64,000 nucleotides of DNA from Aureibaculum algae (GTDB lineage Bacteria; Bacteroidota; Bacteroidia; Flavobacteriales; Flavobacteriaceae). A program made the translations under genes and the position numbers. The stretch covers positions 1,874,501-1,938,500 of the forward strand of contig NZ_CP040749.1 in the NCBI RefSeq assembly GCF_006065315.1, given 5' to 3'. Position 1 is the stretch's first letter. Each line of letters opens with the position of its first letter. Below, piece after piece: positions 1 through 64,000 of the stretch. Below the pieces are notes generated by a model. The model was given only the letters and a program-made list of their open reading frames with translations. It was not told the DNA's origin and searched no databases.

Positions 1-136
1 AACGGTTAACGGCTATTCAGATATTAATTACTTGTGAAATTGTGTAGCTGCAATTCCTATATTCTGTTAAAATAATATAATTTCTACTTTTTGAAACATG
101 ATGAACCTTGTAAAATAGCTACTTTAGAAATTACTT

Positions 137-1021
137 ATGAGACAAAATTTATTTAAAATTGTAATCATTTTTTTAATGGGTACAATGGTTTGTTCGGCAC
201 AATTGTCTAACCTTGCTAAAATAGATTATACAAGACTACCTATAGGGAATTCAGATGTTGGTTACGATCGCTTTAGAGGTTTGTTCAATTACCCTATAAA
301 ACTAAATGAGGATAGTTTTTTATTGGTAGGGCTGGACTACAGTAAAATAGAATTGTCTTTTGATAAACGTGTTACCAATTTTGATATCGATGCAATTGAT
401 GACTTTCAATTACTAGACTTAAACATTGGTTATACCTACAAGATGAATGATAATTGGCGTGTTGGAGCTCGGTTATCAACAGGTTATAGCTCGAATTTGG
501 TAAAGAAACTAACCTTTGAAGATGCAGTGTTCTCAGGTGATTTAGTTTTTATAAATGACAAAAGAAAGGATAGTACCGTGTCTAAACCTTATCGGTTGAT
601 TCTCGGTGTATCCTATTCAGAAAATAGGGGAATTCCCTTTCCACTTCCATTTATTAGTTATTACCGAAAATTTCATCCCAAGTGGTCTTATAATTTAGGG
701 GTTCCTAAATCAAATTTGCAATACCATCTGTCTGAAAAATCTAGAGTTAAATTGGTCGCCGAATTGGACGGGTTTACAGCCAATATTCAAGATGGACTTT
801 TAGTGAATAATGAAGATATTGCAAGTAAGGCAATCATGTCCATTATCATTGCTGGTTTTAGATATGAATACAAAATTACCAAACATCTGGAACTCTATGC
901 AAACCTCGCCAATATCATTAGTAGTAGTGCCAAATTAAAAGACAAAAAACATAATACGGTAACTACAGTCAATAAGAACAACTTTTACTATTTTAAAACT
1001 GGAATACGTTTTAAAATTTAA
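137..1021 (+). CDS. DUF6268-like outer-membrane beta-barrel protein
   Basis: Predicted outer-membrane barrel of unknown function. Residues 1-21 form a signal peptide (hydrophobic core, then CSAQ). The mature part consists of short alternating strands separated by charged turns, and the protein ends in an aromatic-rich strand (FYYFKTGIRFKI), the usual terminal signature of Bacteroidota barrels. Length (294 residues) and the overall look fit the DUF6268 family. It stands alone: the next gene is convergent, 178 bp away. I see no clean TAnnTTTG box directly upstream. The barrel fold is fairly safe; the family name comes from recall of similar flavobacterial proteins, and no substrate can be proposed. 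Confidence 0.7.
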   Translation: MRQNLFKIVIIFLMGTMVCSAQLSNLAKIDYTRLPIGNSDVGYDRFRGLFNYPIKLNEDSFLLVGLDYSKIELSFDKRVTNFDIDAIDDFQLLDLNIGYTYKMNDNWRVGARLSTGYSSNLVKKLTFEDAVFSGDLVFINDKRKDSTVSKPYRLILGVSYSENRGIPFPLPFISYYRKFHPKWSYNLGVPKSNLQYHLSEKSRVKLVAELDGFTANIQDGLLVNNEDIASKAIMSIIIAGFRYEYKITKHLELYANLANIISSSAKLKDKKHNTVTTVNKNNFYYFKTGIRFKI

Positions 1022-1199
1022 AAGGATACTAAAGGGCAATAAATAAAAGAACAAACGGTACCATATAACTTACTAATGAACTGGTTATTAATAAGAAATA
1101 AAATTCTAACAAAAAGAAACGCGAGAAATAAGCGTTAATTTTAAAACGTTTTTGTTGCTAATAGAGTTGTATTTACCCAACATTCCAATAATCGAAATG

Positions 1200-1703
1200 T
1201 TACTTTTCACATTGTTTTCTATATCTTAATGTTGCTGGTGCCAACCCAAAATTGTCTTCAATTAGGGATATGCTATTTAGTTCTAACAAACCAACTTTAA
1301 TTAATGCTTGATGGTGTATACTATGTTCTAAACAATATGCTAACTCTCTTAAAACAGAAGTCTGTATTTTTATTTGTTTTCCTTCTTCAGCACAAAAATC
1401 ACCTTCAAGAATGAGTAACTTATCAGTGTTAATCGTTTTTAAACCAGCATTTATACTGTCAATTATTTGAATAGCATAGTGCGTGTCCGTTTCAATTAAT
1501 AGATTTCTCTTACGGCTGTCGTAATTAATTGTATTCGTTTTTATACCTGATAGAACACTTTGGTAAAACTCTAAAATATGTCTTATATGTTGCCCAATAG
1601 TGGCTCCAAACAATGTGTTAGATGGAAAGTTATATTGCTCATTTGTTAATTGATGCAATACCTTTTTTATTTCGTTTAAATTTTCTTGACAAAAGATTTT
1701 CAT
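1200..1703 (-). CDS. DinB-superfamily protein
   Basis: Small all-helical protein of the DinB/YfiT-like four-helix fold, whose members use a histidine cluster to bind a divalent metal and often act in thiol-related chemistry. Visible histidines sit where the family has them: IGQHIRHILEF near residue 40 and CLEHSIHHQALIK near residue 130. No signal peptide or membrane segment. It ends 178 bp from the barrel gene and is separated from yceI by a terminator-like pair of hairpins, so it is probably monocistronic. The fold is well supported; the substrate is unknown. Confidence 0.7.
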   Translation of the reverse strand: MKIFCQENLNEIKKVLHQLTNEQYNFPSNTLFGATIGQHIRHILEFYQSVLSGIKTNTINYDSRKRNLLIETDTHYAIQIIDSINAGLKTINTDKLLILEGDFCAEEGKQIKIQTSVLRELAYCLEHSIHHQALIKVGLLELNSISLIEDNFGLAPATLRYRKQCEK

Positions 1704-1802
1704 ACTTCAATTTATAGAAAGTTTCAAATTGGTTTTGATCCCTATATTTTAATGAAAGACAGCTTTTATAAATACACTGAACCGATACTTAATTTAATTG
1801 AA

Positions 1803-1863
1803 AAATACCAGTGAAAATAGTATTCACTGGTATTTACAAGAAAGGTTGCTCTGCAACCTTTCT
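1803..1863 (-). terminator. Double hairpin terminator downstream of YceI gene
   Basis: Two perfect hairpins lie between the YceI stop and the DinB start. In the direction of YceI transcription, the first pairs 11 bp (AGAAAGGTTGC with its complement, 3-base loop, 1839-1863). The second pairs 13 bp (1803-1815 with 1823-1835) and is followed by TTTTTC. This reads as a tandem intrinsic terminator. Confidence 0.7.
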
Positions 1864-1882
1864 AAAAACTCAAAATCAAAAA

Positions 1883-2428
1883 CTAAAAATTTGCTTCAAC
1901 AGTTACTTCTACGGTTTTAGCAATATTTGTTGAAGGTTTTCCTTTTTTGAAAGCCACTTCATAATCTGCCAACGTCAGATTAAATTTTGAAGTAAGATTA
2001 ACTTTACCACCTACTATCTTAAAAGTTACTTTTTCTTTTATTGGTTGTGTAATACCATTTATGGTTAAATCACCTTCCACATTTGCAGTATAAGAGCCAT
2101 CAGTGTTAAATTTGACATTACTAAGATTGACAATTTTTGCTTTTAGTTTTGCTTTAGGGTTGGCTTTTGTATTTAAAAACTTTTTACTATTAAAATGCTC
2201 TTGCATTAAGGCTTTTTCAAATTCAAAACTTTGCATAGGTACTGAAAATACAAGATCTCCTGTACTCGTATCTAATGTGCTTACAGCTTTGTAATTGTTA
2301 GCTTCAATATCCTCTGCTGGTGTTGTAGAGAAAAATTTCAAGTGTGTCTTTGAACTTACTTGTTTTTGAGCAAATGAACTTACAGTAATTGCTACTAATG
2401 TTACGATTGTTAAGAATGATTTTTTCAT
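1883..2428 (-). CDS. YceI-family periplasmic protein
   Basis: YceI-like protein: an N-terminal signal peptide (about 20 residues, ending SSFAQ) and a mature lipocalin-like beta barrel that in characterised family members binds polyisoprenoid-type lipids. Typical YceI features are the KTHLKFFSTTP opening strand, the SVPMQSFEFEKALMQEHFN segment and a TVEANF ending. At 181 residues it is normal length. It lies 34 bp downstream of the OB-fold gene and is the last gene of the reverse-strand group headed by the ECF sigma factor at 3893, so it may belong to that sigma factor's regulon. Role in the cell is inferred only. Confidence 0.85.
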   Translation of the reverse strand: MKKSFLTIVTLVAITVSSFAQKQVSSKTHLKFFSTTPAEDIEANNYKAVSTLDTSTGDLVFSVPMQSFEFEKALMQEHFNSKKFLNTKANPKAKLKAKIVNLSNVKFNTDGSYTANVEGDLTINGITQPIKEKVTFKIVGGKVNLTSKFNLTLADYEVAFKKGKPSTNIAKTVEVTVEANF

Positions 2429-2462
2429 TTATTTTAAAATTTAATGATTATAGTTATACTTT

Positions 2463-2942
2463 TTATTTACTTGTTAATTTAGAAATAATATCACATTTTT
2501 CCAGGATTACGTTTTCATACATATCTAAATCAGCATCAAATGCGGCTCCAGATCGAATCACACCTTTTACGGTTATTTTATCACCTGTTTTAATGTTTAA
2601 TGTATGCTCGTTTGTTTCTTTTGTGAAAGTGCAGCTTACACCGGCTTTATCGGTTGCAGATTTTAATAGAATTACTTTTTGATTATTGAAGTCTTCAGAG
2701 ATTTTGGCAACAAGACCTTCTATTTCAAGGACTTTAGAATTGCCTTCTTCGTCTAAATATTTATTGTTTGCTTTATTGGAATCCGTAAGGTATTCATTTA
2801 CGATTTCACTTGCCTGATAACTGAAATCTGTTTTGGTGTTTTGTACATCTCTTTGTGGCTTAAAAAACATCATGGCTCCAATAATGCCAATGATTATAAT
2901 CACGATACCGAGACCTATTACTATTTTTTTTGTGATACTCAT
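2463..2942 (-). CDS. Membrane-anchored OB-fold (tRNA_anti-like) protein
   Basis: An uncleaved-looking hydrophobic N-terminus (residues 7-27, rich in I/V/G) is followed by a short linker and an OB-like domain (about 60-155): LEIEGLVAKISED, a KVILLKSA strand, VSCTFTKE, and GDKITVKGVIRSGAAFDADLDMYENVILEKC. This pattern matches the tRNA_anti-like or OB-fold putative lipoprotein families of Bacteroidota; the ligand is unknown. It sits between the anti-sigma gene (73 bp upstream) and yceI (34 bp downstream) on the same strand, so it is probably in the same transcript. A second cysteine, near the C-terminus (EKCD), is part of the family pattern as I recall it. Confidence 0.6.
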   Translation of the reverse strand: MSITKKIVIGLGIVIIIIGIIGAMMFFKPQRDVQNTKTDFSYQASEIVNEYLTDSNKANNKYLDEEGNSKVLEIEGLVAKISEDFNNQKVILLKSATDKAGVSCTFTKETNEHTLNIKTGDKITVKGVIRSGAAFDADLDMYENVILEKCDIISKLTSK

Positions 2943-3015
2943 TTTATTATCTATTTTTTGGTTTACAAAAGAATAGACTCTGAGTTTTAATTTCCTGACA
3001 AAAAAATATTAAAAA

Positions 3016-3297
3016 TTATTGTTTTTTTAGTTTTTCAAGAATTTTAGACTTGCTATCATCGGAAAGTTTCGCCTTATTATGTGGAGCGTTATGGTTAAAT
3101 AATTTACCAATGGCATTGTCTAAAAATTTTGAACGATGTGCATATGCATTACATGTTTTACACATAGACTTGTGCAGTTGTAATTGTGCTTTTTCTGTTA
3201 AAGTTAATTTAGAAATTGCCTCTTTATCTATTAACTCAGTAGTCTTTTTACATGAGTTAATTAATTTATTCATTATTTTTTGTAGTATCTTTTTCAT
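3016..3297 (-). CDS. Putative zinc-binding anti-sigma factor
   Basis: Small soluble protein directly downstream of the ECF sigma gene. It contains the H-x3-C-x2-C core of ZAS-type anti-sigma factors (LHKSMCKTCNAY), and the helix before it resembles the sigma-binding helix of that family. I chose the ATG at 3297 (MKKILQKIMN) over one 39 bases earlier because it avoids overlapping the sigma gene and follows an AAAGAAG stretch. There is no membrane segment, so sensing would be cytoplasmic or through a partner. The anti-sigma role is inferred from motif plus position. Confidence 0.6.
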   Translation of the reverse strand: MKKILQKIMNKLINSCKKTTELIDKEAISKLTLTEKAQLQLHKSMCKTCNAYAHRSKFLDNAIGKLFNHNAPHNKAKLSDDSKSKILEKLKKQ

Positions 3298-3311
3298 TTC
3301 ATTACTTCTTT

Positions 3312-3893
3312 TCAGACCCAATTTGTTTCTAAACATTCTTTTAGTAAAAGTTTAGCTCTATGCACGATCTGCCAATAATTCGACACGGTAATGCCCAAAT
3401 CCTGACAAATTTCTTTCGCCTTTTTATCTGTTAAATACTTTGAAGTGATAGCGGTTTTCCATTTTTCTGGTAAATTATCAATACAAGCAGCCATAACACC
3501 ATTAAATTCTGGGTTGTCTAATAATTCCTCTTCTTGATCCCAAATAGGGTCTATTTCTCTAGTTTTCCAGCCATTAGTTTCATTAAATAAATTATCAGAT
3601 AATTGAAACCCTGCCTTTTCGGAGAGCTTAAATTCGTGCTTTTTAATTTTCGCGTTTTTACGATAATAATCGATGATTTTATTATTCAAAATAGAAAATA
3701 ACCAAGTTTTTGGTTGGCTTTGTCCTTTAAAATTATCTATTTTATGAAAAGCAGACACAAAGGTATCTTGAACTAAATCTTCTGCTGTTTCTTTAGAAGA
3801 AGTCTTGTATAATGCCCATGAATAAAGAGCATCACTAAACTGATTGACCCAGTTTTCAAATACAATTGTAGTATTACCTTTTTTAACTTCCAT
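3312..3893 (-). CDS. ECF-type RNA polymerase sigma factor
   Basis: Sigma-70 family, extracytoplasmic-function type. Region 2 is clear (ETAEDLVQDTFVSAFHKIDNFKGQSQPKTWLFSILNNKIIDYYRK, about residues 36-80), and region 4 appears as DKKAKEICQDLGITVSNYWQIVHRAKLLLKECL near the C-terminus. Its 193 residues suit the family. A TTG/TATATTTG promoter lies about 30 bp upstream. Its likely targets are itself and the anti-sigma, OB-fold and YceI genes behind it. The inducing signal is not visible from sequence. Confidence 0.88.
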   Translation of the reverse strand: MEVKKGNTTIVFENWVNQFSDALYSWALYKTSSKETAEDLVQDTFVSAFHKIDNFKGQSQPKTWLFSILNNKIIDYYRKNAKIKKHEFKLSEKAGFQLSDNLFNETNGWKTREIDPIWDQEEELLDNPEFNGVMAACIDNLPEKWKTAITSKYLTDKKAKEICQDLGITVSNYWQIVHRAKLLLKECLETNWV

Positions 3894-3922
3894 GAAAATT
3901 TAAGTCCGTAATTATAATAAAT

Positions 3923-3949
3923 CAAATATACTATTTTAAAACCTTTCAA
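3923..3949 (-). promoter_or_regulatory. Bacteroidota-type promoter for the ECF sigma operon
   Basis: On the reverse strand, TTG (3949-3947) is followed after 16 bases by TATATTTG (3930-3923), matching the -33 TTG and -7 TAnnTTTG boxes of Bacteroidota primary sigma promoters. The predicted start lies roughly 20-25 bases before the sigma ATG. Confidence 0.55.
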
Positions 3950-4106
3950 AAATTGATGTTATAAACCTATATATCTGAAATAATGTGAGAATACATTAGT
4001 GCAAATTGGCGACTGAAAATAAACTAAATTATGTTTATTAAATATAAATAGTTATTTTTAAAAGATTCAATACTATTCATTATTAAATGAAATAGTTCGA
4101 GTATGA

Positions 4107-4149
4107 GTTTATAAAGCAACTATTACGTAAAACGGAGTGCTTTATAAAC
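4107..4149 (+). promoter_or_regulatory. Perfect 12-bp inverted repeat upstream of egt operon
   Basis: GTTTATAAAGCA (4107-4118) and its exact complement (4138-4149) are separated by 19 bases and end 75 bp before the DUF427 start. It could be a dimeric-regulator operator or a leader hairpin. No T-tract follows, so it is not a simple terminator. Confidence 0.45.
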
Positions 4150-4224
4150 CAATGGTAAAAGTCTAAATAAGTTTTCTATAATTGATTAATAGAAGGCCGT
4201 TTAAAATTAAAATCTATACATAAT

Positions 4225-4506
4225 ATGAAAGCAATATTTAATAATAGTATAATAGCTGAGAGTAATAACACTATAGAATTAGAAGGCAATCACTATTTTC
4301 CATTAGAGAGTTTAAATATTCAATATTTTAAAGAAAGTTCACATGAAAGTACATGTCCTTGGAAAGGTCTAGCATCCTATTACGACATAGAGGTAAATGG
4401 TAAAGTATCGAAGGATGCTGGTTGGTATTACAAAACTCCATCGGAAGCGGCAAAACAAATAAAAAATCACGTAGCCTTCTGGAAAGATGTAAACGTGTCA
4501 AGTTAA
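4225..4506 (+). CDS. DUF427-domain protein
   Basis: Full-length DUF427 (PF04248) protein of 93 residues. Family hallmarks are LEGNHYFPLESL (about 19-30), the strictly typical STCPWKGLASYYDIEV (about 42-57) and DAGWYYKTPSEAAKQIKNHVAFW near the end. The biochemical function of the family is not established; the conserved Cys-Pro-Trp-Lys suggests a catalytic or ligand site. It heads the same-strand series DUF427-msrA-egtB-flavoprotein-egtD, with an 83-bp gap to the next gene, so co-expression with thiol metabolism is likely but inferred. Confidence 0.85.
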   Translation: MKAIFNNSIIAESNNTIELEGNHYFPLESLNIQYFKESSHESTCPWKGLASYYDIEVNGKVSKDAGWYYKTPSEAAKQIKNHVAFWKDVNVSS

Positions 4507-4589
4507 TGGGTTAGTGTTAGGTTAACTTAACTTAATAGACAAATAGTACTTATTATAAAATTGAATTTAATAACGCTCATGGCTTAGAT

Positions 4590-5099
4590 TTGAATAGTTT
4601 GCATAAAATAGGGTTTGGAGGAGGTTGTCATTGGTGTACAGAAGCTGTGTTTCAACATTTAAAAGGTGTCGTAAAAGTAGAGCAGGGGTGGATTGCTTCT
4701 TCTGGTGATAGCAACTCATTTTCAGAAGCTGTTATTGTTCATTTTGATAATGAAATTTCATTGAATGTTCTTACAGAAATTCACTTACATACACATAAAA
4801 GCACAGTTCATCATAGCAGGCGTGATAAATATAGATCTGCAATTTATACTTTTTCTACGGCCCAATATGAAGTAAGTGAAACAATACTAAGAAATTTACA
4901 AACGAGATTTGAAAGTAAAATTATTACAGAAATAGTGCCCTTTATTGCGTTTAAGGCTTCAAGAGTACAAATTCAAAATTACTATATAACAAATCCAGAA
5001 AAACCTTTTTGCAAAACCTTTATAAATCCTAAATTAAAATTATTGTTGGATAAATTTTCAGATTATGTAAAAAATAAAAATATGCAATTGGCAGATTAA
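4590..5099 (+). CDS. Divergent peptide-methionine (S)-S-oxide reductase (MsrA-like)
   Basis: MsrA-family protein (169 residues): the catalytic GGGCHWCTEAVF motif lies at residues 10-20, with Cys13 as the expected nucleophile, and KYRSAIYTFS near 90 is the remnant of the family's QYRSAI segment. MsrA reduces methionine-S-sulfoxide using thiol reductants. Odd points: the usual DPTxLNxQGxDxG stretch before YRS is replaced by THKSTVHHSRRDK, and there is no ATG, so a TTG start at 4590 is used. It lies 36 bp before egtB. Because of the altered substrate loop it may act on something other than free or protein methionine sulfoxide. Confidence 0.75.
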   Translation: MNSLHKIGFGGGCHWCTEAVFQHLKGVVKVEQGWIASSGDSNSFSEAVIVHFDNEISLNVLTEIHLHTHKSTVHHSRRDKYRSAIYTFSTAQYEVSETILRNLQTRFESKIITEIVPFIAFKASRVQIQNYYITNPEKPFCKTFINPKLKLLLDKFSDYVKNKNMQLAD

Positions 5100-5135
5100 C
5101 ATAAAAACGATCAATAAATATAAATTTTAATTCCT

Positions 5136-6290
5136 TTGAAAATAGCAATACTAAATACGTTTAATGAGGTCCGTAAACGAACCGAAAACATATGTAAACC
5201 TTTGGTGATAGAAGATTATTCTGTTCAGCCCATTATTGATGTGTCGCCACCAAAATGGCATTTGGCTCATTCTACTTGGTTTTTTGAACAATTTGTACTC
5301 AAGAAGTTTAAAAAAAATTATACTGTTTTTGATGATGATTTTGCCTACTTATTTAATAGTTACTACAACAATGCAGGGGAACGCGTTTTACGTCCTAATC
5401 GAGGATTGATGACACGGCCAACGGTAAGTGAGGTTTATGAGTATCGTCAATATGTTACAGAGCATATAAACGAATTGCTAAAAGAGAATCAATCAGATAA
5501 ACTTTTAGAATTGGTTGAAATCGGAATTAACCATGAGCAACAACACCAAGAATTATTGGCGTATGATATCAAATATATTTTAGGAAATCAACCTACTTTT
5601 CCTAAATACGATGGTGATATTTTTCTTCAAGAAGAAAAACAAGCACAAAAATTCATTTCTTTTAAAGAAGGTGTTTATGAGATTGGGCATAAAGGTGATG
5701 ACTTTTGTTTTGATAATGAGTTAGGTGTACATAAAGTGTATGTGCAGCCTTTTAAAATTTCAAATAAATTGGTGACTAATAAAGAATACCTAGAGTTTAT
5801 GGAAGCTGGAGGTTATCAAGATTTTAATTTGTGGCACGCAGAAGGGTGGGATTTTATTCAGAAACATGATTTGAAAGCACCTTTATATTGGCATTTTACT
5901 AAAGGAGGTTGGAAGTATTATCAATTTGATGGATTGGAAGAAATAGACCCTAATTTACCTGTAATGCATATTAGTTATTATGAAGCTTATGCCTTTGCAG
6001 AATGGAAGAAAATGCGTTTACCAACGGAATTTGAATGGGAGATAGCAGCTGACCAATTAAATTATGGGCAGCTTTGGGAATGGACCGCTAGTGCTTACCA
6101 ACCATATCCAAATTTCACTAAAGCAGATGGAGCTTTAGGTGAGTATAACGGAAAATTTATGGTGAATTTACAAGTATTACGAGGAGCCTCCATAGCAACA
6201 CCAAAAAACCACAGTAGAAAAACGTATAGAAACTTTTTTCATTCTAGTTTACAATGGATGTTCTCTGGTATTAGGCTCGTCTCACGTTAA
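5136..6290 (+). CDS. egtB: EgtB-type sulfoxide synthase (ergothioneine pathway)
   Basis: Non-heme iron sulfoxide synthase joining N-alpha-trimethylhistidine to a thiol (gamma-glutamylcysteine or cysteine) with O2. The N-terminal DinB-like domain carries WHLAHSTW (His42, His45) and HEQQHQE (His133, His137), matching the three-histidine iron site of EgtB. The C-terminal FGE-sulfatase domain (about 170-384) ends with LRGASIATPKNHSRKTYRNFF and SGIRLVSR. 384 residues is normal. A TTG start at 5136 is used; no in-frame ATG precedes the conserved part. The window has no egtA or egtC, which would suit an enzyme using cysteine directly, but subtype cannot be fixed by eye. Confidence 0.88.
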   Translation: MKIAILNTFNEVRKRTENICKPLVIEDYSVQPIIDVSPPKWHLAHSTWFFEQFVLKKFKKNYTVFDDDFAYLFNSYYNNAGERVLRPNRGLMTRPTVSEVYEYRQYVTEHINELLKENQSDKLLELVEIGINHEQQHQELLAYDIKYILGNQPTFPKYDGDIFLQEEKQAQKFISFKEGVYEIGHKGDDFCFDNELGVHKVYVQPFKISNKLVTNKEYLEFMEAGGYQDFNLWHAEGWDFIQKHDLKAPLYWHFTKGGWKYYQFDGLEEIDPNLPVMHISYYEAYAFAEWKKMRLPTEFEWEIAADQLNYGQLWEWTASAYQPYPNFTKADGALGEYNGKFMVNLQVLRGASIATPKNHSRKTYRNFFHSSLQWMFSGIRLVSR

Positions 6291-6330
6291 GCTATTTCAG
6301 CTTTAAAATAGCACAACATAAAAATAAAAT

Positions 6331-7698
6331 ATGAAACAAAAATTTGATAGTATTATTATAGGCTCGGGTCAAGCGGGTACACCATTGCTTTTTTCATTAG
6401 CATCAAAAGGTAAGAAAGTAGCTTTTATAGAAAAAACACAAGTTGGAGGTACCTGTCTAAATGTGGGTTGTACCCCAACTAAAACCTATGTGGCTAGTGC
6501 CAGAAGAATGTGGGATATTAAACATAGTAATGATGTTGGTGTAGATTTTGAAGGCTCTTTTAAAGCCAATATGAATGCCATAAAAGATAGAAAAGATGCC
6601 TCAATCGCAAAGTCAGTACAAGGTATACATAGTGCCATTGAAAATAATAAGCATATTCATTTCTTTAAAGGGGAAGCTCATTTTATCTCAGATAATGAAG
6701 TAAGCGTAAATGATGAAATTTTAACGGCTGATGAAATTTTTATTAATGTCGGTGGACGAGCATTTGTCCCTGATGAATATAAAGACATTCCGCATCTAAC
6801 CAATGTGTCTGTTTTAAACTTAAAAGAGCTTCCAGAGCACCTTATTATTGTGGGTGGAAGTTATATAGGATTGGAATTTGGACAAATATTTAAGCGTTTT
6901 GGAAGTAAAGTAACTATTATAGAACGAGGTGAGCGTATAATAAGTAGAGAAGATATCGCTATTAGCGATGAAATTCAAAAATTTTTAAAAGCTGATGGTA
7001 TTGAATTTGTGTTTAATGCAAAAAAGATAACACCCTCATACAATGGCAATCAAGTTTCTTTAAAGATAAATGATGAGGTGGAAGTTTCAGGATCTCATTT
7101 GTTATTAGCCATTGGTAGAAAGCCTAATACTGACATTGTAAAAATAGAAAATACAACTATTTCAGTAAATAAAAGAGGTTTTATAAATGTAAACGACTAT
7201 TGCGAAACTAATGTGAAAGGCATTTTTGCATTAGGAGATTGTAACGGAAAAGGAGCATTTACACATACGGCATATAATGATTATCAAATTGTTGAAAATT
7301 ATTTATTTGCTGATAAAAGCAGAAAAATCTCTGATAGAATATCTACATATGGATTATTTGTAGATCCACCATTAGGTCGTTGTGGAATGACAAAAGCAGA
7401 AGCACTTTCTAAAGGAATAAATTTATTAGAAGGCAAACGCGAAATGTCTAGAATTGCCAGGGCCAAAGAAAAAGCAGAAACGTATGGTTTTATGAGTGTT
7501 TTGGTTGACGCGGATACCGATCAAATTATTGGTGCTTGTGTTTTAGGAACAGGCGGAGATGAAATTGTTACCAGTATTTTAAATGTGATGTACGCTAAAA
7601 AATCCTATAAATTAATAAGAGATTCTGTCGTATTGCACCCTACCATTTCAGAATTAATACCAACCACTTTAGAAAAACTAAAAGCTATACATGAATAA
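6331..7698 (+). CDS. Class I pyridine-nucleotide disulfide oxidoreductase (flavoprotein)
   Basis: FAD-dependent disulfide reductase of the lipoamide dehydrogenase / glutathione reductase / mercuric reductase group. FAD-binding GSGQAGTP is at 11-18, the redox pair is Cys42/Cys47 (GGTCLNVGCTPTK), an NAD(P) Rossmann motif GGSYIGLEFG is near 175, FAD-II is ALGDCNGKGAF, and the C-terminal dimer domain has the catalytic HPTISE. It lacks the N-terminal HMA of many MerA proteins. It lies between egtB (40 bp) and egtD (overlapping 8 bp). This tight linkage suggests it reduces a disulfide or oxidised form made by the pathway, possibly ergothioneine disulfide, or partners MsrA. The substrate is inference. 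Confidence 0.82.
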   Translation: MKQKFDSIIIGSGQAGTPLLFSLASKGKKVAFIEKTQVGGTCLNVGCTPTKTYVASARRMWDIKHSNDVGVDFEGSFKANMNAIKDRKDASIAKSVQGIHSAIENNKHIHFFKGEAHFISDNEVSVNDEILTADEIFINVGGRAFVPDEYKDIPHLTNVSVLNLKELPEHLIIVGGSYIGLEFGQIFKRFGSKVTIIERGERIISREDIAISDEIQKFLKADGIEFVFNAKKITPSYNGNQVSLKINDEVEVSGSHLLLAIGRKPNTDIVKIENTTISVNKRGFINVNDYCETNVKGIFALGDCNGKGAFTHTAYNDYQIVENYLFADKSRKISDRISTYGLFVDPPLGRCGMTKAEALSKGINLLEGKREMSRIARAKEKAETYGFMSVLVDADTDQIIGACVLGTGGDEIVTSILNVMYAKKSYKLIRDSVVLHPTISELIPTTLEKLKAIHE

Positions 7699-8635
7699 TA
7701 CATTTGCAAAAGACGTTGTTGCAGGTTTGTCTGCAAAAGAAAAACATTTATCTTCTAAATATTTTTATGATGATATAGGTAGTCGCATATTCCAAGAAAT
7801 TATGGATATGCAAGAGTATTATTTAACAGATTGTGAGTTTGAAATTTTATCGCTACAAGCCAAACAAATAATTGATGCGGTTAATTTTAAACAAACGTTT
7901 AATATCGTAGAATTAGGTGCTGGAGACGGTTTAAAGACGTTTAAATTATTGGAATTCTTGGTGCATAACCATATTGATTTTCATTATGTACCTATTGATA
8001 TTTCTCAAGGAGCTATGGATTTGTTGACGGCAGATTTAAAAAAGAGACTTCCAAAACTGTCTATTCATCCTAGGGTTGGTGATTACTTTGAGGTGTTGTC
8101 AAAAGAAAATGTTCAAACTAACATTCCGAGTTTGTTATTATTTTTAGGGAGTAATATTGGTAATTATACGGAGCCAGAGACCATAAATCTTTTAAAATTA
8201 TTTAATGAAAATATGAAAAAGGGAGATGCCCTTTTACTTGGAGTAGATTTAAAGAAAAACCCAATAACTATACAAAATGCTTATTTAGATAAGCATGGAA
8301 TTACCAAACGTTTCAATATCAATTTATTGAAACGGATTAATAGAGAGTTTGATGGTGATTTTAAAATTGACGATTTCGATTTTTATTGTCATTATAATCC
8401 GTTAAATGGTGAAGTACGTAGTTATATTGTAAGTCTTTGTAATCAGAAAGTACTACTTAAAAAGTTAAATGAGCGTTTTAATTTTACTTATGGTGAATTG
8501 ATATGGACAGAATTATCAAAAAAATATAGTTTAGATGAATTAGACCATCTTGCCGAACAAAGTGGTTTTCGAGTAAATAAGCACTTTTTAGATAGCAAAC
8601 ATTATTTTACAGATTCATTATTGATTAAATCATAA
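7691..8635 (+). CDS. egtD: L-histidine N-alpha-methyltransferase EgtD
   Basis: SAM-dependent enzyme converting histidine to N-alpha-trimethylhistidine (hercynine), the first step of ergothioneine synthesis. Methyltransf_33 family: KYFYDDIGSRIFQEIMDMQEYYLTDCE at the N-terminus, the SAM motif ELGAGDGLKT (74-83), FLGSNIGNYTEPE near 155, and a C-terminal FTYGELIWTELSKKYS segment. 314 residues is typical. It overlaps the flavoprotein gene by 8 bp, indicating translational coupling and one operon with egtB. A C-S lyase (EgtE) is not present nearby and would have to be elsewhere. Confidence 0.92.
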   Translation: MNNTFAKDVVAGLSAKEKHLSSKYFYDDIGSRIFQEIMDMQEYYLTDCEFEILSLQAKQIIDAVNFKQTFNIVELGAGDGLKTFKLLEFLVHNHIDFHYVPIDISQGAMDLLTADLKKRLPKLSIHPRVGDYFEVLSKENVQTNIPSLLLFLGSNIGNYTEPETINLLKLFNENMKKGDALLLGVDLKKNPITIQNAYLDKHGITKRFNINLLKRINREFDGDFKIDDFDFYCHYNPLNGEVRSYIVSLCNQKVLLKKLNERFNFTYGELIWTELSKKYSLDELDHLAEQSGFRVNKHFLDSKHYFTDSLLIKS

Positions 8636-8736
8636 TTTTTAAAATTTCACAATGTGAGTCGTGGAAAATTTATCATACTAGAACTTTAGTCTAAAAAAGA
8701 GCCTCCAAATTATAAATAGGGTATTATACGATTATT

Positions 8737-8765
8737 GACTCAATATAAACAAATATACATTTGCT
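8737..8765 (+). promoter_or_regulatory. Bacteroidota-type promoter for MORN-variant gene
   Basis: TTG (8737-8739), an 18-base spacer and TACATTTG (8758-8765) match the -33/-7 consensus exactly. The leader to the ATG at 8860 is about 88 bases. Confidence 0.65.
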
Positions 8766-8859
8766 CATTGATGATTGATAAGCAAAGCCTAATTTCACAA
8801 TCTCTTAAAACAATAATCACCTTACAAAAAGGTTATTAAAACGTAATCAAATTTTTAAA

Positions 8860-10140
8860 ATGAAAAAAAACGGAATCTTAATTATTATTTTGAGTTGTTT
8901 AGCTGTCGGTTTGCATGCTCAAGAAGAAAAAACCTTTTGGGATAATGGTAACGTGAAAACTACAATTATTCTTGATGAGGATGGTGAAAAAAATGGAAGA
9001 TATGAGTCGTTTTATGAAAACGGTGAACTTAAAGAATATGGATCTTATGAGAATGGGGAAAAAGTAGGAACTTGGAATGAGTATTATTATGATGGTACAA
9101 ATAAAAAAATGACAAGGTATTATGACGGTATCATATATAGAAAAGAAATTTATTATGATAATGGTAGACTTATGGTCTCCGGTGGATTTGATGATCAAGG
9201 AAAAAAGGATGGTCCTTGGAAGCAACAATATGACAATTGGCAAGAAAAACTAGAAGGTGATTATTCGCATGGTAAAAAGCAAGGTCAATGGAAATATTAT
9301 ACTGAATCTGGGGAATTATTTAAGATTGAGAACTATAAGGAAGATGTCAGAATTAGCAAATGGGAAAATAATGATATAAATAGCAATGTATTTGAAAGTG
9401 AAGATACCGTTATTGATGTCTCTCATAAGATTGAACAGACTCAAGTGGAAGAAGTAGAGGAAGAAATAATAGAATATGTTGAAGTAGAAGAAGACGCTAT
9501 TGATGCGGTTGCTGAAGTCGCGGGTGATGCTACAGTAGAAAGTGTAAATTATTATAGAAATAGACGTAATGGTGAATGGAAATTTTATAATGAGCGTGGC
9601 GATGTTATTGAAATAGGTAATTATATAAATGATAGAAAAAATGGAAAATGGACTTCTTATTATGATAATGGCCAAATAAAAAGGATTCAATTATGGAATG
9701 CAGGTAAAGTTATTGAAGTAATATCTTACTTTGATAAAAATGGAAAAACCTTGGATAAAGGAACATTGAAAGCGGGTAAAGGAACAATAAACGAATATGA
9801 TGCTAATAATAAATTAATTTCAACCATAGAATTTGTTAATGGTGAAGAAATTGACTGGAATGATGCCTTTGAATTAAATAATATGGCTTGGGATATCTAT
9901 GAGAATGAGACAGATGCAGCTATGCTACAAAAAGGAATTAAGATGGTTAAGCGTTCTATAGAGCTAGATAAAGATTATTTTAATACAGATACCTATGCGG
10001 CATTGTTATTTAAAACAGGTAACCTAAAACAAGCGTTAATTTTGGCAAAAGAAGCAATTAGAATTGCCAAAAAAAATGATGACACCTATAGTTCTACAAC
10101 AGAACTTATAGAACAGATACAGAAGAAAATGAAAAAATAA
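8860..10140 (+). CDS. Secreted MORN-variant repeat protein with TPR-like tail
   Basis: A signal peptide (residues 1-20, ending LHAQ) is followed by tandem repeats of the toxin-antitoxin YwqK-like MORN-variant type (NGxxESFYENGELKEYGSYENGEKVGTW; GPWKQQYDN; GQWKYYTESG; GEWKFYNERGDVIEIGNY; GKWTSYYDNG), in two blocks (about 25-165 and 230-300) separated by an acidic E/V-rich linker (190-215). The last 90 residues form TPR-like helices (NNMAWDIYENETDAAMLQKGI, SIELDKDYFNTDTYAALLFKTGN). Such proteins are common surface or periplasmic repeats in Bacteroidota; function is unknown. It has its own promoter and terminator, so it is probably monocistronic. Confidence 0.8.
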   Translation: MKKNGILIIILSCLAVGLHAQEEKTFWDNGNVKTTIILDEDGEKNGRYESFYENGELKEYGSYENGEKVGTWNEYYYDGTNKKMTRYYDGIIYRKEIYYDNGRLMVSGGFDDQGKKDGPWKQQYDNWQEKLEGDYSHGKKQGQWKYYTESGELFKIENYKEDVRISKWENNDINSNVFESEDTVIDVSHKIEQTQVEEVEEEIIEYVEVEEDAIDAVAEVAGDATVESVNYYRNRRNGEWKFYNERGDVIEIGNYINDRKNGKWTSYYDNGQIKRIQLWNAGKVIEVISYFDKNGKTLDKGTLKAGKGTINEYDANNKLISTIEFVNGEEIDWNDAFELNNMAWDIYENETDAAMLQKGIKMVKRSIELDKDYFNTDTYAALLFKTGNLKQALILAKEAIRIAKKNDDTYSSTTELIEQIQKKMKK

Positions 10141-10161
10141 TTTATTAGATCAGATGCTTAC

Positions 10162-10189
10162 AAAAAAACCACTTTTAGTGGTTTTTTTT
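10162..10189 (+). terminator. Intrinsic terminator
   Basis: AACCACT pairs with AGTGGTT across a TTT loop and is followed by a run of eight Ts. It sits 22 bp after the MORN-variant stop. Confidence 0.88.
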
Positions 10190-10243
10190 GTTCTTGTAAT
10201 CATGCAAATATAAATTAACACTCTACAAATAAACATTGATAAT

Positions 10244-10273
10244 TTGGTTAGAAATATTTAAGGTATACATTTG
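10244..10273 (+). promoter_or_regulatory. Bacteroidota-type promoter
   Basis: TTG (10244-10246), a 19-base spacer and TACATTTG (10266-10273) lie 63 bp upstream of the small membrane protein gene at 10337. Confidence 0.6.
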
Positions 10274-10336
10274 ATAAATACTAATGCTAGCCCCTATAAA
10301 TAGTAGTAACTTACTAAAATAAAAATAATAAAAAGA

Positions 10337-10627
10337 GTGAAAATTATAGTTATAATAATGATGGGCATATTATTAATTGCTTCAATAGTTATGCTATTTA
10401 TGGGAGCATGGATGCCGATTCTTAGTATTGGTTCTGGAATTCTTTTGGTTTATTCTTTAGTTGTATACCTTATGATCTTATTTACCAAAGAAGTGTCAAA
10501 TAAAATAGTAAAATATATTATTTATTTTTCAGTATTTGCACCAATTATATGGTGTGTTATTGATGGGCAAGCTAAAGTCGACAGGGGTGTTCGTAATGTA
10601 TTAAAAGATTTTCACTATCAGATTTAA
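10337..10627 (+). CDS. Small integral membrane protein, unknown
   Basis: Unrecognised 96-residue protein with three hydrophobic segments (about 2-22, 25-48, 58-76) and a short polar tail (GQAKVDRGVRNVLKDFHYQI). The start is GTG at 10337, with a canonical promoter just upstream. A later ATG (10358) is possible but would cut into the first membrane helix. It precedes the WG-repeat gene by 62 bp and may share its transcript. No function can be assigned. Confidence 0.55.
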   Translation: MKIIVIIMMGILLIASIVMLFMGAWMPILSIGSGILLVYSLVVYLMILFTKEVSNKIVKYIIYFSVFAPIIWCVIDGQAKVDRGVRNVLKDFHYQI

Positions 10628-10689
10628 ATGTAAATACATTTTTATAGCCTATAACACGAAACTGTTTTTATTTATTGAAACCTATTAAA

Positions 10690-11874
10690 ATGAAAAAATC
10701 ACTTATTCTATTTCTTATTGGTATTACCTTAAATTGTTTTGCACAAAGTGATACGTTGCCTTATTTTAAAAAGGATGGAAAAGGTAAATATGCTTTGTTT
10801 AGTAACGATGGAAAACAGCTAACCCAATACAACTATGTTTCTATTTCAGATTTTAAATATGGCATTGCTCATGTAGCAGAAATAAGAATTGAAGAAGATG
10901 ATTATAGTTATCTATTAAATCAAGGGTATATCAATACCAAAGGTGAAGAAATTGTCAAAACTATTTATGATGAAGCTCAATTGTGGGAAGACCAAAAACT
11001 CTTCAGGTTAAATAAAGATGGGCAATGGGAAGTTTATGATATTAATGGTACTAAAATTACAACTACTACATATGACGAGTTAGGTAGATTAGATGATGAA
11101 AATGGATTAATTAAAGTTGAGAAGGACGATTATCACGGTTATATAAATCGTAAAGGAGAATCTGTTATTCCTTGTGAATATTTAGATTTAACTAGTTTTA
11201 GCAAGGGTTTAGCTTATGGATATAAGCAACCATTAACTCATAATACTATTAAAAATAAAAATGGAGACTATAGTACGCACGGTGTAATTGATAGTTTGGG
11301 TAACATAGTGGTTCCAATGATATACGACGAAGTACTTACTTATAAAAATGGATTATTTAGAGTAAAAAAAGATGAAAAGTATGGATTCGTTGATTATGGT
11401 GGAAAAGTGATAATTCCAATTGAATATTCTTATGCCCAACATAAAGCCTCAAGCAATGGCTTATTTTTAGTAGAAAAGCGTTGGAATCAAGCTGAATACT
11501 TTATCAATTTAGAGAATAATAAGGTATTTACGCCTGTAGGTTATGATGATGTTCATCCATTTTTAGAAAATAGAGCAATGGTGAAAAGTAAGAATAAATA
11601 TGGGTTTATAGATGGATCGGGTAAACTTATAATTCCATTACTTTATGATGGAGCTACAGGTTTTGAAAACCAATTAGCTAGAGTAGCGTTAAAAGGTAAA
11701 ATCGGATTTATAAATCCAAATGGACAAATTGTTATTCCTATAATTTATGATAAAGCAGAGACCTATTATTTTAGTAATGCCTATGTAAAAATGAAGCTAA
11801 ATGATAAGTCTTACTTTTTTGATATGAAAGGTAATAAGGTGACTGAACAAGAATACAACGCTATGCAGAATTAG
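10690..11874 (+). CDS. Secreted WG-repeat protein
   Basis: The start at ATG 10690 is preferred over an upstream TTG because it begins directly with a signal peptide (MKKSLILFLIGITLNCFAQ). The mature protein is made of WG repeats, recognisable as KYGFVDYGGKVIIPIEYS, KYGFIDGSGKLIIPLLYDGA, KIGFINPNGQIVIPIIYDKA and related units from residue 40 to the end. WG repeats (KWG_leptospira family) form beta-rich repeat structures of unknown role, often at the cell surface or in the periplasm. It lies beside the MORN-variant protein, another repeat protein. Intact and of ordinary length. Confidence 0.85.
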   Translation: MKKSLILFLIGITLNCFAQSDTLPYFKKDGKGKYALFSNDGKQLTQYNYVSISDFKYGIAHVAEIRIEEDDYSYLLNQGYINTKGEEIVKTIYDEAQLWEDQKLFRLNKDGQWEVYDINGTKITTTTYDELGRLDDENGLIKVEKDDYHGYINRKGESVIPCEYLDLTSFSKGLAYGYKQPLTHNTIKNKNGDYSTHGVIDSLGNIVVPMIYDEVLTYKNGLFRVKKDEKYGFVDYGGKVIIPIEYSYAQHKASSNGLFLVEKRWNQAEYFINLENNKVFTPVGYDDVHPFLENRAMVKSKNKYGFIDGSGKLIIPLLYDGATGFENQLARVALKGKIGFINPNGQIVIPIIYDKAETYYFSNAYVKMKLNDKSYFFDMKGNKVTEQEYNAMQN

Positions 11875-12025
11875 CTTATCAATTATTTCTCAAAATAAAT
11901 TAACATTCATAATTGTCTTTCAAAAGGGAAATGTACCAATCGAAATAAGAATGATTATTACAAGATGATTTATCTTAATAAGTTTGTGAACATAGCTCTC
12001 TTTAGATGATTAGGTAAAAAAAAGG

Positions 12026-12049
12026 GGACTGTGTAATATTTTGTGTTTT
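12026..12049 (+). repeat. IS256-family left terminal inverted repeat
   Basis: Left end of the element, beginning GGACTGTGTAAT and ending in TTTTGTGTTTT, which is the complement of the right end (13353-13377). Confidence 0.65.
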
Positions 12050-12118
12050 AGCGATTATTTAGTTGAAAAATGATTTTGAAATTCATAGGCAAAAAATTTA
12101 CCTTTAAATTTTTATCTT

Positions 12119-13312
12119 ATGAACACAGAATTAGAAAAACAGTTGGAAGCCTTACTTGGTAAAATCACTAACAAAGAAGACTTTGATCAAGTCAAAGAAC
12201 AATTACTTAAACGCGGTATTGAATCACTTTTAAGAGCAGAAATGACGGCTCATTTAGGTTACCAAAAAGGTGATTCCATAATTGCAAACAACCAGCGTAA
12301 TGGTTTTTCACAGAAGACCATAAAAACGCAAAATGGAGAACAACGTATCCAAATCCCAAGAGATAGAGAGGCTAGTTTTGATCCAGTTATAGTTCCTAAA
12401 CATCAGTCGATCAGTCAAGAATTAGAAGACTGTATCCAATTGCTTTACGCTAAGGGTATGAGCAATTTGGATATAATCGACTTTATCCACCGTACCTATG
12501 GTGTTAATTATTCAACATCACAGGTATCGATTATTACCAATCAATTATTAGAGGACATCAAGCTCTGGCAGAATAGGCCTTTAGAAGACGTTTATCCTAT
12601 AATTTGGATAGATGCCATTCACTATAAAATAAGACAGGAAGGCAAGGTTATCTCTAAAGCTTGTATGATAGTTTTAGGTGTTAATACCGAAGGGCAACAG
12701 GATATTTTGAGCATGCATATTGTTGAAACCGAAAAAGCATCTGCTTGGATGTCTATTTTAGATGATCTGCGCTCTCGTGGAGTGAAAGATATTTTCTTTT
12801 TATGCTCGGATAACCTACCAGGACTTGACAAAGCGGTAGAAGCTATTTTCCCGGATAGCATAAGACAGATCTGTATTGTACATCAAATTAGAAACTCACT
12901 AAAATACGTGAGTTACAAAGACAGAAAAGCAATAATGACGGATATTAAAGGCATTTACCAAGCAGATAATGAACAGTTCGCTTTAGAAGCTCTCCAAATA
13001 TTTAAACAAAATTGGGAACATAAATACGTATCTGCCGTACAGTCTTGGGAGAATAATTGGGATAACTTGACCGCTTTTTTAAATTATCCTAAAGAAATAA
13101 GAAAACTTATTTACACAACTAATATCATTGAAAGTTTTAATGCAAGTCTTAGAAAATATACGCGTAACAAAAAAGTGTTCCCTAATGATGATGCAGCCTT
13201 GAAATCCATCTATTTAGCGGCACAAAGCATCAGTGCAAAATGGAAGAAAACACGTTTTAAATGGGGACAAATCTACAATCAATTGTATATTTGTTTTCCA
13301 AACAGGTTATAA
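12119..13312 (+). CDS. IS256-family transposase
   Basis: Mutator/IS256 transposase of 397 residues, full length for the family. The DDE triad is visible: Asp in WIDAIHYKIR (about 164), Asp in FLCSDNLPGLDKAV (about 229) and Glu in NIIESFNASLRKYTRNKKVFPND (about 336). The family's CIVHQIRNSLKYVSYKDRK segment and an N-terminal RAEMTAHLGYQKGD domain are present. No frameshift is seen, so the element may be active. It starts at ATG 12119, 93 bp inside the left end. Confidence 0.95.
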   Translation: MNTELEKQLEALLGKITNKEDFDQVKEQLLKRGIESLLRAEMTAHLGYQKGDSIIANNQRNGFSQKTIKTQNGEQRIQIPRDREASFDPVIVPKHQSISQELEDCIQLLYAKGMSNLDIIDFIHRTYGVNYSTSQVSIITNQLLEDIKLWQNRPLEDVYPIIWIDAIHYKIRQEGKVISKACMIVLGVNTEGQQDILSMHIVETEKASAWMSILDDLRSRGVKDIFFLCSDNLPGLDKAVEAIFPDSIRQICIVHQIRNSLKYVSYKDRKAIMTDIKGIYQADNEQFALEALQIFKQNWEHKYVSAVQSWENNWDNLTAFLNYPKEIRKLIYTTNIIESFNASLRKYTRNKKVFPNDDAALKSIYLAAQSISAKWKKTRFKWGQIYNQLYICFPNRL

Positions 13313-13449
13313 ATCAAAAAAGTTAACCTATGAATTTTGAAATTATTTTTCAAAAACACAAAATTTTGGATAAACTCAAAAAAAGGATGTGTTCATTTAG
13401 ATTTCTTTAGTAAGATTTATATTTTATTTAAATAATTCTCACCAAATTA

Positions 13450-15219
13450 TCATTCAATGATACTGGTCACATTACCGCAGTTATGCATGGCCTTACCAAA
13501 ATAAGGATTTAATACTTTCTCTTCTTTGCTTAACCAATACGATCCATTGTTATCATCGGCCATAGGGCAGAATTGGCGGTACACTTTTTCGTTTATACCA
13601 AATGATTCAACAGCACTTATTATGTGTGATGATAATTGTTCAAAATCTTTTCTTTGCTGTTTTATTCCTGTTTCAGAAGCAATTAAATTTGCTGCCGTTT
13701 TGATTTGACGTTGTAAGGTCATCCAATGGTTATGAGCATTATTGTCAGACAGCAATTTCATGTCGATTTTCTCCAAACTTTTGACAATTGATGTAGCTAC
13801 TATCTTGGCCTTTTTAGGATCATCATTTACCAACGCATCTTTTAGTGATATATAGTTCTCAAAAACATTTTTTAATTGGTCTTGGAATTTTAAAGGTACT
13901 TTGATACGTTCATTTATTTTGGAATGCTCTATTTTTTTAGTAGTTGAGGTTTCCATTCCAAGATGTCCTTCATGTCCAGTCATTGTTTTTCCACCTTCCT
14001 GATTCATCATTGATTTTTTACCCTGTAATTGGGCAGCTGCATCAATTGTGAAAGTCCCATTGGTCACTATTTCATAGCCATTTTCTAATCCACTTAACAC
14101 TTCATGATTTTCTCCTATCGGATTTCCTAATCTTATTTCACGCATTTCAAAAATGGGCTCATTAGGATATGGTTTAACATATACCACAGAACGCTCTCCT
14201 GTCCATAGAATCGCCGTGGACGGAATACTTAATACTTCTCCTTTACTAGAAGAAACACCATCAATTTTACCTTCAACAAACATACCTGGCTTAAAATTAT
14301 TTTTTGAGTTGTTTAAAACAACTCTCAATTTTACAGTTCTAGTTCGTGTGTTTAATGAGGGATCTATGAACGAAACGCTACCTTTAAATTCCTTGTTAGG
14401 ATATGCATTGGTGGTGATTGACACTTCTTGCCCTTTTTTGAATAAATCAATCTGATTTTCATAAACATCAAAATTTGCCCAAACCGTATTTAGATTGGTT
14501 ATTTTTAATAGTGGTTGACCTTGTTTTATAGATTCTCCTTGCTCTACCAACTTTTCTGAAACGGTCCCTGAAACTGTCGCGTAAACAGGGAAATTTTCTA
14601 AAACTTTACCGGAGGTTTCAATGTTGTTGATTTGGTTTTCAGAAAGTTTCCAAAGTTTTAATTTATTTCTTACAGCTTTATACAAAGCTGGTTGCGATTC
14701 TTTTAATGAAGATGCGGTTAATAACTCTTGTTGAGCCGCATATAATTCAGGGGAATAAATAGTAGCCAATAATTGCCCTTTTCGAATTTCTTCACCTGTA
14801 AAACTAACATTTAACCGTTCAATCCTTCCAGAAAAGTAGCTGACTTGAACCGCATTCGATTCTTCATTTTCAACGATTTTTCCTGATAGTTTTATAGCAT
14901 TACTATTTGCTTTACCATTACCCACTATAGTTGTTTGTACATTGGCCAAAGCCATTGCATTTTCAGTTAACTTAAATTGATCTGCCAACAAACCATCTGC
15001 ACCACTTGCCGCAGGAATTAACTCCATTCCGCAAATAGGGCAATTACCTGGTTCTGATTTCATAATCTGTGGATGCATAGAGCATGTCCACATCTGATTA
15101 ATTTCCATAGTTTCATCGTGATCATGTTCTGTTTCCTTATTTGACGAATTACCAAATAGAACCCATCCTAAAACCAATCCAACAGCTAGTATTCCAATGT
15201 AAATGATATATTTTTTCAT
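13450..15219 (-). CDS. CusB-like RND periplasmic adaptor with metal-binding ends
   Basis: Membrane-fusion subunit of a copper/heavy-metal RND efflux pump. Order: N-terminal membrane anchor (5-21), a heavy-metal-binding module (WTCSMHPQIMKSEPGNCPICGMEL, about 43-66), the adaptor body with lipoyl/hairpin and beta-barrel parts (about 100-400), a His/Met-rich linker (MTGHEGHLGMETS) and a C-terminal DUF3347-like domain (about 440-589) with FCPMADDNNGSYW and HNCGNV. The fused DUF3347 could serve as a metal chaperone, as CusF does for CusB; this is inference. It follows copA by 4 bp on the same strand, so they form one operon. Confidence 0.88.
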   Translation of the reverse strand: MKKYIIYIGILAVGLVLGWVLFGNSSNKETEHDHDETMEINQMWTCSMHPQIMKSEPGNCPICGMELIPAASGADGLLADQFKLTENAMALANVQTTIVGNGKANSNAIKLSGKIVENEESNAVQVSYFSGRIERLNVSFTGEEIRKGQLLATIYSPELYAAQQELLTASSLKESQPALYKAVRNKLKLWKLSENQINNIETSGKVLENFPVYATVSGTVSEKLVEQGESIKQGQPLLKITNLNTVWANFDVYENQIDLFKKGQEVSITTNAYPNKEFKGSVSFIDPSLNTRTRTVKLRVVLNNSKNNFKPGMFVEGKIDGVSSSKGEVLSIPSTAILWTGERSVVYVKPYPNEPIFEMREIRLGNPIGENHEVLSGLENGYEIVTNGTFTIDAAAQLQGKKSMMNQEGGKTMTGHEGHLGMETSTTKKIEHSKINERIKVPLKFQDQLKNVFENYISLKDALVNDDPKKAKIVATSIVKSLEKIDMKLLSDNNAHNHWMTLQRQIKTAANLIASETGIKQQRKDFEQLSSHIISAVESFGINEKVYRQFCPMADDNNGSYWLSKEEKVLNPYFGKAMHNCGNVTSIIE

Positions 15220-15223
15220 TTTG

Positions 15224-17734
15224 TTATATTTTAATTTTTTTTAACCGTAAGGCATTGGCAATGACAGAAACAGAGCTAAAGCTCATTGCTAAAGCAGCTA
15301 TCATTGGAGATAGTAAAATTCCGAAAAATGGAAATAGTACACCCGCAGCAATTGGTATACCTATTGTATTATAGATAAGTGCGAAAAACAGATTTTGCTT
15401 TATGTTTTGCATTACCGCATGACTTAAATTTCTTGCTTTAACAATTCCGTGCAAATCACCTTTAACCAAGGTTATCATTGCACTTTCAATAGCCACATCT
15501 GTACCAGTGCCCATGGCAATACCAACATCACTTTTTGCCAAAGCTGGTGCATCATTAATACCATCACCCGCCATTGCAACTATCTTACCTTCTTTTTGTA
15601 ATTGTTCTACCACGTTGAGTTTGTCTTCAGGCAACATACTTGCTTTAAAATCAGTAAGTTTAAGTGTTGTTGCTACAGCTTGTGCTGTATTGTGATTGTC
15701 GCCTGTAAGCATAATTACGGCAATACCTCTTTCTTGAAGGGCTGCAATAGCCTTAGCACTTGTTTTTTTGATTTTATCGCTTATGACAATGTAACCAACA
15801 ACTGAATTGCCTATCGATAAATAAGAAACTGTTTTCCCCTGCTTTTGATAAGTTTCAGCTTTTGACTTCATTTGAGATGTTATGTCAGCATGGGCATACT
15901 CCATCATTTTAGGATTACCGAGTGCTACTTTTTTACTATTAATAGTAGCTTCAACACCTTTACCCGTAACTGCACTAAATTCTTCCGATTTTAGTCCCGA
16001 TGCTTCGGGATCGACATTTTGCTCTTTTCCATATTTTACTGTTGCTTCTGCCAATGGATGTTCGCTATTTTTGTTTAACGATACTATAAATTGTAGAATC
16101 TCCTTTTCGCTAAAATTAGTATCAAAAGTACCCACAATTTCAACTGTTGGTTTTCCTTCTGTAATTGTTCCTGTTTTATCAATGATTAAAGTATCTACTT
16201 CATCAAGTCTTTCAAGAGCTTCAGCATTTTTTATCAATACGCCATTTTGAGCTCCTTTACCCACACCAACCATTACAGACATTGGAGTTGCCAATCCTAA
16301 GGCACAGGGACACGCAATTATCAATACGGCAATAGCATTAACAAAAGCATAAACATAAACAGGTTCTGGTCCCCAAATAGCCCAGACAGTAAAAGTTAAT
16401 AAAGAAATTGCAACTACAACTGGAACAAAATATCCGGATACCTTATCTGCCAATTTTTGAATTGGAGCACGACTTCTACTGGCATCATTAACCATTTGAA
16501 TAATTTGAGATAGTAAAGTATCGCTTCCTATTCTTTCGGCTTTCATTAAAAAGGATTGGTTACCGTTAATTGTTCCACCGTTTACTTTATCACCTTCTGA
16601 TTTATTTACAGGAATAGGCTCGCCAGAAATCATTGACTCGTCAATAGTAGTATTTCCTTCGGTTATTACACCGTCGACAGGAATTTTATCTCCTGGTTTT
16701 ACTTTTAAAATATCGCTCAATTTGATGTTGTCGATGCTTACTTCAACTTCTTCACCATCAACTATTTTTAATGCTTTGTTAGGTGCTAATTTTAGTAGCT
16801 CTTTTACGGCTGTATTTGTTTTACTGTGAGCTCTGGCTTCTAAAAGCTGACCCAACAATACGAGGGTTAATATAACCGTTGAAGCTTCAAAATACACATG
16901 TACCGCACCAGATTCTGTTTTGAATTGACTTGGAAAAACGTCTGGATAAAACATTCCGAAGACACTAAATAACCACGCAACACCTGCACCAATACCAATA
17001 AGGGTAAACATATTGAGGTTCCACGTTTTTATACTTTTATAAGCACGTTCAAAAAACATCCAAGTGGCATAAAACACAACTGGTATCGATAATACAAATT
17101 GAAACCAATTCCAATATTTTTGTTCCATTATATCATATAATGGATTGTTCGCAAGCATTTCACTCATTGCAATTAGAAATATTGGCAATGTGAATACAAC
17201 AGCAATTTTAAACTTTTTTAATAATTTATAATACGTCTTTTCTTCTGCGGATAGGTCTGGTTGCATTGGGACTAGGTCCATGCCACAAATAGGACATGAG
17301 CCAGCTTCATCTTTTACAATTTCTGGATGCATTGGGCAGGTCCATTGCTCGGCAGTTGTGGCTGATAAATTTTGTTCTTCAACCAAATCCATTCCACATA
17401 CAGGGCAATCGCCCGGTTTGTCATATGTTTTATCGCCTTCGCAGTGCATTGGGCAATAAAATGTTCCAGTACCTTTTCCTTTTGGTTGTATTTCTTTTTC
17501 TTCTTTCGGATGATGTTGTTCTCCTAACATATGGATGCTATAATTACCTCCATCATTTTTTAAAGCATCTTGAAATTTTTCAATCGGAATATGCGATTCC
17601 ATTTCAATTGTTGCTTCTGCCTTTTCTAAATTAACGGTAGCCATTGAAACCCCTTCAATTTGTGATAATGTTTCTTCAACATGACTGCGACAACCATTGC
17701 AAGTCATTCCGTGTATATGATAAGTGTGTTTCAT
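15224..17734 (-). CDS. copA: Copper-translocating P1B-type ATPase
   Basis: Cu+ export ATPase of the inner membrane, 836 residues. Domains: HMA with MTCNGCRSH (9-17), then two heavy-metal-binding modules (FYCPMHCEGD...CPVCGMDL, about 92-118, and WTCPMHPEIV...CPICGMDL, about 131-154), membrane helices, the actuator motif SGEPIPV (370-376), the transmembrane CPC metal site (475-477), the phosphorylation motif DKTGT (Asp519), a P1B-type HP pair (SEHPLAEA) and the GDGINDAPALAKSDVGIAMG hinge. CPC plus the HMA CxxC indicate monovalent copper. It is transcribed leftward ahead of the CusB-like adaptor, downstream of the AraC-HMA regulator. Confidence 0.93.
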   Translation of the reverse strand: MKHTYHIHGMTCNGCRSHVEETLSQIEGVSMATVNLEKAEATIEMESHIPIEKFQDALKNDGGNYSIHMLGEQHHPKEEKEIQPKGKGTGTFYCPMHCEGDKTYDKPGDCPVCGMDLVEEQNLSATTAEQWTCPMHPEIVKDEAGSCPICGMDLVPMQPDLSAEEKTYYKLLKKFKIAVVFTLPIFLIAMSEMLANNPLYDIMEQKYWNWFQFVLSIPVVFYATWMFFERAYKSIKTWNLNMFTLIGIGAGVAWLFSVFGMFYPDVFPSQFKTESGAVHVYFEASTVILTLVLLGQLLEARAHSKTNTAVKELLKLAPNKALKIVDGEEVEVSIDNIKLSDILKVKPGDKIPVDGVITEGNTTIDESMISGEPIPVNKSEGDKVNGGTINGNQSFLMKAERIGSDTLLSQIIQMVNDASRSRAPIQKLADKVSGYFVPVVVAISLLTFTVWAIWGPEPVYVYAFVNAIAVLIIACPCALGLATPMSVMVGVGKGAQNGVLIKNAEALERLDEVDTLIIDKTGTITEGKPTVEIVGTFDTNFSEKEILQFIVSLNKNSEHPLAEATVKYGKEQNVDPEASGLKSEEFSAVTGKGVEATINSKKVALGNPKMMEYAHADITSQMKSKAETYQKQGKTVSYLSIGNSVVGYIVISDKIKKTSAKAIAALQERGIAVIMLTGDNHNTAQAVATTLKLTDFKASMLPEDKLNVVEQLQKEGKIVAMAGDGINDAPALAKSDVGIAMGTGTDVAIESAMITLVKGDLHGIVKARNLSHAVMQNIKQNLFFALIYNTIGIPIAAGVLFPFFGILLSPMIAALAMSFSSVSVIANALRLKKIKI

Positions 17735-17760
17735 TTTATATGTTCTTTATAATGACACAA

Positions 17761-17768
17761 CAAATGTA
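17761..17768 (-). promoter_or_regulatory. Candidate -7 box for copA-cusB
   Basis: Reverse-strand TACATTTG lies 27 bp before the copA ATG, matching TAnnTTTG. No TTG is properly spaced upstream, so an activator (perhaps the adjacent HMA-AraC protein) may be needed. Confidence 0.4.
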
Positions 17769-17810
17769 TCTTTGTTTTGAAAAATAAGTTTTTCTAATTC
17801 CGGTAATATT

Positions 17811-18368
17811 TTATACAATTCGGTCTAATTCTTTCCGATCCCAATTTTGTAATTTTCGATATTCAGACATGGACATTCCTGTGACGGTTTTAAACTGTTT
17901 CGCTAAATGACTACTATTATTATAATTAAGATTATATGCTATTTCAGAAAAATTTAATTGATTCAATTGAATATATTCTTTTACTTTTTCAATTTTTAAA
18001 TTAATAATATATTTCTCGAGTGTAATGCCTTCTGATTTACTAAAAATCTTACTTATGGTCGCATCATTTTTGCCTATCTCTTTTGTTATTTTTGAAAAAA
18101 TATCAACCACATTATTTTCTGAAATACATTGAATTACCAACACTTTAATATTTTCAATCAACACTACCAATTCATCTTCAATAAGTTCAAAACCTAAATT
18201 CTTTAGTCCATTTTTAATAGTTTTATAATGGTCTTTTATATCTTGTTTTACTACCACTTTCCCTAATTCTATGGATTCAATTTCTAGCCCAATACTTTCT
18301 AACAATTCTAAAATAGTTGATTTGCACCTCGCACAAACCATATTTTTTATTAATAATGTGTGTGCCAT
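17811..18368 (-). CDS. HMA-AraC fusion transcriptional regulator
   Basis: Small (185 residues) AraC-family regulator whose N-terminus is a heavy-metal-associated-like domain (HTLLIKNMVCARCKSTILELLESIG, CxxC at 12-15) and whose C-terminus (about 105-180) is the AraC double HTH: EGITLEKYIINLKIEKVKEYIQ, SEIAYNLNYNNSSHLAKQFKTVTGMSMSEYRKLQ. The fusion implies direct copper sensing through the CxxC. It starts 1 bp after the TolC-like stop, as the last gene of the cusA-tolC-regulator operon, and lies 76 bp before copA. This fits a role as local regulator of both halves of the module (inferred). Confidence 0.85.
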   Translation of the reverse strand: MAHTLLIKNMVCARCKSTILELLESIGLEIESIELGKVVVKQDIKDHYKTIKNGLKNLGFELIEDELVVLIENIKVLVIQCISENNVVDIFSKITKEIGKNDATISKIFSKSEGITLEKYIINLKIEKVKEYIQLNQLNFSEIAYNLNYNNSSHLAKQFKTVTGMSMSEYRKLQNWDRKELDRIV

Positions 18369-18369
18369 T

Positions 18370-19611
18370 TTATTGAATTAAATAATTAATAATTGTTGTT
18401 TGAATATAGTAAGATTTCACAGATTCAATTTGATTCGTTTGAAACTTCAATTGTAATTCTTGAATGTCTAAAACATCCTTAAAATCTATGGTTCCAGTTT
18501 CATAGCTTTTGATTAAAATTTCTTCAGCATCATTAGCTTGTTTCAAGTTCTTCGTTTGTGTTTTAAAACTGATTTTTGCAGAGACTCTATTTTTCACAGC
18601 TTTATCTAAAACAGTTTCCAACTTATTCAAACGCTCTTGTTTCTGTGCGGTTATCTCTTGTTGTTGCAACTCGTTCTGTTTCGTCTGTGATTTGTACTTC
18701 TTATTAAAAATTGGAATTGATAGTGATACCATCGGCATAATGATATCTTTTCCATTATCACTAAAACTCATATTAGGTCGTTTATCAATACTAACATAGT
18801 CCAATCCAAAACCAATCATTGGATTGCTTTCCTTTTGATTTAACAACTCCGCCTTTTCAACAGATTGATAGATTTTGTCATATTTAATCAATTCAGGATG
18901 TAGAGAAAAATTTTCTACATTAATTAATGTATCTTCAGAAGGAATAGTCAATTCATTCATAACATTAACTTCTGTAGATTTATCTCTGTTTAAAAGTTTA
19001 TTGAGTGCTGTTTGTTCCGCTAAATATTGCTGTTCTAGCACTTCTTTTACTTGTTCTAATTCATTTTGACGCATTTGTAACCGCAATACATCTACAACTG
19101 AAGCGTTGCCAACTTCAACTGACGTCAATGCCAATGTTTCATAAGTTTCTAGTAATTCGATATTATGCATCAACACCTTTTGCTTTGCTAAATTAGCAAA
19201 CAAATTGTAGTAGGATTGTGAAACAGAGGCGAGTAATTTTCTTTTAGCAATAACAATATCCTCATATTTAGTATCGGCTAAAGAGCTTACATAATTTTCT
19301 CTTGCGGTTATAGAACCAAACCAAGGCATCATTTGTTTTGCGGACACTTTGAAGCGTTGAGCTCCTGTTCTTGTCTCTGGTTCACTGACAAAGTACCCAA
19401 CTCCTAATTCAGTATTTGGAACTGCGTTTACTTCATTTACTTTTTCAGAAGCAATGCTGTATTGCAATTCGAATTTTTGAATTTCTGGACTGTTTTTCAA
19501 TGCTTCTTCAATGAGTATTTCCAATTGTTGTGCGTTAGCTTGGAGCACAAAGAGCAAAGTAAAGATCACAAAGATTGTGCTTTTATGGATATTTTTATTA
19601 AATGAAATCAT
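18370..19611 (-). CDS. TolC-family outer-membrane efflux channel
   Basis: Outer-membrane factor of the copper RND system. I take ATG 19611, which overlaps the cusA stop in an ATGA arrangement and begins with a signal peptide (ISFNKNIHKSTIFVIFTLLFVL, then QANAQ); a longer reading from 19680 would add a charged stretch before it. The mature protein has long coiled-coil helices typical of OEP proteins, with repeated motifs such as LEILIEEALKNSPEIQKFELQ (first half) and KAELLNQKESNPMIGFGLDYV (second half), and ends in SYYIQTTIINYLIQ. It partners the CusA-like pump upstream. Confidence 0.86.
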   Translation of the reverse strand: MISFNKNIHKSTIFVIFTLLFVLQANAQQLEILIEEALKNSPEIQKFELQYSIASEKVNEVNAVPNTELGVGYFVSEPETRTGAQRFKVSAKQMMPWFGSITARENYVSSLADTKYEDIVIAKRKLLASVSQSYYNLFANLAKQKVLMHNIELLETYETLALTSVEVGNASVVDVLRLQMRQNELEQVKEVLEQQYLAEQTALNKLLNRDKSTEVNVMNELTIPSEDTLINVENFSLHPELIKYDKIYQSVEKAELLNQKESNPMIGFGLDYVSIDKRPNMSFSDNGKDIIMPMVSLSIPIFNKKYKSQTKQNELQQQEITAQKQERLNKLETVLDKAVKNRVSAKISFKTQTKNLKQANDAEEILIKSYETGTIDFKDVLDIQELQLKFQTNQIESVKSYYIQTTIINYLIQ

Positions 19612-22600
19612 AATTCGAGTGTTTTGGGTTTGTTTTCTATATTCTTTTCTCTTTTTTCTAATGAAAATTCTTGTTTCCAACTATATAGAACTGGAACAAC
19701 AAATAATGTGATTAAAGCTATGAGCATCCCTCCAAAACTTGGAATTGCCATAGGAATCATAATATCACTCCCACGCCCTGTTGACGTTAAAACGGGCAAC
19801 AATGCCAATATGGTGGTTGCTGTGGTCATCAAACAAGGACGGATTCGTTTTTCTCCAGCTTCAACTACTGATGCTCTTATTTCTTTTTTGGTTTCGGGCG
19901 TATTTCTGTCAAAAGTTTGGGTTAAGTATGTTGCCATAACCACACCATCATCAGTTGCTATTCCGAAAAGTGCAATAAAACCAACCCAAACAGCAACACT
20001 TAAATTAATGGTGTGCATTTGAAATAGGTCTCGTAAATTTTCTCCGAAAAAATTGAAGTTTAAAAACCAATCTTGTCCATACAGCCAAATCATTACAAAA
20101 CCACCTGCAAATGCTACGGCAATTCCTGTAAAGACCATTAAAGATGTGGCTACCGAACGGAATTGGAAATATAAAATCAAGAAAATAATTAGTAGTGCTA
20201 GTGGTACTACTACCGATAAGGTTTTCTCTGCTCGCAATTGATTTTCATATGTTCCTGTAAATTGATAATTAATACCTTTAGGTACAATCAATTCTCCTGA
20301 ATCGATTTTTTGCTGAATTAATGCTTGAGCATTTTCAACCACATTTACTTCTGCAAAACCATCTAACTTGTCGAACAAAACATAGCCCACTAAAAAAGTA
20401 TCTTCACTTTTGATGACTTGTGGACCTTGTTCGTAACGAATACTTGCCAGCTCACTCAAAGGAACGGGACTCCCTTTTTCTATAGGAATGTAAATCTGTT
20501 TTAAATCATTTGGGTTTTCTCTAAGTTCTCTTGGATAGCGAACACGAACACCATAACGTTCGCGACCTTCAACGGTTTGCGTTAATATCATTCCACCTAT
20601 AGCTACTTTGAGTATCTTTTGGACTTCTTCAATCGTAACTCCATAACGTGCCAGTTTATCTCTGTCTATATCAATTAGCAAGTAGGGTTTTCCTACAATT
20701 CTATCTGCAAAAACAGCTTCGGTTTTAACACCTTCAGCTTGTTTCAGAATATTTTCCAATTGAACACCAAAAGCTTCTATTTCTTTTAAATCCTGTCCTT
20801 TTACTTTAATTCCCATTGGTGCACGCATTCCAGTTTGGAGCATTACCAATCGAGTTTCAATGGGTTGTAATTTAGGTGCAGAAGTTACTCCAGGTAACTT
20901 AGTAACTTTTACGATTTCTGTCCATATATCATCTGGGGAATTTATTTCTGGTCTCCAGTTTCTGAAAAACTCTCCATCATCATCAGGAATTAGGTCTTTC
21001 GATGATACATTAGTCGTGATCAAAACCTTTTTACCATTCTTTAGAGCTTTTTCGACTACTATAGAGCCCACTGCCTTATTAGGATTTTCAACCAAACTTT
21101 CATCCGTTCTAACAAAAAATCCTTCATCGTTTATTTTGTAACGTTGGCGTTTTCCTTTTTCATTCAATATATATTCTGGTTTATATTGAATGATATTTTC
21201 ATACATAGACAATGGTGCTGGGTCTAATGCCGATTCTGTTCTACCTGATTTTCCTACAACGGTTTTGATTTCGGGAATACTGGCAACTGCCATATCCAAC
21301 TGCTGTAGAACTCTTTTATTTTCTTCCACTCCTGCGTGAGGCATAGATGTTGGCATTAAAAGGAATGAGCCTTCGTTTAATGAGGGCATAAATTCCTTTC
21401 CAGTATTTTGCATAATAAAAAATCCGCTAATAATAATGAGCGTTGGAATAGATAGAAACAGTATTTTATTGGCTAATGCCCATCTTAAAATTCTAGTGTA
21501 ATAGCGTCTGAATAAGGTAAAAACACCTAATAGCACAAAGCAGATCAATCCAACAAATATAAGATTTGAAAAGATACTTCTATCCACGCCTAAAGGCCGC
21601 CAATATGCTGCTAAAAGAATTACGATTGCAAAAACTGATATACCAATATTTATGAAATTGGCTCGTTTTTCTGTCAATTTACCTTGTAATTTTAATAGCG
21701 TAGTAATGCCAAATGCTATTAAGATAATTCCTAACCAATAACCAAAGACCATTGCAACGATTCCAAGTGTAATTAAAAGACCGTTGATTACATAAATTAA
21801 TGTCTTTTTAATAGGCTTCTTTCTAAACAAATAAGCTGCGAATGGTGGAATTAAGAACAACGCAACAATAATGGATGCTGTTAATGCAAATGTTTTTGTA
21901 AAGGCCAATGGTCTGAACAATTTACCTTCTGCCCCAATCATTGTAAAGACTGGAATAAAGCTAATAATGGTCGTCATTACTGCAGTTACTATAGCACCAG
22001 AGACTTCTGCTGTAGCATTATAAACGACGGTATTTATGGGTAATTTTCCATCATCTTCATCCAAATGCCTAAGAATATTTTCGGATAGAATGACACCTAC
22101 ATCTACCATGGTACCAATAGCTATCGCTATACCTGATAATGCAACAATGTTAGCATCAACCCCAAAGAATTTCATTGCTACAAAAACCATTAAAACGGCG
22201 ACTGGCAACAATCCTGATATTAGAATGGAAGCACGAAGATTGAAAACCATAATAATGATGACCAAAATGGTTATTAGTATTTCTAAAGTAAGAGCTTCGT
22301 TAAGTGTTCCCAACGTTTCTTGTATAAGTTCCGTTCTGTCATAAAAAGGAACAATAGTTACTTGTGAGGTTCTGCCGTCTGCCAATACTTTTGAGGGTAA
22401 TCCTGCACTTAATTCATTTATTTTCGCCTTTACATTAGTAATGACTTCCATAGGGTTGGCCCCATAACGGGCAACTACAACAGCCCCCACAACTTCTGCA
22501 CCTTCTTTATCCAAAATTCCTCTGCGAGTTGCTGGGCCTAAGGAAACGTTGCCAATGTCCTTAATTTTGATTGATGTGTAATCTTCGGAGGTAACTACGG

Positions 22601-23390
22601 CATTTTCTATGTCGGCAATTGACTTGACGTAACCTAAGCCACGTACCAAGTATTCAGCTTTATTTATTTCTAATGTTTGTGCACCAATATCTTTATTACT
22701 TTCTTTAACCGCCTTTACTACTTGGTTCAGTCCAATATCATACTGACGCATCAATTCAGGATTAACGTCTATTTGATATTCCTGAACATAGCCACCAATG
22801 GAGGCTACTTCTGAAACGCCACTTGCAGATGATAGAGCATATTTCACATAGTAGTCTTGAATGCTTCGTAACTCGTGTAAATCCCATCCGCCAGTTACGT
22901 TACCTTTTTGATCACGACCTTCCAACGTGTACCAAAATATTTGCCCTAGACCTGTCGCATCTGGTCCTAAAGCAGGATTTACGCCTTCTGGAAGTAAACC
23001 ACTTGGTAAGGAGTTTAATTTTTCAAGAATACGACTTCGACTCCAATAGAATTCTATATCTTCTTCAAAAATAATATAGATGCTTGAAAATCCAAACATA
23101 GAGGAGCTACGAATAGTTTTTACACCAGGAATTCCTAGAAGTGATGAGGTTAATGGATACGTGATTTGGTCTTCTATATCTTGAGGAGAACGACCATCCC
23201 ATTTCGTAAACACAATTTGCTGGTTTTCTCCAATATCTGGTATAGCATCAACAGCTACGGGATTACTTGGTAAAAAACCAGTATCCCAATTAAAAGGAGC
23301 ATTGACAGTACCCCATCCTACAAAAAGAACGAGCATTAATACTGCAACAAGTTTGTTTTCTATTAAAAATTTTATGCTTTTATTTAGCAT
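19608..23390 (-). CDS. CusA/CzcA-family heavy-metal RND efflux pump
   Basis: Inner-membrane proton-driven heavy-metal RND transporter, 1260 residues. It opens with LIENKLVAVLMLVLFVGWG (TM1) and carries the HME-RND signatures NPVAVDAIPDIGENQQIVFTKW, QDIEDQITYPL, GLGQIFWYTLEG, the TM4 charged residues in GIAIAIGTMVDVGVILSENI, and ATDDGVVMATYL near TM10. It is about 200 residues longer than E. coli CusA because of extra hydrophobic segments around 520-620, as seen in flavobacterial homologues. It overlaps the TolC-like gene by 4 bp and heads the operon. Copper is the likely substrate given neighbouring copA. Confidence 0.92.
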   Translation of the reverse strand: MLNKSIKFLIENKLVAVLMLVLFVGWGTVNAPFNWDTGFLPSNPVAVDAIPDIGENQQIVFTKWDGRSPQDIEDQITYPLTSSLLGIPGVKTIRSSSMFGFSSIYIIFEEDIEFYWSRSRILEKLNSLPSGLLPEGVNPALGPDATGLGQIFWYTLEGRDQKGNVTGGWDLHELRSIQDYYVKYALSSASGVSEVASIGGYVQEYQIDVNPELMRQYDIGLNQVVKAVKESNKDIGAQTLEINKAEYLVRGLGYVKSIADIENAVVTSEDYTSIKIKDIGNVSLGPATRRGILDKEGAEVVGAVVVARYGANPMEVITNVKAKINELSAGLPSKVLADGRTSQVTIVPFYDRTELIQETLGTLNEALTLEILITILVIIIMVFNLRASILISGLLPVAVLMVFVAMKFFGVDANIVALSGIAIAIGTMVDVGVILSENILRHLDEDDGKLPINTVVYNATAEVSGAIVTAVMTTIISFIPVFTMIGAEGKLFRPLAFTKTFALTASIIVALFLIPPFAAYLFRKKPIKKTLIYVINGLLITLGIVAMVFGYWLGIILIAFGITTLLKLQGKLTEKRANFINIGISVFAIVILLAAYWRPLGVDRSIFSNLIFVGLICFVLLGVFTLFRRYYTRILRWALANKILFLSIPTLIIISGFFIMQNTGKEFMPSLNEGSFLLMPTSMPHAGVEENKRVLQQLDMAVASIPEIKTVVGKSGRTESALDPAPLSMYENIIQYKPEYILNEKGKRQRYKINDEGFFVRTDESLVENPNKAVGSIVVEKALKNGKKVLITTNVSSKDLIPDDDGEFFRNWRPEINSPDDIWTEIVKVTKLPGVTSAPKLQPIETRLVMLQTGMRAPMGIKVKGQDLKEIEAFGVQLENILKQAEGVKTEAVFADRIVGKPYLLIDIDRDKLARYGVTIEEVQKILKVAIGGMILTQTVEGRERYGVRVRYPRELRENPNDLKQIYIPIEKGSPVPLSELASIRYEQGPQVIKSEDTFLVGYVLFDKLDGFAEVNVVENAQALIQQKIDSGELIVPKGINYQFTGTYENQLRAEKTLSVVVPLALLIIFLILYFQFRSVATSLMVFTGIAVAFAGGFVMIWLYGQDWFLNFNFFGENLRDLFQMHTINLSVAVWVGFIALFGIATDDGVVMATYLTQTFDRNTPETKKEIRASVVEAGEKRIRPCLMTTATTILALLPVLTSTGRGSDIMIPMAIPSFGGMLIALITLFVVPVLYSWKQEFSLEKREKNIENKPKTLEL

Positions 23391-23498
23391 TGGCTTTGAT
23401 TATTAAACAATTAGACATTGGTGTTGAGAAAACACCGAATACAAAGAATTATCCTAATGAAAAACATCCATTGGATAAAAAAGTCTATTGTTTAAAAA

Positions 23499-23912
23499 TC
23501 AAATTATATACGTCTCGTCAAGCTTGTAGATTTGCCTGAAAACGAGTGGAGGAGCGTAATCTCTATATGATGTTACATTTTTTTCTAAACCTTCAAAACG
23601 ATCGATATAAGAATATATAAATGATGCGACAAATAACTGTTGGTTTGAAGTAAGTTTGTCAAAAGAAATTTTTAATTCAGCTTGACCGTTAATGCTTATT
23701 TGTTCATCAGTACAGCAATCTTTAATTGTAATATTACAATCTTTAGTAGAAGTTTTTTCCATTTCCATTCCACATGTATCTACCTTATGAAAGATTGCGG
23801 TATCAACCATAGTATCTCCACAATAGTGCGTGTCAATACTAAATGATAATGTAGAGAATAAAACTACAATTGCCATTAAAAAGGATGATATTTTGAAAAA
23901 TAGTTGTTTCAT
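23499..23912 (-). CDS. HYC_CC_PP-type small secreted protein
   Basis: 137 residues with a signal peptide (about 1-26) and the pattern that names this flavobacterial family: THYCGD near 28, a later Cys pair KDCCTDE (about 66-72) and a C-terminal YAPPLVFRQIYKL. Cys/Met-containing DTCGMEMEK suggests metal binding. It lies 108 bp upstream of the CusA gene on the same strand, which supports a role in copper handling in the periplasm. Function of the family is not established. Confidence 0.75.
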   Translation of the reverse strand: MKQLFFKISSFLMAIVVLFSTLSFSIDTHYCGDTMVDTAIFHKVDTCGMEMEKTSTKDCNITIKDCCTDEQISINGQAELKISFDKLTSNQQLFVASFIYSYIDRFEGLEKNVTSYRDYAPPLVFRQIYKLDETYII

Positions 23913-24538
23913 CAGAACTGCAAAGATATAATAACTAGGGTAGTAGTAGTTAAATGTTTTGTTAAAAAAATGATTATTCTAATCAATCAACGCTTTGCGA
24001 GAAACTAAGTATGATTTAGATTGTGTTGGTATTTATATAATTTTTTGTACTACTAATTCATGTTTTACAAGACTATCTCTATTAATTTCCATATCATAAT
24101 TACATCGTGACTTGTATTTTATAACGTTTTAAACGTAAGTGACCTGAGGAGAGAAGTAGCACTAAAATAGTACACTTTTGGTTACTTTTTACAGGTGGCT
24201 ACTTGTTATTTAGTTTTATGAACTATCATCAAAAAAAAATATATTTCTTGAAATGAATGTTTTATTGTTTTCTAAAAACTATTATTTTAGTATTGATAAT
24301 ACTTGTGTTATCTGGTCATATTACATTTATGAAAGTCGAATTATAGATATATGCTATTGAATTAAATTCAAAACAAATGAAAATTTAGCCATTAATTCTA
24401 AACCAATCGTTAATTTTGTAATTCAGTAAACAAAATTTAAAGCAATTGATTGATGAAACGAGCATGCTAATAGTTTTTAACACCCAAGGGAATTATTTGC
24501 GAACAGCATGTGTCCGCTAAAACAATAAACATAAACAC
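23913..24538. other. Divergent intergenic region (626 bp)
   Basis: Gene-free between the copper module (leftward) and the PHP-ACT gene (rightward). It contains a TAATTTTG box (24411-24418) oriented to the PHP gene and a weak interrupted inverted repeat (AAGTAGC...GCTACTT, about 24155-24205). No ORF with coding character or recognisable RNA is seen. Confidence 0.5.
23921..23928 (-). promoter_or_regulatory. Candidate -7 box for the copper module
   Basis: Reverse-strand TATCTTTG lies 8 bp upstream of the HYC_CC_PP start, implying a very short leader. No exact TTG at -33. Confidence 0.4.
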
Positions 24539-26233
24539 ATGAAAAAACTGAATGACTTTATTTGGGAGACACATGGTATTCATGCCGGAACCGAACAAGA
24601 TCGTGTTAAGCATGGTATTGATAAATTAGAAAAAGTTGTTGATAAAGCAATAGAAGCAAATCATCCAAGTATTACCTTTATTATACACTCTCCTCGCTTA
24701 ACAAATTTTCGATATATAGCAGAAAGAGAAACAAACGTAAAGTTTATTCGTGGCAATAGATCATATTTAAATTATCCAAAACGAATTGCAGGTCTTCGTA
24801 AAAAGTACGAAGGTAAAATAAATATTAAATATGGTGTTGAGTTAGAATGGATGGGTGCTGATTTAGGATTGCAGTGGAGTCGTTCAAAAATATTTCAGGC
24901 AGAAGGTGCTGATTATGTTATTGGCTCAGTACATTTTGCTCCAGAAGGCTTGCCATATGACGGTTCAAAAGAGGAAGCTCTTCAATTGCTGGAAATGAGA
25001 GGAAGTCTGGAGGCCTATTGGGATGGTTATTTTAATGAAACTATTCAAATGATTGAATGTTTTGGTGATATGATTCAAATTGTTGGGCATATAGATTTAC
25101 CGAAATTGAATGTTGATATGCCTGAAGCATTATTGAATTTTGAGACGAGTTCACATCCTTTAGCAAATAAAGTCAGAACACTATTAGAGTTGATTGCCGA
25201 TCGGAATCTTTCAATAGATGTAGATATGGCGGGTAAATTTAAAGGCGTAGGTGTTTATCCGATTCAGAGTATATTAAGAAGAGCAAATGAACTTCAAATT
25301 CCGGTGTGTGTAGGAACCGATACACATCATGTACGGTATTACGGCTTAAATTTTAAAGAGAGTCTAGAGTATATTCAGGAAGCTGGATACGAGAGCTATG
25401 TTAGTTATTCCAAATTAATTCCTGAGAATCGAACCATCTATGACAATCACGATTTAAAAGTGAAATATACCGTATTAAACAAAGGTATAGAATTGTTAAA
25501 TCAACGATTAGATATTGCACATAGAAGAATTATGCCAGATTTTTCTTTTGGAGGCACATTTTCAGAATTTGTAGATATCTATAAAAATTCTACAGGAATG
25601 GGTGACTATAATGCAATTCGAATCCGTAAATGGGGTAAATCAATAACAGTTACAAATGAAATTCCAACGTCAACTAACGAAACCGTAAATGGATTGTTTT
25701 CTGAACATGTAGACAAGCCTGGAGTCATTTCTTCGCTATTTAATACATTGGCTTCTGAAGGTATAAATGTTGAGACAGCAAGGCTAAAATCGAATAACGA
25801 TGGTACTGCAGTTGCATTTTTATCGATAAAAGGTTCTAAGGGAGATGTGCAAAGTGCTATTGACTTTGTAAATGGTACAAGTGCAAGTGCTGAATTGTTT
25901 CATAATTTGACCTATAAGGAGAATGCCCAATTACCTAATTACTACGGAGAAGGTGTTTATTTATTAGAAATGGATGGTGTTAAATTGAATTTGGCATTAA
26001 GTGATAAAGTAATACTAACCAAGCACAATAATGCTCCTGGAGTGCTCTTGATATTGCTATCTGCTTTGTCTTCAAAAAATATTAATATAATTGATTTAAG
26101 GTTAGGGAAATTGAATAATGTAGGTTATTCTGCTTTGGCGATCGATGGTGACAGTAATGTGATTCGCAATTTATTGGCCAAATTAGGGGATCAATATTAT
26201 GAAGCAAATTTGATTGAATTTTACAGTATGTAA
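24539..26233 (+). CDS. PHP-domain phosphoesterase fused to two ACT domains
   Basis: N-terminal PHP domain of the histidinol-phosphatase (HisK) type, about 1-320: THGIHAG (His12/His15), FIIHSPR, KYGVELEW, DYVIGSVHF, IVGHIDLPK and VGTDTHH supply the expected metal ligands, though the first motif is HxxH rather than the usual HxH. Two ACT domains follow (about 383-445, EHVDKPGVISSLFNTLASEGINVE; about 490-555, KHNNAPGVLLILLSALSSKNINII), the second resembling SerA/aspartokinase-type amino-acid sensors. The combination suggests a phosphatase or hydrolase under allosteric control by an amino acid. No his genes lie nearby. Substrate unknown. Confidence 0.8.
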   Translation: MKKLNDFIWETHGIHAGTEQDRVKHGIDKLEKVVDKAIEANHPSITFIIHSPRLTNFRYIAERETNVKFIRGNRSYLNYPKRIAGLRKKYEGKINIKYGVELEWMGADLGLQWSRSKIFQAEGADYVIGSVHFAPEGLPYDGSKEEALQLLEMRGSLEAYWDGYFNETIQMIECFGDMIQIVGHIDLPKLNVDMPEALLNFETSSHPLANKVRTLLELIADRNLSIDVDMAGKFKGVGVYPIQSILRRANELQIPVCVGTDTHHVRYYGLNFKESLEYIQEAGYESYVSYSKLIPENRTIYDNHDLKVKYTVLNKGIELLNQRLDIAHRRIMPDFSFGGTFSEFVDIYKNSTGMGDYNAIRIRKWGKSITVTNEIPTSTNETVNGLFSEHVDKPGVISSLFNTLASEGINVETARLKSNNDGTAVAFLSIKGSKGDVQSAIDFVNGTSASAELFHNLTYKENAQLPNYYGEGVYLLEMDGVKLNLALSDKVILTKHNNAPGVLLILLSALSSKNINIIDLRLGKLNNVGYSALAIDGDSNVIRNLLAKLGDQYYEANLIEFYSM

Positions 26234-26459
26234 GTTGGAATTAATATTTTGAGTTTTTGGTTGCGGGTTTGGAGATTTTTTACTCAATACGATATCTTTT
26301 TATTCACAGAAACATTGCGGTAGCGGTGTACTGGGTGAAAATCACGTGAATACTTTTGGCTATTTTTATAAGATAATGTTTCTATGCTGTCTTTAAGGAA
26401 GAATAATACCACTATCGATCTTCATTTTTTCATTAGGTTTATTTACAAAAGTTAAAAAC

Positions 26460-27665
26460 ATGAAATATTTCCGTTATTTTTTTTATTGTTCAATATTTTT
26501 TGTACTCGTTGCTTTTACCCTTTCTAAGAACAGGAGCAATGACACTTCAGATGACCCAATCGCTGTTATAGCATACTATGTTCCACAATGGTATAGTATT
26601 CCCAAGCAACTTCCATTGGGTCAATTGACGCATATTATCTACTCCTTTACTAAAGTTATTGACGGTGAAATGAAATTTAGTAATGAGGGTTTGGCAGTCA
26701 AACTTCAACAATTGGTAGCAGAGAAAAAAAACCACCCGCATTTAAAAGTAATGATTGCATGTGGCGGATGGGGGGCGGATGGATTTTCTGATATGGCACA
26801 CACTTTAGAAAATCGAAAAAAATTTGTAAGCAGTGCGATACAATTTATTAAAAAATATAAATTAGACGGCTTGGATATAGATTGGGAATATCCAGGTTTT
26901 GCAGCCGCTAATACAGGAGCTAGGCCTGAAGATAAACAAAATTTTACGCTTTTGATGAAGCAACTTAGGGAAGGATTGAATACTCTGGAAAATAAGCAGA
27001 CCTTAACTTTTGCTTCCGCAGGATTTAAATACTATTATGAAAATATAGAAATCAAAGAGGTGATGAAATATGTCGATTACATGAATGTAATGACCTATGA
27101 TCAAACTATCGCAACATCTACTTTTACAGGTCATCATACGGCTTTAGGTTGGATCAATACGGAAGATTTAAAGGATACACCTTATGGAGATTTTGTTGAT
27201 GCCAAAAACGAGGAAATGAAAAAGAACGGATATAGTTTTCAACCGAATTCGGCGGAGATGATAATTGATTATTGTATTAAAAATGGTGTCGCACCGGAAC
27301 AAATTGTTATTGGGGCTGCGTTTTACGGTAGGGCCTGGAAAGGTGTACCGCCTACTAACAATGGCTTATATCAAACCAATACGGGGTCATATATTGGTTG
27401 GAGTCCTTATAGGCAAATTAGAAAAGAATTTGAAAGCAACGGTAATTATCAAAGATATTGGGATTCCATTGCGAAAGCACCCTATCTGTATAGTGCCAAG
27501 GACAGTATTTTTATCTCTTATGACGATACTGTTTCGGTTAAACTAAAAACAGAATATGCTATAAAAAATAATTTGGGAGGAATTATGTTTTGGGAATTGG
27601 GCAATGATACAGATGATAAGAATAGTCTTTTGAAAGCAATTTATGACACTTCAAAAAAGAAATGA
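26460..27665 (+). CDS. Glycoside hydrolase family 18 chitinase-like protein
   Basis: Secreted GH18 enzyme, 401 residues. A signal peptide or anchor occupies 1-23. The catalytic DxxDxDxE motif is intact in LDGLDIDWEYPGF (about 138-150), with other family strands AVIAYYVPQWY, HLKVMIACGGWG, VDYMNVMTYDQ, VIGAAFYGRAWKGV and GGIMFWELGNDTDD in order. It should hydrolyse chitin or related beta-1,4-GlcNAc polymers outside the inner membrane. No carbohydrate-binding module is attached. A strong terminator follows at 27758. Confidence 0.92.
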   Translation: MKYFRYFFYCSIFFVLVAFTLSKNRSNDTSDDPIAVIAYYVPQWYSIPKQLPLGQLTHIIYSFTKVIDGEMKFSNEGLAVKLQQLVAEKKNHPHLKVMIACGGWGADGFSDMAHTLENRKKFVSSAIQFIKKYKLDGLDIDWEYPGFAAANTGARPEDKQNFTLLMKQLREGLNTLENKQTLTFASAGFKYYYENIEIKEVMKYVDYMNVMTYDQTIATSTFTGHHTALGWINTEDLKDTPYGDFVDAKNEEMKKNGYSFQPNSAEMIIDYCIKNGVAPEQIVIGAAFYGRAWKGVPPTNNGLYQTNTGSYIGWSPYRQIRKEFESNGNYQRYWDSIAKAPYLYSAKDSIFISYDDTVSVKLKTEYAIKNNLGGIMFWELGNDTDDKNSLLKAIYDTSKKK

Positions 27666-27757
27666 TAGGCTATTATATAAACCTCAAGCCATTCATAAAA
27701 TTGATATCTACCATAAAATTTATAAATCAAAAAATATAATTTAAGATAGTCTTTAAA

Positions 27758-27790
27758 GATAAAACCGCTTCGAGCGGTTTTATCTTTTTT
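27758..27790 (+). terminator. Strong intrinsic terminator after chitinase gene
   Basis: GATAAAACCGCT pairs perfectly (12 bp) with its complement across a TCG loop, followed by TTTTTT. It lies 92 bp after the chitinase stop. Confidence 0.92.
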
Positions 27791-27887
27791 AGAGGACTAA
27801 TGGCATAAAAAATTATCTTTTAATACTGTTCGTTATATTAAAAATTATTGACTGCAAAAAAGTTTTAATCTCGATTATAGAAATTTT

Positions 27888-28247
27888 TTAGTTTATGAGT
27901 TCATTTTCATCTTTTACTCTGAAGCAATTTTCTTCACCGAGATATAATGGATCTCCAAATTCTTCAGACCAAAAACCTTCCAAAATATCCTTCGATATGC
28001 ATTTATAGACTACAACACCCTTAAAAATGATATTATCTTCTCCTAAATAATTAAAGTTAACTACTAATATATTATCCTTAAAAAAACCTGTTCCATTTTG
28101 TTCTTGGTTGTTATTAATTAACCATTTTGCTTGTATTCTGTTATTTGAATCAAGTTTTAAAGTTAGTGTTCCTTTGTAATTAATATCAGTATCATCTTGG
28201 TTACTTCCAATAATATTATACGTTCCTATAAGATTTGCAATATTCAT
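27888..28247 (-). CDS. Hypothetical small beta-rich protein
   Basis: Unrecognised 119-residue soluble protein without signal peptide or membrane segment. It is predicted mostly beta: repeated short strands such as GTYNIIG, YKGTLTLKLD, IQAKWLIN, ILVVNFNYLG, IFKGVVVYKC and LEGFWSEEFG, reminiscent of lipocalin- or avidin-like small barrels. It lies just outside the left border of the putative island (att-like site at 28443) and so is probably the last chromosomal gene before it. Confidence 0.5.
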   Translation of the reverse strand: MNIANLIGTYNIIGSNQDDTDINYKGTLTLKLDSNNRIQAKWLINNNQEQNGTGFFKDNILVVNFNYLGEDNIIFKGVVVYKCISKDILEGFWSEEFGDPLYLGEENCFRVKDENELIN

Positions 28248-28442
28248 AGTGGCATCAGGTTTGAATTGCTAAAGATACTTTATCAATTAAATAAATTTAC
28301 ACCATGGCAAAATACATTCAATCATTTCTTTATGTTTTCTTTTTAGAATATATAGATTAACTTTTAAAGAATAGGAATGATCAATAAAATTCTAAGAATT
28401 AAATGAGTTTCAAGAGGTGATAAGCAAGAGCTGAATATTTTT

Positions 28443-28457
28443 TATTTCCCAATACAA
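28443..28457 (+). repeat. Candidate att core, left border (attR-like)
   Basis: TATTTCCCAATACAA; identical in 14 of 15 positions to the mnmE 3' end at 52049-52063, with further scattered matches for about 10 bases. It lies in a gene-free stretch. No better match to the mnmE end was found between here and the integrase. Confidence 0.5.
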
Positions 28458-28499
28458 TATCTTGTAAGCCTTATAAAAACTAAGGTTAAGAGGGATGGA

Positions 28500-28516
28500 G
28501 GTGTAAAATAGGTGTA
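28500..28516 (+). repeat. Paired GGTGTA motif inside left border
   Basis: GGTGTA-N5-GGTGTA, 43 bp inside the candidate core. The same pair with identical 11-bp period is found inside the right border (51921-51937). Candidate integrase arm-type sites. Confidence 0.4.
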
Positions 28517-28981
28517 CTCTTTTGGTTTCCTTTGGTTGGGTTTTGTTGTTAATAAGTAAATTTCTTATTATGATTTTATTCTTAATCTCATATAAGTTCA
28601 TTCTTGATAACCTTGAAAATTCTTAATTTTTATGTTTATTCTAAATATCGAGGTATCAATGGGGGATTTGAAAGTCCGAATTAACTTTAATTTTCTTCTT
28701 AAAATTAGTTCCATAAAAGGTGAATTACCAGAACTATTAAAAAGAACGGTAGATGGAACTTTATACTAAAAGTAATTTGAGATAGTGCTTAGTTCACTAA
28801 TACGACCCGTTTTTGAAACAATAGTTTCTTCTTCATTCGGATCTTCAACTTTTTATTTTATAAGAACTTTAACGAACAAAGATATCTTATAAAAAACTCT
28901 AATAGGTTCTTCAAATCAATGCTAAGATTGTTTTTTATTTGTACTGGTTTAATAATACGTTTAAAAAAAAAGTCAATTAAA

Positions 28982-29013
28982 TAGATGACTTTTTTTATAT
29001 TTGGGTATATATA
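28982..29013 (+). promoter_or_regulatory. Shared promoter-like motif A (upstream of M48 gene)
   Basis: TAGATGAC, then an A/T-rich stretch, then TTGGGTAT. The same arrangement occurs at 34817 and 38866. This copy also contains TATATTTG, a canonical -7 box. It lies 10-40 bp upstream of the first cargo gene. Confidence 0.45.
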
Positions 29014-29022
29014 ATAAAAAAA

Positions 29023-29850
29023 ATGAATAAAATTTTACTTCCCCTACTGCTAATATGTTATTCTACTGGTATTTATTCACAGGGATTATCAGAGAAAAAA
29101 TTGAAGGAAATTGTTGAAAGTTATAAATCAAGTATTGAAACAGCCTTAGTTATTGAGGATTGTGGTCATGTATTTGACGGTCCTCTTTATGCAGCAAAAC
29201 AACTCGAAAATGTATTTTTAGATGCTTCTCTTAATTTTAATTCAAAAGAACGAAAAGTAATGGCTAGTTCTATTTTTTATGATGTAATTAGATCTAAAAA
29301 GATTGTTAAACATCATGCATCTAAGGATAGTGTACTTGCTATAGTTCAAAAAATTACTAATCAATTGGTTTCAAAGGACGTAATTTATAAATTAACAATT
29401 ATTGATTCCAAGCAAGTTAATGCGTTTACGACTATGGGTGGATATCTTTATATAACTACGGGATTACTTGATTTTGTTGATTCTTATGATGAATTAGCAT
29501 TTGTTATTGGGCATGAAGTAGCACATGAAATTAAACTCCATACACAACGAAAGGTTACAAAGATGTTATATTCTTCGAGTTTTTTTAAACTAATTAGTAT
29601 AGCTGATTTTAAAAAAATGGTGTCGAGCATTAATTCATCTTTGTCGGCTCCATTTGATCAAATTGATGAATATGAAGCAGATAAATATGGTTTATTATTG
29701 GCAAAAGGAGCTGGATATGATGTAAACAGATTTGGTGACTTTTTTAAGAAGTTTGAAAAATATGAGAAAAGAGATTTACTTACTAAACTTAAATCTACAC
29801 ATCCGTTTGCTAAGCATCGAAAGAACTGTATAAGCAAGTACACAAATTAA
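29023..29850 (+). CDS. M48-family zinc metalloprotease, secreted
   Basis: Peptidase of 275 residues with a signal peptide (1-20, ending IYSQ). The zinc site is HEVAHEIKLH (HExxH, about 164-168) with the third ligand in EYEADKYGLLLAKGAGYD (about 216-233), the usual M48/BepA-Oma1-like arrangement. It lacks transmembrane helices after the signal, so it should be periplasmic. It is the first gene of a tightly packed series (12 bp to the FHA-ABC gene), suggesting that its role is linked to the transporter or to the envelope. Confidence 0.85.
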   Translation: MNKILLPLLLICYSTGIYSQGLSEKKLKEIVESYKSSIETALVIEDCGHVFDGPLYAAKQLENVFLDASLNFNSKERKVMASSIFYDVIRSKKIVKHHASKDSVLAIVQKITNQLVSKDVIYKLTIIDSKQVNAFTTMGGYLYITTGLLDFVDSYDELAFVIGHEVAHEIKLHTQRKVTKMLYSSSFFKLISIADFKKMVSSINSSLSAPFDQIDEYEADKYGLLLAKGAGYDVNRFGDFFKKFEKYEKRDLLTKLKSTHPFAKHRKNCISKYTN

Positions 29851-29861
29851 ATAAGTGCCTA

Positions 29862-32228
29862 ATGCAACAAGAAGTTTATCTTAAAATAGGTGCTAAAACG
29901 ATCGCTTTAGCTGAAAATCAAAAATTACTCATTGGTAGAAAAAAGCATGGAGCCGATATAGAAATTGATGATCCTTCTGTTGGACGAAAACATGCCACAA
30001 TTGAAAATAAGGCAGGAAAAATCTATATCAAGGATTTAGAAAGTCTTAATGGTACTTATGTCAATGATAAACGAATAGAATCAAACAAGTTGATAGAAGT
30101 TTCTTTAAAAGATAAAATTAAAGTTGTATCAGAGTCTATTGAAATTACATTAAAAAAAAATACTTTAACAAAAGATAAATCTGAAAAAATATCAAAAAAA
30201 GATGATAAAAATGTTGAATTAAATGATGCTACTGGTCTTAAACAAAAAATTACCAGTAAGGGTTTCTTTAATATAGGAAGATTATCTGAAAATGATATAG
30301 TTTTAGATGATCGCGTTGTGTCAAGAAAGCATGCTAAGATAAGTTTCGAAAATGGAAATTTTTGGATAGAAAATCTTCGATTAAAAAATAAAACATATCT
30401 AAATGGGCATGAGGTAAAAGAGAAAACTCGTTTAAGGGATACCGATGTCATTACTATTTCTTTTTATTCAATCGACCTATTGAATGGTCTAAAAGATCTT
30501 AGAAAGGAACACAGTGCAATTGAAGCTATAGGAATACAAAAGAAATATCCAAACAATAAAATTGGCTTACAGTCTCTTTCATTAAATATTCCACAAGCTA
30601 CTTTTGTGGCTTTAATGGGACCTTCTGGTTGTGGAAAATCTACACTGTTGAAATGCTTGAATGGAGACAACCCTGCAACTTCTGGTGAGGTATTGATTCA
30701 TGGTCTATCACTTGAAAAGAATTTCAATCTTATAAAGAAAAAAATCGGCTATGTCCCTCAAGATGATATTATTCATAAAGAACTTACTGTTTATAAGACG
30801 CTATTTTATGCTGGTAAACTTAGACTTCCTGACGACACTTCAGATGAAGAAATTAACAATAGGATAAACCGAGTTATTTCCAGTTTAAATTTAGATCAGG
30901 ATAAAGAAAAAGACATTAGAGGCATTAAAGTAGGAAGTCTCTCTGGAGGACAAAGAAAACGTATTTCAATTGCTGTAGAATTGTTGACTGAACCAACTAT
31001 TCTTTTTCTTGATGAACCTACTTCCCCGTTGGATCCTGAAACTATTGAGAGTTTTTTAACAAGTTTACGAGAATTAACAAAAGAGGGTACTACAATTGTA
31101 ATGGTTACTCATAAACCAGAAGACTTGAATTATGTTGATCAGGTCATTTTTTTAGGAGTGCAAGGTCATTTGACTTTTACTGGTCCCGCTAATTCACTGA
31201 TTTCGAAATTTGAGGTAAATAATATCGTAGAAGTCTATACTAAAACGAGTGATTTAGAACAAGTATTAAAAAATTACTATATAAAGTCTCCAGAAGTTCT
31301 TTATCAAAAAGAAAGTATTCCAGAGATTAAACGCGAAAAACCAGATTCGCTCATACTTCAATTGTATTGGTTGATATCGCGATATTTTAAAATTAAAATT
31401 AACGATCGTGAAAATTTAATTTTATTGTTTGCACAACCTCTCATTATTGGCGGTTTGGTTAGCCTTGTATTTAATGAATTAAGTATTGGAGTATTTTTTA
31501 TGATTGCTATTTCGGCGGTTTGGTTTGGTGTAAGTAATGCCTCCAAAGAAATTGTTGGAGAATTAGCTGTATATAGAAGAGAACGGATGTATAATTTAAA
31601 TATTAACACCTATATTATTTCCAAATGTGTTGTGCTTTCTATGATAGCTTTGATACAAACTATTATATTTATTTCAATTGTCTATTTAAATTTTAAAATT
31701 AATACGGTTGAAGGACATTCTGATACTTTTTTACGACCGTTTTGGCAAAGTGTTGGATTCATGTTTTATCTTTCTTTTTCGGCAACATTAATGGGTCTTT
31801 TCTTATCCTCTTACTTTAACACTACAGAAAAAGTAATGACGGTAGTACCTATAGCATTAATGCCGCAAATTATGTTAGCAGGTGTTATGACAAGAATTGA
31901 CAATACTTTAGTTGAATTATTAAGTTTTACCACTTTAGGACGTTGGGGTACAGAAGGTTTCGCTAGAATTCAAGACAAATCATATTTGGATGCGGAGATG
32001 GAGTCAAAATCGATTTTATTAGAAGTCACCCAAGGTAATGATATAAAATTAGTTGGCTCAAAGGCAATGAAAAGGTTAGACTTATACAATGAAAATTTAG
32101 TAGAGAATGGAACGCTTATAGGGTCTGTATTTGATAGTTTTAGTGCCAACTTACTTATGATAGCAGCATTGAATTTGGTAGTATACTTATTAATTTATTA
32201 CGCATTAAAAAGAAAAGATAGTATCTAA
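29862..32228 (+). CDS. Double-FHA ABC transporter (Rv1747-like architecture)
   Basis: 788 residues: FHA1 (about 22-92; GR at 25-26, NG at 63-64), FHA2 (about 136-205; GR 139-140, SRKH 154-157, NG 181-182), an ABC ATPase (Walker A GPSGCGKS 253-260; LSGGQRKRIS; Walker B FLDEPTS; H-loop VMVTHKPED) and a C-terminal ABC-2 type membrane domain (about 515-785, six hydrophobic segments). The order FHA-FHA-NBD-TMD is that of Mycobacterium tuberculosis Rv1747, an ABCG-like half transporter controlled by the kinase PknF. Oddities: FHA1 has Gly in place of the phosphate-contacting Ser (GRKH), and the D-loop reads SPLD rather than SGLD. The substrate is unknown. Confidence 0.9.
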   Translation: MQQEVYLKIGAKTIALAENQKLLIGRKKHGADIEIDDPSVGRKHATIENKAGKIYIKDLESLNGTYVNDKRIESNKLIEVSLKDKIKVVSESIEITLKKNTLTKDKSEKISKKDDKNVELNDATGLKQKITSKGFFNIGRLSENDIVLDDRVVSRKHAKISFENGNFWIENLRLKNKTYLNGHEVKEKTRLRDTDVITISFYSIDLLNGLKDLRKEHSAIEAIGIQKKYPNNKIGLQSLSLNIPQATFVALMGPSGCGKSTLLKCLNGDNPATSGEVLIHGLSLEKNFNLIKKKIGYVPQDDIIHKELTVYKTLFYAGKLRLPDDTSDEEINNRINRVISSLNLDQDKEKDIRGIKVGSLSGGQRKRISIAVELLTEPTILFLDEPTSPLDPETIESFLTSLRELTKEGTTIVMVTHKPEDLNYVDQVIFLGVQGHLTFTGPANSLISKFEVNNIVEVYTKTSDLEQVLKNYYIKSPEVLYQKESIPEIKREKPDSLILQLYWLISRYFKIKINDRENLILLFAQPLIIGGLVSLVFNELSIGVFFMIAISAVWFGVSNASKEIVGELAVYRRERMYNLNINTYIISKCVVLSMIALIQTIIFISIVYLNFKINTVEGHSDTFLRPFWQSVGFMFYLSFSATLMGLFLSSYFNTTEKVMTVVPIALMPQIMLAGVMTRIDNTLVELLSFTTLGRWGTEGFARIQDKSYLDAEMESKSILLEVTQGNDIKLVGSKAMKRLDLYNENLVENGTLIGSVFDSFSANLLMIAALNLVVYLLIYYALKRKDSI

Positions 32229-33112
32229 TGAATAGATTTATAAGAAATATAATAATTGGTGCAACGTTGATTATCATGTATTCATGTGCTCAAAATCCTG
32301 AGTTTATTAAAATAGATAATATAGTTGTTAAAGGCATTAAAGACTCATTAATGGAAGTGCATATGGACTACGTTGTTTTTAATCCAAATAACGTAAAGAC
32401 CAAATTAAAACAATCAGGAATGTCTCTTTATTATAAAGATGCCTATGTTGGGGAAGGTTTTTTAGAGAATCAAATTAGCTTAAAACCCAATGACACAATA
32501 CGAGTACCTGTACTATGTAATATAAAGCTTGATAAATTAAGTAAATTCTATCCGGAAATGTTGATTTCAGATACTACAGCTTTTAATATAAAAGGAGAAA
32601 ATAAAATTGGATTTTTATTTAATTCTTTTACAATTGATGTTGATGAAAAAATTTATTTAAATACAAGAGAAATTATAAAAAAAGAGATTAATAAGAACTT
32701 AGGTAATACTAGTAATTTTAGGATTAAGACGGTTTCAATTAATTCACTTCCCACACTTGATAAAACTAATTTCAAAATAACTATTCTTGCGAAAAACAAC
32801 CTCGATTTCGATTATGAAATTCATCAAATGGAACTTCAGTTTTTTTTAGATGACAAAGCAAAAGAACCTATTGCGAATTGGAGTCAAGATAAAGTCATTT
32901 CTCAGAAGGCATTATCATCAACAGAAATCCCACTTGAAGTAGTAGTTGACAATATGAATACCTTAAAGAATTCAAGTGTCACAATGCTGTTTAAAAAAGA
33001 AATTGACTTTATTGTTGTTGGTCAAGTACAAATTAAAATTCAAAATTATGTCTTTGATGTGCCTATTAATGATAATATGAAAATGGATATTAAAAAATTT
33101 ATAGGACTGTAA
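32228..33112 (+). CDS. LEA2-like lipoprotein
   Basis: 294 residues with a lipoprotein signal (IIMYSCAQ, Cys19). Two similar halves (about 25-130 and 150-285) each resemble the LEA type 2/WHy beta-sandwich: KIDNIVVKGIKDSLMEVHMDYVVFNPNNVKTKLKQSGMSLYYKDAYVGEG, and TVSINSLPTLDKTNFKITILAKNNLDFDYEIHQMELQFFL, the NPN/NNLDF positions being typical. Its ATG overlaps the ABC stop by one base, so it is translationally coupled to the transporter and could be its periplasmic partner. Function inferred from position only. Confidence 0.7.
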   Translation: MNRFIRNIIIGATLIIMYSCAQNPEFIKIDNIVVKGIKDSLMEVHMDYVVFNPNNVKTKLKQSGMSLYYKDAYVGEGFLENQISLKPNDTIRVPVLCNIKLDKLSKFYPEMLISDTTAFNIKGENKIGFLFNSFTIDVDEKIYLNTREIIKKEINKNLGNTSNFRIKTVSINSLPTLDKTNFKITILAKNNLDFDYEIHQMELQFFLDDKAKEPIANWSQDKVISQKALSSTEIPLEVVVDNMNTLKNSSVTMLFKKEIDFIVVGQVQIKIQNYVFDVPINDNMKMDIKKFIGL

Positions 33113-33114
33113 AT

Positions 33115-33678
33115 ATGACTGATCAAGAAATTATTATCCAATTGAAAAAAGGAAATGAATCATGTCTTAAGCATTTATATGTGCATTTAGATATGGTTAA
33201 AGGCTGGGTAAATAATAATAATGGGAATGATGACGATGCGTTTGATATTTTTCAGGAAGCAATGATGGTGTTTTATAAAAATTTGATCTCTGGAAAGTAT
33301 GAATCAAGTAGTAAAATAAGCACCTATCTTTTTGGAATTTGTAAAAGGCAATGGTTGAATCAATTAAATCGTAGATTAAAATACGAAAAGCCATCGGACA
33401 TTATTACAAGTACAGAAGATAAAGGAGATGATGGTTTTGAAATTGAGTTTACCATAGGTAGAGAGTCTCTTAAAAATTATATTAATAAGGCTTTGGATAA
33501 GTTAGGAGAGCCTTGTAAAGAATTGTTAGAAAAATCCATTTTTTTAAAATTAAGAATGAAAGAACTTGCAGAAATGTTTGACTATTCAAGTGCACATTCT
33601 GCAAGACAACAAAAGTTGCGGTGCATTAAAAGACTGAGGGGTTATATGTCTTATGAATTGATAATTAAATTGAAATAA
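33115..33678 (+). CDS. Sigma-70 family (ECF-like) sigma factor carried on the island
   Basis: 187 residues. Region 2 is AFDIFQEAMMVFYKNLISGKYESSSKISTYLFGICKRQWLNQLNRR (about 41-86), and region 4 is LRMKELAEMFDYSSAHSARQQKLRCIKRLRGYM near the C-terminus. It starts 2 bp after the LEA2-like stop and is followed after 1 bp by a membrane protein with anti-sigma-like layout. It is not close to the ECF factor at 3312. It may direct transcription from the three similar upstream motifs at 28982, 34817 and 38866, but this is a hypothesis. Confidence 0.82.
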   Translation: MTDQEIIIQLKKGNESCLKHLYVHLDMVKGWVNNNNGNDDDAFDIFQEAMMVFYKNLISGKYESSSKISTYLFGICKRQWLNQLNRRLKYEKPSDIITSTEDKGDDGFEIEFTIGRESLKNYINKALDKLGEPCKELLEKSIFLKLRMKELAEMFDYSSAHSARQQKLRCIKRLRGYMSYELIIKLK

Positions 33679-33679
33679 T

Positions 33680-34804
33680 ATGGAGGAAGATTTAAAACAT
33701 ATTGACCTCATAGATAAATACCTGTCAGGATCTTTGAAAGGGAGCGAAGCAATTACATTTCAAGATTTATTTAAAAATGACTCTGATTTTAAGCAAGAAG
33801 TTGAAATATACAAACGTATTTATGATAAAATTGAGTCTCGTGGCGAAACAAATTTCAAGAAACGATTAGATATTTATCATAAAGAATATTTAGCAGAGAA
33901 ATCAGGTAAACCAAAAGGTATTTATAAAAAAATAATCATATTTAGTAGTATTGCTGCTGCTCTTATTTTTGGCATTTTTATATTTAATAGTTATGAAGTA
34001 GGTCAGAAACCAATATTTAATCAACCTGATCCTGTTATTGTAGATTCAGAAAAAGATAGCCTTAAAATAAATAAAGATAATGATGAATTTCTAGAACATG
34101 AGAAAGTCATTGTTCAGGAAGATAATTCAACTGTAGATAGTACATATATACCCAATAATTCCGGGCATGAAACTCAATTATCAATCGGAGGTTTAAAGAA
34201 ACTACCTACTATTAATATTAGAAGTGCTAATTATCCCATAACCATACAATATTCTTTTGACCAAAATGAAATTATATTATTTGGAGACCCTTCCATTTCT
34301 GGATTACAGCTACAAATCCTAAAAAACAAATCTGACAATTATTTTTTAAAATATCAAGAGCAATATTATACTATCCCAAAATCAAAAGTAAGGAAAGCTT
34401 TAAAAATTGTTTCAGATTTTGAAGTAAAAACCGCAGTCACAAAGGAACAAATTACCGTTAAATTAAAAGGTATTGATGCCATAACCAGTGTTTTAAAGGA
34501 TATAGAAGTTTCTTATACAGGAAATAAAGTAGCAAGACCAACTTATATGTTTGAAGAAAAAGAAAACAGATTACATTTAATTATAAATGGTGATATTTCA
34601 ATTGATAAAACTAAACTTTATAAAATAATACAAAATGATGAGAGTAGTTATTTTCTAAAAATGGATAAAGCATTATATCATTTAAACTCAAAAGTAACTG
34701 AACCTACTCCATTAAAAGAAATTAATATTCTAGCAAATGATTTAACTCAGTTATTTAGAGAAGACACAGAATTACCAAAAGAGATGGTTTATTTGATTGA
34801 ATAA
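33680..34804 (+). CDS. Single-pass membrane protein, candidate anti-sigma factor
   Basis: 374 residues: a cytoplasmic N-terminal helical domain (HIDLIDKYLSGSLKGSEAITFQDLFKNDSDFKQEV), one membrane helix (about 84-103) and a large periplasmic part. The N-terminal layout (short helical region ending in a linker, then one TM) is that of anti-sigma factors in Bacteroidota, and it follows the sigma gene by 1 bp. The periplasmic part contains two related units (NKSDNYFLKYQEQYYTIPKSKV near 218 and NDESSYFLKMDKALYHLNSKV near 317), perhaps a sensor formed by internal duplication. No zinc motif. Anti-sigma role inferred. Confidence 0.55.
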   Translation: MEEDLKHIDLIDKYLSGSLKGSEAITFQDLFKNDSDFKQEVEIYKRIYDKIESRGETNFKKRLDIYHKEYLAEKSGKPKGIYKKIIIFSSIAAALIFGIFIFNSYEVGQKPIFNQPDPVIVDSEKDSLKINKDNDEFLEHEKVIVQEDNSTVDSTYIPNNSGHETQLSIGGLKKLPTINIRSANYPITIQYSFDQNEIILFGDPSISGLQLQILKNKSDNYFLKYQEQYYTIPKSKVRKALKIVSDFEVKTAVTKEQITVKLKGIDAITSVLKDIEVSYTGNKVARPTYMFEEKENRLHLIINGDISIDKTKLYKIIQNDESSYFLKMDKALYHLNSKVTEPTPLKEINILANDLTQLFREDTELPKEMVYLIE

Positions 34805-34816
34805 AAATATAATTAG

Positions 34817-34848
34817 TAGATGACGTTTTTAAATATTGGTTATTAATA
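34817..34848 (+). promoter_or_regulatory. Shared promoter-like motif B
   Basis: TAGATGAC, then TTTTTAAA, then ATTGGTTATT; nearly identical to motif C (38866) and similar to motif A (28982). It lies about 30 bp before the lipoprotein start at 34879. Confidence 0.5.
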
Positions 34849-34878
34849 AACATAATAACATATTTAAAAACAAACATC

Positions 34879-35415
34879 ATGAAAAATTTCAAAACATTAT
34901 CTACTATTTTAATTGCATTACTATTTATGTCAGCGTGTACAGCTGAAACAAATGAAAAAACTCCAATCATTTCAGGAGAAGGAATTATATCATTGACAGG
35001 TGATGATACAGCATCTGTAGGAAATAGCCTTAAGTTAGGTGCAATGGCTTATGGAAGAAAAGACCTAACAGGTACAGAAGAATCAATAATTATAGCTCCA
35101 GAAGAGAGCATAATTTCAGAAGATTCGCCTACATTATCTCCAAGTGATCCTGAATACGTAAGCTCTATCATAAATTTTAAAGATGATAAAAACGCATTTG
35201 TCATCGTTGCAACAAAAGAATTAGTATCAATAGTTATTGTTACTAATGGTATAAAAAGGAGATATGTATGTGATTCTAAATTTAATACATCTGTAAATTG
35301 TGGTGCAATTACAATAGATCCAAAAACTAAAAAAGTTATATTTTATGAAACTACAGTAAAAAACACAAATACTGGAACGCTATTAACTTTAAACGGAACT
35401 TTGACATGGAACTAA
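34879..35415 (+). CDS. Unknown lipoprotein
   Basis: 178 residues with a clear lipobox (LFMSAC, Cys20). The rest is acidic and S/T/E-rich around 60-95 (TGTEESIIIAPEESIISEDSPTLSPSDPE), then beta-rich with a Cys pair (RRYVCDSKFNTSVNCGAITID). No family recognised. It overlaps the next gene by 10 bp and is preceded by motif B, so the pair is a transcription unit of the cargo. Envelope location is likely. Confidence 0.6.
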   Translation: MKNFKTLSTILIALLFMSACTAETNEKTPIISGEGIISLTGDDTASVGNSLKLGAMAYGRKDLTGTEESIIIAPEESIISEDSPTLSPSDPEYVSSIINFKDDKNAFVIVATKELVSIVIVTNGIKRRYVCDSKFNTSVNCGAITIDPKTKKVIFYETTVKNTNTGTLLTLNGTLTWN

Positions 35416-35849
35416 AACTTCATAATAGAATCACGTTCAAGTCTATAAACACAGTTAGTTTGCTAATTTTACTTATTCTAGGTTACGCTACAACTTTAGA
35501 AGCCCAAAATTCAAATAGAATTAACCCAACTTTAGGTTTTTCTTGTTCTTTTGTAGGTAAACCTACAGCAGTAGTAATAAAAATATCAGAACTCATTGAA
35601 AATTCTCATTACGATAGTATTAAAGATTTATTGCATACAGGGAATGCTGCCGAAAAATATTTGGCAGTATTGCTTTGTGAAAAGTTAATGCAAGAGAAAA
35701 AGATTGCACTAACAATCTCAGAGAAAAAAACAATTAGAGCATTGTACCAATCAAAAGAAACCGTTACTATTTGCTCTGGCTGTACATATTTTAAAAAGAC
35801 AACTTTACATGCCTTATTAACTAGGGAAAGTTATTTTGCAGAAATATAA
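35406..35849 (+). CDS. Unknown secreted protein
   Basis: 147 residues with a hydrophobic N-terminal signal (about 16-34, ending TLEAQ). A helical mature region follows (ISELIENSHYDSIKDLLHTGNAAEKYLAVLLCEKLMQEKKIALTISEKKTIRALYQSKE) with a CSGC pair near 122. It looks like a small helical-repeat (HEAT-like) domain, but no family is recognised. It overlaps the upstream lipoprotein gene, implying coupled translation. Confidence 0.55.
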   Translation: MELKLHNRITFKSINTVSLLILLILGYATTLEAQNSNRINPTLGFSCSFVGKPTAVVIKISELIENSHYDSIKDLLHTGNAAEKYLAVLLCEKLMQEKKIALTISEKKTIRALYQSKETVTICSGCTYFKKTTLHALLTRESYFAEI

Positions 35850-35948
35850 AAAAAAAATGGGTAGCAAAAGTCATCAAAAAAGACGACTAAAATTATTGTT
35901 ATATTTATAGCTACATTTTTCAATACCACTAACCTTATTAACCCGTCT

Positions 35949-38855
35949 ATGAAATTATCACATTACGAATGGGATCCAGAAAAAGACCTCATTGCAGAAG
36001 GTGCTTCTGCCGAAGTTTTTAAAGCAAAAGATACTAATAGTCAAAACCGATTTGTTGCATTAAAAATATATAAGGAAGCTGTAATTAAAGGTACTACAGG
36101 AAACTCTAATCAAAAAAAATATACATTAGAAAAAGAGTTTCATAAAATAGACGGTTTATCACATACAAATATTGTGAGTTTTTATGGTCTTGATTATATA
36201 CAGCATAGTGATGCTATGGGTAGATCTTCAAGTTACCCAGTAATTATTATGGAATATGCAAGTGAAGGCACATTGCATGACCTTATAAAAACAGCTCCAA
36301 GTCAAAAAGTAATTGATAGCATTATACAAGATATTCTTAAAGGAGTTGATTACTTGCACAGTGAAGGAGTTATTCATAGAGATTTGAAGCTTGGTAATGT
36401 TTTAGTTTCGAAGAATAGAAAAGGTAAATTGATAGCTAAAATTACCGATTTTGGAATTAGCCGTGATGTTCTAGAAGATCAAACAATTAATCAGTCATTA
36501 ACCGAAGGCGTGGGCACACCACATTATATGTCTCCAGAACAGTTTTTCAAAAGGAAATTTGGCTTAGATGGGGAAATTAGTGAACGGACTGATATTTGGG
36601 CCATCGGCGTTGTAATCTATAGATTGTTAACGGGTAAATTGCCTTTTGGAGATAGCAACAAAGACTATGAACAGATACGAGATGCCATTGTTACCTATGA
36701 GCCAGATTATAGTTCGATACCGTCAAGGTATAAAAAAGGATTGATGTCTTGTTTTCAAAAAAAGGCAGAGAAAAGACCGAGAAATTTATCTGAATTGAAT
36801 CAACTTTTTCAAATAAAAGAAAAGAATGGCACATCTGATAATCAAGAATTTGAAACTGTAATTCTACCATTAGATAACAAAGATAACTCTTCCGATTTAG
36901 AATCTGAAATGGAAACACAAATTCCTACTTACTTAAAAAAAACAAAACTTGAAGAGAAGAATGAAGGGGTTAATCAAATTACTAAACTTCAAAAATATTT
37001 AGTAATAATATTTGGGTTAATTAATATTTCAGGAGTAATCTATTTTCTTTTTAATGAAAATGACTACATAAAGTTTTATATTATTTCAGCACTATATGTA
37101 TTAAGTACAATATATTTGATATTTTGTTTTTTAAAAGAAAAATCAAGTCTTCAATTTTGGAAATTCCTTATTCATGGGTTTTTATTATTTATTGCTATTT
37201 ATCTCGTAATCTTACTCTTGTTAAATATATCTAATCTTGATTTTCAAAGTTTCACTAAGGCAATATACTTTCTTGTTTTTCACTTTTTATTTATAGTATG
37301 GTTATCTGTAAAACAGTTGAAAATTAATTTGTATTTCAAGTTTAGAGATGAATTAGGGCTGTCTTTACTTATAACGATTTCAATATTAATATACTTGGCT
37401 TCTTATTGGTTTCCAATATATAACAAAGAGGTTGCAGTTAATCAAGTTGTTTATTTAATGTCTGATACGTTTTTGTTATTCTCGTTGGTGCCAAATATTT
37501 TCTTTATTGCTGCCTTGTTGATGTTTTTTTCGAAAAGACATACCAATAAGTTTAAAATAATATTAATATTATTTTTTAGTAGTCTATTAATTTCTTCAAT
37601 ATGGTGGTTGTTTTTAAATGAGTCTAAAGGGTATATTGGTTACTTTATAGGTATTCATGTACAAGAATTTAAAGCAGGATATTATTTATGGATAATCTCA
37701 ATTTTTATTGGCTTTAGTGCCATTCTTTATAAGAGTGCTAAAAGACAAACTTCAAGTAAATATTATTGGCCACTACTAGCAGGAATTCTCATTTTATGGT
37801 CTACTTCTTTTATGTTTAAAAAATCTCAATCCCAATTAGGATTCGATTTTAACAATAGCCTTAAGAATTTGAACCATTCCAAATTAGAAAAAACATTAAA
37901 TAATGGCGCAGATATAAAATGGAATTATAATGCTATGTCTAATGTTATTGGAAAATATTCTAATGAAAACTCTAACAATGTTGAACAAATTGTTAAAACA
38001 CTAATATTAAACGGATGGGATGGTGCCTCTTTAGATGGGGAATTTAGCCTTCAAAATGCTATTCAATCAAATAACATTTCAATTCTAAAGTTAATTTTAA
38101 ACACAAAGGCTGCTAAATATATTAATAATGAGCAATCAGATCGTGTGAGTTTATTAAAAAAAGGAATAGAATTAGACAATCCTGAAATGGTAGAATTAAT
38201 ATTAAAAGCTGGAGGAAAACCAGGGCTAGATGAAAAATTATTCAATGTGGAACGCTCTGAAAAAATGATTAAAGTATTAGGTGAATATAATATTAATACA
38301 CCTGAAATTTCTTATTTCGAAGATTTTGAAAAAGGTTCTAAAATATTTAAATCTAGTTCTGATTTAAATAATAGTTGGATTTACACTAAAGCTAACGGGT
38401 TTACAAGTAGAAGGTTTCAATTTTTAAAAAAATTAGATGACGGTAAATCAAGTAGAAAGAGTGCTCTTTTTAATATCGATTTAAAGGAACAATATACTAT
38501 TGAAGTTGAAACATCATCATTTTCAAAAGGCGTTGAATATGGAATCGTATTTGATGATACTGGTGATTCATTTTATATTGCGGCTATAAATGATAATTAT
38601 TATTCAGTTTATAAATATCAAAATAGTAAATGGACTACTCTAAAGCAGGTGCCCGTTAGTAAACGAACAACTAATGTTTTAAAGATTATTCGTAATGGTA
38701 ATTATGTGTCATGTTATTTAAATGAAGTGCTAAAGATTGATAAGCTGTATACTAAAAGTTTTCAATCAAACAAAATTGGTGTTATTATATCCAATACTAA
38801 GAAAAATAGTTTAGTGCAGTTTGATAACGTCAAAGTAACTGGAAAAATGAAATAA
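35949..38855 (+). CDS. Ser/Thr protein kinase, multi-pass, with ankyrin-like and LamG-like domains
   Basis: 968 residues. The N-terminal Hanks-type kinase (1-290) has Lys39 (VALKI), HRDLKLGN (143-150), DFG (167-169) and GTPHYMSPEQF. About nine hydrophobic segments follow (350-625), then ankyrin-like helices (about 640-765: LEKTLNNGADI, LQNAIQSNNISILKLIL, NPEMVELILKAGGKPG) and a C-terminal concanavalin/LamG-like beta domain (about 795-968, YFEDFEKGSKIF ... VQFDNVKVTGKMK). The glycine loop is atypical (AEGASAEVF). The kinase domain is a close paralogue of that at 40933. Likely substrates are the FHA-ABC protein or its partners (inferred). Confidence 0.9.
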   Translation: MKLSHYEWDPEKDLIAEGASAEVFKAKDTNSQNRFVALKIYKEAVIKGTTGNSNQKKYTLEKEFHKIDGLSHTNIVSFYGLDYIQHSDAMGRSSSYPVIIMEYASEGTLHDLIKTAPSQKVIDSIIQDILKGVDYLHSEGVIHRDLKLGNVLVSKNRKGKLIAKITDFGISRDVLEDQTINQSLTEGVGTPHYMSPEQFFKRKFGLDGEISERTDIWAIGVVIYRLLTGKLPFGDSNKDYEQIRDAIVTYEPDYSSIPSRYKKGLMSCFQKKAEKRPRNLSELNQLFQIKEKNGTSDNQEFETVILPLDNKDNSSDLESEMETQIPTYLKKTKLEEKNEGVNQITKLQKYLVIIFGLINISGVIYFLFNENDYIKFYIISALYVLSTIYLIFCFLKEKSSLQFWKFLIHGFLLFIAIYLVILLLLNISNLDFQSFTKAIYFLVFHFLFIVWLSVKQLKINLYFKFRDELGLSLLITISILIYLASYWFPIYNKEVAVNQVVYLMSDTFLLFSLVPNIFFIAALLMFFSKRHTNKFKIILILFFSSLLISSIWWLFLNESKGYIGYFIGIHVQEFKAGYYLWIISIFIGFSAILYKSAKRQTSSKYYWPLLAGILILWSTSFMFKKSQSQLGFDFNNSLKNLNHSKLEKTLNNGADIKWNYNAMSNVIGKYSNENSNNVEQIVKTLILNGWDGASLDGEFSLQNAIQSNNISILKLILNTKAAKYINNEQSDRVSLLKKGIELDNPEMVELILKAGGKPGLDEKLFNVERSEKMIKVLGEYNINTPEISYFEDFEKGSKIFKSSSDLNNSWIYTKANGFTSRRFQFLKKLDDGKSSRKSALFNIDLKEQYTIEVETSSFSKGVEYGIVFDDTGDSFYIAAINDNYYSVYKYQNSKWTTLKQVPVSKRTTNVLKIIRNGNYVSCYLNEVLKIDKLYTKSFQSNKIGVIISNTKKNSLVQFDNVKVTGKMK

Positions 38856-38865
38856 TCCTTATTAA

Positions 38866-38897
38866 TAGATGACATTTTTAAAAATTGGTTATTCATA
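38866..38897 (+). promoter_or_regulatory. Shared promoter-like motif C
   Basis: TAGATGAC, then ATTTTTAAA, then AATTGGTTATT; differs from motif B at only three positions over 27 bases. It lies about 30 bp before the gene at 38928. Confidence 0.5.
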
Positions 38898-38927
38898 TAT
38901 GAATGTTTAACTTAAAATTATTTAAAA

Positions 38928-39470
38928 ATGAAAACTATAAGAAAAATAACCTTGCTTTTTGCCCTTATTATGGCTGGTACTAGTTACTCACAAGAGTCAT
39001 CAAAAAATAAAGAAGAAAGTAAAATCAACAAAGAAATTGATAAAACTAGTAATGAAGTAAAAAGAACCAGCGAGACAGTAAATAGTGCTACAGATTCTAT
39101 TACCAGTACCATTAAACAGACGAAAAAATCAGTTAAAGATTTGAAAACTGCCATTTTTGGTGAAAGAAAGTCAAAAAAGAAAAAAGAAAAAACCAAAACA
39201 AATAAAGACTTGATTATTATCCAAATTGCTAATATAGCGTATAGCAATTCAAATTTAAAAGAGCTTCAAAATTCATTGTCTAAAATTAAAGGAGTTAAAA
39301 ATGTTTCTAAAAGCTATACCAATGGAAATGCCATAATCAATATAGCCACTAAAGAAAATGCAGACTTTCTTTGGCAGAACATTTCTGAAAGATTGAATAA
39401 GGTCTTTATTGTAAATGAAATGAATGAAAAAAACATTTTGTTAGACTATAAAGAGTCAGCCTCTAATTAA
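38928..39470 (+). CDS. Unknown secreted coiled-coil protein
   Basis: 180 residues: a signal peptide (1-21, ending SYSQ), a highly charged helical coiled-coil segment (22-90, lysine/serine/threonine rich, KINKEIDKTSNEVKRTSETVNSATDSI) and a basic patch (KSKKKKEKTKTNK), then a compact alpha/beta C-terminal domain (95-165: LIIIQIANIAYSNSNLKELQNSLSKIKGVKNVSKSYTNGNAIINIATKENADFLWQNI) with a ferredoxin/BON-like beta-alpha-beta look. First gene of the unit behind motif C. Not recognised. Confidence 0.6.
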   Translation: MKTIRKITLLFALIMAGTSYSQESSKNKEESKINKEIDKTSNEVKRTSETVNSATDSITSTIKQTKKSVKDLKTAIFGERKSKKKKEKTKTNKDLIIIQIANIAYSNSNLKELQNSLSKIKGVKNVSKSYTNGNAIINIATKENADFLWQNISERLNKVFIVNEMNEKNILLDYKESASN

Positions 39471-39504
39471 AAAACAGTCATTTAACCGAAAAACCATAAA
39501 TAAA

Positions 39505-40281
39505 ATGAAAAGTACTATACTAATTATATTAATTGCAATCTTAATACCAAATACTGCTTTTGCAAAAAGAGGTGGTGGCCTTTTTGGAAAAAGTGAACGC
39601 ATTATTAAAATTTCAGAAGTTGATGTTAAGGGGGCAGATGGAGAAGAATTGTTTTTGGCTTATAAAACTACACAAGTATTTTTTTTTATGGGTGCATATA
39701 TGTCTGATGATGGTTATGTGTTGGGAATCAAAAAAAGTTTTGGTTCATACTATCCTTTAAGTGAAGAAAAAATAAAGTCCTTACAAGAAAGTGGAGTATT
39801 ACCAGCAGCTTTACCAACCTATAAAATTCCTATATCTGAATGGTTATGGGGTTTTTCATTATGGATTTTACTTACTGTTTTAGGAGGCCTTTGGTTAATT
39901 ATGTTACCAAAAAAGAAAGATAGAAATTTCACGTCAGGATGTAATCATTATTTTGGAAAGGAAACTCCAGTAGATTTTAATAAAGCTTTGAATTATTTCG
40001 AAAAATCAGCAAATAAAGGGCATTCTGGAGCACTACATAATTTAGGCATTATGTATTTGAACGGACAGGGCGTCACAAAAAATAACGAGTTGTCAATAGA
40101 ATATTTCAAAAATGCCGCGAATGAAGGGTATGTAGATTCCATGTTCACATTAGGAAAAATCTATTCTGGAGGAACACTAACTAATAAAGATAATAAAAAA
40201 GCAATGCTATATTTTCAAATGGCTTGTGACAAAGGAGATGTGGAAGCTTGTACATCACTTAAAAACTTGCAAAACGCTTGA
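39505..40281 (+). CDS. Membrane protein with cytoplasmic Sel1 repeats
   Basis: 258 residues: an N-terminal signal sequence (1-20, NTAFA), an extracytoplasmic domain (about 21-110), one membrane helix (112-131, WGFSLWILLTVLGGLWLIML) and three Sel1-like repeats (about 143-255: DFNKALNYFEKSANKGHSGALHNLGIMYLNGQGV and two more). The topology places the Sel1 part in the cytoplasm. It could be the membrane adaptor that meets the Sel1 tail of the kinase at 40933. Function inferred from the neighbourhood. Confidence 0.72.
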   Translation: MKSTILIILIAILIPNTAFAKRGGGLFGKSERIIKISEVDVKGADGEELFLAYKTTQVFFFMGAYMSDDGYVLGIKKSFGSYYPLSEEKIKSLQESGVLPAALPTYKIPISEWLWGFSLWILLTVLGGLWLIMLPKKKDRNFTSGCNHYFGKETPVDFNKALNYFEKSANKGHSGALHNLGIMYLNGQGVTKNNELSIEYFKNAANEGYVDSMFTLGKIYSGGTLTNKDNKKAMLYFQMACDKGDVEACTSLKNLQNA

Positions 40282-40371
40282 TAGCTATATCCTGATTAAG
40301 AAAAAACTATAATTCAGTTTTCAGATAAAATTTATAAATTAGCTTGATAAAATCAAAAAATCGACATTATT

Positions 40372-40923
40372 ATGGAAAGTAGCAAAATAGAAATACCTTT
40401 AAGTAAGGGTAAAATGATATTTTTAATTTTGGGGTGTTTACTTTTTGTATTCCTTGGGGTTGCTATGTTTTTAAATGCAGAAGGAATGCAAACCAGAAGA
40501 ATCAATAACTCTTTAATCATAAGAATTATTTCAATAATTGGAGTTTTGTTTTTCGGATTTATTTGTATCTCTGTTGTTAAAAAAATTATAAAAAATGAGT
40601 CAGGATTAATTATTAATCATTTAGGTATTTGGGATAACTCAAGCGGTGTGAGTGTAGGTATGATAAAATGGAGTGATGTCATTGGAATTCGAAAAGCGAA
40701 AGCTTCTGGAACCAATTTTATCCTTATTGATGTAAATAACCCCGACTTTTATATAAATAATATAAAAGGTAGCATAAAAAAGCAGGCCATGAAAGCCAAT
40801 ATGAGAAAATATAACACCCCAATTTCAATATCAACCGCTGGCTTAAAAATTAGCTTTAAAAACCTTGAAGAATTAATAGAGCACGAATACAAAACAAACG
40901 TCAACACCAATATCAACCTATAA
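40372..40923 (+). CDS. STM3941-family membrane protein
   Basis: 183 residues, two N-terminal membrane helices (about 15-35 and 45-68) after the family's opening IEIPLSKGKM, then a PH-like cytoplasmic domain (SGLIINHLGIWDNSSGVSVGMIKWSDVIGIR, TAGLKISFKNLEELIE). This matches the STM3941 family, whose function is not established. It ends 9 bp before the second kinase gene and is therefore probably co-translated with it. Confidence 0.72.
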   Translation: MESSKIEIPLSKGKMIFLILGCLLFVFLGVAMFLNAEGMQTRRINNSLIIRIISIIGVLFFGFICISVVKKIIKNESGLIINHLGIWDNSSGVSVGMIKWSDVIGIRKAKASGTNFILIDVNNPDFYINNIKGSIKKQAMKANMRKYNTPISISTAGLKISFKNLEELIEHEYKTNVNTNINL

Positions 40924-40932
40924 ATCAAACCA

Positions 40933-43623
40933 ATGAAATTATCACATTATGAGTGGGATCCTGAAAAAGATTTAATAGCTGAAGGAGGCTTTGCAGAGGT
41001 CTTTAAAGCTAAAGATATAAATACTGCCAACAGATGGGTAGCCTTGAAAATTTATAAAGAGGCTGTATCTAGAGGTACAACAGGTAGTACTGGTCAAAAA
41101 AAATACAGTTTAGAGCAAGAGTTTGCTAAAATAGATGGACTCTCGCATACAAACATTATTTCATTTTATGGTTTAGAATATATAGAGCATCAAGATGCTA
41201 TGAGTAGAACGGCTAGTTACCCTGTTTTAATTATGGAGTATGCTGGTGAAGGGACGCTTAAAGAACTTTCTAGAAATCAACTTTCTGATGATAATTTAGA
41301 AGAAGTTATCATTAGTATTATTAGAGCTACTGGTTATCTTCATAGTCAAGGTATAATTCATAGAGATTTAAAGCCAGGAAACGTACTTTTTACTAAAGAT
41401 AGAAATGATAAGTATGTAGCCAAAATAACTGACTTTGGTATTAGTAAAGATGTCTTGGGTGATAAAACCATAGATCAATCATTTACTGAAGGAGTAGGCA
41501 CACCTCATTATATGGCTCCAGAACAATTTTTTAAAAAGAAGTTCGGCTTGAATGGTGAAGTAAGTGAGCGTACTGATATTTGGGCGATTGGTGTTATTCT
41601 ATTTCAATTATTAACAGGTAAACGACCTTTTGGTCAAGGACTCAAAGATTATGAATTGATTCGAGATGAAATAACTCAAAAGAAATTGGATCTTTCCATA
41701 GTTCCAGAAAAGTTTCAAACGGTTATATCTAAGTGTCTTGAGAAGGAAGCTGTTAATCGACCAGAAACAGCGAATGAATTAATAAATTTATTAAACACTC
41801 AATCTTATGATGAGGATCTTACAATTATTCCGGGTCAGGCAGGTGTTGTCTACCCATCTGCCACTCATGTAGTTAAATCTAAGAAAAAAAATGTTCTAAT
41901 AACAGTAATTGTGGGCATACTGATTTTGTTAGGAAGCTTTGGAGGTTTTAAATGGTATCAGTATAGTAAGGCTAAGGAGCTATTAGCTCAGGGGTGGGAT
42001 TACTACAAGATTGGAAAATATAAAAATGCCTACGCATCTTACCTTCAAGCATCAGATTTTAATTCAGGGAAGGCATATTATTATTTATCTCTTATGAATA
42101 ATTTAGGAATGGGTATTGACAAAAATTATAAAAAAACCTTAGAATACGCCGATAAGGCAATTGAAAATAATTTTAATATGGCCGCATTCCAACACGGTTG
42201 GTTATATAAATATGGATACGGTGTACCTGTAGATAGTATGAAAGCAGTCAGTTATTTTAAAAAATCGTTACCACAGATAAGAGAACTATCGAATGAAGGT
42301 GACTCTGAAGCACAAAATTTACTTGGACTTTTATATGGTTCTGGAGATGCTATTGATAAAGATCTTAAAAAATCATTTGAAATGACTAAAAAATCGGCAG
42401 AAAATGGTCATCCAGCTGCAATAGCAAATTTAGGCAGTAAATACATGTATGGTTTAGGAGTTGAAAAAGACTGTAATAAAGCATTAGAATGGTTTAAAAA
42501 AGGTCAAGAAATTAATGCAGCGAGAGCGTGGTATGGAGAAGGACAATTGCATTATTACGGATGTGACGAATTAAAAATAGACTATGATAAGGCTTTTGAA
42601 AGTTTTAAAAAAGCAGCCGATTTAAACAACATTGACGCACAATACAAACTTGGCTATATGCTGCAAAAAGGTATTGGCAGAAAAAAAGACTTAGACGAAG
42701 CAATGTGGTGGTATCGTAAAGCTTGTGAAGCGGACAATATAGATGCATGTAATAACCTTGCCAATATTTATGATAATAAAAATAATTATATAGAAGCAAA
42801 AAAACTGTATACTAAGGCAGCTCATAAAAATAATAAATATGGAGCGTATAACTTAGGTCGTCTTTTTGAAAGTGATAAAATTAAAAAAGATCTTGACAGT
42901 GCCAATTTTTGGTTTAGTAAAGCTGCTCATCTTAAGCATAGTGCAGCACAAAATCAGTTGGGGTATAATTTTAATAAAGGGGTCGGATATAAAATAAACC
43001 TTGATAGTGCTTTCTATTGGTACGAAAAATCAGCTTTACAAAATTATAGATATGGCCAATTAAACCTAGGTATTATGTATGCTAAAGGACATGGGTGTGA
43101 ACAAAGCTATGTTAAAGCTAAAGAATGGTACGAAAAAGCTGCAGCACAAAATGATGGAGATGCAATTTATTCGCTTGGTAATTTATATTACAACGGTAAC
43201 GGTGTTAAAAGAGATTATTTATTAGCAAGAGAATACTTTAAAAAAGGGGCTGATTTTGGTATCTCTAAATCTCAATTTATGTACGCACTTATGCATGTAA
43301 ATAAAGAAGGTGGTGCCCAGAATTATTTTAAGGCAAGAGAATGGTATAAAAAAGCAGCATTACAAGATGATGATAATTCTCAAGTCAATTTGGCTCTACT
43401 CTATTACGAAGGTAAAGGAGGGAGTAAAGATGAAAAACAGGCTTTTTACTGGTACGAAAAAGCTGCTAAAAATGGCAATGCTATAGGTCAGAATAGCTTA
43501 GCAATTTGCTATTTATATGGGATAGGGGTTAAAAAAAATAGAGGCTTAGCTAAATTTTGGTTTGAGAAATCGTGCAAAACAGGTCATAAAAAGTCATGTG
43601 AAGATATAGATAAGCTACTCTAA
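40933..43623 (+). CDS. Ser/Thr protein kinase with long Sel1-repeat tail
   Basis: 896 residues. The Hanks-type kinase (1-290) has Lys39, HRDLKPGN (143-150), DFG (167-169) and GTPHYMAPEQFF. One membrane helix follows (about 318-338). The C-terminal 540 residues are some 14 Sel1-like repeats (for example ALEWFKKGQEINAARAWYGEGQLHYYG, AKEWYEKAAAQNDGDAIYSLGNLYYNGNGV). It shares the first 16 residues (MKLSHYEWDPEKDLIA) and most of the kinase domain with the protein at 35949, but the C-terminal parts are unrelated. The Sel1 tail would be outside the inner membrane if the single helix spans it. No frameshift. Confidence 0.92.
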   Translation: MKLSHYEWDPEKDLIAEGGFAEVFKAKDINTANRWVALKIYKEAVSRGTTGSTGQKKYSLEQEFAKIDGLSHTNIISFYGLEYIEHQDAMSRTASYPVLIMEYAGEGTLKELSRNQLSDDNLEEVIISIIRATGYLHSQGIIHRDLKPGNVLFTKDRNDKYVAKITDFGISKDVLGDKTIDQSFTEGVGTPHYMAPEQFFKKKFGLNGEVSERTDIWAIGVILFQLLTGKRPFGQGLKDYELIRDEITQKKLDLSIVPEKFQTVISKCLEKEAVNRPETANELINLLNTQSYDEDLTIIPGQAGVVYPSATHVVKSKKKNVLITVIVGILILLGSFGGFKWYQYSKAKELLAQGWDYYKIGKYKNAYASYLQASDFNSGKAYYYLSLMNNLGMGIDKNYKKTLEYADKAIENNFNMAAFQHGWLYKYGYGVPVDSMKAVSYFKKSLPQIRELSNEGDSEAQNLLGLLYGSGDAIDKDLKKSFEMTKKSAENGHPAAIANLGSKYMYGLGVEKDCNKALEWFKKGQEINAARAWYGEGQLHYYGCDELKIDYDKAFESFKKAADLNNIDAQYKLGYMLQKGIGRKKDLDEAMWWYRKACEADNIDACNNLANIYDNKNNYIEAKKLYTKAAHKNNKYGAYNLGRLFESDKIKKDLDSANFWFSKAAHLKHSAAQNQLGYNFNKGVGYKINLDSAFYWYEKSALQNYRYGQLNLGIMYAKGHGCEQSYVKAKEWYEKAAAQNDGDAIYSLGNLYYNGNGVKRDYLLAREYFKKGADFGISKSQFMYALMHVNKEGGAQNYFKAREWYKKAALQDDDNSQVNLALLYYEGKGGSKDEKQAFYWYEKAAKNGNAIGQNSLAICYLYGIGVKKNRGLAKFWFEKSCKTGHKKSCEDIDKLL

Positions 43624-43729
43624 GTAGAAACTTAATAATGTAGTTGAAAAAAACATAAATTTTAATTACGCACTGAAATACAAATTACTTCCTGATTATT
43701 ACTGTTAATAATTGATTTTAAGCTAAAAA

Positions 43730-44518
43730 ATGGAAATATACGAACCAATATATTTAAACGAGTTAGGTAAACGTTCTAATAATGAAGATGCAATTTTTCC
43801 AAATAAGGCTTCAACATTTAATGAATTATTTCTTGTTTGCGATGGCGTTGGAGGTCAAGATAAAGGTGAAGTGGCGTCAAGATTTATTTGTGAGTTTTTA
43901 CCTCAATATTTTGAAAATAATCAAGTTGATATTCATGATAAAGGATGTTTAGAATCGGCCTTGGAATTTGTGGAGCAAAAAATGAATGATTATATCAAAT
44001 TGAACATTGAAGCTTCTAAAATGGCAAGTACCTTAACACTATTATGTCTTTCAAAAGAAGAAGACAAAGCATTAATTGGTTGGGTAGGCGATAGCAGGGT
44101 TTATCATATAAGAGATGGAAAAATTCTGTTTCAAACTAAAGACCACTCTGAGGTGCAGAGCTTGGTAGATATGGGGGAAATTTCAGAACAAGAAGCAGAA
44201 AATCATCCTAGAAAAAATATAATAACTAGAGCGGTTAGTGGTAAAGACTCAACCAGAATTGATCAAAAAATTATTGGTAATATTAAAGCAAATGATTATT
44301 TCTTATTATGCACTGACGGTATTTTAGAAAATTTGAAGAAATTAAATATACAGAATTGGTTTGTAAAAGAAAATACCCCTGAAGAAATTAAATCTCTAAT
44401 TTTAAATAATGCATTAAACAATACAAAAGATAACTTTTCAATGTATTTGATTAAGGTAAAAGAAGTAAATAAGAAAAATATATTTGATTTTTTTACGTCA
44501 TTTTTATTACCCTTATGA
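43730..44518 (+). CDS. PP2C-family protein phosphatase
   Basis: 262-residue metal-dependent Ser/Thr phosphatase, counterpart to the two kinases. Motifs: GKRSNNEDAIF (about 13-23), FLVCDGVGGQDKGEVAS (about 34-50), MASTLTLLCL, IGWVGDSRVYHIRDGKI, HPRKNIITRAVSG and YFLLCTDGILENL. The metal-binding aspartates of the N-E-D, DGVGG and TDG motifs are intact. No membrane helix is present apart from a short hydrophobic C-terminal tail (IFDFFTSFLLPL). It lies 106 bp after the Sel1 kinase. It should reverse the phosphorylation read by the FHA domains. Confidence 0.9.
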   Translation: MEIYEPIYLNELGKRSNNEDAIFPNKASTFNELFLVCDGVGGQDKGEVASRFICEFLPQYFENNQVDIHDKGCLESALEFVEQKMNDYIKLNIEASKMASTLTLLCLSKEEDKALIGWVGDSRVYHIRDGKILFQTKDHSEVQSLVDMGEISEQEAENHPRKNIITRAVSGKDSTRIDQKIIGNIKANDYFLLCTDGILENLKKLNIQNWFVKENTPEEIKSLILNNALNNTKDNFSMYLIKVKEVNKKNIFDFFTSFLLPL

Positions 44519-44545
44519 TCTTTTATTATTTTACTCTATAATTTT

Positions 44546-44908
44546 ATGAAAGAAAAGTTTATAATTATTTTCAATGAAAATCCGTCAAGAGTAGAAGTGA
44601 ATAAAAATGTTCTTGATTTAGCGATAAGAGTTACTAACTACATCAGTGATAATTTTGACGCAAGTGATTATTTTACCATTGGAAATGAAAGCCATGAAAA
44701 AGTATTTTCGTTTCTAATTTTTTTGAAAGAGAACCATGGTCAATTACAAACTGAAGTAGAATTGTTACCCATCAATATTGATACTGTGCATTTTAGTATG
44801 CTAGAAAATATTTTCATTTACGCAAGCAATTTTGATATCCAAGAACTTGAAGATGTACAAGATGACATTTGGGATCTTTCACATTTAATTTCACCTGCTA
44901 CTAGCTAG
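44546..44908 (+). CDS. Unknown small acidic protein
   Basis: 120 residues, soluble, acidic, mixed alpha/beta (KFIIIFNENPSRVEVNKNVLDLAIRVTNYIS; FSFLIFLKENHGQLQTEVELLPINIDTVHFSML; a very acidic QELEDVQDDIWDLSHLIS tail). No family recognised. It lies 27 bp after the phosphatase gene and is the last cargo gene before the mobilization block, which is on the other strand. Confidence 0.55.
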   Translation: MKEKFIIIFNENPSRVEVNKNVLDLAIRVTNYISDNFDASDYFTIGNESHEKVFSFLIFLKENHGQLQTEVELLPINIDTVHFSMLENIFIYASNFDIQELEDVQDDIWDLSHLISPATS

Positions 44909-44952
44909 AATATGAATACAACGAGCAAAAAAGAAAATTTAAGGAATCAACA

Positions 44953-45399
44953 TTAAAAATCTGCTAATTTGTCTAGCAGATCAATATGGTCCTTCATCGA
45001 AATTTTAATTTTCTCTTCGTTAGACAATTTTGAATATGTTCTATTTCCAAAATCCTTACTATTCTCCCAATCTGAATATCTATCATAAAGATTTTCTAAT
45101 ATTTTTCGACTTTTTTGCTGAGGTGCGGAGAAGCCGGCGTAATCAACCAAACGAACATATCTATGCCATTCTTGTAAATTCATTTTAACTTTTACTACAA
45201 TTTTTTCTGAATTCAAAAAAGGTATTAAATTCTTTAAAGTATCATCAACATCTTGTTTACTTATTATCCAAGCTGCATGATCTACAACACCTGCAACGTG
45301 ATAGTTCTTTGACATAAAAGAGAGTGTCTCGAAAAGTAACAATAGCGTATTTTGTTCAATATTAAAATCAATATGTTTATTTAAGTTTTCTTCTTTCAT
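44953..45399 (-). CDS. Unknown protein at cargo-mobility junction
   Basis: 148 residues, mostly helical, no signal or TM. Visible segments: KHIDFNIEQNTLLLLFETLSFMSKNYHVAGVVDHAAWIIS and EWHRYVRLVDYAGFSAPQQKSRKILENLYDRYSDWENSKDFGNRTYSKLSNEEKIKISMKDHI. No family recognised. Transcribed convergently with the cargo; a long hairpin (45481) separates it from the mobilization genes upstream. Confidence 0.5.
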   Translation of the reverse strand: MKEENLNKHIDFNIEQNTLLLLFETLSFMSKNYHVAGVVDHAAWIISKQDVDDTLKNLIPFLNSEKIVVKVKMNLQEWHRYVRLVDYAGFSAPQQKSRKILENLYDRYSDWENSKDFGNRTYSKLSNEEKIKISMKDHIDLLDKLADF

Positions 45400-45480
45400 T
45401 TTATAAAATTAGTAAAACTAAAACCAATTCTTATAAACCAATCATATTTATTTTAATGATTAATTTCATCCTGCAGAAGA

Positions 45481-45508
45481 GTCCCATGAAACGAACGTTT
45501 TGTGGGAC
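45481..45508. terminator. 13-bp hairpin after mobilization operon
   Basis: GTCCCATGAAACG pairs with CGTTTTGTGGGAC (two G-U pairs if transcribed) with an AA loop. It lies 6 bp after the stop of the gene at 45515 (reverse strand). There is little T-tract, so a role as terminator or as part of a transfer/replication origin are both possible. Confidence 0.45.
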
Positions 45509-45514
45509 AAATAT

Positions 45515-45829
45515 TTAAGTCAATAAAACGTAAGAGACGGACGCAACTCCAAACAACAGCGAGACAATAAAAACAATCACCGCCCAATTCGGATAAATCT
45601 TGGCATCTTTAATTAAATTTTCATATCTGCCATAAAGCTTTTTCTGAGAATCCAAAACTGACTTTATCTCATATTGATGACTGTTCAACAAAGCCCTAAG
45701 TTCTATAATGTCAATACTAACTTTTGCAGCATGTAGCTTATCGCTAACTTTTTCCAATTGCTCAATACTTTTTTCAAAAGAGTTGATTTCATTTACTAAT
45801 AATTCTGTGATTTCTTCAATTTTTGCCAT
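45515..45829 (-). CDS. Small coiled-coil membrane protein of mobilization operon
   Basis: 104 residues: a helical coiled-coil domain (1-75, EEITELLVNEINSFEKSIEQLEKVSDKLHAAKVSIDIIELRALLNSH) and one C-terminal membrane helix (about 82-102). It lies 11 bp behind the relaxase gene in the same operon. Small proteins of this shape accompany relaxases in Bacteroidota mobilizable elements (possibly DUF6730, by recall only). A role in docking the relaxosome to the membrane is a guess. Confidence 0.6.
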   Translation of the reverse strand: MAKIEEITELLVNEINSFEKSIEQLEKVSDKLHAAKVSIDIIELRALLNSHQYEIKSVLDSQKKLYGRYENLIKDAKIYPNWAVIVFIVSLLFGVASVSYVLLT

Positions 45830-45840
45830 GTCGTTTTTAT

Positions 45841-46698
45841 TTAAATACCCATTCCGAGGTCGATTACTTTTTTAATTACTGTCTTTGATATTTTTAGGGC
45901 AAGGTTTGGAGTCAGTTCCAACGTTTTCCCCAGTAGCTTTATCTGGTTGCTTTTAGCTTTAAATAATGAGACATTTGGGTTCTTGTTAAGTTCTTTGCCA
46001 ATATTTAGAATCGACATGTTACGATTGACCTCACTACCTTTAAGATTATGACCATCAAATTCAAATCTGAACCCTTGCAGTTTATTTTGATTGTTGATCG
46101 ATGGAATTACCTTAACCCCATTTGTTTCCATTGCTTTGATATATGAATCGAAAGATTTTGGTCGGAATTCCTTCATACTTAAATCATGTCTCCTTTTTAT
46201 TTCAGCCCTGATTTCTCTAAGATTGAATTCCTTTTCAAACTGAACTTGTTTTACCGTTGTCAATTTCATGTCTTCTGCGACCCTTTCTGCTGCCAATTGG
46301 CTCTTTTTCCCGACAAAGCTGTCATTATATGCTCTTCCTTTAAAGTCAATTCTGTTGACATATAAATGAATATGCTTGTGCTTTTTGTCCTGATGGACAA
46401 AAGCAATGGCTTGTCGTTCTCCCAATTTCATTTGAATCATAAATTTTTGAGCTATTTCGTGCAAGTCTTTTGCTTTTAATTTCTCTCCATCTTTGATGGT
46501 AGGGCTAATAATAAAGGACAAGGTGTTGTTCTCGCAACGGGAATTCATGTCCTGTATGATTTTAAATTCTTTTGAAATTTCAGAAGGGTTATCCCCAACG
46601 AGATGTTGCCTCAAAATAATTTCAGCATTCTTATCCTGATTCCAACCATAGGCGACGGAAGCACTGGTTTGTGATATGGATTTTCCCTTGCCAATCAC
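45841..46698 (-). CDS. Relaxase / mobilization nuclease (MobB-like)
   Basis: 285 residues, PF03432-type relaxase. The metal-binding motif is HKHIHLYVNRID (about 122-133, HxxxH/HxH-N pattern), preceded by the family's LSFIISPTIKDG and RQAIAFVHQD. It would nick the origin of transfer and pilot the strand with help from conjugative machinery supplied in trans. It overlaps mobC by 4 bp (ATGA). The C-terminal half (145-285) is basic and helical. Intact. Confidence 0.9.
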   Translation of the reverse strand: MIGKGKSISQTSASVAYGWNQDKNAEIILRQHLVGDNPSEISKEFKIIQDMNSRCENNTLSFIISPTIKDGEKLKAKDLHEIAQKFMIQMKLGERQAIAFVHQDKKHKHIHLYVNRIDFKGRAYNDSFVGKKSQLAAERVAEDMKLTTVKQVQFEKEFNLREIRAEIKRRHDLSMKEFRPKSFDSYIKAMETNGVKVIPSINNQNKLQGFRFEFDGHNLKGSEVNRNMSILNIGKELNKNPNVSLFKAKSNQIKLLGKTLELTPNLALKISKTVIKKVIDLGMGI

Positions 46699-47219
46699 TT
46701 TTTGAAGTTGTTAAGATGTAACTTGATTTCATCTGCCAACTGATGTACTTTTTGGGTAAGGTTGGGATTCCGTTTTTTGTACATATTACCGATAGACTTA
46801 AAACTATTATGATAGTGTACGAGCATTTTATACATATCGATTTGTTCATCAGTTAAGCGTTCTATTATTTTTTCTTCAAGTGCAACTTTCCGGATATATT
46901 CACTGAGTGTTAATCCACATTTTTTAGCTTTTACTTTTAAGAGTTTTTTCTCGAAATAGGAACACCTGAATTTGATAAAAACGCTTTTTGCTTTAAAAGA
47001 CTTTTTTTTGACACTGCGACCTTCGGGAGCAGGCAAGGTTGTTTTTGTGGGAACAAAAACACATCTTGCACTTCCCGCCCCGCCAACACTTTCATCCAAG
47101 TTTTTTAGTTCCAGTTCCCATTCCAAACTTTCGGAATCGTGTTTCAAATGGTCAGGTGGTATTACTATACTGTACTTATTTATCCCAATTTCTCTTTTAA
47201 TTTTTTTTTCCATTTTCAT
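46695..47219 (-). CDS. mobC: MobC-like relaxosome accessory protein
   Basis: 174 residues, ribbon-helix-helix-type MobC: KSVFIKFRCSYFEKKLLKVKAKKCGLTLSEYIRKVALEEKI (about 80-120) contains the CGLTLSEYIRK signature, followed by a helical tail (LVHYHNSFKSIGNMYKKRNPNL...VHQLADEIKLHLNNFKK). Residues about 30-62 (GGAGSARCVFVPTKTTLPAPEGRS) are encoded by a distinctly GC-richer segment with a hairpin, unusual for a coding stretch here and perhaps overlapping a cis site. It is coupled to the relaxase gene. Confidence 0.85.
   Translation of the reverse strand: MKMEKKIKREIGINKYSIVIPPDHLKHDSESLEWELELKNLDESVGGAGSARCVFVPTKTTLPAPEGRSVKKKSFKAKSVFIKFRCSYFEKKLLKVKAKKCGLTLSEYIRKVALEEKIIERLTDEQIDMYKMLVHYHNSFKSIGNMYKKRNPNLTQKVHQLADEIKLHLNNFKK
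47011..47095. other. GC-rich patch with hairpin inside mobC (candidate oriT)
   Basis: TGTTTTTGT (47040-47048) pairs with ACAAAAACA (47053-47061) across GGGA, followed by CATCTTGCACTTCCCGCCCCG. The base composition stands out from the AT-rich surroundings. Position inside the mob operon fits an origin of transfer, but no nic site can be assigned. Confidence 0.3.
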
Positions 47220-47228
47220 AACATCTTT

Positions 47229-48104
47229 CTAAATAATTCCATCAATTAATTTTTCATTGAGATCTTTATAATTTAAATACACACAACTTTGGTCAATAAC
47301 ATTTTTATACTGGTCTAATAAGTATGTGGTTATTTTATTTCCATTGCTATCATTGTCCAGAAGCAACAATACTTTTTGATATTTCTTTAGAAGTTGGACT
47401 ACCTCATTTATAAAGGCAATCGAGTTTAATACTATAATATCGGATTCATAAATTAACATCTTATCAAAAACAGCTAAGGATAATAGATCAAACATGCCTT
47501 CTACAATTATCAATTGTTCCATACCTTTAGTTAAGTAGGTGTATGATTTTGGAGAACTACCATTTTTATAGGACTTATTTCTTAGCTCCCATCCGCCCAA
47601 ACGGTTTTTTAACCCTATCGCAAAAAACGTTTTCTTGTCAAGTTGATACCAAACTTCAGCACAATAGCGTTTGGCAATCTTAAAAGGAATATGTCTTGAA
47701 TTTAGATATTGAATTAAAGCAGGATGCTCAATTGTTTTTGTTCTGACAATGGTTATTTTATTTTCCTTCTGTTGAATTGCTTTAGGCAGATCTGAAAAAA
47801 GGGTTTGCTGTTGAAAAGAAAAAAGAGGACTATCGTTACCTAAAAATTCCAATGCTTCTTTAACTGAACATTTTAACACCAACACAATAAGGTCAATTAC
47901 ATTTCCACCCATTCCTTTTCCATGGTCGTACCATCGATTAATTAGTTTGGAAACTTTGAAAGAGGCTTGGATTTCTGACCGTAGGACACTTAGAAACCAA
48001 GCTTCTTTCTCCGTCTCTTTTGTGGGAAAGTGCCCTAATCTTGCCAGCGTTTTTACAATGGAAATAGTACGGGCTATTTCACATGTTATTTTTTTTCTTT
48101 TCAT
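47229..48104 (-). CDS. Toprim-domain DNA primase of mobile element
   Basis: Primase-like protein. I prefer ATG 48104 (MKRKKITCEIARTISIVKTLARLGHFP), where similarity to this group of element primases begins; an in-frame ATG at 48134 is possible. The N-terminal domain has the CHC2 fold pattern (WFLSVLRSEIQASFKVSKLINRWYDHGKGMGGNVIDLIVL) but has lost the zinc-binding Cys/His residues. The toprim domain supplies LIIVEGMFDLLSLA (Glu) and VLLLLDNDSNGNK (DxD-like). It is separated from the VapE-like ATPase by an iteron-like array, so primase, ATPase and repeats form a replication module. It lies 9 bp before mobC. Confidence 0.8.
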   Translation of the reverse strand: MKRKKITCEIARTISIVKTLARLGHFPTKETEKEAWFLSVLRSEIQASFKVSKLINRWYDHGKGMGGNVIDLIVLVLKCSVKEALEFLGNDSPLFSFQQQTLFSDLPKAIQQKENKITIVRTKTIEHPALIQYLNSRHIPFKIAKRYCAEVWYQLDKKTFFAIGLKNRLGGWELRNKSYKNGSSPKSYTYLTKGMEQLIIVEGMFDLLSLAVFDKMLIYESDIIVLNSIAFINEVVQLLKKYQKVLLLLDNDSNGNKITTYLLDQYKNVIDQSCVYLNYKDLNEKLIDGII

Positions 48105-48133
48105 GAGCATTTTTATTGTTTTTATGATTTTCA

Positions 48134-48340
48134 CTTACCTACTCGACTAATCCTTTATTCATAAGGGTTAAGGTCTTAGGTGAGTACTAAATTCGACTTA
48201 CCTTTCTTACCTAAACAGGTAAGTTAGGTAGGTTTAGGTAAGACAATAATTATCAATCTTACCTAAGCATACCCCTTTATCCATAAGGGGTCTAGTACTC
48301 TTAGGTAAGATGGTAAGTTGTTTTAAGTATTTATAGGTAA
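48134..48340. repeat. Iteron-like TTACCTAA array, candidate replication origin
   Basis: In about 200 bp at least eight copies of CTTACCT/AGGTAAG occur in both orientations (for example 48134, 48197, 48206, 48217, 48234, 48258, 48300, 48311), plus two related dyads, CCTTTATTCATAAGG (48152) and CCCCTTTATCCATAAGGGG (48272). It lies exactly between the primase and VapE-like genes, as origins do in phage-like satellites. It could alternatively be a dense operator. Confidence 0.55.
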
Positions 48341-49546
48341 TTCCAATTCCCATGGGCTATTTTTAAAAATTGATTTTGCCAAATAGCCATAAAGTTGTCG
48401 TTTGGAATGCTTCACTCTTTGAAAGTTGAAACCAGTAAAAGCTTTTCCAACATTTACTTTGTTCAATCTTACGTTTAAACAAGATAATGAGACCATTACA
48501 TCTGATGCCGTAACAAAATCTTCCATCTCGGTTGATTTTTCATAATACTTGGCAATTAGCTCTTGTTCTGTTGTAAGACTGGTGTATTTCTTGTTTCGTT
48601 CCTCATTTTCTTGAATATCCTTAATAGTTAGTTCGGGATTAAAATCTTTGTCTTTATACGCTAAATGATAGGCTTGTGTCCATACATTTTTGATGTCCAT
48701 TTCTTTTGAATACGCAAAATCAATTTGATCCATTAGCTCAAAACACAACCAACGTACAGAACCCGTTTCATCATTTAGAAACGAAGACATATTGGTAGAA
48801 CCCATAAAAGAGCATATTCTGGGTAAGGTGGTGTTCTTTCTATCATACGGAAGTCTTTCATTAATGAATGTTTTAGAGAAAAATGCTTTAAGTGCATTAA
48901 CATCCTTTTTAGAGAGTACTGCCAATTCATCAAGATTGTAAAGAAAATTTCTACACAATTGAATTCTTGCATCTTTATCATTACCAATATCTTCGGCCAT
49001 GTATTCATTCAATTCAGGTGGGCATAAAAAGCGACACCAGGTCGATTTACCAGAGCTTTGACCTTTATGGCTGATAATAATGGCCTGTTTATTGAAATAA
49101 TTTGGTTCAAATGCACATCGAATAGCTCGAACCAACCATTTCTTTAAATGATAAAGAAAGGCTTCGTCATCATAGGTAGGCACATAGGAAGCTAATTTGG
49201 CAATATGGTCAAACCCATCCCATTTGGGTAGCCCATGAAAGTATTCTATAATAGGATTGTGTTTTTTGATGAGCTCAGACTTAATCAATATCTCGAGCTT
49301 AGCCGAACTGATATCAATCCCTGATTTAGCCAACTCTATAATCAGAGAATTTACATTGAGATAATGCCATGATTTATTTCCTTTCAAAGAGATCTGAAAA
49401 TCATGGGATATTTCATTATAAAATATATCATATTTTGAACATAGATATTCATAGGTGTAATCGAAAATTGTTTTCTTTTTGGGATCTTTAACGAGATAAA
49501 GTCCATTATTTATTGGAGTCATGTTATACAGTTTAGAAAACGGCAA
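48323..49546 (-). CDS. VapE-like P-loop replication ATPase
   Basis: 407 residues of the virulence-associated E family (SF3-type helicase-like). The Walker A is HKGQSSGKSTWCRFL (about 158-172), and FLYNLDELAVLSKKDVNALKAFFSKTFINERLPYDRKNTTLPRICSFMGSTNM carries the Walker B acid and sensor region. ETGSVRWLCFEL is typical of VapE. It probably unwinds the element origin together with the primase downstream. The end of the gene overlaps the last repeat of the iteron-like array. Confidence 0.85.
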   Translation of the reverse strand: MPFSKLYNMTPINNGLYLVKDPKKKTIFDYTYEYLCSKYDIFYNEISHDFQISLKGNKSWHYLNVNSLIIELAKSGIDISSAKLEILIKSELIKKHNPIIEYFHGLPKWDGFDHIAKLASYVPTYDDEAFLYHLKKWLVRAIRCAFEPNYFNKQAIIISHKGQSSGKSTWCRFLCPPELNEYMAEDIGNDKDARIQLCRNFLYNLDELAVLSKKDVNALKAFFSKTFINERLPYDRKNTTLPRICSFMGSTNMSSFLNDETGSVRWLCFELMDQIDFAYSKEMDIKNVWTQAYHLAYKDKDFNPELTIKDIQENEERNKKYTSLTTEQELIAKYYEKSTEMEDFVTASDVMVSLSCLNVRLNKVNVGKAFTGFNFQRVKHSKRQLYGYLAKSIFKNSPWELELPINT

Positions 49547-49599
49547 GAAGCGTTACCGTTTGATTTATTAAAAAAAATGTTGGTGGAAATTAGATTTCT

Positions 49600-49887
49600 T
49601 TACCTTCTCTTATTTCTAAAGGAATATGCAATGGCTTCTGACTCTATTTCGTCATTGGATTTGCGACTGTTCTGAAGCAACCACGCGTTGATTTTCTTTT
49701 TTTCGAAAAAAATCATTTTTCCATTGGGTTTGGAATGTGGGATATTGCCCGATGCAGTTAGTTTATAAAGGTAGCTTCTAGAGATGCCAGTATAATCACA
49801 GGTCTCTTCAAAGGTCAATACTTCTTTACTAACGGTTAGTAATCGTTCTATACGATCTAAGCGTTCTAAGATTAATAAGTTGTTCAT
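49600..49887 (-). CDS. HTH (excisionase-like, helix_turn_helix_17) protein
   Basis: 95 residues. The MerR/excisionase-type winged helix is plain: LTFEETCDYTGISRSYLYKLTASGNIPHSKPNGKMIFFEKKKINAWLL (about 24-72). It precedes the VapE-like gene by 53 bp on the same strand. Such proteins sit next to replication genes in Bacteroidota mobile elements and may serve as excision or copy-control factors. No other domain. Confidence 0.82.
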   Translation of the reverse strand: MNNLLILERLDRIERLLTVSKEVLTFEETCDYTGISRSYLYKLTASGNIPHSKPNGKMIFFEKKKINAWLLQNSRKSNDEIESEAIAYSFRNKRR

Positions 49888-50220
49888 TTTATTTGATTTT
49901 AGGATGAATAAATGAACAAAAGCACTTTTGTTTTCTTTTAAAGAATTCTTGGGGTAAATGTAGGGAAATATTGAAGTGGATTGAATTTTATAATTAATTA
50001 GTTGTACACAAATAATTGATAAACAAATAGTTAATTAATTTTGTATTGATTTGTTGATGTAATTTTACCTCTTAGTTTTATTTGAAATTAAAACAAATCA
50101 ACCGATAATAATAAATAGTATAACAGAAAAGCTTAAAAAAATGATTTTGAGCAAAAATCATGAGTTATTAACATGAAATGACTAATATTTCATAAAAGGA
50201 CTAGTAAGAAACGCTCATAT
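49888..50220. other. AT-rich intergenic region (333 bp)
   Basis: Between the integrase stop and the HTH gene. Very AT-rich with interrupted inverted TTAATTAATT repeats (about 49994-50041), which may be regulator sites. No ORF with coding character. Confidence 0.5.
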
Positions 50221-51351
50221 CTATGAAAATTTTAAAACAGGAATACTATTTGCGGCCTCTTTCATTTTAGTATCTATTATTTTAGCATAAATTTCGGTCG
50301 TTCTTAATTCTTTGTGACCTAGTCTTTTGGATACAGTATAAATATCTGCTCCATTTTCTAATAACAAAACGGCATTCGTATGCCTGGCACTATGAAATGT
50401 AATATGCTTTGTAATACCTGCACGCATACACCACCTTAATATTTCTGCGTTAAAATGACCACCGTATTTGAGACCTTTAAAAACCCTATCATTTTGATTC
50501 TCTCTTTTTCCTAGTAATGCCCTAGCTTGATCGGATATGTACAAATATTCAAGTCCATCGGTTTTTTTCTGTCTAAAAATGATTCTGAAATTGTCATCTT
50601 CATCTCTAACTTCTGACCACTTCATTTTATTTATATCGCTCCACCTAAGACCAGTTAGGCAACTAAAAATAAAAGCTTTTTTTAGGACAATATATTTGCA
50701 TTTAGACTCACTCAAAGCTTGTAATTCAGAATGAGTAAGGTATTCTCTTTTAGATTCAGCTTGGCTAAATCCCTTAACTGACTTTATAACATTACTTTTT
50801 AAATAGCCTTCATTAAAAGCTTCTCTTAATGTGGCTCTAAATTTATTGAAATATGTATATTTTGTATTTTGAGAAAGAGGTATACCTCCAATCGTTTGAG
50901 CTTCATTGTGAAGATATTTTTTAAATCCTTTTACAAAACTCTCATCAATATCTTTCAACATTAAATGAGGTGGACAGTAGCGTTCCAAATGTTTGAGAGC
51001 GGCTTCCCAATTATCGTAATTTCCTTTACTTTCATATCGCTCCTCCTTTAATTTATTATAAAAGTCTAAAAATAGAATTTTACCCTTGTTATTATCCTCC
51101 ATATTAAATTTCCCTCTTATGAGTTCCGCATTCTTAAGGGTTAAAATATTTTGTGCAAGTTGCAAAGCTTCTTTATTTTCTCTCCTTTCAATTGCTGTAC
51201 TAGGTTCTCCGTGTAGGTAAAGTTTTAAATACTCAAAACTTCTGTTATGTTTCATTTTACCGTTTTTATCTATAGAATATCCCATATAGTATTCTAAATA
51301 GAGACTATTACGTCCAGAGACTAGTTTCTTTTTTCTAAGACTTATTTTCAT
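50221..51351 (-). CDS. Tyrosine-type site-specific integrase
   Basis: 376 residues. An N-terminal arm-binding region and SAM-like core-binding domain (about 100-190) are followed by the catalytic domain with Arg in TGLRWSDINKMKWSEV (about 233), HSARH (about 318-322, HxxR), GHKELRTTEIYAKI (His about 341, nucleophile Tyr about 350). All catalytic residues are present, so it should be active. It is the integrase of the island and lies 0.7 kb from the mnmE 3' end, the proposed integration site. Typical length for Bacteroidota integrases. Confidence 0.93.
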   Translation of the reverse strand: MKISLRKKKLVSGRNSLYLEYYMGYSIDKNGKMKHNRSFEYLKLYLHGEPSTAIERRENKEALQLAQNILTLKNAELIRGKFNMEDNNKGKILFLDFYNKLKEERYESKGNYDNWEAALKHLERYCPPHLMLKDIDESFVKGFKKYLHNEAQTIGGIPLSQNTKYTYFNKFRATLREAFNEGYLKSNVIKSVKGFSQAESKREYLTHSELQALSESKCKYIVLKKAFIFSCLTGLRWSDINKMKWSEVRDEDDNFRIIFRQKKTDGLEYLYISDQARALLGKRENQNDRVFKGLKYGGHFNAEILRWCMRAGITKHITFHSARHTNAVLLLENGADIYTVSKRLGHKELRTTEIYAKIIDTKMKEAANSIPVLKFS

Positions 51352-51448
51352 AATTGATGTTTTAAATAGTTATTTATTTTCTTTCACGAAAAAGTTTTAC
51401 TCTAAATAGAATTCACAATCAAACTTTTTACTTTTATAATATTACGAC

Positions 51449-51802
51449 CTACTCAAATAGACCATCGAGTGTTGACTTTTTAATTCTTGTTAATCTATGT
51501 CCTAAATTCACGGCATGGATACTTCCATTTCTGATATGAGAATAAACTGTTCTTTTTGAACAATTTAATAGTAAAGCAACTTCCTCAACATTCAAAAACT
51601 CTTTCTTCTTTATTTTCTCTAAGGCTATATTTACTTTGCCCTTTGTTTCCATATTACTTATATCAATTTTAGTTTCCTTGGCTTTAGCTTTGTAATGACG
51701 ACTGTTACATTTATGAGAACAATATTTAGTAAGGGTTGTTCTTGCTGTAAATTCATTGTTACAATATTCGCATATTCTCTGTATTCTAATATTACTGCTC
51801 AT
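51449..51802 (-). CDS. Zinc-ribbon plus HTH protein of the integration module
   Basis: 117 residues: an N-terminal four-cysteine zinc ribbon (CEYCNNEFTARTTLTKYCSHKC, about 11-32), a basic linker, and an excisionase-type HTH (FLNVEEVALLLNCSKRTVYSHIRNGSIHAVNLGHRLTRIKKSTLDGLF, about 68-115). It lies 97 bp upstream of the integrase gene on the same strand. Likely a recombination directionality factor or integrase regulator; the motif-rich 250 bp between it and mnmE would be its target (inference). Confidence 0.78.
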   Translation of the reverse strand: MSSNIRIQRICEYCNNEFTARTTLTKYCSHKCNSRHYKAKAKETKIDISNMETKGKVNIALEKIKKKEFLNVEEVALLLNCSKRTVYSHIRNGSIHAVNLGHRLTRIKKSTLDGLFE

Positions 51803-51877
51803 TGTCTTAAGAGTATTTAAGTATCCTTAGATGTCGTTAAGAGTCGTTAAGTGCAAAATTTGGCGACTTAACCCAAA

Positions 51878-51902
51878 ACGAGGTGTAAAAAATACACCTC
51901 GT
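51878..51902 (-). terminator. Terminator between mnmE and the island
   Basis: ACGAGGTGTA and its perfect complement flank a 5-base loop. On the reverse strand (downstream of mnmE) the stem is followed by TTTTGGG. It probably stops mnmE transcription from entering the integrase genes. Confidence 0.6.
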
Positions 51903-51920
51903 AAAAAATTTAATCGAAAA

Positions 51921-51937
51921 GGTGTAATTATGGTGTA
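51921..51937 (+). repeat. Paired GGTGTA motif inside right border
   Basis: GGTGTA-N5-GGTGTA, 112 bp inside the mnmE end; counterpart of 28500-28516. A further GGTGTA is in the terminator stem (51882). Candidate arm-type integrase or RDF sites. Confidence 0.4.
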
Positions 51938-52047
51938 ATAAAAGTATGAAAAAGGGGGTATAAAAGAAAAGTAAAAGGTAAAAAGTTATTCACAACCATT
52001 TGATTTACAGTCAAATAGTTCGTTTTGATTTCAAATAAAATGATTGG

Positions 52048-53460
52048 CTACTTCCCAATACAAAAGTTTGCAAAAATATTACCAAGTAAATCCTCATTAG
52101 TTACTGCTCCAGTAATTTCACCCAAGTAGAGTAGGGCTTGGCGGATATCGATAGCTATTAAATCAGAGCTGATGTTGTTGTCAATACCAAATTGAACATT
52201 TTTAATTTCAATTAGAGCCTTGTTTAACACGGAGAAATGACGACTATTACTCACTATAGTCTGATTATTACTTAAGACTCCAATATTAGATAATTCAGTT
52301 AGTTGATCTTTTAATTCATGAATACCTTCGTTTTCTTTTGCAGAAAGGAATAAGATATTTTTAATTTGGTTTTGAATCTGCTTCATTTCTTTTTCGGAAA
52401 GTAAATCAGATTTATTTGCAATTATCAACATTTTTTTATCAGGAAACTTTATAGAAACCTTTTCAATTTCATGTTTGATCAAATTCAATAATTCAGTTAT
52501 TTCACCATCATGTCTACTTCTTATAATTGAGGCATCAAATAAATAAATGATCAATTGAGCTTGTGCCGTTTTTTCGAAAGTTTTTTTAATTCCGATACTC
52601 TCAATTTCATCGGTGGTGTCTCTAATTCCCGCAGTGTCAATAAATCGATATGCTACTCCTTCAATAATTAATTCATCTTCAATGGCATCTCTAGTTGTAC
52701 CCGCAATAGAGCTCACTATTGCTTTTTCCTCATTTAATAATGCATTTAATAACGTAGACTTACCTACATTGGGTTCTCCGATAATCGCAACTGGAATACC
52801 GTTTTTTAGAACATTACCAAAAGCAAAAGAATCAATTAATGCTTTTAGGACAGTTGAGATTTTAGTGACCAATTTTTGGAAATCGTCTCTATTTGCAAAT
52901 TCAACATCTTCTTCAGAAAAATCTAATTCCAATTCAATTAGAGACGCAAAATTCAAAAGGTCTTGTCTCAGATTTTCAATTTCATTAGAAAAACCACCCC
53001 GCATCTGTTGCATGGCAATTTGATGAGAAGCTTTTGAATCTGAGGCTATTAGGTCAGCTACAGCCTCCGCTTGGCTAAGGTCTAATTTACCGTTTAAAAA
53101 AGCTCGTAAAGTAAATTCACCAGGGTCAGCCATTCTACATCCATTACGTACAAAAAGTTGCATAATTTCCTGCTGAATATATAGTGAGCCATGACAAGAA
53201 ATTTCAACTACATCTTCACCAGTATATGATTGAGGATTCTTAAAGAGAGAAACTAAAACTTCATCAAGCACACGTTCACCATCAATAATATTACCTAAAT
53301 GAATAGTATGGGTTTTTTGATTGGATAATTTTTTATTATGAATAGACTTAAAATAGCGGTTGGCAATAGAAATGGTATTACTACCCGATAACCGTATAAC
53401 GGCAATGGCACCAGAACCTGATGGAGTTGCTAAAGCAATAATTGTATCTTGAGTATTCAT
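52048..53460 (-). CDS. mnmE: tRNA modification GTPase MnmE
   Basis: 470 residues. With MnmG it forms the cmnm5/nm5 modification of U34 in tRNAs. Order: N-terminal formyl-THF-binding domain (DTIIALATPSGSGAIAVIRLSG, GEDVVEISCHGS), a helical domain, the inserted G domain (IIGEPNVGKSTLLNALL; GTTRDAIEDELI; DTAGIRDT; ANKSDLL) and the conserved C-terminal CIGK. Length is normal. Its 3' end coincides with the proposed integration site of the island. Confidence 0.95.
   Translation of the reverse strand: MNTQDTIIALATPSGSGAIAVIRLSGSNTISIANRYFKSIHNKKLSNQKTHTIHLGNIIDGERVLDEVLVSLFKNPQSYTGEDVVEISCHGSLYIQQEIMQLFVRNGCRMADPGEFTLRAFLNGKLDLSQAEAVADLIASDSKASHQIAMQQMRGGFSNEIENLRQDLLNFASLIELELDFSEEDVEFANRDDFQKLVTKISTVLKALIDSFAFGNVLKNGIPVAIIGEPNVGKSTLLNALLNEEKAIVSSIAGTTRDAIEDELIIEGVAYRFIDTAGIRDTTDEIESIGIKKTFEKTAQAQLIIYLFDASIIRSRHDGEITELLNLIKHEIEKVSIKFPDKKMLIIANKSDLLSEKEMKQIQNQIKNILFLSAKENEGIHELKDQLTELSNIGVLSNNQTIVSNSRHFSVLNKALIEIKNVQFGIDNNISSDLIAIDIRQALLYLGEITGAVTNEDLLGNIFANFCIGK
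52049..52063 (+). repeat. Candidate att core at mnmE 3' end (attL-like)
   Basis: TACTTCCCAATACAA, encoding on the reverse strand the last codons and stop of mnmE (CIGK-stop). Partner of 28443-28457. The reading frame is intact, as expected when an island restores the 3' end on integration. Confidence 0.55.
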
Positions 53461-53475
53461 AATTTAATTTCTATG

Positions 53476-53483
53476 CAAAAGTA
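53476..53483 (-). promoter_or_regulatory. Candidate -7 box for mnmE
   Basis: Reverse-strand TACTTTTG, 16 bp before the mnmE ATG; matches TAnnTTTG without a good -33 TTG. Confidence 0.4.
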
Positions 53484-53583
53484 GCAAATTCTCTTGTTTT
53501 ACGGGTGTTTAGTAAAGCTATGTTTGTAACATTTTCTAAAATACTGCGTCCTATAAGAAAACAAACACTCTAAAACACATCAT

Positions 53584-53919
53584 ATGAAACGAAATAATCA
53601 ATTAATCGTAATTACACATTTAAGCCAACTTTTAGATTTGGTAACCTTAGTCGGAGGATTATTAGTACCATTATTTATATGGATCACAAATAAGGATAAA
53701 GTTTTTACTATGGATGAACATGGAAGATCAATTATCAATTTTCGGTTAAGTATGATAATCTACATGCTAATATGTATTCCCTTAATACTATTTTTTGGTT
53801 TGGGATTACTTGGATTTGCAGTAATTGGTGTCTTTTATTTTATATTTCCAATAATAAATGCGATAAAAGCAAGTAATAATGAGCCCCCAAACTACCCATT
53901 TTCCCTAAAAATTCTATAA
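53584..53919 (+). CDS. DUF4870-family membrane protein
   Basis: 111 residues with three or four hydrophobic segments (about 15-34, 53-71, 72-95) and the family pattern: ITHLSQLLDLVTLVGGLLVPLFIWITNKDKVFTMDEHGRSIINFRLS, then FYFIFPIINAIKASNNEPPNYPFSLKIL. DUF4870 proteins are small inner-membrane proteins of unknown function. It is followed by the RNA-like repeat array on the same strand; its 3' end contains one copy of the 16-bp direct repeat found before the array promoter. Confidence 0.88.
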   Translation: MKRNNQLIVITHLSQLLDLVTLVGGLLVPLFIWITNKDKVFTMDEHGRSIINFRLSMIIYMLICIPLILFFGLGLLGFAVIGVFYFIFPIINAIKASNNEPPNYPFSLKIL

Positions 53920-54081
53920 ATGATGAAAATTTTTAGAATTATTTTTCTATAATTTTTGAATTTATTTATAACAATGTTCATCCTTAGCATCAAAACAAAC
54001 GATTGAAATAATTGAAATTCAGCACGTTATATAAAATCGTAAAAACTACCCATTTTCCTTGATTTTTAAAAACACCCATTT
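53889..54081 (+). repeat. ACTACCCATTTTCC direct repeats before array promoter
   Basis: AAACTACCCATTTTCC occurs exactly at 53889-53904 (end of the DUF4870 gene) and at 54043-54058. A shorter copy ACCCATTT follows at 54074-54081, directly upstream of the promoter. The 54048/54074 copies are 26 bp apart in the same orientation, like an activator site. Confidence 0.5.
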
Positions 54082-54087
54082 ACACTA

Positions 54088-54118
54088 TTGACTGGTATCG
54101 TCTGAGAACATACATTTG
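54088..54118 (+). promoter_or_regulatory. Near-consensus promoter for the repeat array
   Basis: TTG (54088-54090), a 20-base spacer and TACATTTG (54111-54118). Predicted start about 54125, some 60 bp before the first repeat unit. Confidence 0.65.
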
Positions 54119-54182
54119 CTTTATAAAATTAATATATAATAGAAACGAAAATACGACGTTATAATATCTGAATACTAAAATT

Positions 54183-54616
54183 AGGGGAGAAAGGAGAGGA
54201 GTGAAAATTATGAATTAAAGTTCATATCTACAAGTAACTTTTCTCCTTCTATTAAACTAAAATTAGTATAAATATAAAAATATTACTCTTAGGAGTTTAA
54301 CTCAGGGGAGAAAGGAGAGAAGTGAAAATTATGAATGAAGATTCAAATCTACAAGTAGCTTTTCTCCTTCTATTAAAATTATAATTAGTAAAAAATATAA
54401 AAGTATTACTCTTAGGAGTTTAACTCAGGGGAGAAAGGAGAGAAGTGAAAATTATGAATGAAGATTCAAATCTACAAGTAGCTTTTCTCCTTCTATTAAA
54501 AGTACATTAGTAAAAAATATAAAAGTATTACTCTTAGGAGTTTAACTCAGGGGAGAAAGGAGAGAAGCGAAAGGTTAAGTATGAGCTTAACACTACAAGT
54601 AGCTTTTCTCCTTACT
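54183..54616 (+). ncRNA. Tandem array of four about 122-bp structured RNA-like units
   Basis: Units begin AGGGGAGAAAGG at 54183, 54304, 54427 and 54549 (periods 121, 123, 122). Each can form a 13-bp stem: AGAAAGGAGAGAAG with CTTTTCTCCTTCT (one bulge; copy 1 has G in place of A but keeps pairing through wobble). Inside the loop a second helix is kept although its sequence differs: ATGAA/TTCAT in copy 1, TGAAT/ATTCA in copies 2-3, GTTAAG/CTTAAC in copy 4. Units are joined by ATTACTCTTAGGAGTTTAACTC. A GGAGA and a mini-ORF (17 residues in copy 2, 18 in copy 3, 28 in copy 4, closed after two codons in copy 1) lie in each unit. I favour a structured RNA; a peptide is less likely. Confidence 0.55.
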
Positions 54617-54633
54617 ATTTTAAAATCAAAAAT

Positions 54634-54774
54634 TTATTTCTTATTATATGCTACCACTTTTTCATAAAGTGTATAGCTTAATTCACGGTAGATTCTTATC
54701 TCGGAAACACTTTTTTGGAACAAAACAAGTTGGCAACTAAGAAATACAACCATCAATAGTATACCTAAATTCAT
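54634..54774 (-). CDS. Possible small membrane or lipoprotein ORF
   Basis: 46 codons from ATG 54774, beginning MNLGILLMVVFLSCQLVLF, which resembles a signal or lipobox segment (LSCQ), then a polar helical tail ending AYNKK. It fills most of the space between the array and miaE. No homologue recognised; coding status is uncertain. Confidence 0.3.
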   Translation of the reverse strand: MNLGILLMVVFLSCQLVLFQKSVSEIRIYRELSYTLYEKVVAYNKK

Positions 54775-54853
54775 TTTATTTGTTGAATCCTATAAGTGTT
54801 CTGGCTCCTTTTAAAGTATTTGAGGTCGTTAGATGAATCGTTTTACTAGCTTT

Positions 54854-55435
54854 TTAACCATGTACTTTAGCCGTTTTACCTCCTGCTTTCATCAACTCTG
54901 CTTCAAAGGCTAATAATTGATCCCATTTCTTGTTGACAATATCTTTATCCTGATATTTTCTCGCAAAACCTAAGAACAACGTGTAATGATTGGCCTCAGA
55001 AATCATTAAATCTTTATAAAATTCAGATAATTCTTGATCTTCCAAATTTTCTGAAAACACTTTAAAACGTTCACAACTTCTAGCTTCTATAAGTGCTGCA
55101 ACTAATAAACGTTGTATTAAAGCTTCATTTCTGTCTTTTGTTTTTACAAAAAAGCCTTGTAAATCTTTGGCATAGTTATTTGATTGAGATCTGCCCAATA
55201 CCATTCCTCTAGCCGTCATTAAATCATGCACCATTTTAAAATGTTGCATTTCTTCTATGGCAATTTCACTCATGGCGGAAACTAACTCTGTTTCTTCAGA
55301 GTAGTTTATAATAATAGAAACAGCATTAGATGCCGCTTTTTGCTCTAAAAATGCATGATCTGTTAATATTTGCTGTAAATCATTTTTGGCAATTTCTGCC
55401 CATGAAGTTTCTGTTTCAAATTTAAGTCCTAACAT
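54854..55435 (-). CDS. miaE: tRNA-(ms2io6A37) hydroxylase MiaE
   Basis: 193-residue di-iron, ferritin-like hydroxylase acting on ms2i6A37 of tRNA. Iron ligands are visible as EQKAASNAV near 32, EEMQHF (about 83-88), EARSCERF (about 117-124) and EANHYTLFLGFARKY (about 148-162). Typical length and a typical opening (LGLKFETETSWAEIAKNDLQQILTDHAFLEQKAA). It starts 5 bp after the dnaX stop on the same strand, so the two are co-transcribed. Confidence 0.9.
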   Translation of the reverse strand: MLGLKFETETSWAEIAKNDLQQILTDHAFLEQKAASNAVSIIINYSEETELVSAMSEIAIEEMQHFKMVHDLMTARGMVLGRSQSNNYAKDLQGFFVKTKDRNEALIQRLLVAALIEARSCERFKVFSENLEDQELSEFYKDLMISEANHYTLFLGFARKYQDKDIVNKKWDQLLAFEAELMKAGGKTAKVHG

Positions 55436-55440
55436 AGTTG

Positions 55441-57153
55441 TTATAAATCGAGTTTAAATTTACTTTTTAGTAATGCCAAAGCCTGGTTCTTTTCTAATAA
55501 TTTATTGTACTTCTCCTGCGGCGTATAGGCGAATTTTTTTTGATTATCTTCATTTATATTAATCACCAAATCTATGCCGTAATTATTTAATTTTTCACGA
55601 AAATAACGTACTAATTTTGGTTTTACTTTTAAAAGTTCCGTTTTCATCATTGCACTAGGCATATCTAATTGAATGCTGTTTTTTTTAACTTTAGGAATAT
55701 CCGCTTTTAAAATAGCGACCAGGTTACGAACGCCTTTTTTCTCTAATCCTTCAATATATTGCTTCCAAAACTCTAAGAATTCAGCTTCTGAAAATTCGTC
55801 CCTTGGTTTATTAGAATTATCTTCTAACTCATCATCCGTTTTTTTAATGGTTTCTTTCTTTTTATGAATACTTTTAAGAGATAGGGCAGAAGAACGCCTT
55901 GTTGTTCTTGTGGATAGCGTTGGTTTTTCCGTAGGGGTTTTTTGTGCTACCTTAATTTTAGTTTTTTCTACGACAGCAGTTGGCTTTTTAGTAAGTACTG
56001 GAGCCACTTTATTTTTTTTAGCAACAGAAGTACTTATAAAGTGTATGGCGGGAATTATGTAGTTTTTATGCTTTTTTTTTTCGTCCGTATTCGGAAAAGT
56101 AATGGAAGCCAATTGCATTAAAGTTAATTCCACTAACAGCCGTTGATTTTTACTGCTTTTGTATTTTAAATCGCAATCATTGGCCAAATCAATTCCTTTA
56201 AGTAAAAAGGATATTTCACATTTCTTACTTTGTTCGTCGTATTGTTTTTTTGTAGACTCACCTACCTCTAGTAATGGAATAGTAATACTGTCTTTTGCAA
56301 CCAATAAGTCTCTATAATGTGATGCTAATCCAGCAATAAAATGGTGACCTTCAAACCCTTGAGCCAAAATTTCATTAAAAGCAATTAATACCTGAGGTAT
56401 ATTGTTTTCAAGAATTAAATCAGTAATCTTAAAATAAGAATCATAATCTAATACATTCAAGTTTTCTGCAACGGCCTGCCTTGTAATATTATCATTAGAA
56501 AAACTAACGACTCTGTCAAAAATAGAAAGAGCATCACGTAAAGCTCCATCTGCTTTTTGAGCGATAATATGTAGGGCATCATCATCTGCCTTAATTTTTT
56601 CTTCCTTGGTTATTTTATGTAGGTATTCTTTTATATCAACAACACCAATCCGTTTAAAGTCAAATATTTGACATCTAGATAAAATGGTAGGAATAATTTT
56701 ATGCTTTTCTGTGGTTGCTAAAATAAATATAGCATGAGCAGGAGGTTCCTCTAACGTTTTTAAAAATGCATTAAATGCGGCTTGAGATAACATGTGTACC
56801 TCATCAATAATATAAACCTTATATTTTCCTGTTTGCGGAGGTATACGAACCTGATCTGTTAAATTCCTTATATCATCAACCGAATTGTTAGAGGCTGCAT
56901 CTAATTCAAAGATATTAAAAGCAAAATCTTCATTAGGGTCAATCGTTTCTGCATTAGCTTGATTAATTCTTTTTGCTAGAATTCTTGCACATGTAGTTTT
57001 ACCAACACCTCTGGGGCCTGTAAATAATAAAGCTTGTGCTAAATGGTTGTTTTTTATAGCATTTTCTAGCGTGTTTGTAATGGCTTTTTGCCCCACAACA
57101 TCATCAAAAACCTGAGGTCTATATTTACGTGCCGATACTATAAAATGTTCCAT
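55441..57153 (-). CDS. dnaX: DNA polymerase III subunit gamma/tau
   Basis: Clamp-loader ATPase, 570 residues: FIVSARKYRPQVFDDVVGQ opening, Walker A GPRGVGKTTCAR (about 45-56), Walker B IIDEVHML, sensor LATTEKHKIIPTILSRCQIFDF, and a basic/variable linker (about 370-460) before the C-terminal domain. The four-cysteine zinc module between Walker A and ELDAASNN, present in E. coli, is absent and replaced by an acidic loop (ETIDPNEDFAFNIF); I recall the same in other flavobacteria. Coupled to miaE. Confidence 0.95.
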   Translation of the reverse strand: MEHFIVSARKYRPQVFDDVVGQKAITNTLENAIKNNHLAQALLFTGPRGVGKTTCARILAKRINQANAETIDPNEDFAFNIFELDAASNNSVDDIRNLTDQVRIPPQTGKYKVYIIDEVHMLSQAAFNAFLKTLEEPPAHAIFILATTEKHKIIPTILSRCQIFDFKRIGVVDIKEYLHKITKEEKIKADDDALHIIAQKADGALRDALSIFDRVVSFSNDNITRQAVAENLNVLDYDSYFKITDLILENNIPQVLIAFNEILAQGFEGHHFIAGLASHYRDLLVAKDSITIPLLEVGESTKKQYDEQSKKCEISFLLKGIDLANDCDLKYKSSKNQRLLVELTLMQLASITFPNTDEKKKHKNYIIPAIHFISTSVAKKNKVAPVLTKKPTAVVEKTKIKVAQKTPTEKPTLSTRTTRRSSALSLKSIHKKKETIKKTDDELEDNSNKPRDEFSEAEFLEFWKQYIEGLEKKGVRNLVAILKADIPKVKKNSIQLDMPSAMMKTELLKVKPKLVRYFREKLNNYGIDLVININEDNQKKFAYTPQEKYNKLLEKNQALALLKSKFKLDL

Positions 57154-57204
57154 AGAAAATTTAAAAAATCAAAATTTAAAATTCAAATTCCAACAAATTT
57201 TTTA

Positions 57205-57255
57205 CCTCACCATCGGAGAGGTCAAGATTATTGTTTTCTATAATCTTGGGTGAGG
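57205..57255. repeat. Compound hairpin between dnaX and acyl-CoA synthetase genes
   Basis: Outer arms CCTCACC (57205-57211) and GGTGAGG (57249-57255) enclose a perfect 9-bp inner hairpin CAAGATTAT/ATAATCTTG (57223-57231, 57240-57248). Either a terminator of the acyl-CoA synthetase gene or a dispersed palindromic element. Confidence 0.55.
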
Positions 57256-57264
57256 ACAAAGGTA

Positions 57265-59040
57265 TTAATTACTATATATCTTATCGTATAAATCTTTATA
57301 TATTTCTTTTATAACGGCTCGTTTCATTTTCATGGTAGGTGTTAAGTGCCCGCCATCTATACTCCAAACATCGGGAGTGAGTTCAAAACGCTTTATTTGT
57401 TCCCATTTACCAAAGTTTTTATTGCATTTATCTATATCTTTTTGAATACGTTGAATAACTTCAGGATTCTTAATTATTTCTTGATCACTATTACCGATAG
57501 TTGCATTTTTTCTTTTTGCCCATTCCTTTATAAAATCAAAATTAGGTTGGATTAAGGCAGCGGGCATTTTTTCGCCTTCACCAATCACCATAATTTGTTC
57601 TATAAACTGAGATTCTTTTAAAATATTTTCTAAAAGCGTGGGTATAACATACTTACCTCCAGAGGTCTTAAACATTTCTTTTTTACGTCCTGTAATTTTT
57701 AAGAAACCTTCACTGTCTATTTCGCCCTTATCTCCCGTATGGAAATGATCACCAGTCATAACACTCTTTGTTTTTTCGGGGTCTTTATAATAACCCATCA
57801 TCACATTGGGGCCTTTAATTAATATTTCGCCATCTTCAGCAATAGTTACTTCAACATTTCTAATAGGTTTACCAACGGCACCAATTTTAAACATTTTGTC
57901 TTTATACATATTAACAGCAACTACAGGAGAAGTTTCTGTAAGACCATAACCTTCCATAACATACATTCCTGCCGCACAAAATATCCTTGCTAATCTCGGG
58001 TTTAAAGCGGCACTACCAGAAACCATGGTACCTAAGTTACCGCCTAAAGCTTCTTGCCATTTACTGAAAATTAATTTTCTAGCAATTTTAAGTTTAAATT
58101 CATACCACCAGCCATTAGCCTCGTAAGGCTCATATTTTTCGCCAATTTCAACGGCCCAATAAAATAAGGCTTTTTTAATACCCGTTAATTCTCCTCCTTT
58201 GGCATAAATTTTATCATATAATTTTTCCAATAAACGAGGTACAACACTCATCATATGAGGTTGAACTTCCTTAATATTATCACCAATTTTATCTAAACCT
58301 TCGGCATAATAAACTGTACATCCTGCATATTGATATAAATAAATTAATAATCTTTCAAATATATGACAAATAGGTAAAAAGCTCAAAATACGGGTCTCAC
58401 CGTCAATTAAAGGTAATCTAGGGTCGCTATCTAAGGCATTGCTAACAATGTTTTTATGCGACAGCATAACTCCTTTGGGTTTTCCAGTTGTACCTGATGT
58501 ATAAATAATAGTTGCCAAATCAGTATATAAAACCTCACTTTTTCGTTGATCTAATTCGGGTTGGTTATCTAAATCTTTACCTAACTCAAACAGTTCAGAA
58601 TAATGTTTACATCCTTCTATGTGATCAAAACAAAAAACTTCTTTTAAACTAGTTTTACTTTTAATTGCATTAACTTTAGCTAGCACTTCACTATCAGAAA
58701 CAAAACAATATATAGATTCACTATGGTTTAAAACATATTCATAATCTTCGGCTGATATAGTGGGGTAAATTGGGATGTTTTGAGCACCTGTTTGCAAAAT
58801 ACCTATATCAGTAATATTCCATTCCGTTCGGTTCGTAGAAGATATTACTGCAATTTTATCGTTCTTTTTAACTCCCAATTTAAGTAACGCTCTACTTAAT
58901 GCATTCGCTTTATCTAAATATTCTTTTGTGGATGTTTTTACCCATTCCCCATCATATTTAGTTACCAATGCGGCGTCTAAATTGTATTTCTCCAATTGAT
59001 AGTAGGGGAAATCAAATAATCTCGTAATTTCTATGGGCAT
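57265..59040 (-). CDS. Long-chain fatty-acid-CoA ligase
   Basis: 591-residue AMP-forming acyl-CoA synthetase that activates free fatty acids for beta-oxidation or lipid synthesis. Motifs: YTSGTTGKPKGVMLSHKN (about 177-194), the SFLPICHIFERL segment, MEGYGLTETSPVVAVN (about 372-387), HTGDKGEIDSEGFLKITGRKKEMFKTSGGKYV, and the C-terminal HLTPTMKMKRAVI lysine region. The type with a long insert (TGIKKALFYWAVEIGEKYEP) is common in Bacteroidota. No membrane helix. Monocistronic, divergent from pheT. Confidence 0.93.
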   Translation of the reverse strand: MPIEITRLFDFPYYQLEKYNLDAALVTKYDGEWVKTSTKEYLDKANALSRALLKLGVKKNDKIAVISSTNRTEWNITDIGILQTGAQNIPIYPTISAEDYEYVLNHSESIYCFVSDSEVLAKVNAIKSKTSLKEVFCFDHIEGCKHYSELFELGKDLDNQPELDQRKSEVLYTDLATIIYTSGTTGKPKGVMLSHKNIVSNALDSDPRLPLIDGETRILSFLPICHIFERLLIYLYQYAGCTVYYAEGLDKIGDNIKEVQPHMMSVVPRLLEKLYDKIYAKGGELTGIKKALFYWAVEIGEKYEPYEANGWWYEFKLKIARKLIFSKWQEALGGNLGTMVSGSAALNPRLARIFCAAGMYVMEGYGLTETSPVVAVNMYKDKMFKIGAVGKPIRNVEVTIAEDGEILIKGPNVMMGYYKDPEKTKSVMTGDHFHTGDKGEIDSEGFLKITGRKKEMFKTSGGKYVIPTLLENILKESQFIEQIMVIGEGEKMPAALIQPNFDFIKEWAKRKNATIGNSDQEIIKNPEVIQRIQKDIDKCNKNFGKWEQIKRFELTPDVWSIDGGHLTPTMKMKRAVIKEIYKDLYDKIYSN

Positions 59041-59159
59041 ATTTTTGTAATTTGGTAATGCAAAGTATAAAAATTAAAAGGAATATACAAGCGAAAAACA
59101 GTGTTTAATATGATCGTAATCATATTAATTTTTAGATGATGAAATTTATACATTCCCTA

Positions 59160-59191
59160 TTGCAACTAGTAAAATGTATTGATTATCTTTG
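59160..59191 (+). promoter_or_regulatory. Bacteroidota-type promoter of pheT
   Basis: TTG (59160-59162), a 21-base spacer and TATCTTTG (59184-59191), 27 bp before the pheT ATG. Confidence 0.65.
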
Positions 59192-59217
59192 TGCCGATAT
59201 TAAAAAAAATAGAATAA

Positions 59218-61650
59218 ATGAAGATTTCTTATAATTGGTTACAACAATTCTTAAAGATTGATTTAGAGGTAGAAAAGGTTGGTGAAATTTTAACCGATTT
59301 AGGCTTGGAAGTAGAAGGTATTGATAAGGTAGAATCTATAAAGGGAAGTTTAGATGGGATTGTAGTAGGAGAGGTATTGACTTGCGAAAAACATCCTAAT
59401 GCAGATCGATTAAAAGTGACTACTGTAGACTTGGGCAATGGAGAGCCAATACAAATTGTATGTGGAGCTCCTAATGTAGATGCTGGTCAAAAAGTTCCAG
59501 TAGCAACTGTCGGTACCACATTATATGATAATGAAGGTAACGGATTTAAAATTAAAAAAGGAAATATAAGAGGTGAGGCAAGTCATGGAATGATTTGTGC
59601 TGAGGATGAGTTAGGGCTGGGTGAAGGTCATGATGGTATTTTAGTCTTAGATAAAAAAGTAAAAGCAGGTACGCCTGCTGCTGAACTGTTTGAAATATCA
59701 ACAGATTATGTTTTTGAAATTGGATTGACTCCAAATAGATCAGATGCTATGAGTCATTTTGGAGTTGCACGTGATTTAAAAGCGGGTTTGCTACAACTAA
59801 ATATAGATGAAGAATTAATAACTCCTTCCGTAAGTAATTTTGATGTTGACATCCGTTCCTTAAAAATACAGGTTGACGTTGCTAATAAAAAGCAAGTGCC
59901 ACGCTATGCGGGAGTAACAATTACGGGAATTAAAGTTGAAGATTCTCCTAAATGGATGCAAGATAAATTAAAAGCAATTGGCGTAAATCCAATTAATAAT
60001 ATTGTTGATATAACCAATTATGTGTTACATGAGTTGGGGCAACCATTACATGCTTTTGATGCCGCAAAAATTAACAGAAATAAAATTATTGTAAAGAATT
60101 TACCAAAAGATACTGAGTTTGTAACCCTAGATGGAGAAACTCGTAAGTTACATCAAGATGATATTATGATTTGCGATGGCGATTCAAATCCCTTATGTAT
60201 TGCAGGTGTTTATGGTGGTTTAGATTCTGGTGTAAGCAAAAACACAACCGCTATCTTTTTAGAAAGTGCTTATTTTGATGCTGTTTCTATTCGTAAAACA
60301 GCCAAAAGATTTGGTTTAAATACAGATGCTTCTTTCCGTTTTGAAAGAGGGATTGATCCAAATATTACGGATTATGCTCTAAAAAGAGCAGCTTTGTTAA
60401 TTGAAGAAATATCGGGAGGAGAAATTTCTTCTGACTTAATTGATATTTACCCAAATAAAATAGAAGATCATCAAGTACGATTTTCATTCGATAATGCAGA
60501 AAAACTAATTGGTGAAAGGTTAAAACCAGATACCATTAAAAATATCCTAGCTTCATTAGATATCAAAATTAACAATCAAACTGATTCCGGTTTAGGATTG
60601 ACGATACCTTCATACCGAGTTGATGTTACGAGAGAGGCAGATATTATTGAAGAAATTTTAAGAGTTTATGGCTATAATAATGTCAAAACTTCACCGAAGT
60701 TGAATACCTCAATTTCATATGCTCCTAAACCTGATGCTAATAAATTACAGAATTTAATTAGCAATCAACTGGCTAGTCAAGGGTTTTATGAAATGATGGC
60801 CAATTCATTAACTAGTCCTGATTATGTTGAATTTTCAGAACAAATAGACATGAAGCATAATGTAACCATGCTTAATCCGTTAAGTGCCGATTTATCCGTG
60901 TTAAGACAGACCTTACTTTTTAGTGGTTTGGAAGCTGTAGCCTATAATATCAACAGAAAAAGTAGTGACATTAAATTGTTTGAATTTGGAAATACCTATC
61001 ATAAATTTGATGATACATATGAAGAACAAAAACATTTTTCCCTTTTAATATCAGGAAATAGAAATGATAATAATTGGTTGCTTAAAACAAAAAAATCTGA
61101 TTTCTTTTACGGAAAGGGAATCGTTCAAAATGTTTTAGAAAGAGTTGGTCTTAGCTCATATAAATCGCAACCACTTGAAAATGATTTCTTTTCAGAAGGT
61201 ATATCATTACAGGTTGGAAAAGAAACGCTTGTAGATTTTGGTGTGGTTAAATCGACCATTACCAAGCAATTTGGAATTAAGCAAGAAGTACTTTACGCAG
61301 ACTTTAATTGGGATGCGATGCTTAAATTCATTAAAAACAAAACGCTAAAAGTTAGTAGTTTAACTAAGTTTCCATCGGTTAAGAGAGATTTCTCTTTATT
61401 GTTGGATAAGAAAGTGACTTTTAATGAAGTATTTCAATTGGCATTTCAAACCGATAGGAAAATATTAAAATCTGTCGATTTGTTTGATGTGTATGAGGGT
61501 GATAAATTACCAGAGGGTAAAAAATCTTATGCCGTAAGTTTTATATTACAAGATGATAAACAGACATTAACAGACAATCAAATTGACGGTGTAATGAATA
61601 AGTTACAACAAACATTTGAAACCAAATTAAAAGCAGAATTAAGAGCGTAA
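59218..61650 (+). CDS. pheT: Phenylalanine-tRNA ligase beta subunit
   Basis: 810 residues, full length. Order: N-terminal region with YNWLQQFLKID, an EMAP/tRNA-binding domain (about 40-150; CEKHPNADRLKVTTVDLG, QIVCGAPNV), B3/B4 editing domain, B5 domain, a catalytic-like core (RKTAKRFGLNTDASFRFERGIDPN; VLRQTLLFSGLEAVAYN) and a C-terminal FDX-ACB domain (FPSVKRDFSLLLDKKVTF ... SYAVSFILQDDKQTLTD). It forms the alpha2-beta2 enzyme with PheS, which is elsewhere. pyrD follows after 3 bp. Confidence 0.96.
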   Translation: MKISYNWLQQFLKIDLEVEKVGEILTDLGLEVEGIDKVESIKGSLDGIVVGEVLTCEKHPNADRLKVTTVDLGNGEPIQIVCGAPNVDAGQKVPVATVGTTLYDNEGNGFKIKKGNIRGEASHGMICAEDELGLGEGHDGILVLDKKVKAGTPAAELFEISTDYVFEIGLTPNRSDAMSHFGVARDLKAGLLQLNIDEELITPSVSNFDVDIRSLKIQVDVANKKQVPRYAGVTITGIKVEDSPKWMQDKLKAIGVNPINNIVDITNYVLHELGQPLHAFDAAKINRNKIIVKNLPKDTEFVTLDGETRKLHQDDIMICDGDSNPLCIAGVYGGLDSGVSKNTTAIFLESAYFDAVSIRKTAKRFGLNTDASFRFERGIDPNITDYALKRAALLIEEISGGEISSDLIDIYPNKIEDHQVRFSFDNAEKLIGERLKPDTIKNILASLDIKINNQTDSGLGLTIPSYRVDVTREADIIEEILRVYGYNNVKTSPKLNTSISYAPKPDANKLQNLISNQLASQGFYEMMANSLTSPDYVEFSEQIDMKHNVTMLNPLSADLSVLRQTLLFSGLEAVAYNINRKSSDIKLFEFGNTYHKFDDTYEEQKHFSLLISGNRNDNNWLLKTKKSDFFYGKGIVQNVLERVGLSSYKSQPLENDFFSEGISLQVGKETLVDFGVVKSTITKQFGIKQEVLYADFNWDAMLKFIKNKTLKVSSLTKFPSVKRDFSLLLDKKVTFNEVFQLAFQTDRKILKSVDLFDVYEGDKLPEGKKSYAVSFILQDDKQTLTDNQIDGVMNKLQQTFETKLKAELRA

Positions 61651-61653
61651 GCA

Positions 61654-62670
61654 ATGTATAAACTCATTAGAAAAGTACTGTTTTTATTTGATCCTGAAAA
61701 AGTCCACCATTTTACATTTTCAAGTATAAAAAATGGTTTTAAAATTCCTTTTATAAAAGCTATAGTTAAGGGTAAATTTACTGTTGAAGACAAAAAATTA
61801 GAACGTAATTTATTTGGACTAACGTTTAAAAATCCAGTGGGTTTGGCAGCGGGAATGGATAAAAATGCCTTTTTATTTGATGAGCTTTCCTATTATGGAT
61901 TCGGATTTGTTGAAATTGGTACCGTAACACCAAAGCCACAACCAGGAAATCCTAAAAAACGCTTATTTCGACTTAAAGAAGATGGTGGTATTATAAACAG
62001 AATGGGGTTTAATAATGAAGGTGTAGATGCTGCTGTAGAACGATTAAAGAATAAAAAAACAGACATTATTATAGGTGGTAATATTGGTAAAAATAAGATT
62101 ACGCCTAATGAAAATGCTATTGACGATTATATCATCTGTTTTCATAAACTTTTTGATGTAGTTGATTATTTCGTGGTCAATGTGAGCTCACCCAATACTC
62201 CTAATTTAAGAGACTTACAAGAGAAAGAGCCTTTAACAAAATTGTTAAATACCTTACAAGAAGAAAATAATAAGAAAGCCGCTAGAAAACCAATTTTATT
62301 AAAAATTGCTCCCGATTTAACAGATACCCAATTACTTGATATTATTGATATTATTGAAACCACAAAAATTGATGGTGTAATTGCTACAAATACTACAATT
62401 TCGAGAGAAGGTTTACAATCTGAAAATAAAAATGAAACAGGAGGTTTAAGTGGTAAGCCGTTAACTAACCGTTCTACAGAAGTGATTCGATTTTTAGCTG
62501 ATAAATCTAATAAAGCATTTCCTATAATTGGTGTTGGTGGAATTCATTCTGCGGAAGACGCCCTTGAAAAAATTGAAGCAGGTGCAGATTTAGTACAAGT
62601 CTATACAGGTTTTATCTATGAAGGTCCTGCGTTGGTAAAGCGAATTAATCAGTTATTAATAAAGCAATAA
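61654..62670 (+). CDS. pyrD: Quinone-dependent dihydroorotate dehydrogenase (class 2)
   Basis: 338-residue FMN enzyme oxidising dihydroorotate to orotate in pyrimidine synthesis at the inner membrane. The N-terminal membrane-associating helices ([21 protein letters not shown]) mark class 2, and the catalytic Ser lies in [14 protein letters not shown] (about 175-188). FMN/substrate motifs [50 protein letters not shown] and [13 protein letters not shown] are all present. It starts 3 bp after pheT, so it shares its transcript. Confidence 0.96.
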
Positions 62671-63005
62671 AATAAGTTCTCTTATTTTTTTAGTACTGCT
62701 TTTCAGGTGAAGAAAGGATAATACGGATATAAAGTCAATGCTAATAAAACGATAAAAGGGGAGTTTGAAAACTTGTAATTTAAAACCCTTTTTAGAATAT
62801 ACTCTTTATACTAAATTGTCAAACCCTCCGCCATCCTCCTTCGTCATACATTACTCCCTTTGTTTAAAGGGAGAAGCTGTTTGAATTGACATTTATTATA
62901 AATAGATACGTAGCAATTTTCAGGTAGGGTTAAAAAATAGTGTCTTTAAACGCTTAAGAAATAGTATCACTGTAATAGTCAAAGTCCTTCCTTTTTGGGA
63001 AGGAT
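62671..63005. other. Intergenic region pyrD-purL (335 bp) with palindrome
   Basis: Convergent gap. It contains a perfect 8-bp hairpin, CTCCCTTT/AAAGGGAG with GTTT loop (62854-62873), not followed by a T-tract, and the purL-proximal hairpin. No gene recognised. Confidence 0.6.
62985..63004 (-). terminator. Hairpin immediately after purL stop
   Basis: TCCTTCC/GGAAGGA with a 6-base loop, one base from the purL stop codon (reverse strand). The T-tract is poor, so terminator function is probable rather than certain. Confidence 0.45.
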
Positions 63006-64000
63006 TTAGGATGGGTTTTTCTTTTCAATCCATTTTCTAGCATTTACAAATGCTTCTAGCCATGGAGAAACTTCATCTTTTCTTCCTTCAGGATAGTTAG
63101 CCCAATTCCATTGAAACGTAGAACGTTCTATATGTGGCATTGTTACTAAGTGACGCCCACTGTTATCACACAACATAGCAGTGTTGAAATCAGAACCATT
63201 AGGGTTGTGAGGATATTCAGCATAGCCATATTTGGCGACAATATCATAATTGTCTTCTGACATTGGTAAGTTAAATTTACCTTCACCGTGACTAATCCAA
63301 ACGCCTAAAGTACTTCCGGCTAAAGAAGATAACATTATTGAATTATTGTCTTGAATATGTACAGAAGTAAAAGAACTTTCGTGTTTACGAGAGTCGTTAT
63401 GTAACATTTTTCCATGGTTAGTATGATCGGGGTTGATCACTTGCAATTCCATAAATAACTGACAACCATTGCAAATCCCCACAGATAACGTGTCTTCTCT
63501 AGCAAAGAAATCATTGATTACCTTATTGGCTTTTTCGTTGTATTTAATGGCACCTGCCCAACCTTTAGCAGAACCCAACACATCCGAATTACTAAATCCG
63601 CCAACAGCTCCTAAAAATTGAATATCTTCTAAATTTTCACGACCAGAAATTAGATCGGTCATGTGAACATCTTTTACATCAAATCCTGCCAAATACATGG
63701 CATTTGCCATTTCACGTTCAGAATTACTACCTTTTTCACGGAGAATAGCAGCTTTAGGTCTCTCCCGAATATCTCGGGACGCTCGACCTGACAATCCTGT
63801 TATATCTTTCAGGTTACCCGTAAAGTGCTTTGGAAAAACGTAGGCTAACGGTTGATTTTTATAATTATCAAATCTATCTTGAGCTAAATTATTTGCTGTT
63901 TGATGCTTATCTAATAAATACGAAGTTTTAAACCAAACATCTCTTAGCTCAGAAACATTCAACACTAAATCTTCATGTTGATTCTTTATGGAAAGTGTTT
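63006..64000 (-). CDS. purL: Phosphoribosylformylglycinamidine synthase, C-terminal part (partial)
   Basis: C-terminal 331 codons of the large PurL (about 1200 residues); the frame stays open to the window edge, so the start lies beyond it. Visible is the glutamine amidotransferase domain: PKAAILREKGSNSEREMANAMYLAGFDVKDVHMTDL, VGGFSNSDVLGSAKGWA, the nucleophile Cys in VGICNGCQLFMEL, and the His/Glu pair region (MPHIERSTFQWNWANYPEG). It converts FGAR to FGAM in purine synthesis. Just before it, SELRDVWFKTSYLLDKHQ belongs to the linker. Confidence 0.95.
   Translation of the reverse strand, partial: TLSIKNQHEDLVLNVSELRDVWFKTSYLLDKHQTANNLAQDRFDNYKNQPLAYVFPKHFTGNLKDITGLSGRASRDIRERPKAAILREKGSNSEREMANAMYLAGFDVKDVHMTDLISGRENLEDIQFLGAVGGFSNSDVLGSAKGWAGAIKYNEKANKVINDFFAREDTLSVGICNGCQLFMELQVINPDHTNHGKMLHNDSRKHESSFTSVHIQDNNSIMLSSLAGSTLGVWISHGEGKFNLPMSEDNYDIVAKYGYAEYPHNPNGSDFNTAMLCDNSGRHLVTMPHIERSTFQWNWANYPEGRKDEVSPWLEAFVNARKWIEKKNPS

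What the first reader, a model, noticed from the sequence alone, without database searches (positions are those of the whole stretch)
29023..44908. Mobile phospho-threonine signalling and export system built around an Rv1747-like transporter
One locus combines a double-FHA ABC transporter with the domain order of mycobacterial Rv1747, two Ser/Thr kinases, a PP2C phosphatase, a sigma/anti-sigma pair, an M48 protease, a LEA2-like lipoprotein, a membrane Sel1 protein, STM3941 and several unknown envelope proteins. Kinase writes, FHA reads, PP2C erases; the output is transport and sigma-dependent transcription. In mycobacteria Rv1747 is regulated by PknF, but the combination here, on a mobilizable island of a flavobacterium, is not a system I know. 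Possible roles: export of an envelope lipid, defence or interbacterial competition.
Basis: partly seen in the sequence, partly recalled or inferred. Interest (0 to 1): 0.85.

Follow-up and report, generated by a model that had tools for sequence, protein, structure and literature searches.

The report
Phospho-controlled envelope exporter with private regulon
A mobile DNA island in a bacterium of the flavobacterium kind carries a conserved set of genes for a membrane exporter that appears to be controlled by protein phosphorylation and by its own gene switch, offering a new place to study a kind of transporter whose job in mycobacteria is still debated.

Summary
In detail: 14 co-directional genes (29023-44908) with the stated domains. 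They sit on a mobilizable island (28446-52063) inserted at the 3' end of mnmE. Related loci show a co-conserved core: an M48 protease, an ABCG-type half-transporter with two FHA domains, a LEA2 lipoprotein, plus Ser/Thr kinases and PP2C. Of 38 FHA-bearing loci with full context, 32 have both kinase and PP2C. In one nested clade (9 loci) the transporter lacks FHA domains; no kinase or PP2C is found, and a histidine kinase and response regulator are present instead. This suggests a modular phospho front end on a fixed envelope machine. Kinase linkers carry a recurrent T[VI][VIF][VILPM] motif (24 of 75 held-back kinases, 1.4 expected), a plausible FHA docking site. An ECF-type promoter motif occurs at three sites in the 5.2 Mb genome, all inside the locus; of 22 strict sites in 35 genomes, 21 fall in or beside such loci. 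The sigma factor probably runs a private regulon. Best reading: a phosphorylation-gated exporter of an envelope lipid or amphiphile; phosphorylation and substrate are untested. Closest known: mycobacterial PknF/Rv1747. Defence and competition roles lack support.

The parts
28446..28457 (+). left attachment repeat TTCCCAATACAA
28983..29011 (+). ECF-type promoter motif P1, before M48
29023..29850 (+). M48 metalloprotease (nearest models BepA, LoiP, below their cut-offs; HExxH at residue 164; signal-like N-terminus by eye)
29862..32228 (+). FHA-FHA-NBD-TMD ABCG-type half-transporter
32228..33112 (+). LEA_2 lipoprotein (Cys20 of the lipobox invariant in 16 aligned sequences)
33115..33678 (+). ECF sigma factor
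33680..34804 (+). anti-sigma-like membrane protein: helical N-terminus, TM 82-106, beta-rich C-terminal part that looks duplicated (by eye)
34818..34846 (+). ECF-type promoter motif P2 (3 mismatches to the pattern), before the 178-aa gene
34879..35415 (+). putative lipoprotein (by eye), 178 aa, no family
   Evidence: homologue in L012
35406..35849 (+). 147-aa protein with hydrophobic N-terminus, no family
   Evidence: homologues in 6 of 80 loci
35949..38855 (+). Ser/Thr kinase with 8 hydrophobic segments; weak ankyrin match (20.1 bits, cut-off 27.3); linker motifs TVIL and TQIP
38867..38895 (+). ECF-type promoter motif P3 (3 mismatches to the pattern), before the 180-aa gene
38928..39470 (+). 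180-aa protein, signal-like N-terminus by eye, no family
39505..40281 (+). membrane Sel1-repeat protein
40372..40923 (+). STM3941 family membrane protein
40933..43623 (+). Ser/Thr kinase, one hydrophobic segment, 12 Sel1 stretches; linker motif TIIP
43730..44518 (+). PP2C phosphatase (nearest NCBIfam model Stp1, below its cut-off)
44546..44908 (+). 120-aa protein, no family; no homologue among the ORFs of the fetched loci
45841..46698 (-). MobA/VirD2-type relaxase of the island
46695..47219 (-). NikA/MobC-like mobilization protein
47229..49546 (-). toprim primase (47229-48134) and VapE-like helicase (48323-49546)
50221..51351 (-). tyrosine integrase of the island
52052..52063 (+). right attachment repeat, in the 3' end of mnmE (52048-53460, - strand)

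Best explanation
The locus encodes a phosphorylation-gated envelope exporter with its own transcription switch. Core machine: an ABCG-type half-transporter in the inner membrane flips or exports a lipid or other amphiphile; the LEA2 lipoprotein receives or shields it in the periplasm; the M48 protease does quality control or maturation of periplasmic parts. Front end: membrane Ser/Thr kinases, whose C-terminal repeat modules probably sense the envelope, autophosphorylate a threonine in the linker between kinase domain and membrane; one or both FHA domains of the transporter dock there and set its activity or place; PP2C resets. Transcription: an ECF sigma held by its membrane anti-sigma turns on three promoters inside the locus and apparently nowhere else. 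Shown by sequence: gene set, co-conservation, ABCG-type model, kept FHA pocket residues, linker motif enrichment, private promoter motif, island with attachment repeats. Inferred: phosphorylation of that Thr, FHA docking, exporter direction and substrate, protease and LEA2 roles, anti-sigma function, that this sigma reads this motif.
For: Co-conservation: 38 full-context FHA+ loci: kinase and PP2C 32, M48 33, LEA2 27, histidine kinase 0; 9 FHA- loci: M48 and LEA2 9, kinase/PP2C 0, HK/RR 9. FHA- clade nested among FHA+ in the drawn tree. Reciprocal: kinase (E<=1e-60) in 3 of 299 family genomes, all with the FHA transporter. Of the FHA pocket positions G25, R26, R42, H44, G139, R140, R155, H157, N176 are invariant and N63 is in at least 90% of 31 aligned sequences. 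Linker motif: 24 of 75 held-back kinases, shuffled mean 1.44, maximum 6 in 1000; 5.75 against 0.65 per 1000 residues beyond the membrane segment. Promoter: 3 sites in 5.17 Mb, all in the locus, control 0; 22 strict sites in 35 genomes, 21 in or beside sigma+ loci, 0 in 19 genomes without one, control 2. ABCG2, ABCG25, ABCG1 and ABCG5/8 are among the best structural matches. In 21 of 70 M48 ORFs of the 80 loci an FHA domain is fused to the protease itself, tying protease and transporter to one phospho-circuit.
Against: Six of 38 full-context FHA+ loci have no kinase within about 10 kb, five lack M48 and eleven lack a LEA2 match. G199 has the FHA transporter but no kinase at E<=1e-60. The regulator swap is one clade, so its Fisher p (3.7e-6) overstates independence, and the tree is rooted at the midpoint only. 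The linker motif was first seen by eye; held-back kinases are relatives of the first set, not independent lineages; the control group of 22 divergent kinases has 0 where shuffling expects only 0.61, so it hardly discriminates; 9 of 25 kinases of sigma+ loci, the window's two included, lack the strict form. Residue 41 in the window's FHA1 is Gly where the consensus has Ser. Five of 16 sigma+ genomes lack the strict promoter, and the window's P2 and P3 match the pattern only with 3 mismatches. No substrate evidence; ABCG-like fold (TM 0.46 on the query, rmsd 8.3, pTM 0.48) does not fix a substrate. The transporter's FHA1-FHA2 linker shows no such motif, while Rv1747 is reported to be phosphorylated by PknF itself (PMC3908365, passages).
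Confidence: 0.57

Rival explanations
1. Phospho-dependent scaffold rather than transport gating: the FHA domains only recruit kinases or other phosphoproteins to the transporter, and the main output is the sigma-dependent envelope response.
For: Sigma and anti-sigma-like genes inside the operon, three private promoters; FHA also on M48 in 21 M48 ORFs of divergent loci.
Against: In the loci found, FHA stays on the transporter where kinases are linked, and where FHA is lost no kinase is found (the scan was anchored on the transporter, and L077 is cut). Loci without sigma keep FHA-ABC plus kinase, so sigma is not the constant partner.
Confidence: 0.17
2. Anti-phage or anti-plasmid defence cargo of a mobilizable island, with kinases as sensors or toxic effectors (as in KKP or MADS).
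For: Carried on an island; patchy (4 of 299 family genomes with full-length FHA transporter; 2 of 395 in a phylum sample at E<=1e-150); kinases hit PADLOC mad6 best (E 9.7e-58 and 3.5e-61), the transporter's ATPase part hits mad3 (1.5e-29) and mad8 (1.1e-13), PP2C hits PDC-M21C (1.7e-10).
Against: These matches cover shared kinase, ABC or PP2C domains, and no further Mad model matched among the 10 of 14 proteins scanned (for the kinases the best 25 of 34 and 35 families were shown). KKP kinases carry FHA and cold-shock domains (PMC11341870, passages), these do not. No Pfam match to a nuclease or methylase in the locus. Sister loci with two-component control and CsgG-like proteins look like envelope systems. 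Only 2 of 20 sigma+ loci, window included, lie clearly beside relatives of this island's mobilization genes. No plasmid hit at E<=1e-100 and no true relative in viral contigs.
Confidence: 0.12
3. Export of an antibacterial compound (competition).
For: Exporter plus small exported proteins of unknown function.
Against: No biosynthesis or immunity gene is recognised by Pfam or NCBIfam in the locus; precursor peptides were not specially sought. The exporter core recurs with CsgG-like and WG-repeat proteins in sister loci.
Confidence: 0.07
4. Unrelated modules collected by chance on an island.
For: Order and accessory genes vary between loci; some FHA-ABC genes stand without M48, LEA2 or kinase (L037, L042).
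Against: M48-FHAABC-LEA2-sigma-orf374 is kept in 19 of the 80 loci, and promoter sites mark this locus.
Confidence: 0.06

Closest known systems
PknF / Rv1747 of Mycobacterium (two-gene operon)
   Same: FHA-FHA-NBD-TMD half-transporter in an operon with a Ser/Thr kinase; FHA2 matches the solved Rv1747 FHA domain (6cah, E 1.6e-5; other FHA proteins match as well or better); Rv1747 is thought to export a cell-wall component or PIM glycolipids (PMC3908365 and PMC5549992, passages).
   Different: Here 14 genes with M48, LEA2, sigma/anti-sigma-like pair, PP2C, two kinases with other C-terminal modules, private promoters; putative docking Thr lies in the kinase linker.
ABCG (White) transporters: ABCG1, ABCG2, ABCG5/G8
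   Same: NBD before TMD on one chain, best structural matches.
   Different: Two N-terminal FHA domains; 17-25% identity in the listed matches.
FHA-less M48-ABC-LEA2 loci of Flavobacteriaceae (found here)
   Same: Same three core genes in the same order, ABC part 61-63% identical.
   Different: No FHA, kinase, PP2C or sigma; TPR histidine kinase, response regulator, WG-repeat protein, CsgG-like protein, DUF6175.
KKP kinase-kinase-phosphatase module
   Same: Two kinases plus PP2C (PF13672) on mobile DNA.
   Different: KKP is three genes with cold-shock and FHA domains on the kinases (PMC11341870, passages); not here.
T6SS PpkA-Fha-PppA
   Same: Kinase-FHA-PP2C logic (recalled; PMC12607579 seen in search listings only).
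   Different: No T6SS family among the Pfam hits of the locus.

Membership tests
PknF/Rv1747 type | FHA-FHA-NBD-TMD order on one chain | tested here: met
PknF/Rv1747 type | linked membrane Ser/Thr kinase | tested here: met
   window; a kinase in 32 of 38 full-context FHA+ loci
PknF/Rv1747 type | orthology of the full transporter with Rv1747 | not tested
   only the solved FHA domain was compared
PknF/Rv1747 type | transporter is substrate of the kinase and bound through FHA | not testable with these tools
   needs biochemistry; linker motif is indirect
ABCG half-transporter | NBD N-terminal to an ABC2-type TMD; ABCG-like fold | tested here: met
ECF sigma/anti-sigma pair | ECF sigma model above cut-off | tested here: met
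   TIGR02937 64.2 vs 42.9 bits
ECF sigma/anti-sigma pair | recognised anti-sigma domain in the partner | tested here: inconclusive
   no Pfam or NCBIfam match; topology and position fit
KKP defence | kinases fused to FHA and cold-shock domains | tested here: not met
   Pfam scan of both kinases; definition from PMC11341870 passages
MADS defence | other Mad proteins besides kinase and ABC-type ATPase matches | tested here: not met
   10 of 14 proteins scanned: only mad6 (kinase domain), mad3 and mad8 (ABC ATPase part) matched; that MADS has further genes is recalled
Mobilizable island | integrase, relaxase and attachment repeats at a site occupied by other DNA in a relative | tested here: met

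The most novel reading that the evidence does not exclude
M48-ABCG-LEA2 is an undescribed envelope export machine of Bacteroidota whose control unit is interchangeable: FHA/Ser-Thr kinase/PP2C in most lineages found, a two-component system after loss of the FHA domains. In the sigma+ branch the whole system, including the kinases, is a self-contained regulon driven by one ECF sigma and can be carried between genomes as a unit.
Probability: 0.5. Interest if true: 0.8.

Novelty: new variant of a known kind. Interest (0 to 1): 0.68.

Why it matters
What Rv1747-type FHA exporters carry, and how Ser/Thr phosphorylation controls an ABC exporter, is open. Here the same domain order sits in a compact, conserved, sigma-marked cassette in Bacteroidota, with a natural FHA-less counterpart. 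The sequence names a likely docking threonine, the promoters and the partner proteins (M48, LEA2), so each step can be tested directly. It also looks like a case where one machine exchanged a Ser/Thr-kinase front end for a two-component one.

Tried and rejected
Plasmid near-identity search with the whole locus: none. Plasmid protein search with the transporter at E<=1e-100: none. Viral contigs: one generic ABC hit only. Rfam in 24-54 kb at gathering scores: none. G300 as an empty-site reference: mnmE was not found in the stretches fetched. The first promoter test by 4-mer dyads was inconclusive (top dyad in 6 of 15 sequences, 20 shuffles reach 3 to 6); the motif was then read by eye from the upstream regions and tested genome-wide. 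The first linker test used the loci that suggested the motif (broad form 20 of 76 against 6.1 shuffled; form with an upstream residue class 15 of 76 against 1.2); it counts as exploration. One search used a third, simpler form on proteins that do not share one 50-residue stretch with those loci, though of the same family. Searches for this combination in print. No listed paper was about it, judged from titles and abstract beginnings; two searches listed 20 of 22 and 20 of 50 papers, and the library lacks most subscription journals.
Full report
1. What is there. Fourteen genes on the + strand, 29023-44908, most of them close together or overlapping: M48 protease, FHA-FHA-ABC transporter, LEA2 lipoprotein, ECF sigma, a 374-aa anti-sigma-like protein, two small proteins (178 and 147 aa), a 968-aa kinase, a 180-aa protein, a membrane Sel1 protein, an STM3941-family protein, an 896-aa kinase with Sel1 repeats, PP2C and a 120-aa protein (Pfam; NCBIfam). 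HRD and DFG are present in both kinases, HExxH in M48, DGVGG in PP2C. In 31 aligned transporters the Walker and signature motifs and the FHA pocket positions G-R and R-x-H are invariant, N176 invariant, N63 in at least 90%; the window's FHA1 has Gly41 where the consensus has Ser. No call names the host; that it is a flavobacterium follows from the named relatives.

2. The island. The cassette lies between two 12-bp repeats (28446-28457, 52052-52063), the right one in the 3' end of mnmE; the repeat occurs twice in the window, 0.012 expected. Integrase, relaxase, NikA/MobC-like protein, primase and helicase fill the rest. In a same-genus genome (G299) the flanks are in place with 7.7 kb of other DNA between them, and G299, G300 and G119 lack the transporter (E<=1e-60) and the 374-aa protein (E<=1e-5). 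A second clear case of the cassette beside MobA/MobC/primase relatives is L015. So mobility is real here, but 18 of the 20 sigma+ loci (window included, several cut by contig ends) show no clear relative of this island's mobilization genes in the fetched flanks; L007 has one weak relaxase match (31 bits). Other kinds of mobile elements were not sought.

3. Co-conservation. One scan of the species-genome collection gave 527 confirmed relatives, of which 80 loci were kept. Of the 80, 70 transporters have FHA domains and 10 do not; one of the 10 (L077) is cut by its contig end. For counting I used 47 loci with at least 8.5 kb on each side; 33 were dropped for short flanks. FHA+ 38: kinase and PP2C 32, M48 33, LEA2 27, sigma 15, histidine kinase 0. 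FHA- 9: M48, LEA2, histidine kinase, response regulator, WG, CsgG-like and DUF6175 all 9, kinase and PP2C 0 (in L083 the two-component genes are 7-9 kb away). FHA+ loci without a kinase: L031, L035, L036, L037, L042, L082; without M48: L037, L042, L044, L046, L070. The order M48-FHAABC-LEA2-sigma-orf374 is seen in 19 of the 80 loci. Two-way check in a family sample of 299 genomes: transporter at E<=1e-150 in 7, 4 of them full length with FHA (G000, G120, G199, G215); the 896-aa kinase at E<=1e-60 in 3, all among those (G199 is the one without); the 374-aa protein at E<=1e-8 in 5, full length only in the same three.

4. Regulator swap. In the tree of the ABC parts (79 rows, quick method, SH-aLRT, midpoint root) the nine full-context FHA-less transporters form one clade inside FHA-bearing ones. 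In these loci the M48 gene ends 0-8 bp from, or overlaps, the ABC ORF, so no FHA-coding room remains, and in L025 Pfam finds a TPR histidine kinase and a response regulator upstream. One event, hence suggestive and not a statistic. L013 links both forms: kinase, PP2C, CsgG-like, DUF6175 and FHA transporter together.

5. Docking site. Linkers between kinase domain and membrane vary but often hold short Thr motifs. After noticing this I tested T[VI][VIF][VILPM] on kinases that do not share a 50-residue stretch with the first set, thinned by linker similarity: 24 of 75 linkers, shuffled mean 1.44, maximum 6 in 1000 shuffles; 5.75 against 0.65 per 1000 residues after the membrane segment; 0 of 22 in a more divergent group, where shuffling expects 0.61. 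In the sigma+ loci and window 16 of 25 kinases have it. The pT-x-x-[I/L/V] preference of FHA domains is recalled, not from a call.

6. Private regulon. Upstream of M48 many sigma+ loci share GATGAC-N13-GGKTATA. In the window's own genome a 22-letter pattern with up to 3 mismatches hits three places in 5.17 Mb, all in this locus and strand, control 0: window 28983 (exact), 34818 and 38867 (3 mismatches each), each before a gene group. A stricter pattern in 35 chosen genomes gives 22 sites: 11 of 16 sigma+ genomes have at least one; 21 sites lie in or directly beside the loci (one, in G215, is about 1.6 kb upstream of M48, before an ORF that ends within about 0.14 kb of it); one (G325) lies inside a 329-aa ORF on another contig; 0 sites in the 19 genomes without a sigma+ locus; reversed control 2 (absence from the 19). 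The genomes of L013, L020, L033, L048 and L073 lack the strict site; L033 has three sites of a variant ending in CCTATATA.

7. Machine. AlphaFold (31 sequences, pLDDT 81.2, pTM 0.48) gives an ABCG-like half-transporter; the 50 PDB matches listed are ABCG proteins or, by title, ABC transporters taken to be such (ABCG2, ABCG25, ABCG1, ABCG5/G8, ABCG16). LEA2 is a lipoprotein with an invariant lipobox Cys. M48 is nearest to BepA and LoiP, below their cut-offs. In divergent loci FHA is fused to M48 too: 21 of 70 M48 ORFs. Together this favours an envelope export and maintenance machine under phospho-control.

8. Known relatives. Rv1747 has the same domain order, forms an operon with PknF, and is thought to export a cell-wall component or PIMs (PMC3908365, PMC5549992; passages). 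KKP (PMC11341870, passages) and the NTP-dependent conflict systems (PMC7159879, passages) differ. I found no paper on this combination in searches of an open-access library.

9. Verdict. A real, conserved composite system not found described; new variant of the FHA-exporter/kinase kind. Phospho-gated envelope exporter is the best reading at 0.57; I lowered it slightly (from 0.58) after noting the Gly41 position and the weak control group.

Noticed in passing
L041, L051-L055, L057, L059, L064-L069, L072, L074-L076, L079, L080, L084: In these divergent loci the M48 protease itself carries an FHA domain; many of the loci also hold several kinases, among them short ones of about 269 aa.
   Followed up: partly
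window 54149-54637: Four tandem copies of a 123-nt repeat next to mnmE, with similar repeats at the same place in G299 and G119.
   Followed up: no
L015:7521-9104, L017:7567-9096, L016:7523, L125: A gene directly precedes M48 in some loci (PcfJ-like by Pfam in L015); promoter-motif sites lie at L016:7523 and before the upstream ORF of G215. Whether these upstream genes are homologous was not tested.
   Followed up: partly
P0161-P0223: The same kinase family carries varied C-terminal modules by Pfam accession: Sel1, ankyrin, WG, FGE-sulfatase, and (names recalled) WD40, MORN, OmpA, RDD.
   Followed up: no
L099:7753-13958: In G299 the site between the same flanks holds, by eye, a SusC/SusD-like pair and a PHP-type protein instead of the island.
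   Followed up: no
L018, L019: FHA transporter loci without a sigma match, with kinase and PP2C on the opposite strand and FGE-sulfatase-like genes nearby.
   Followed up: no
L044, L070: Two Alteromonas genomes (Pseudomonadota) hold an FHA-ABC with kinase and PP2C within 5 kb but no M48 or LEA2 match in the fetched flanks; possible transfer across phyla.
   Followed up: no
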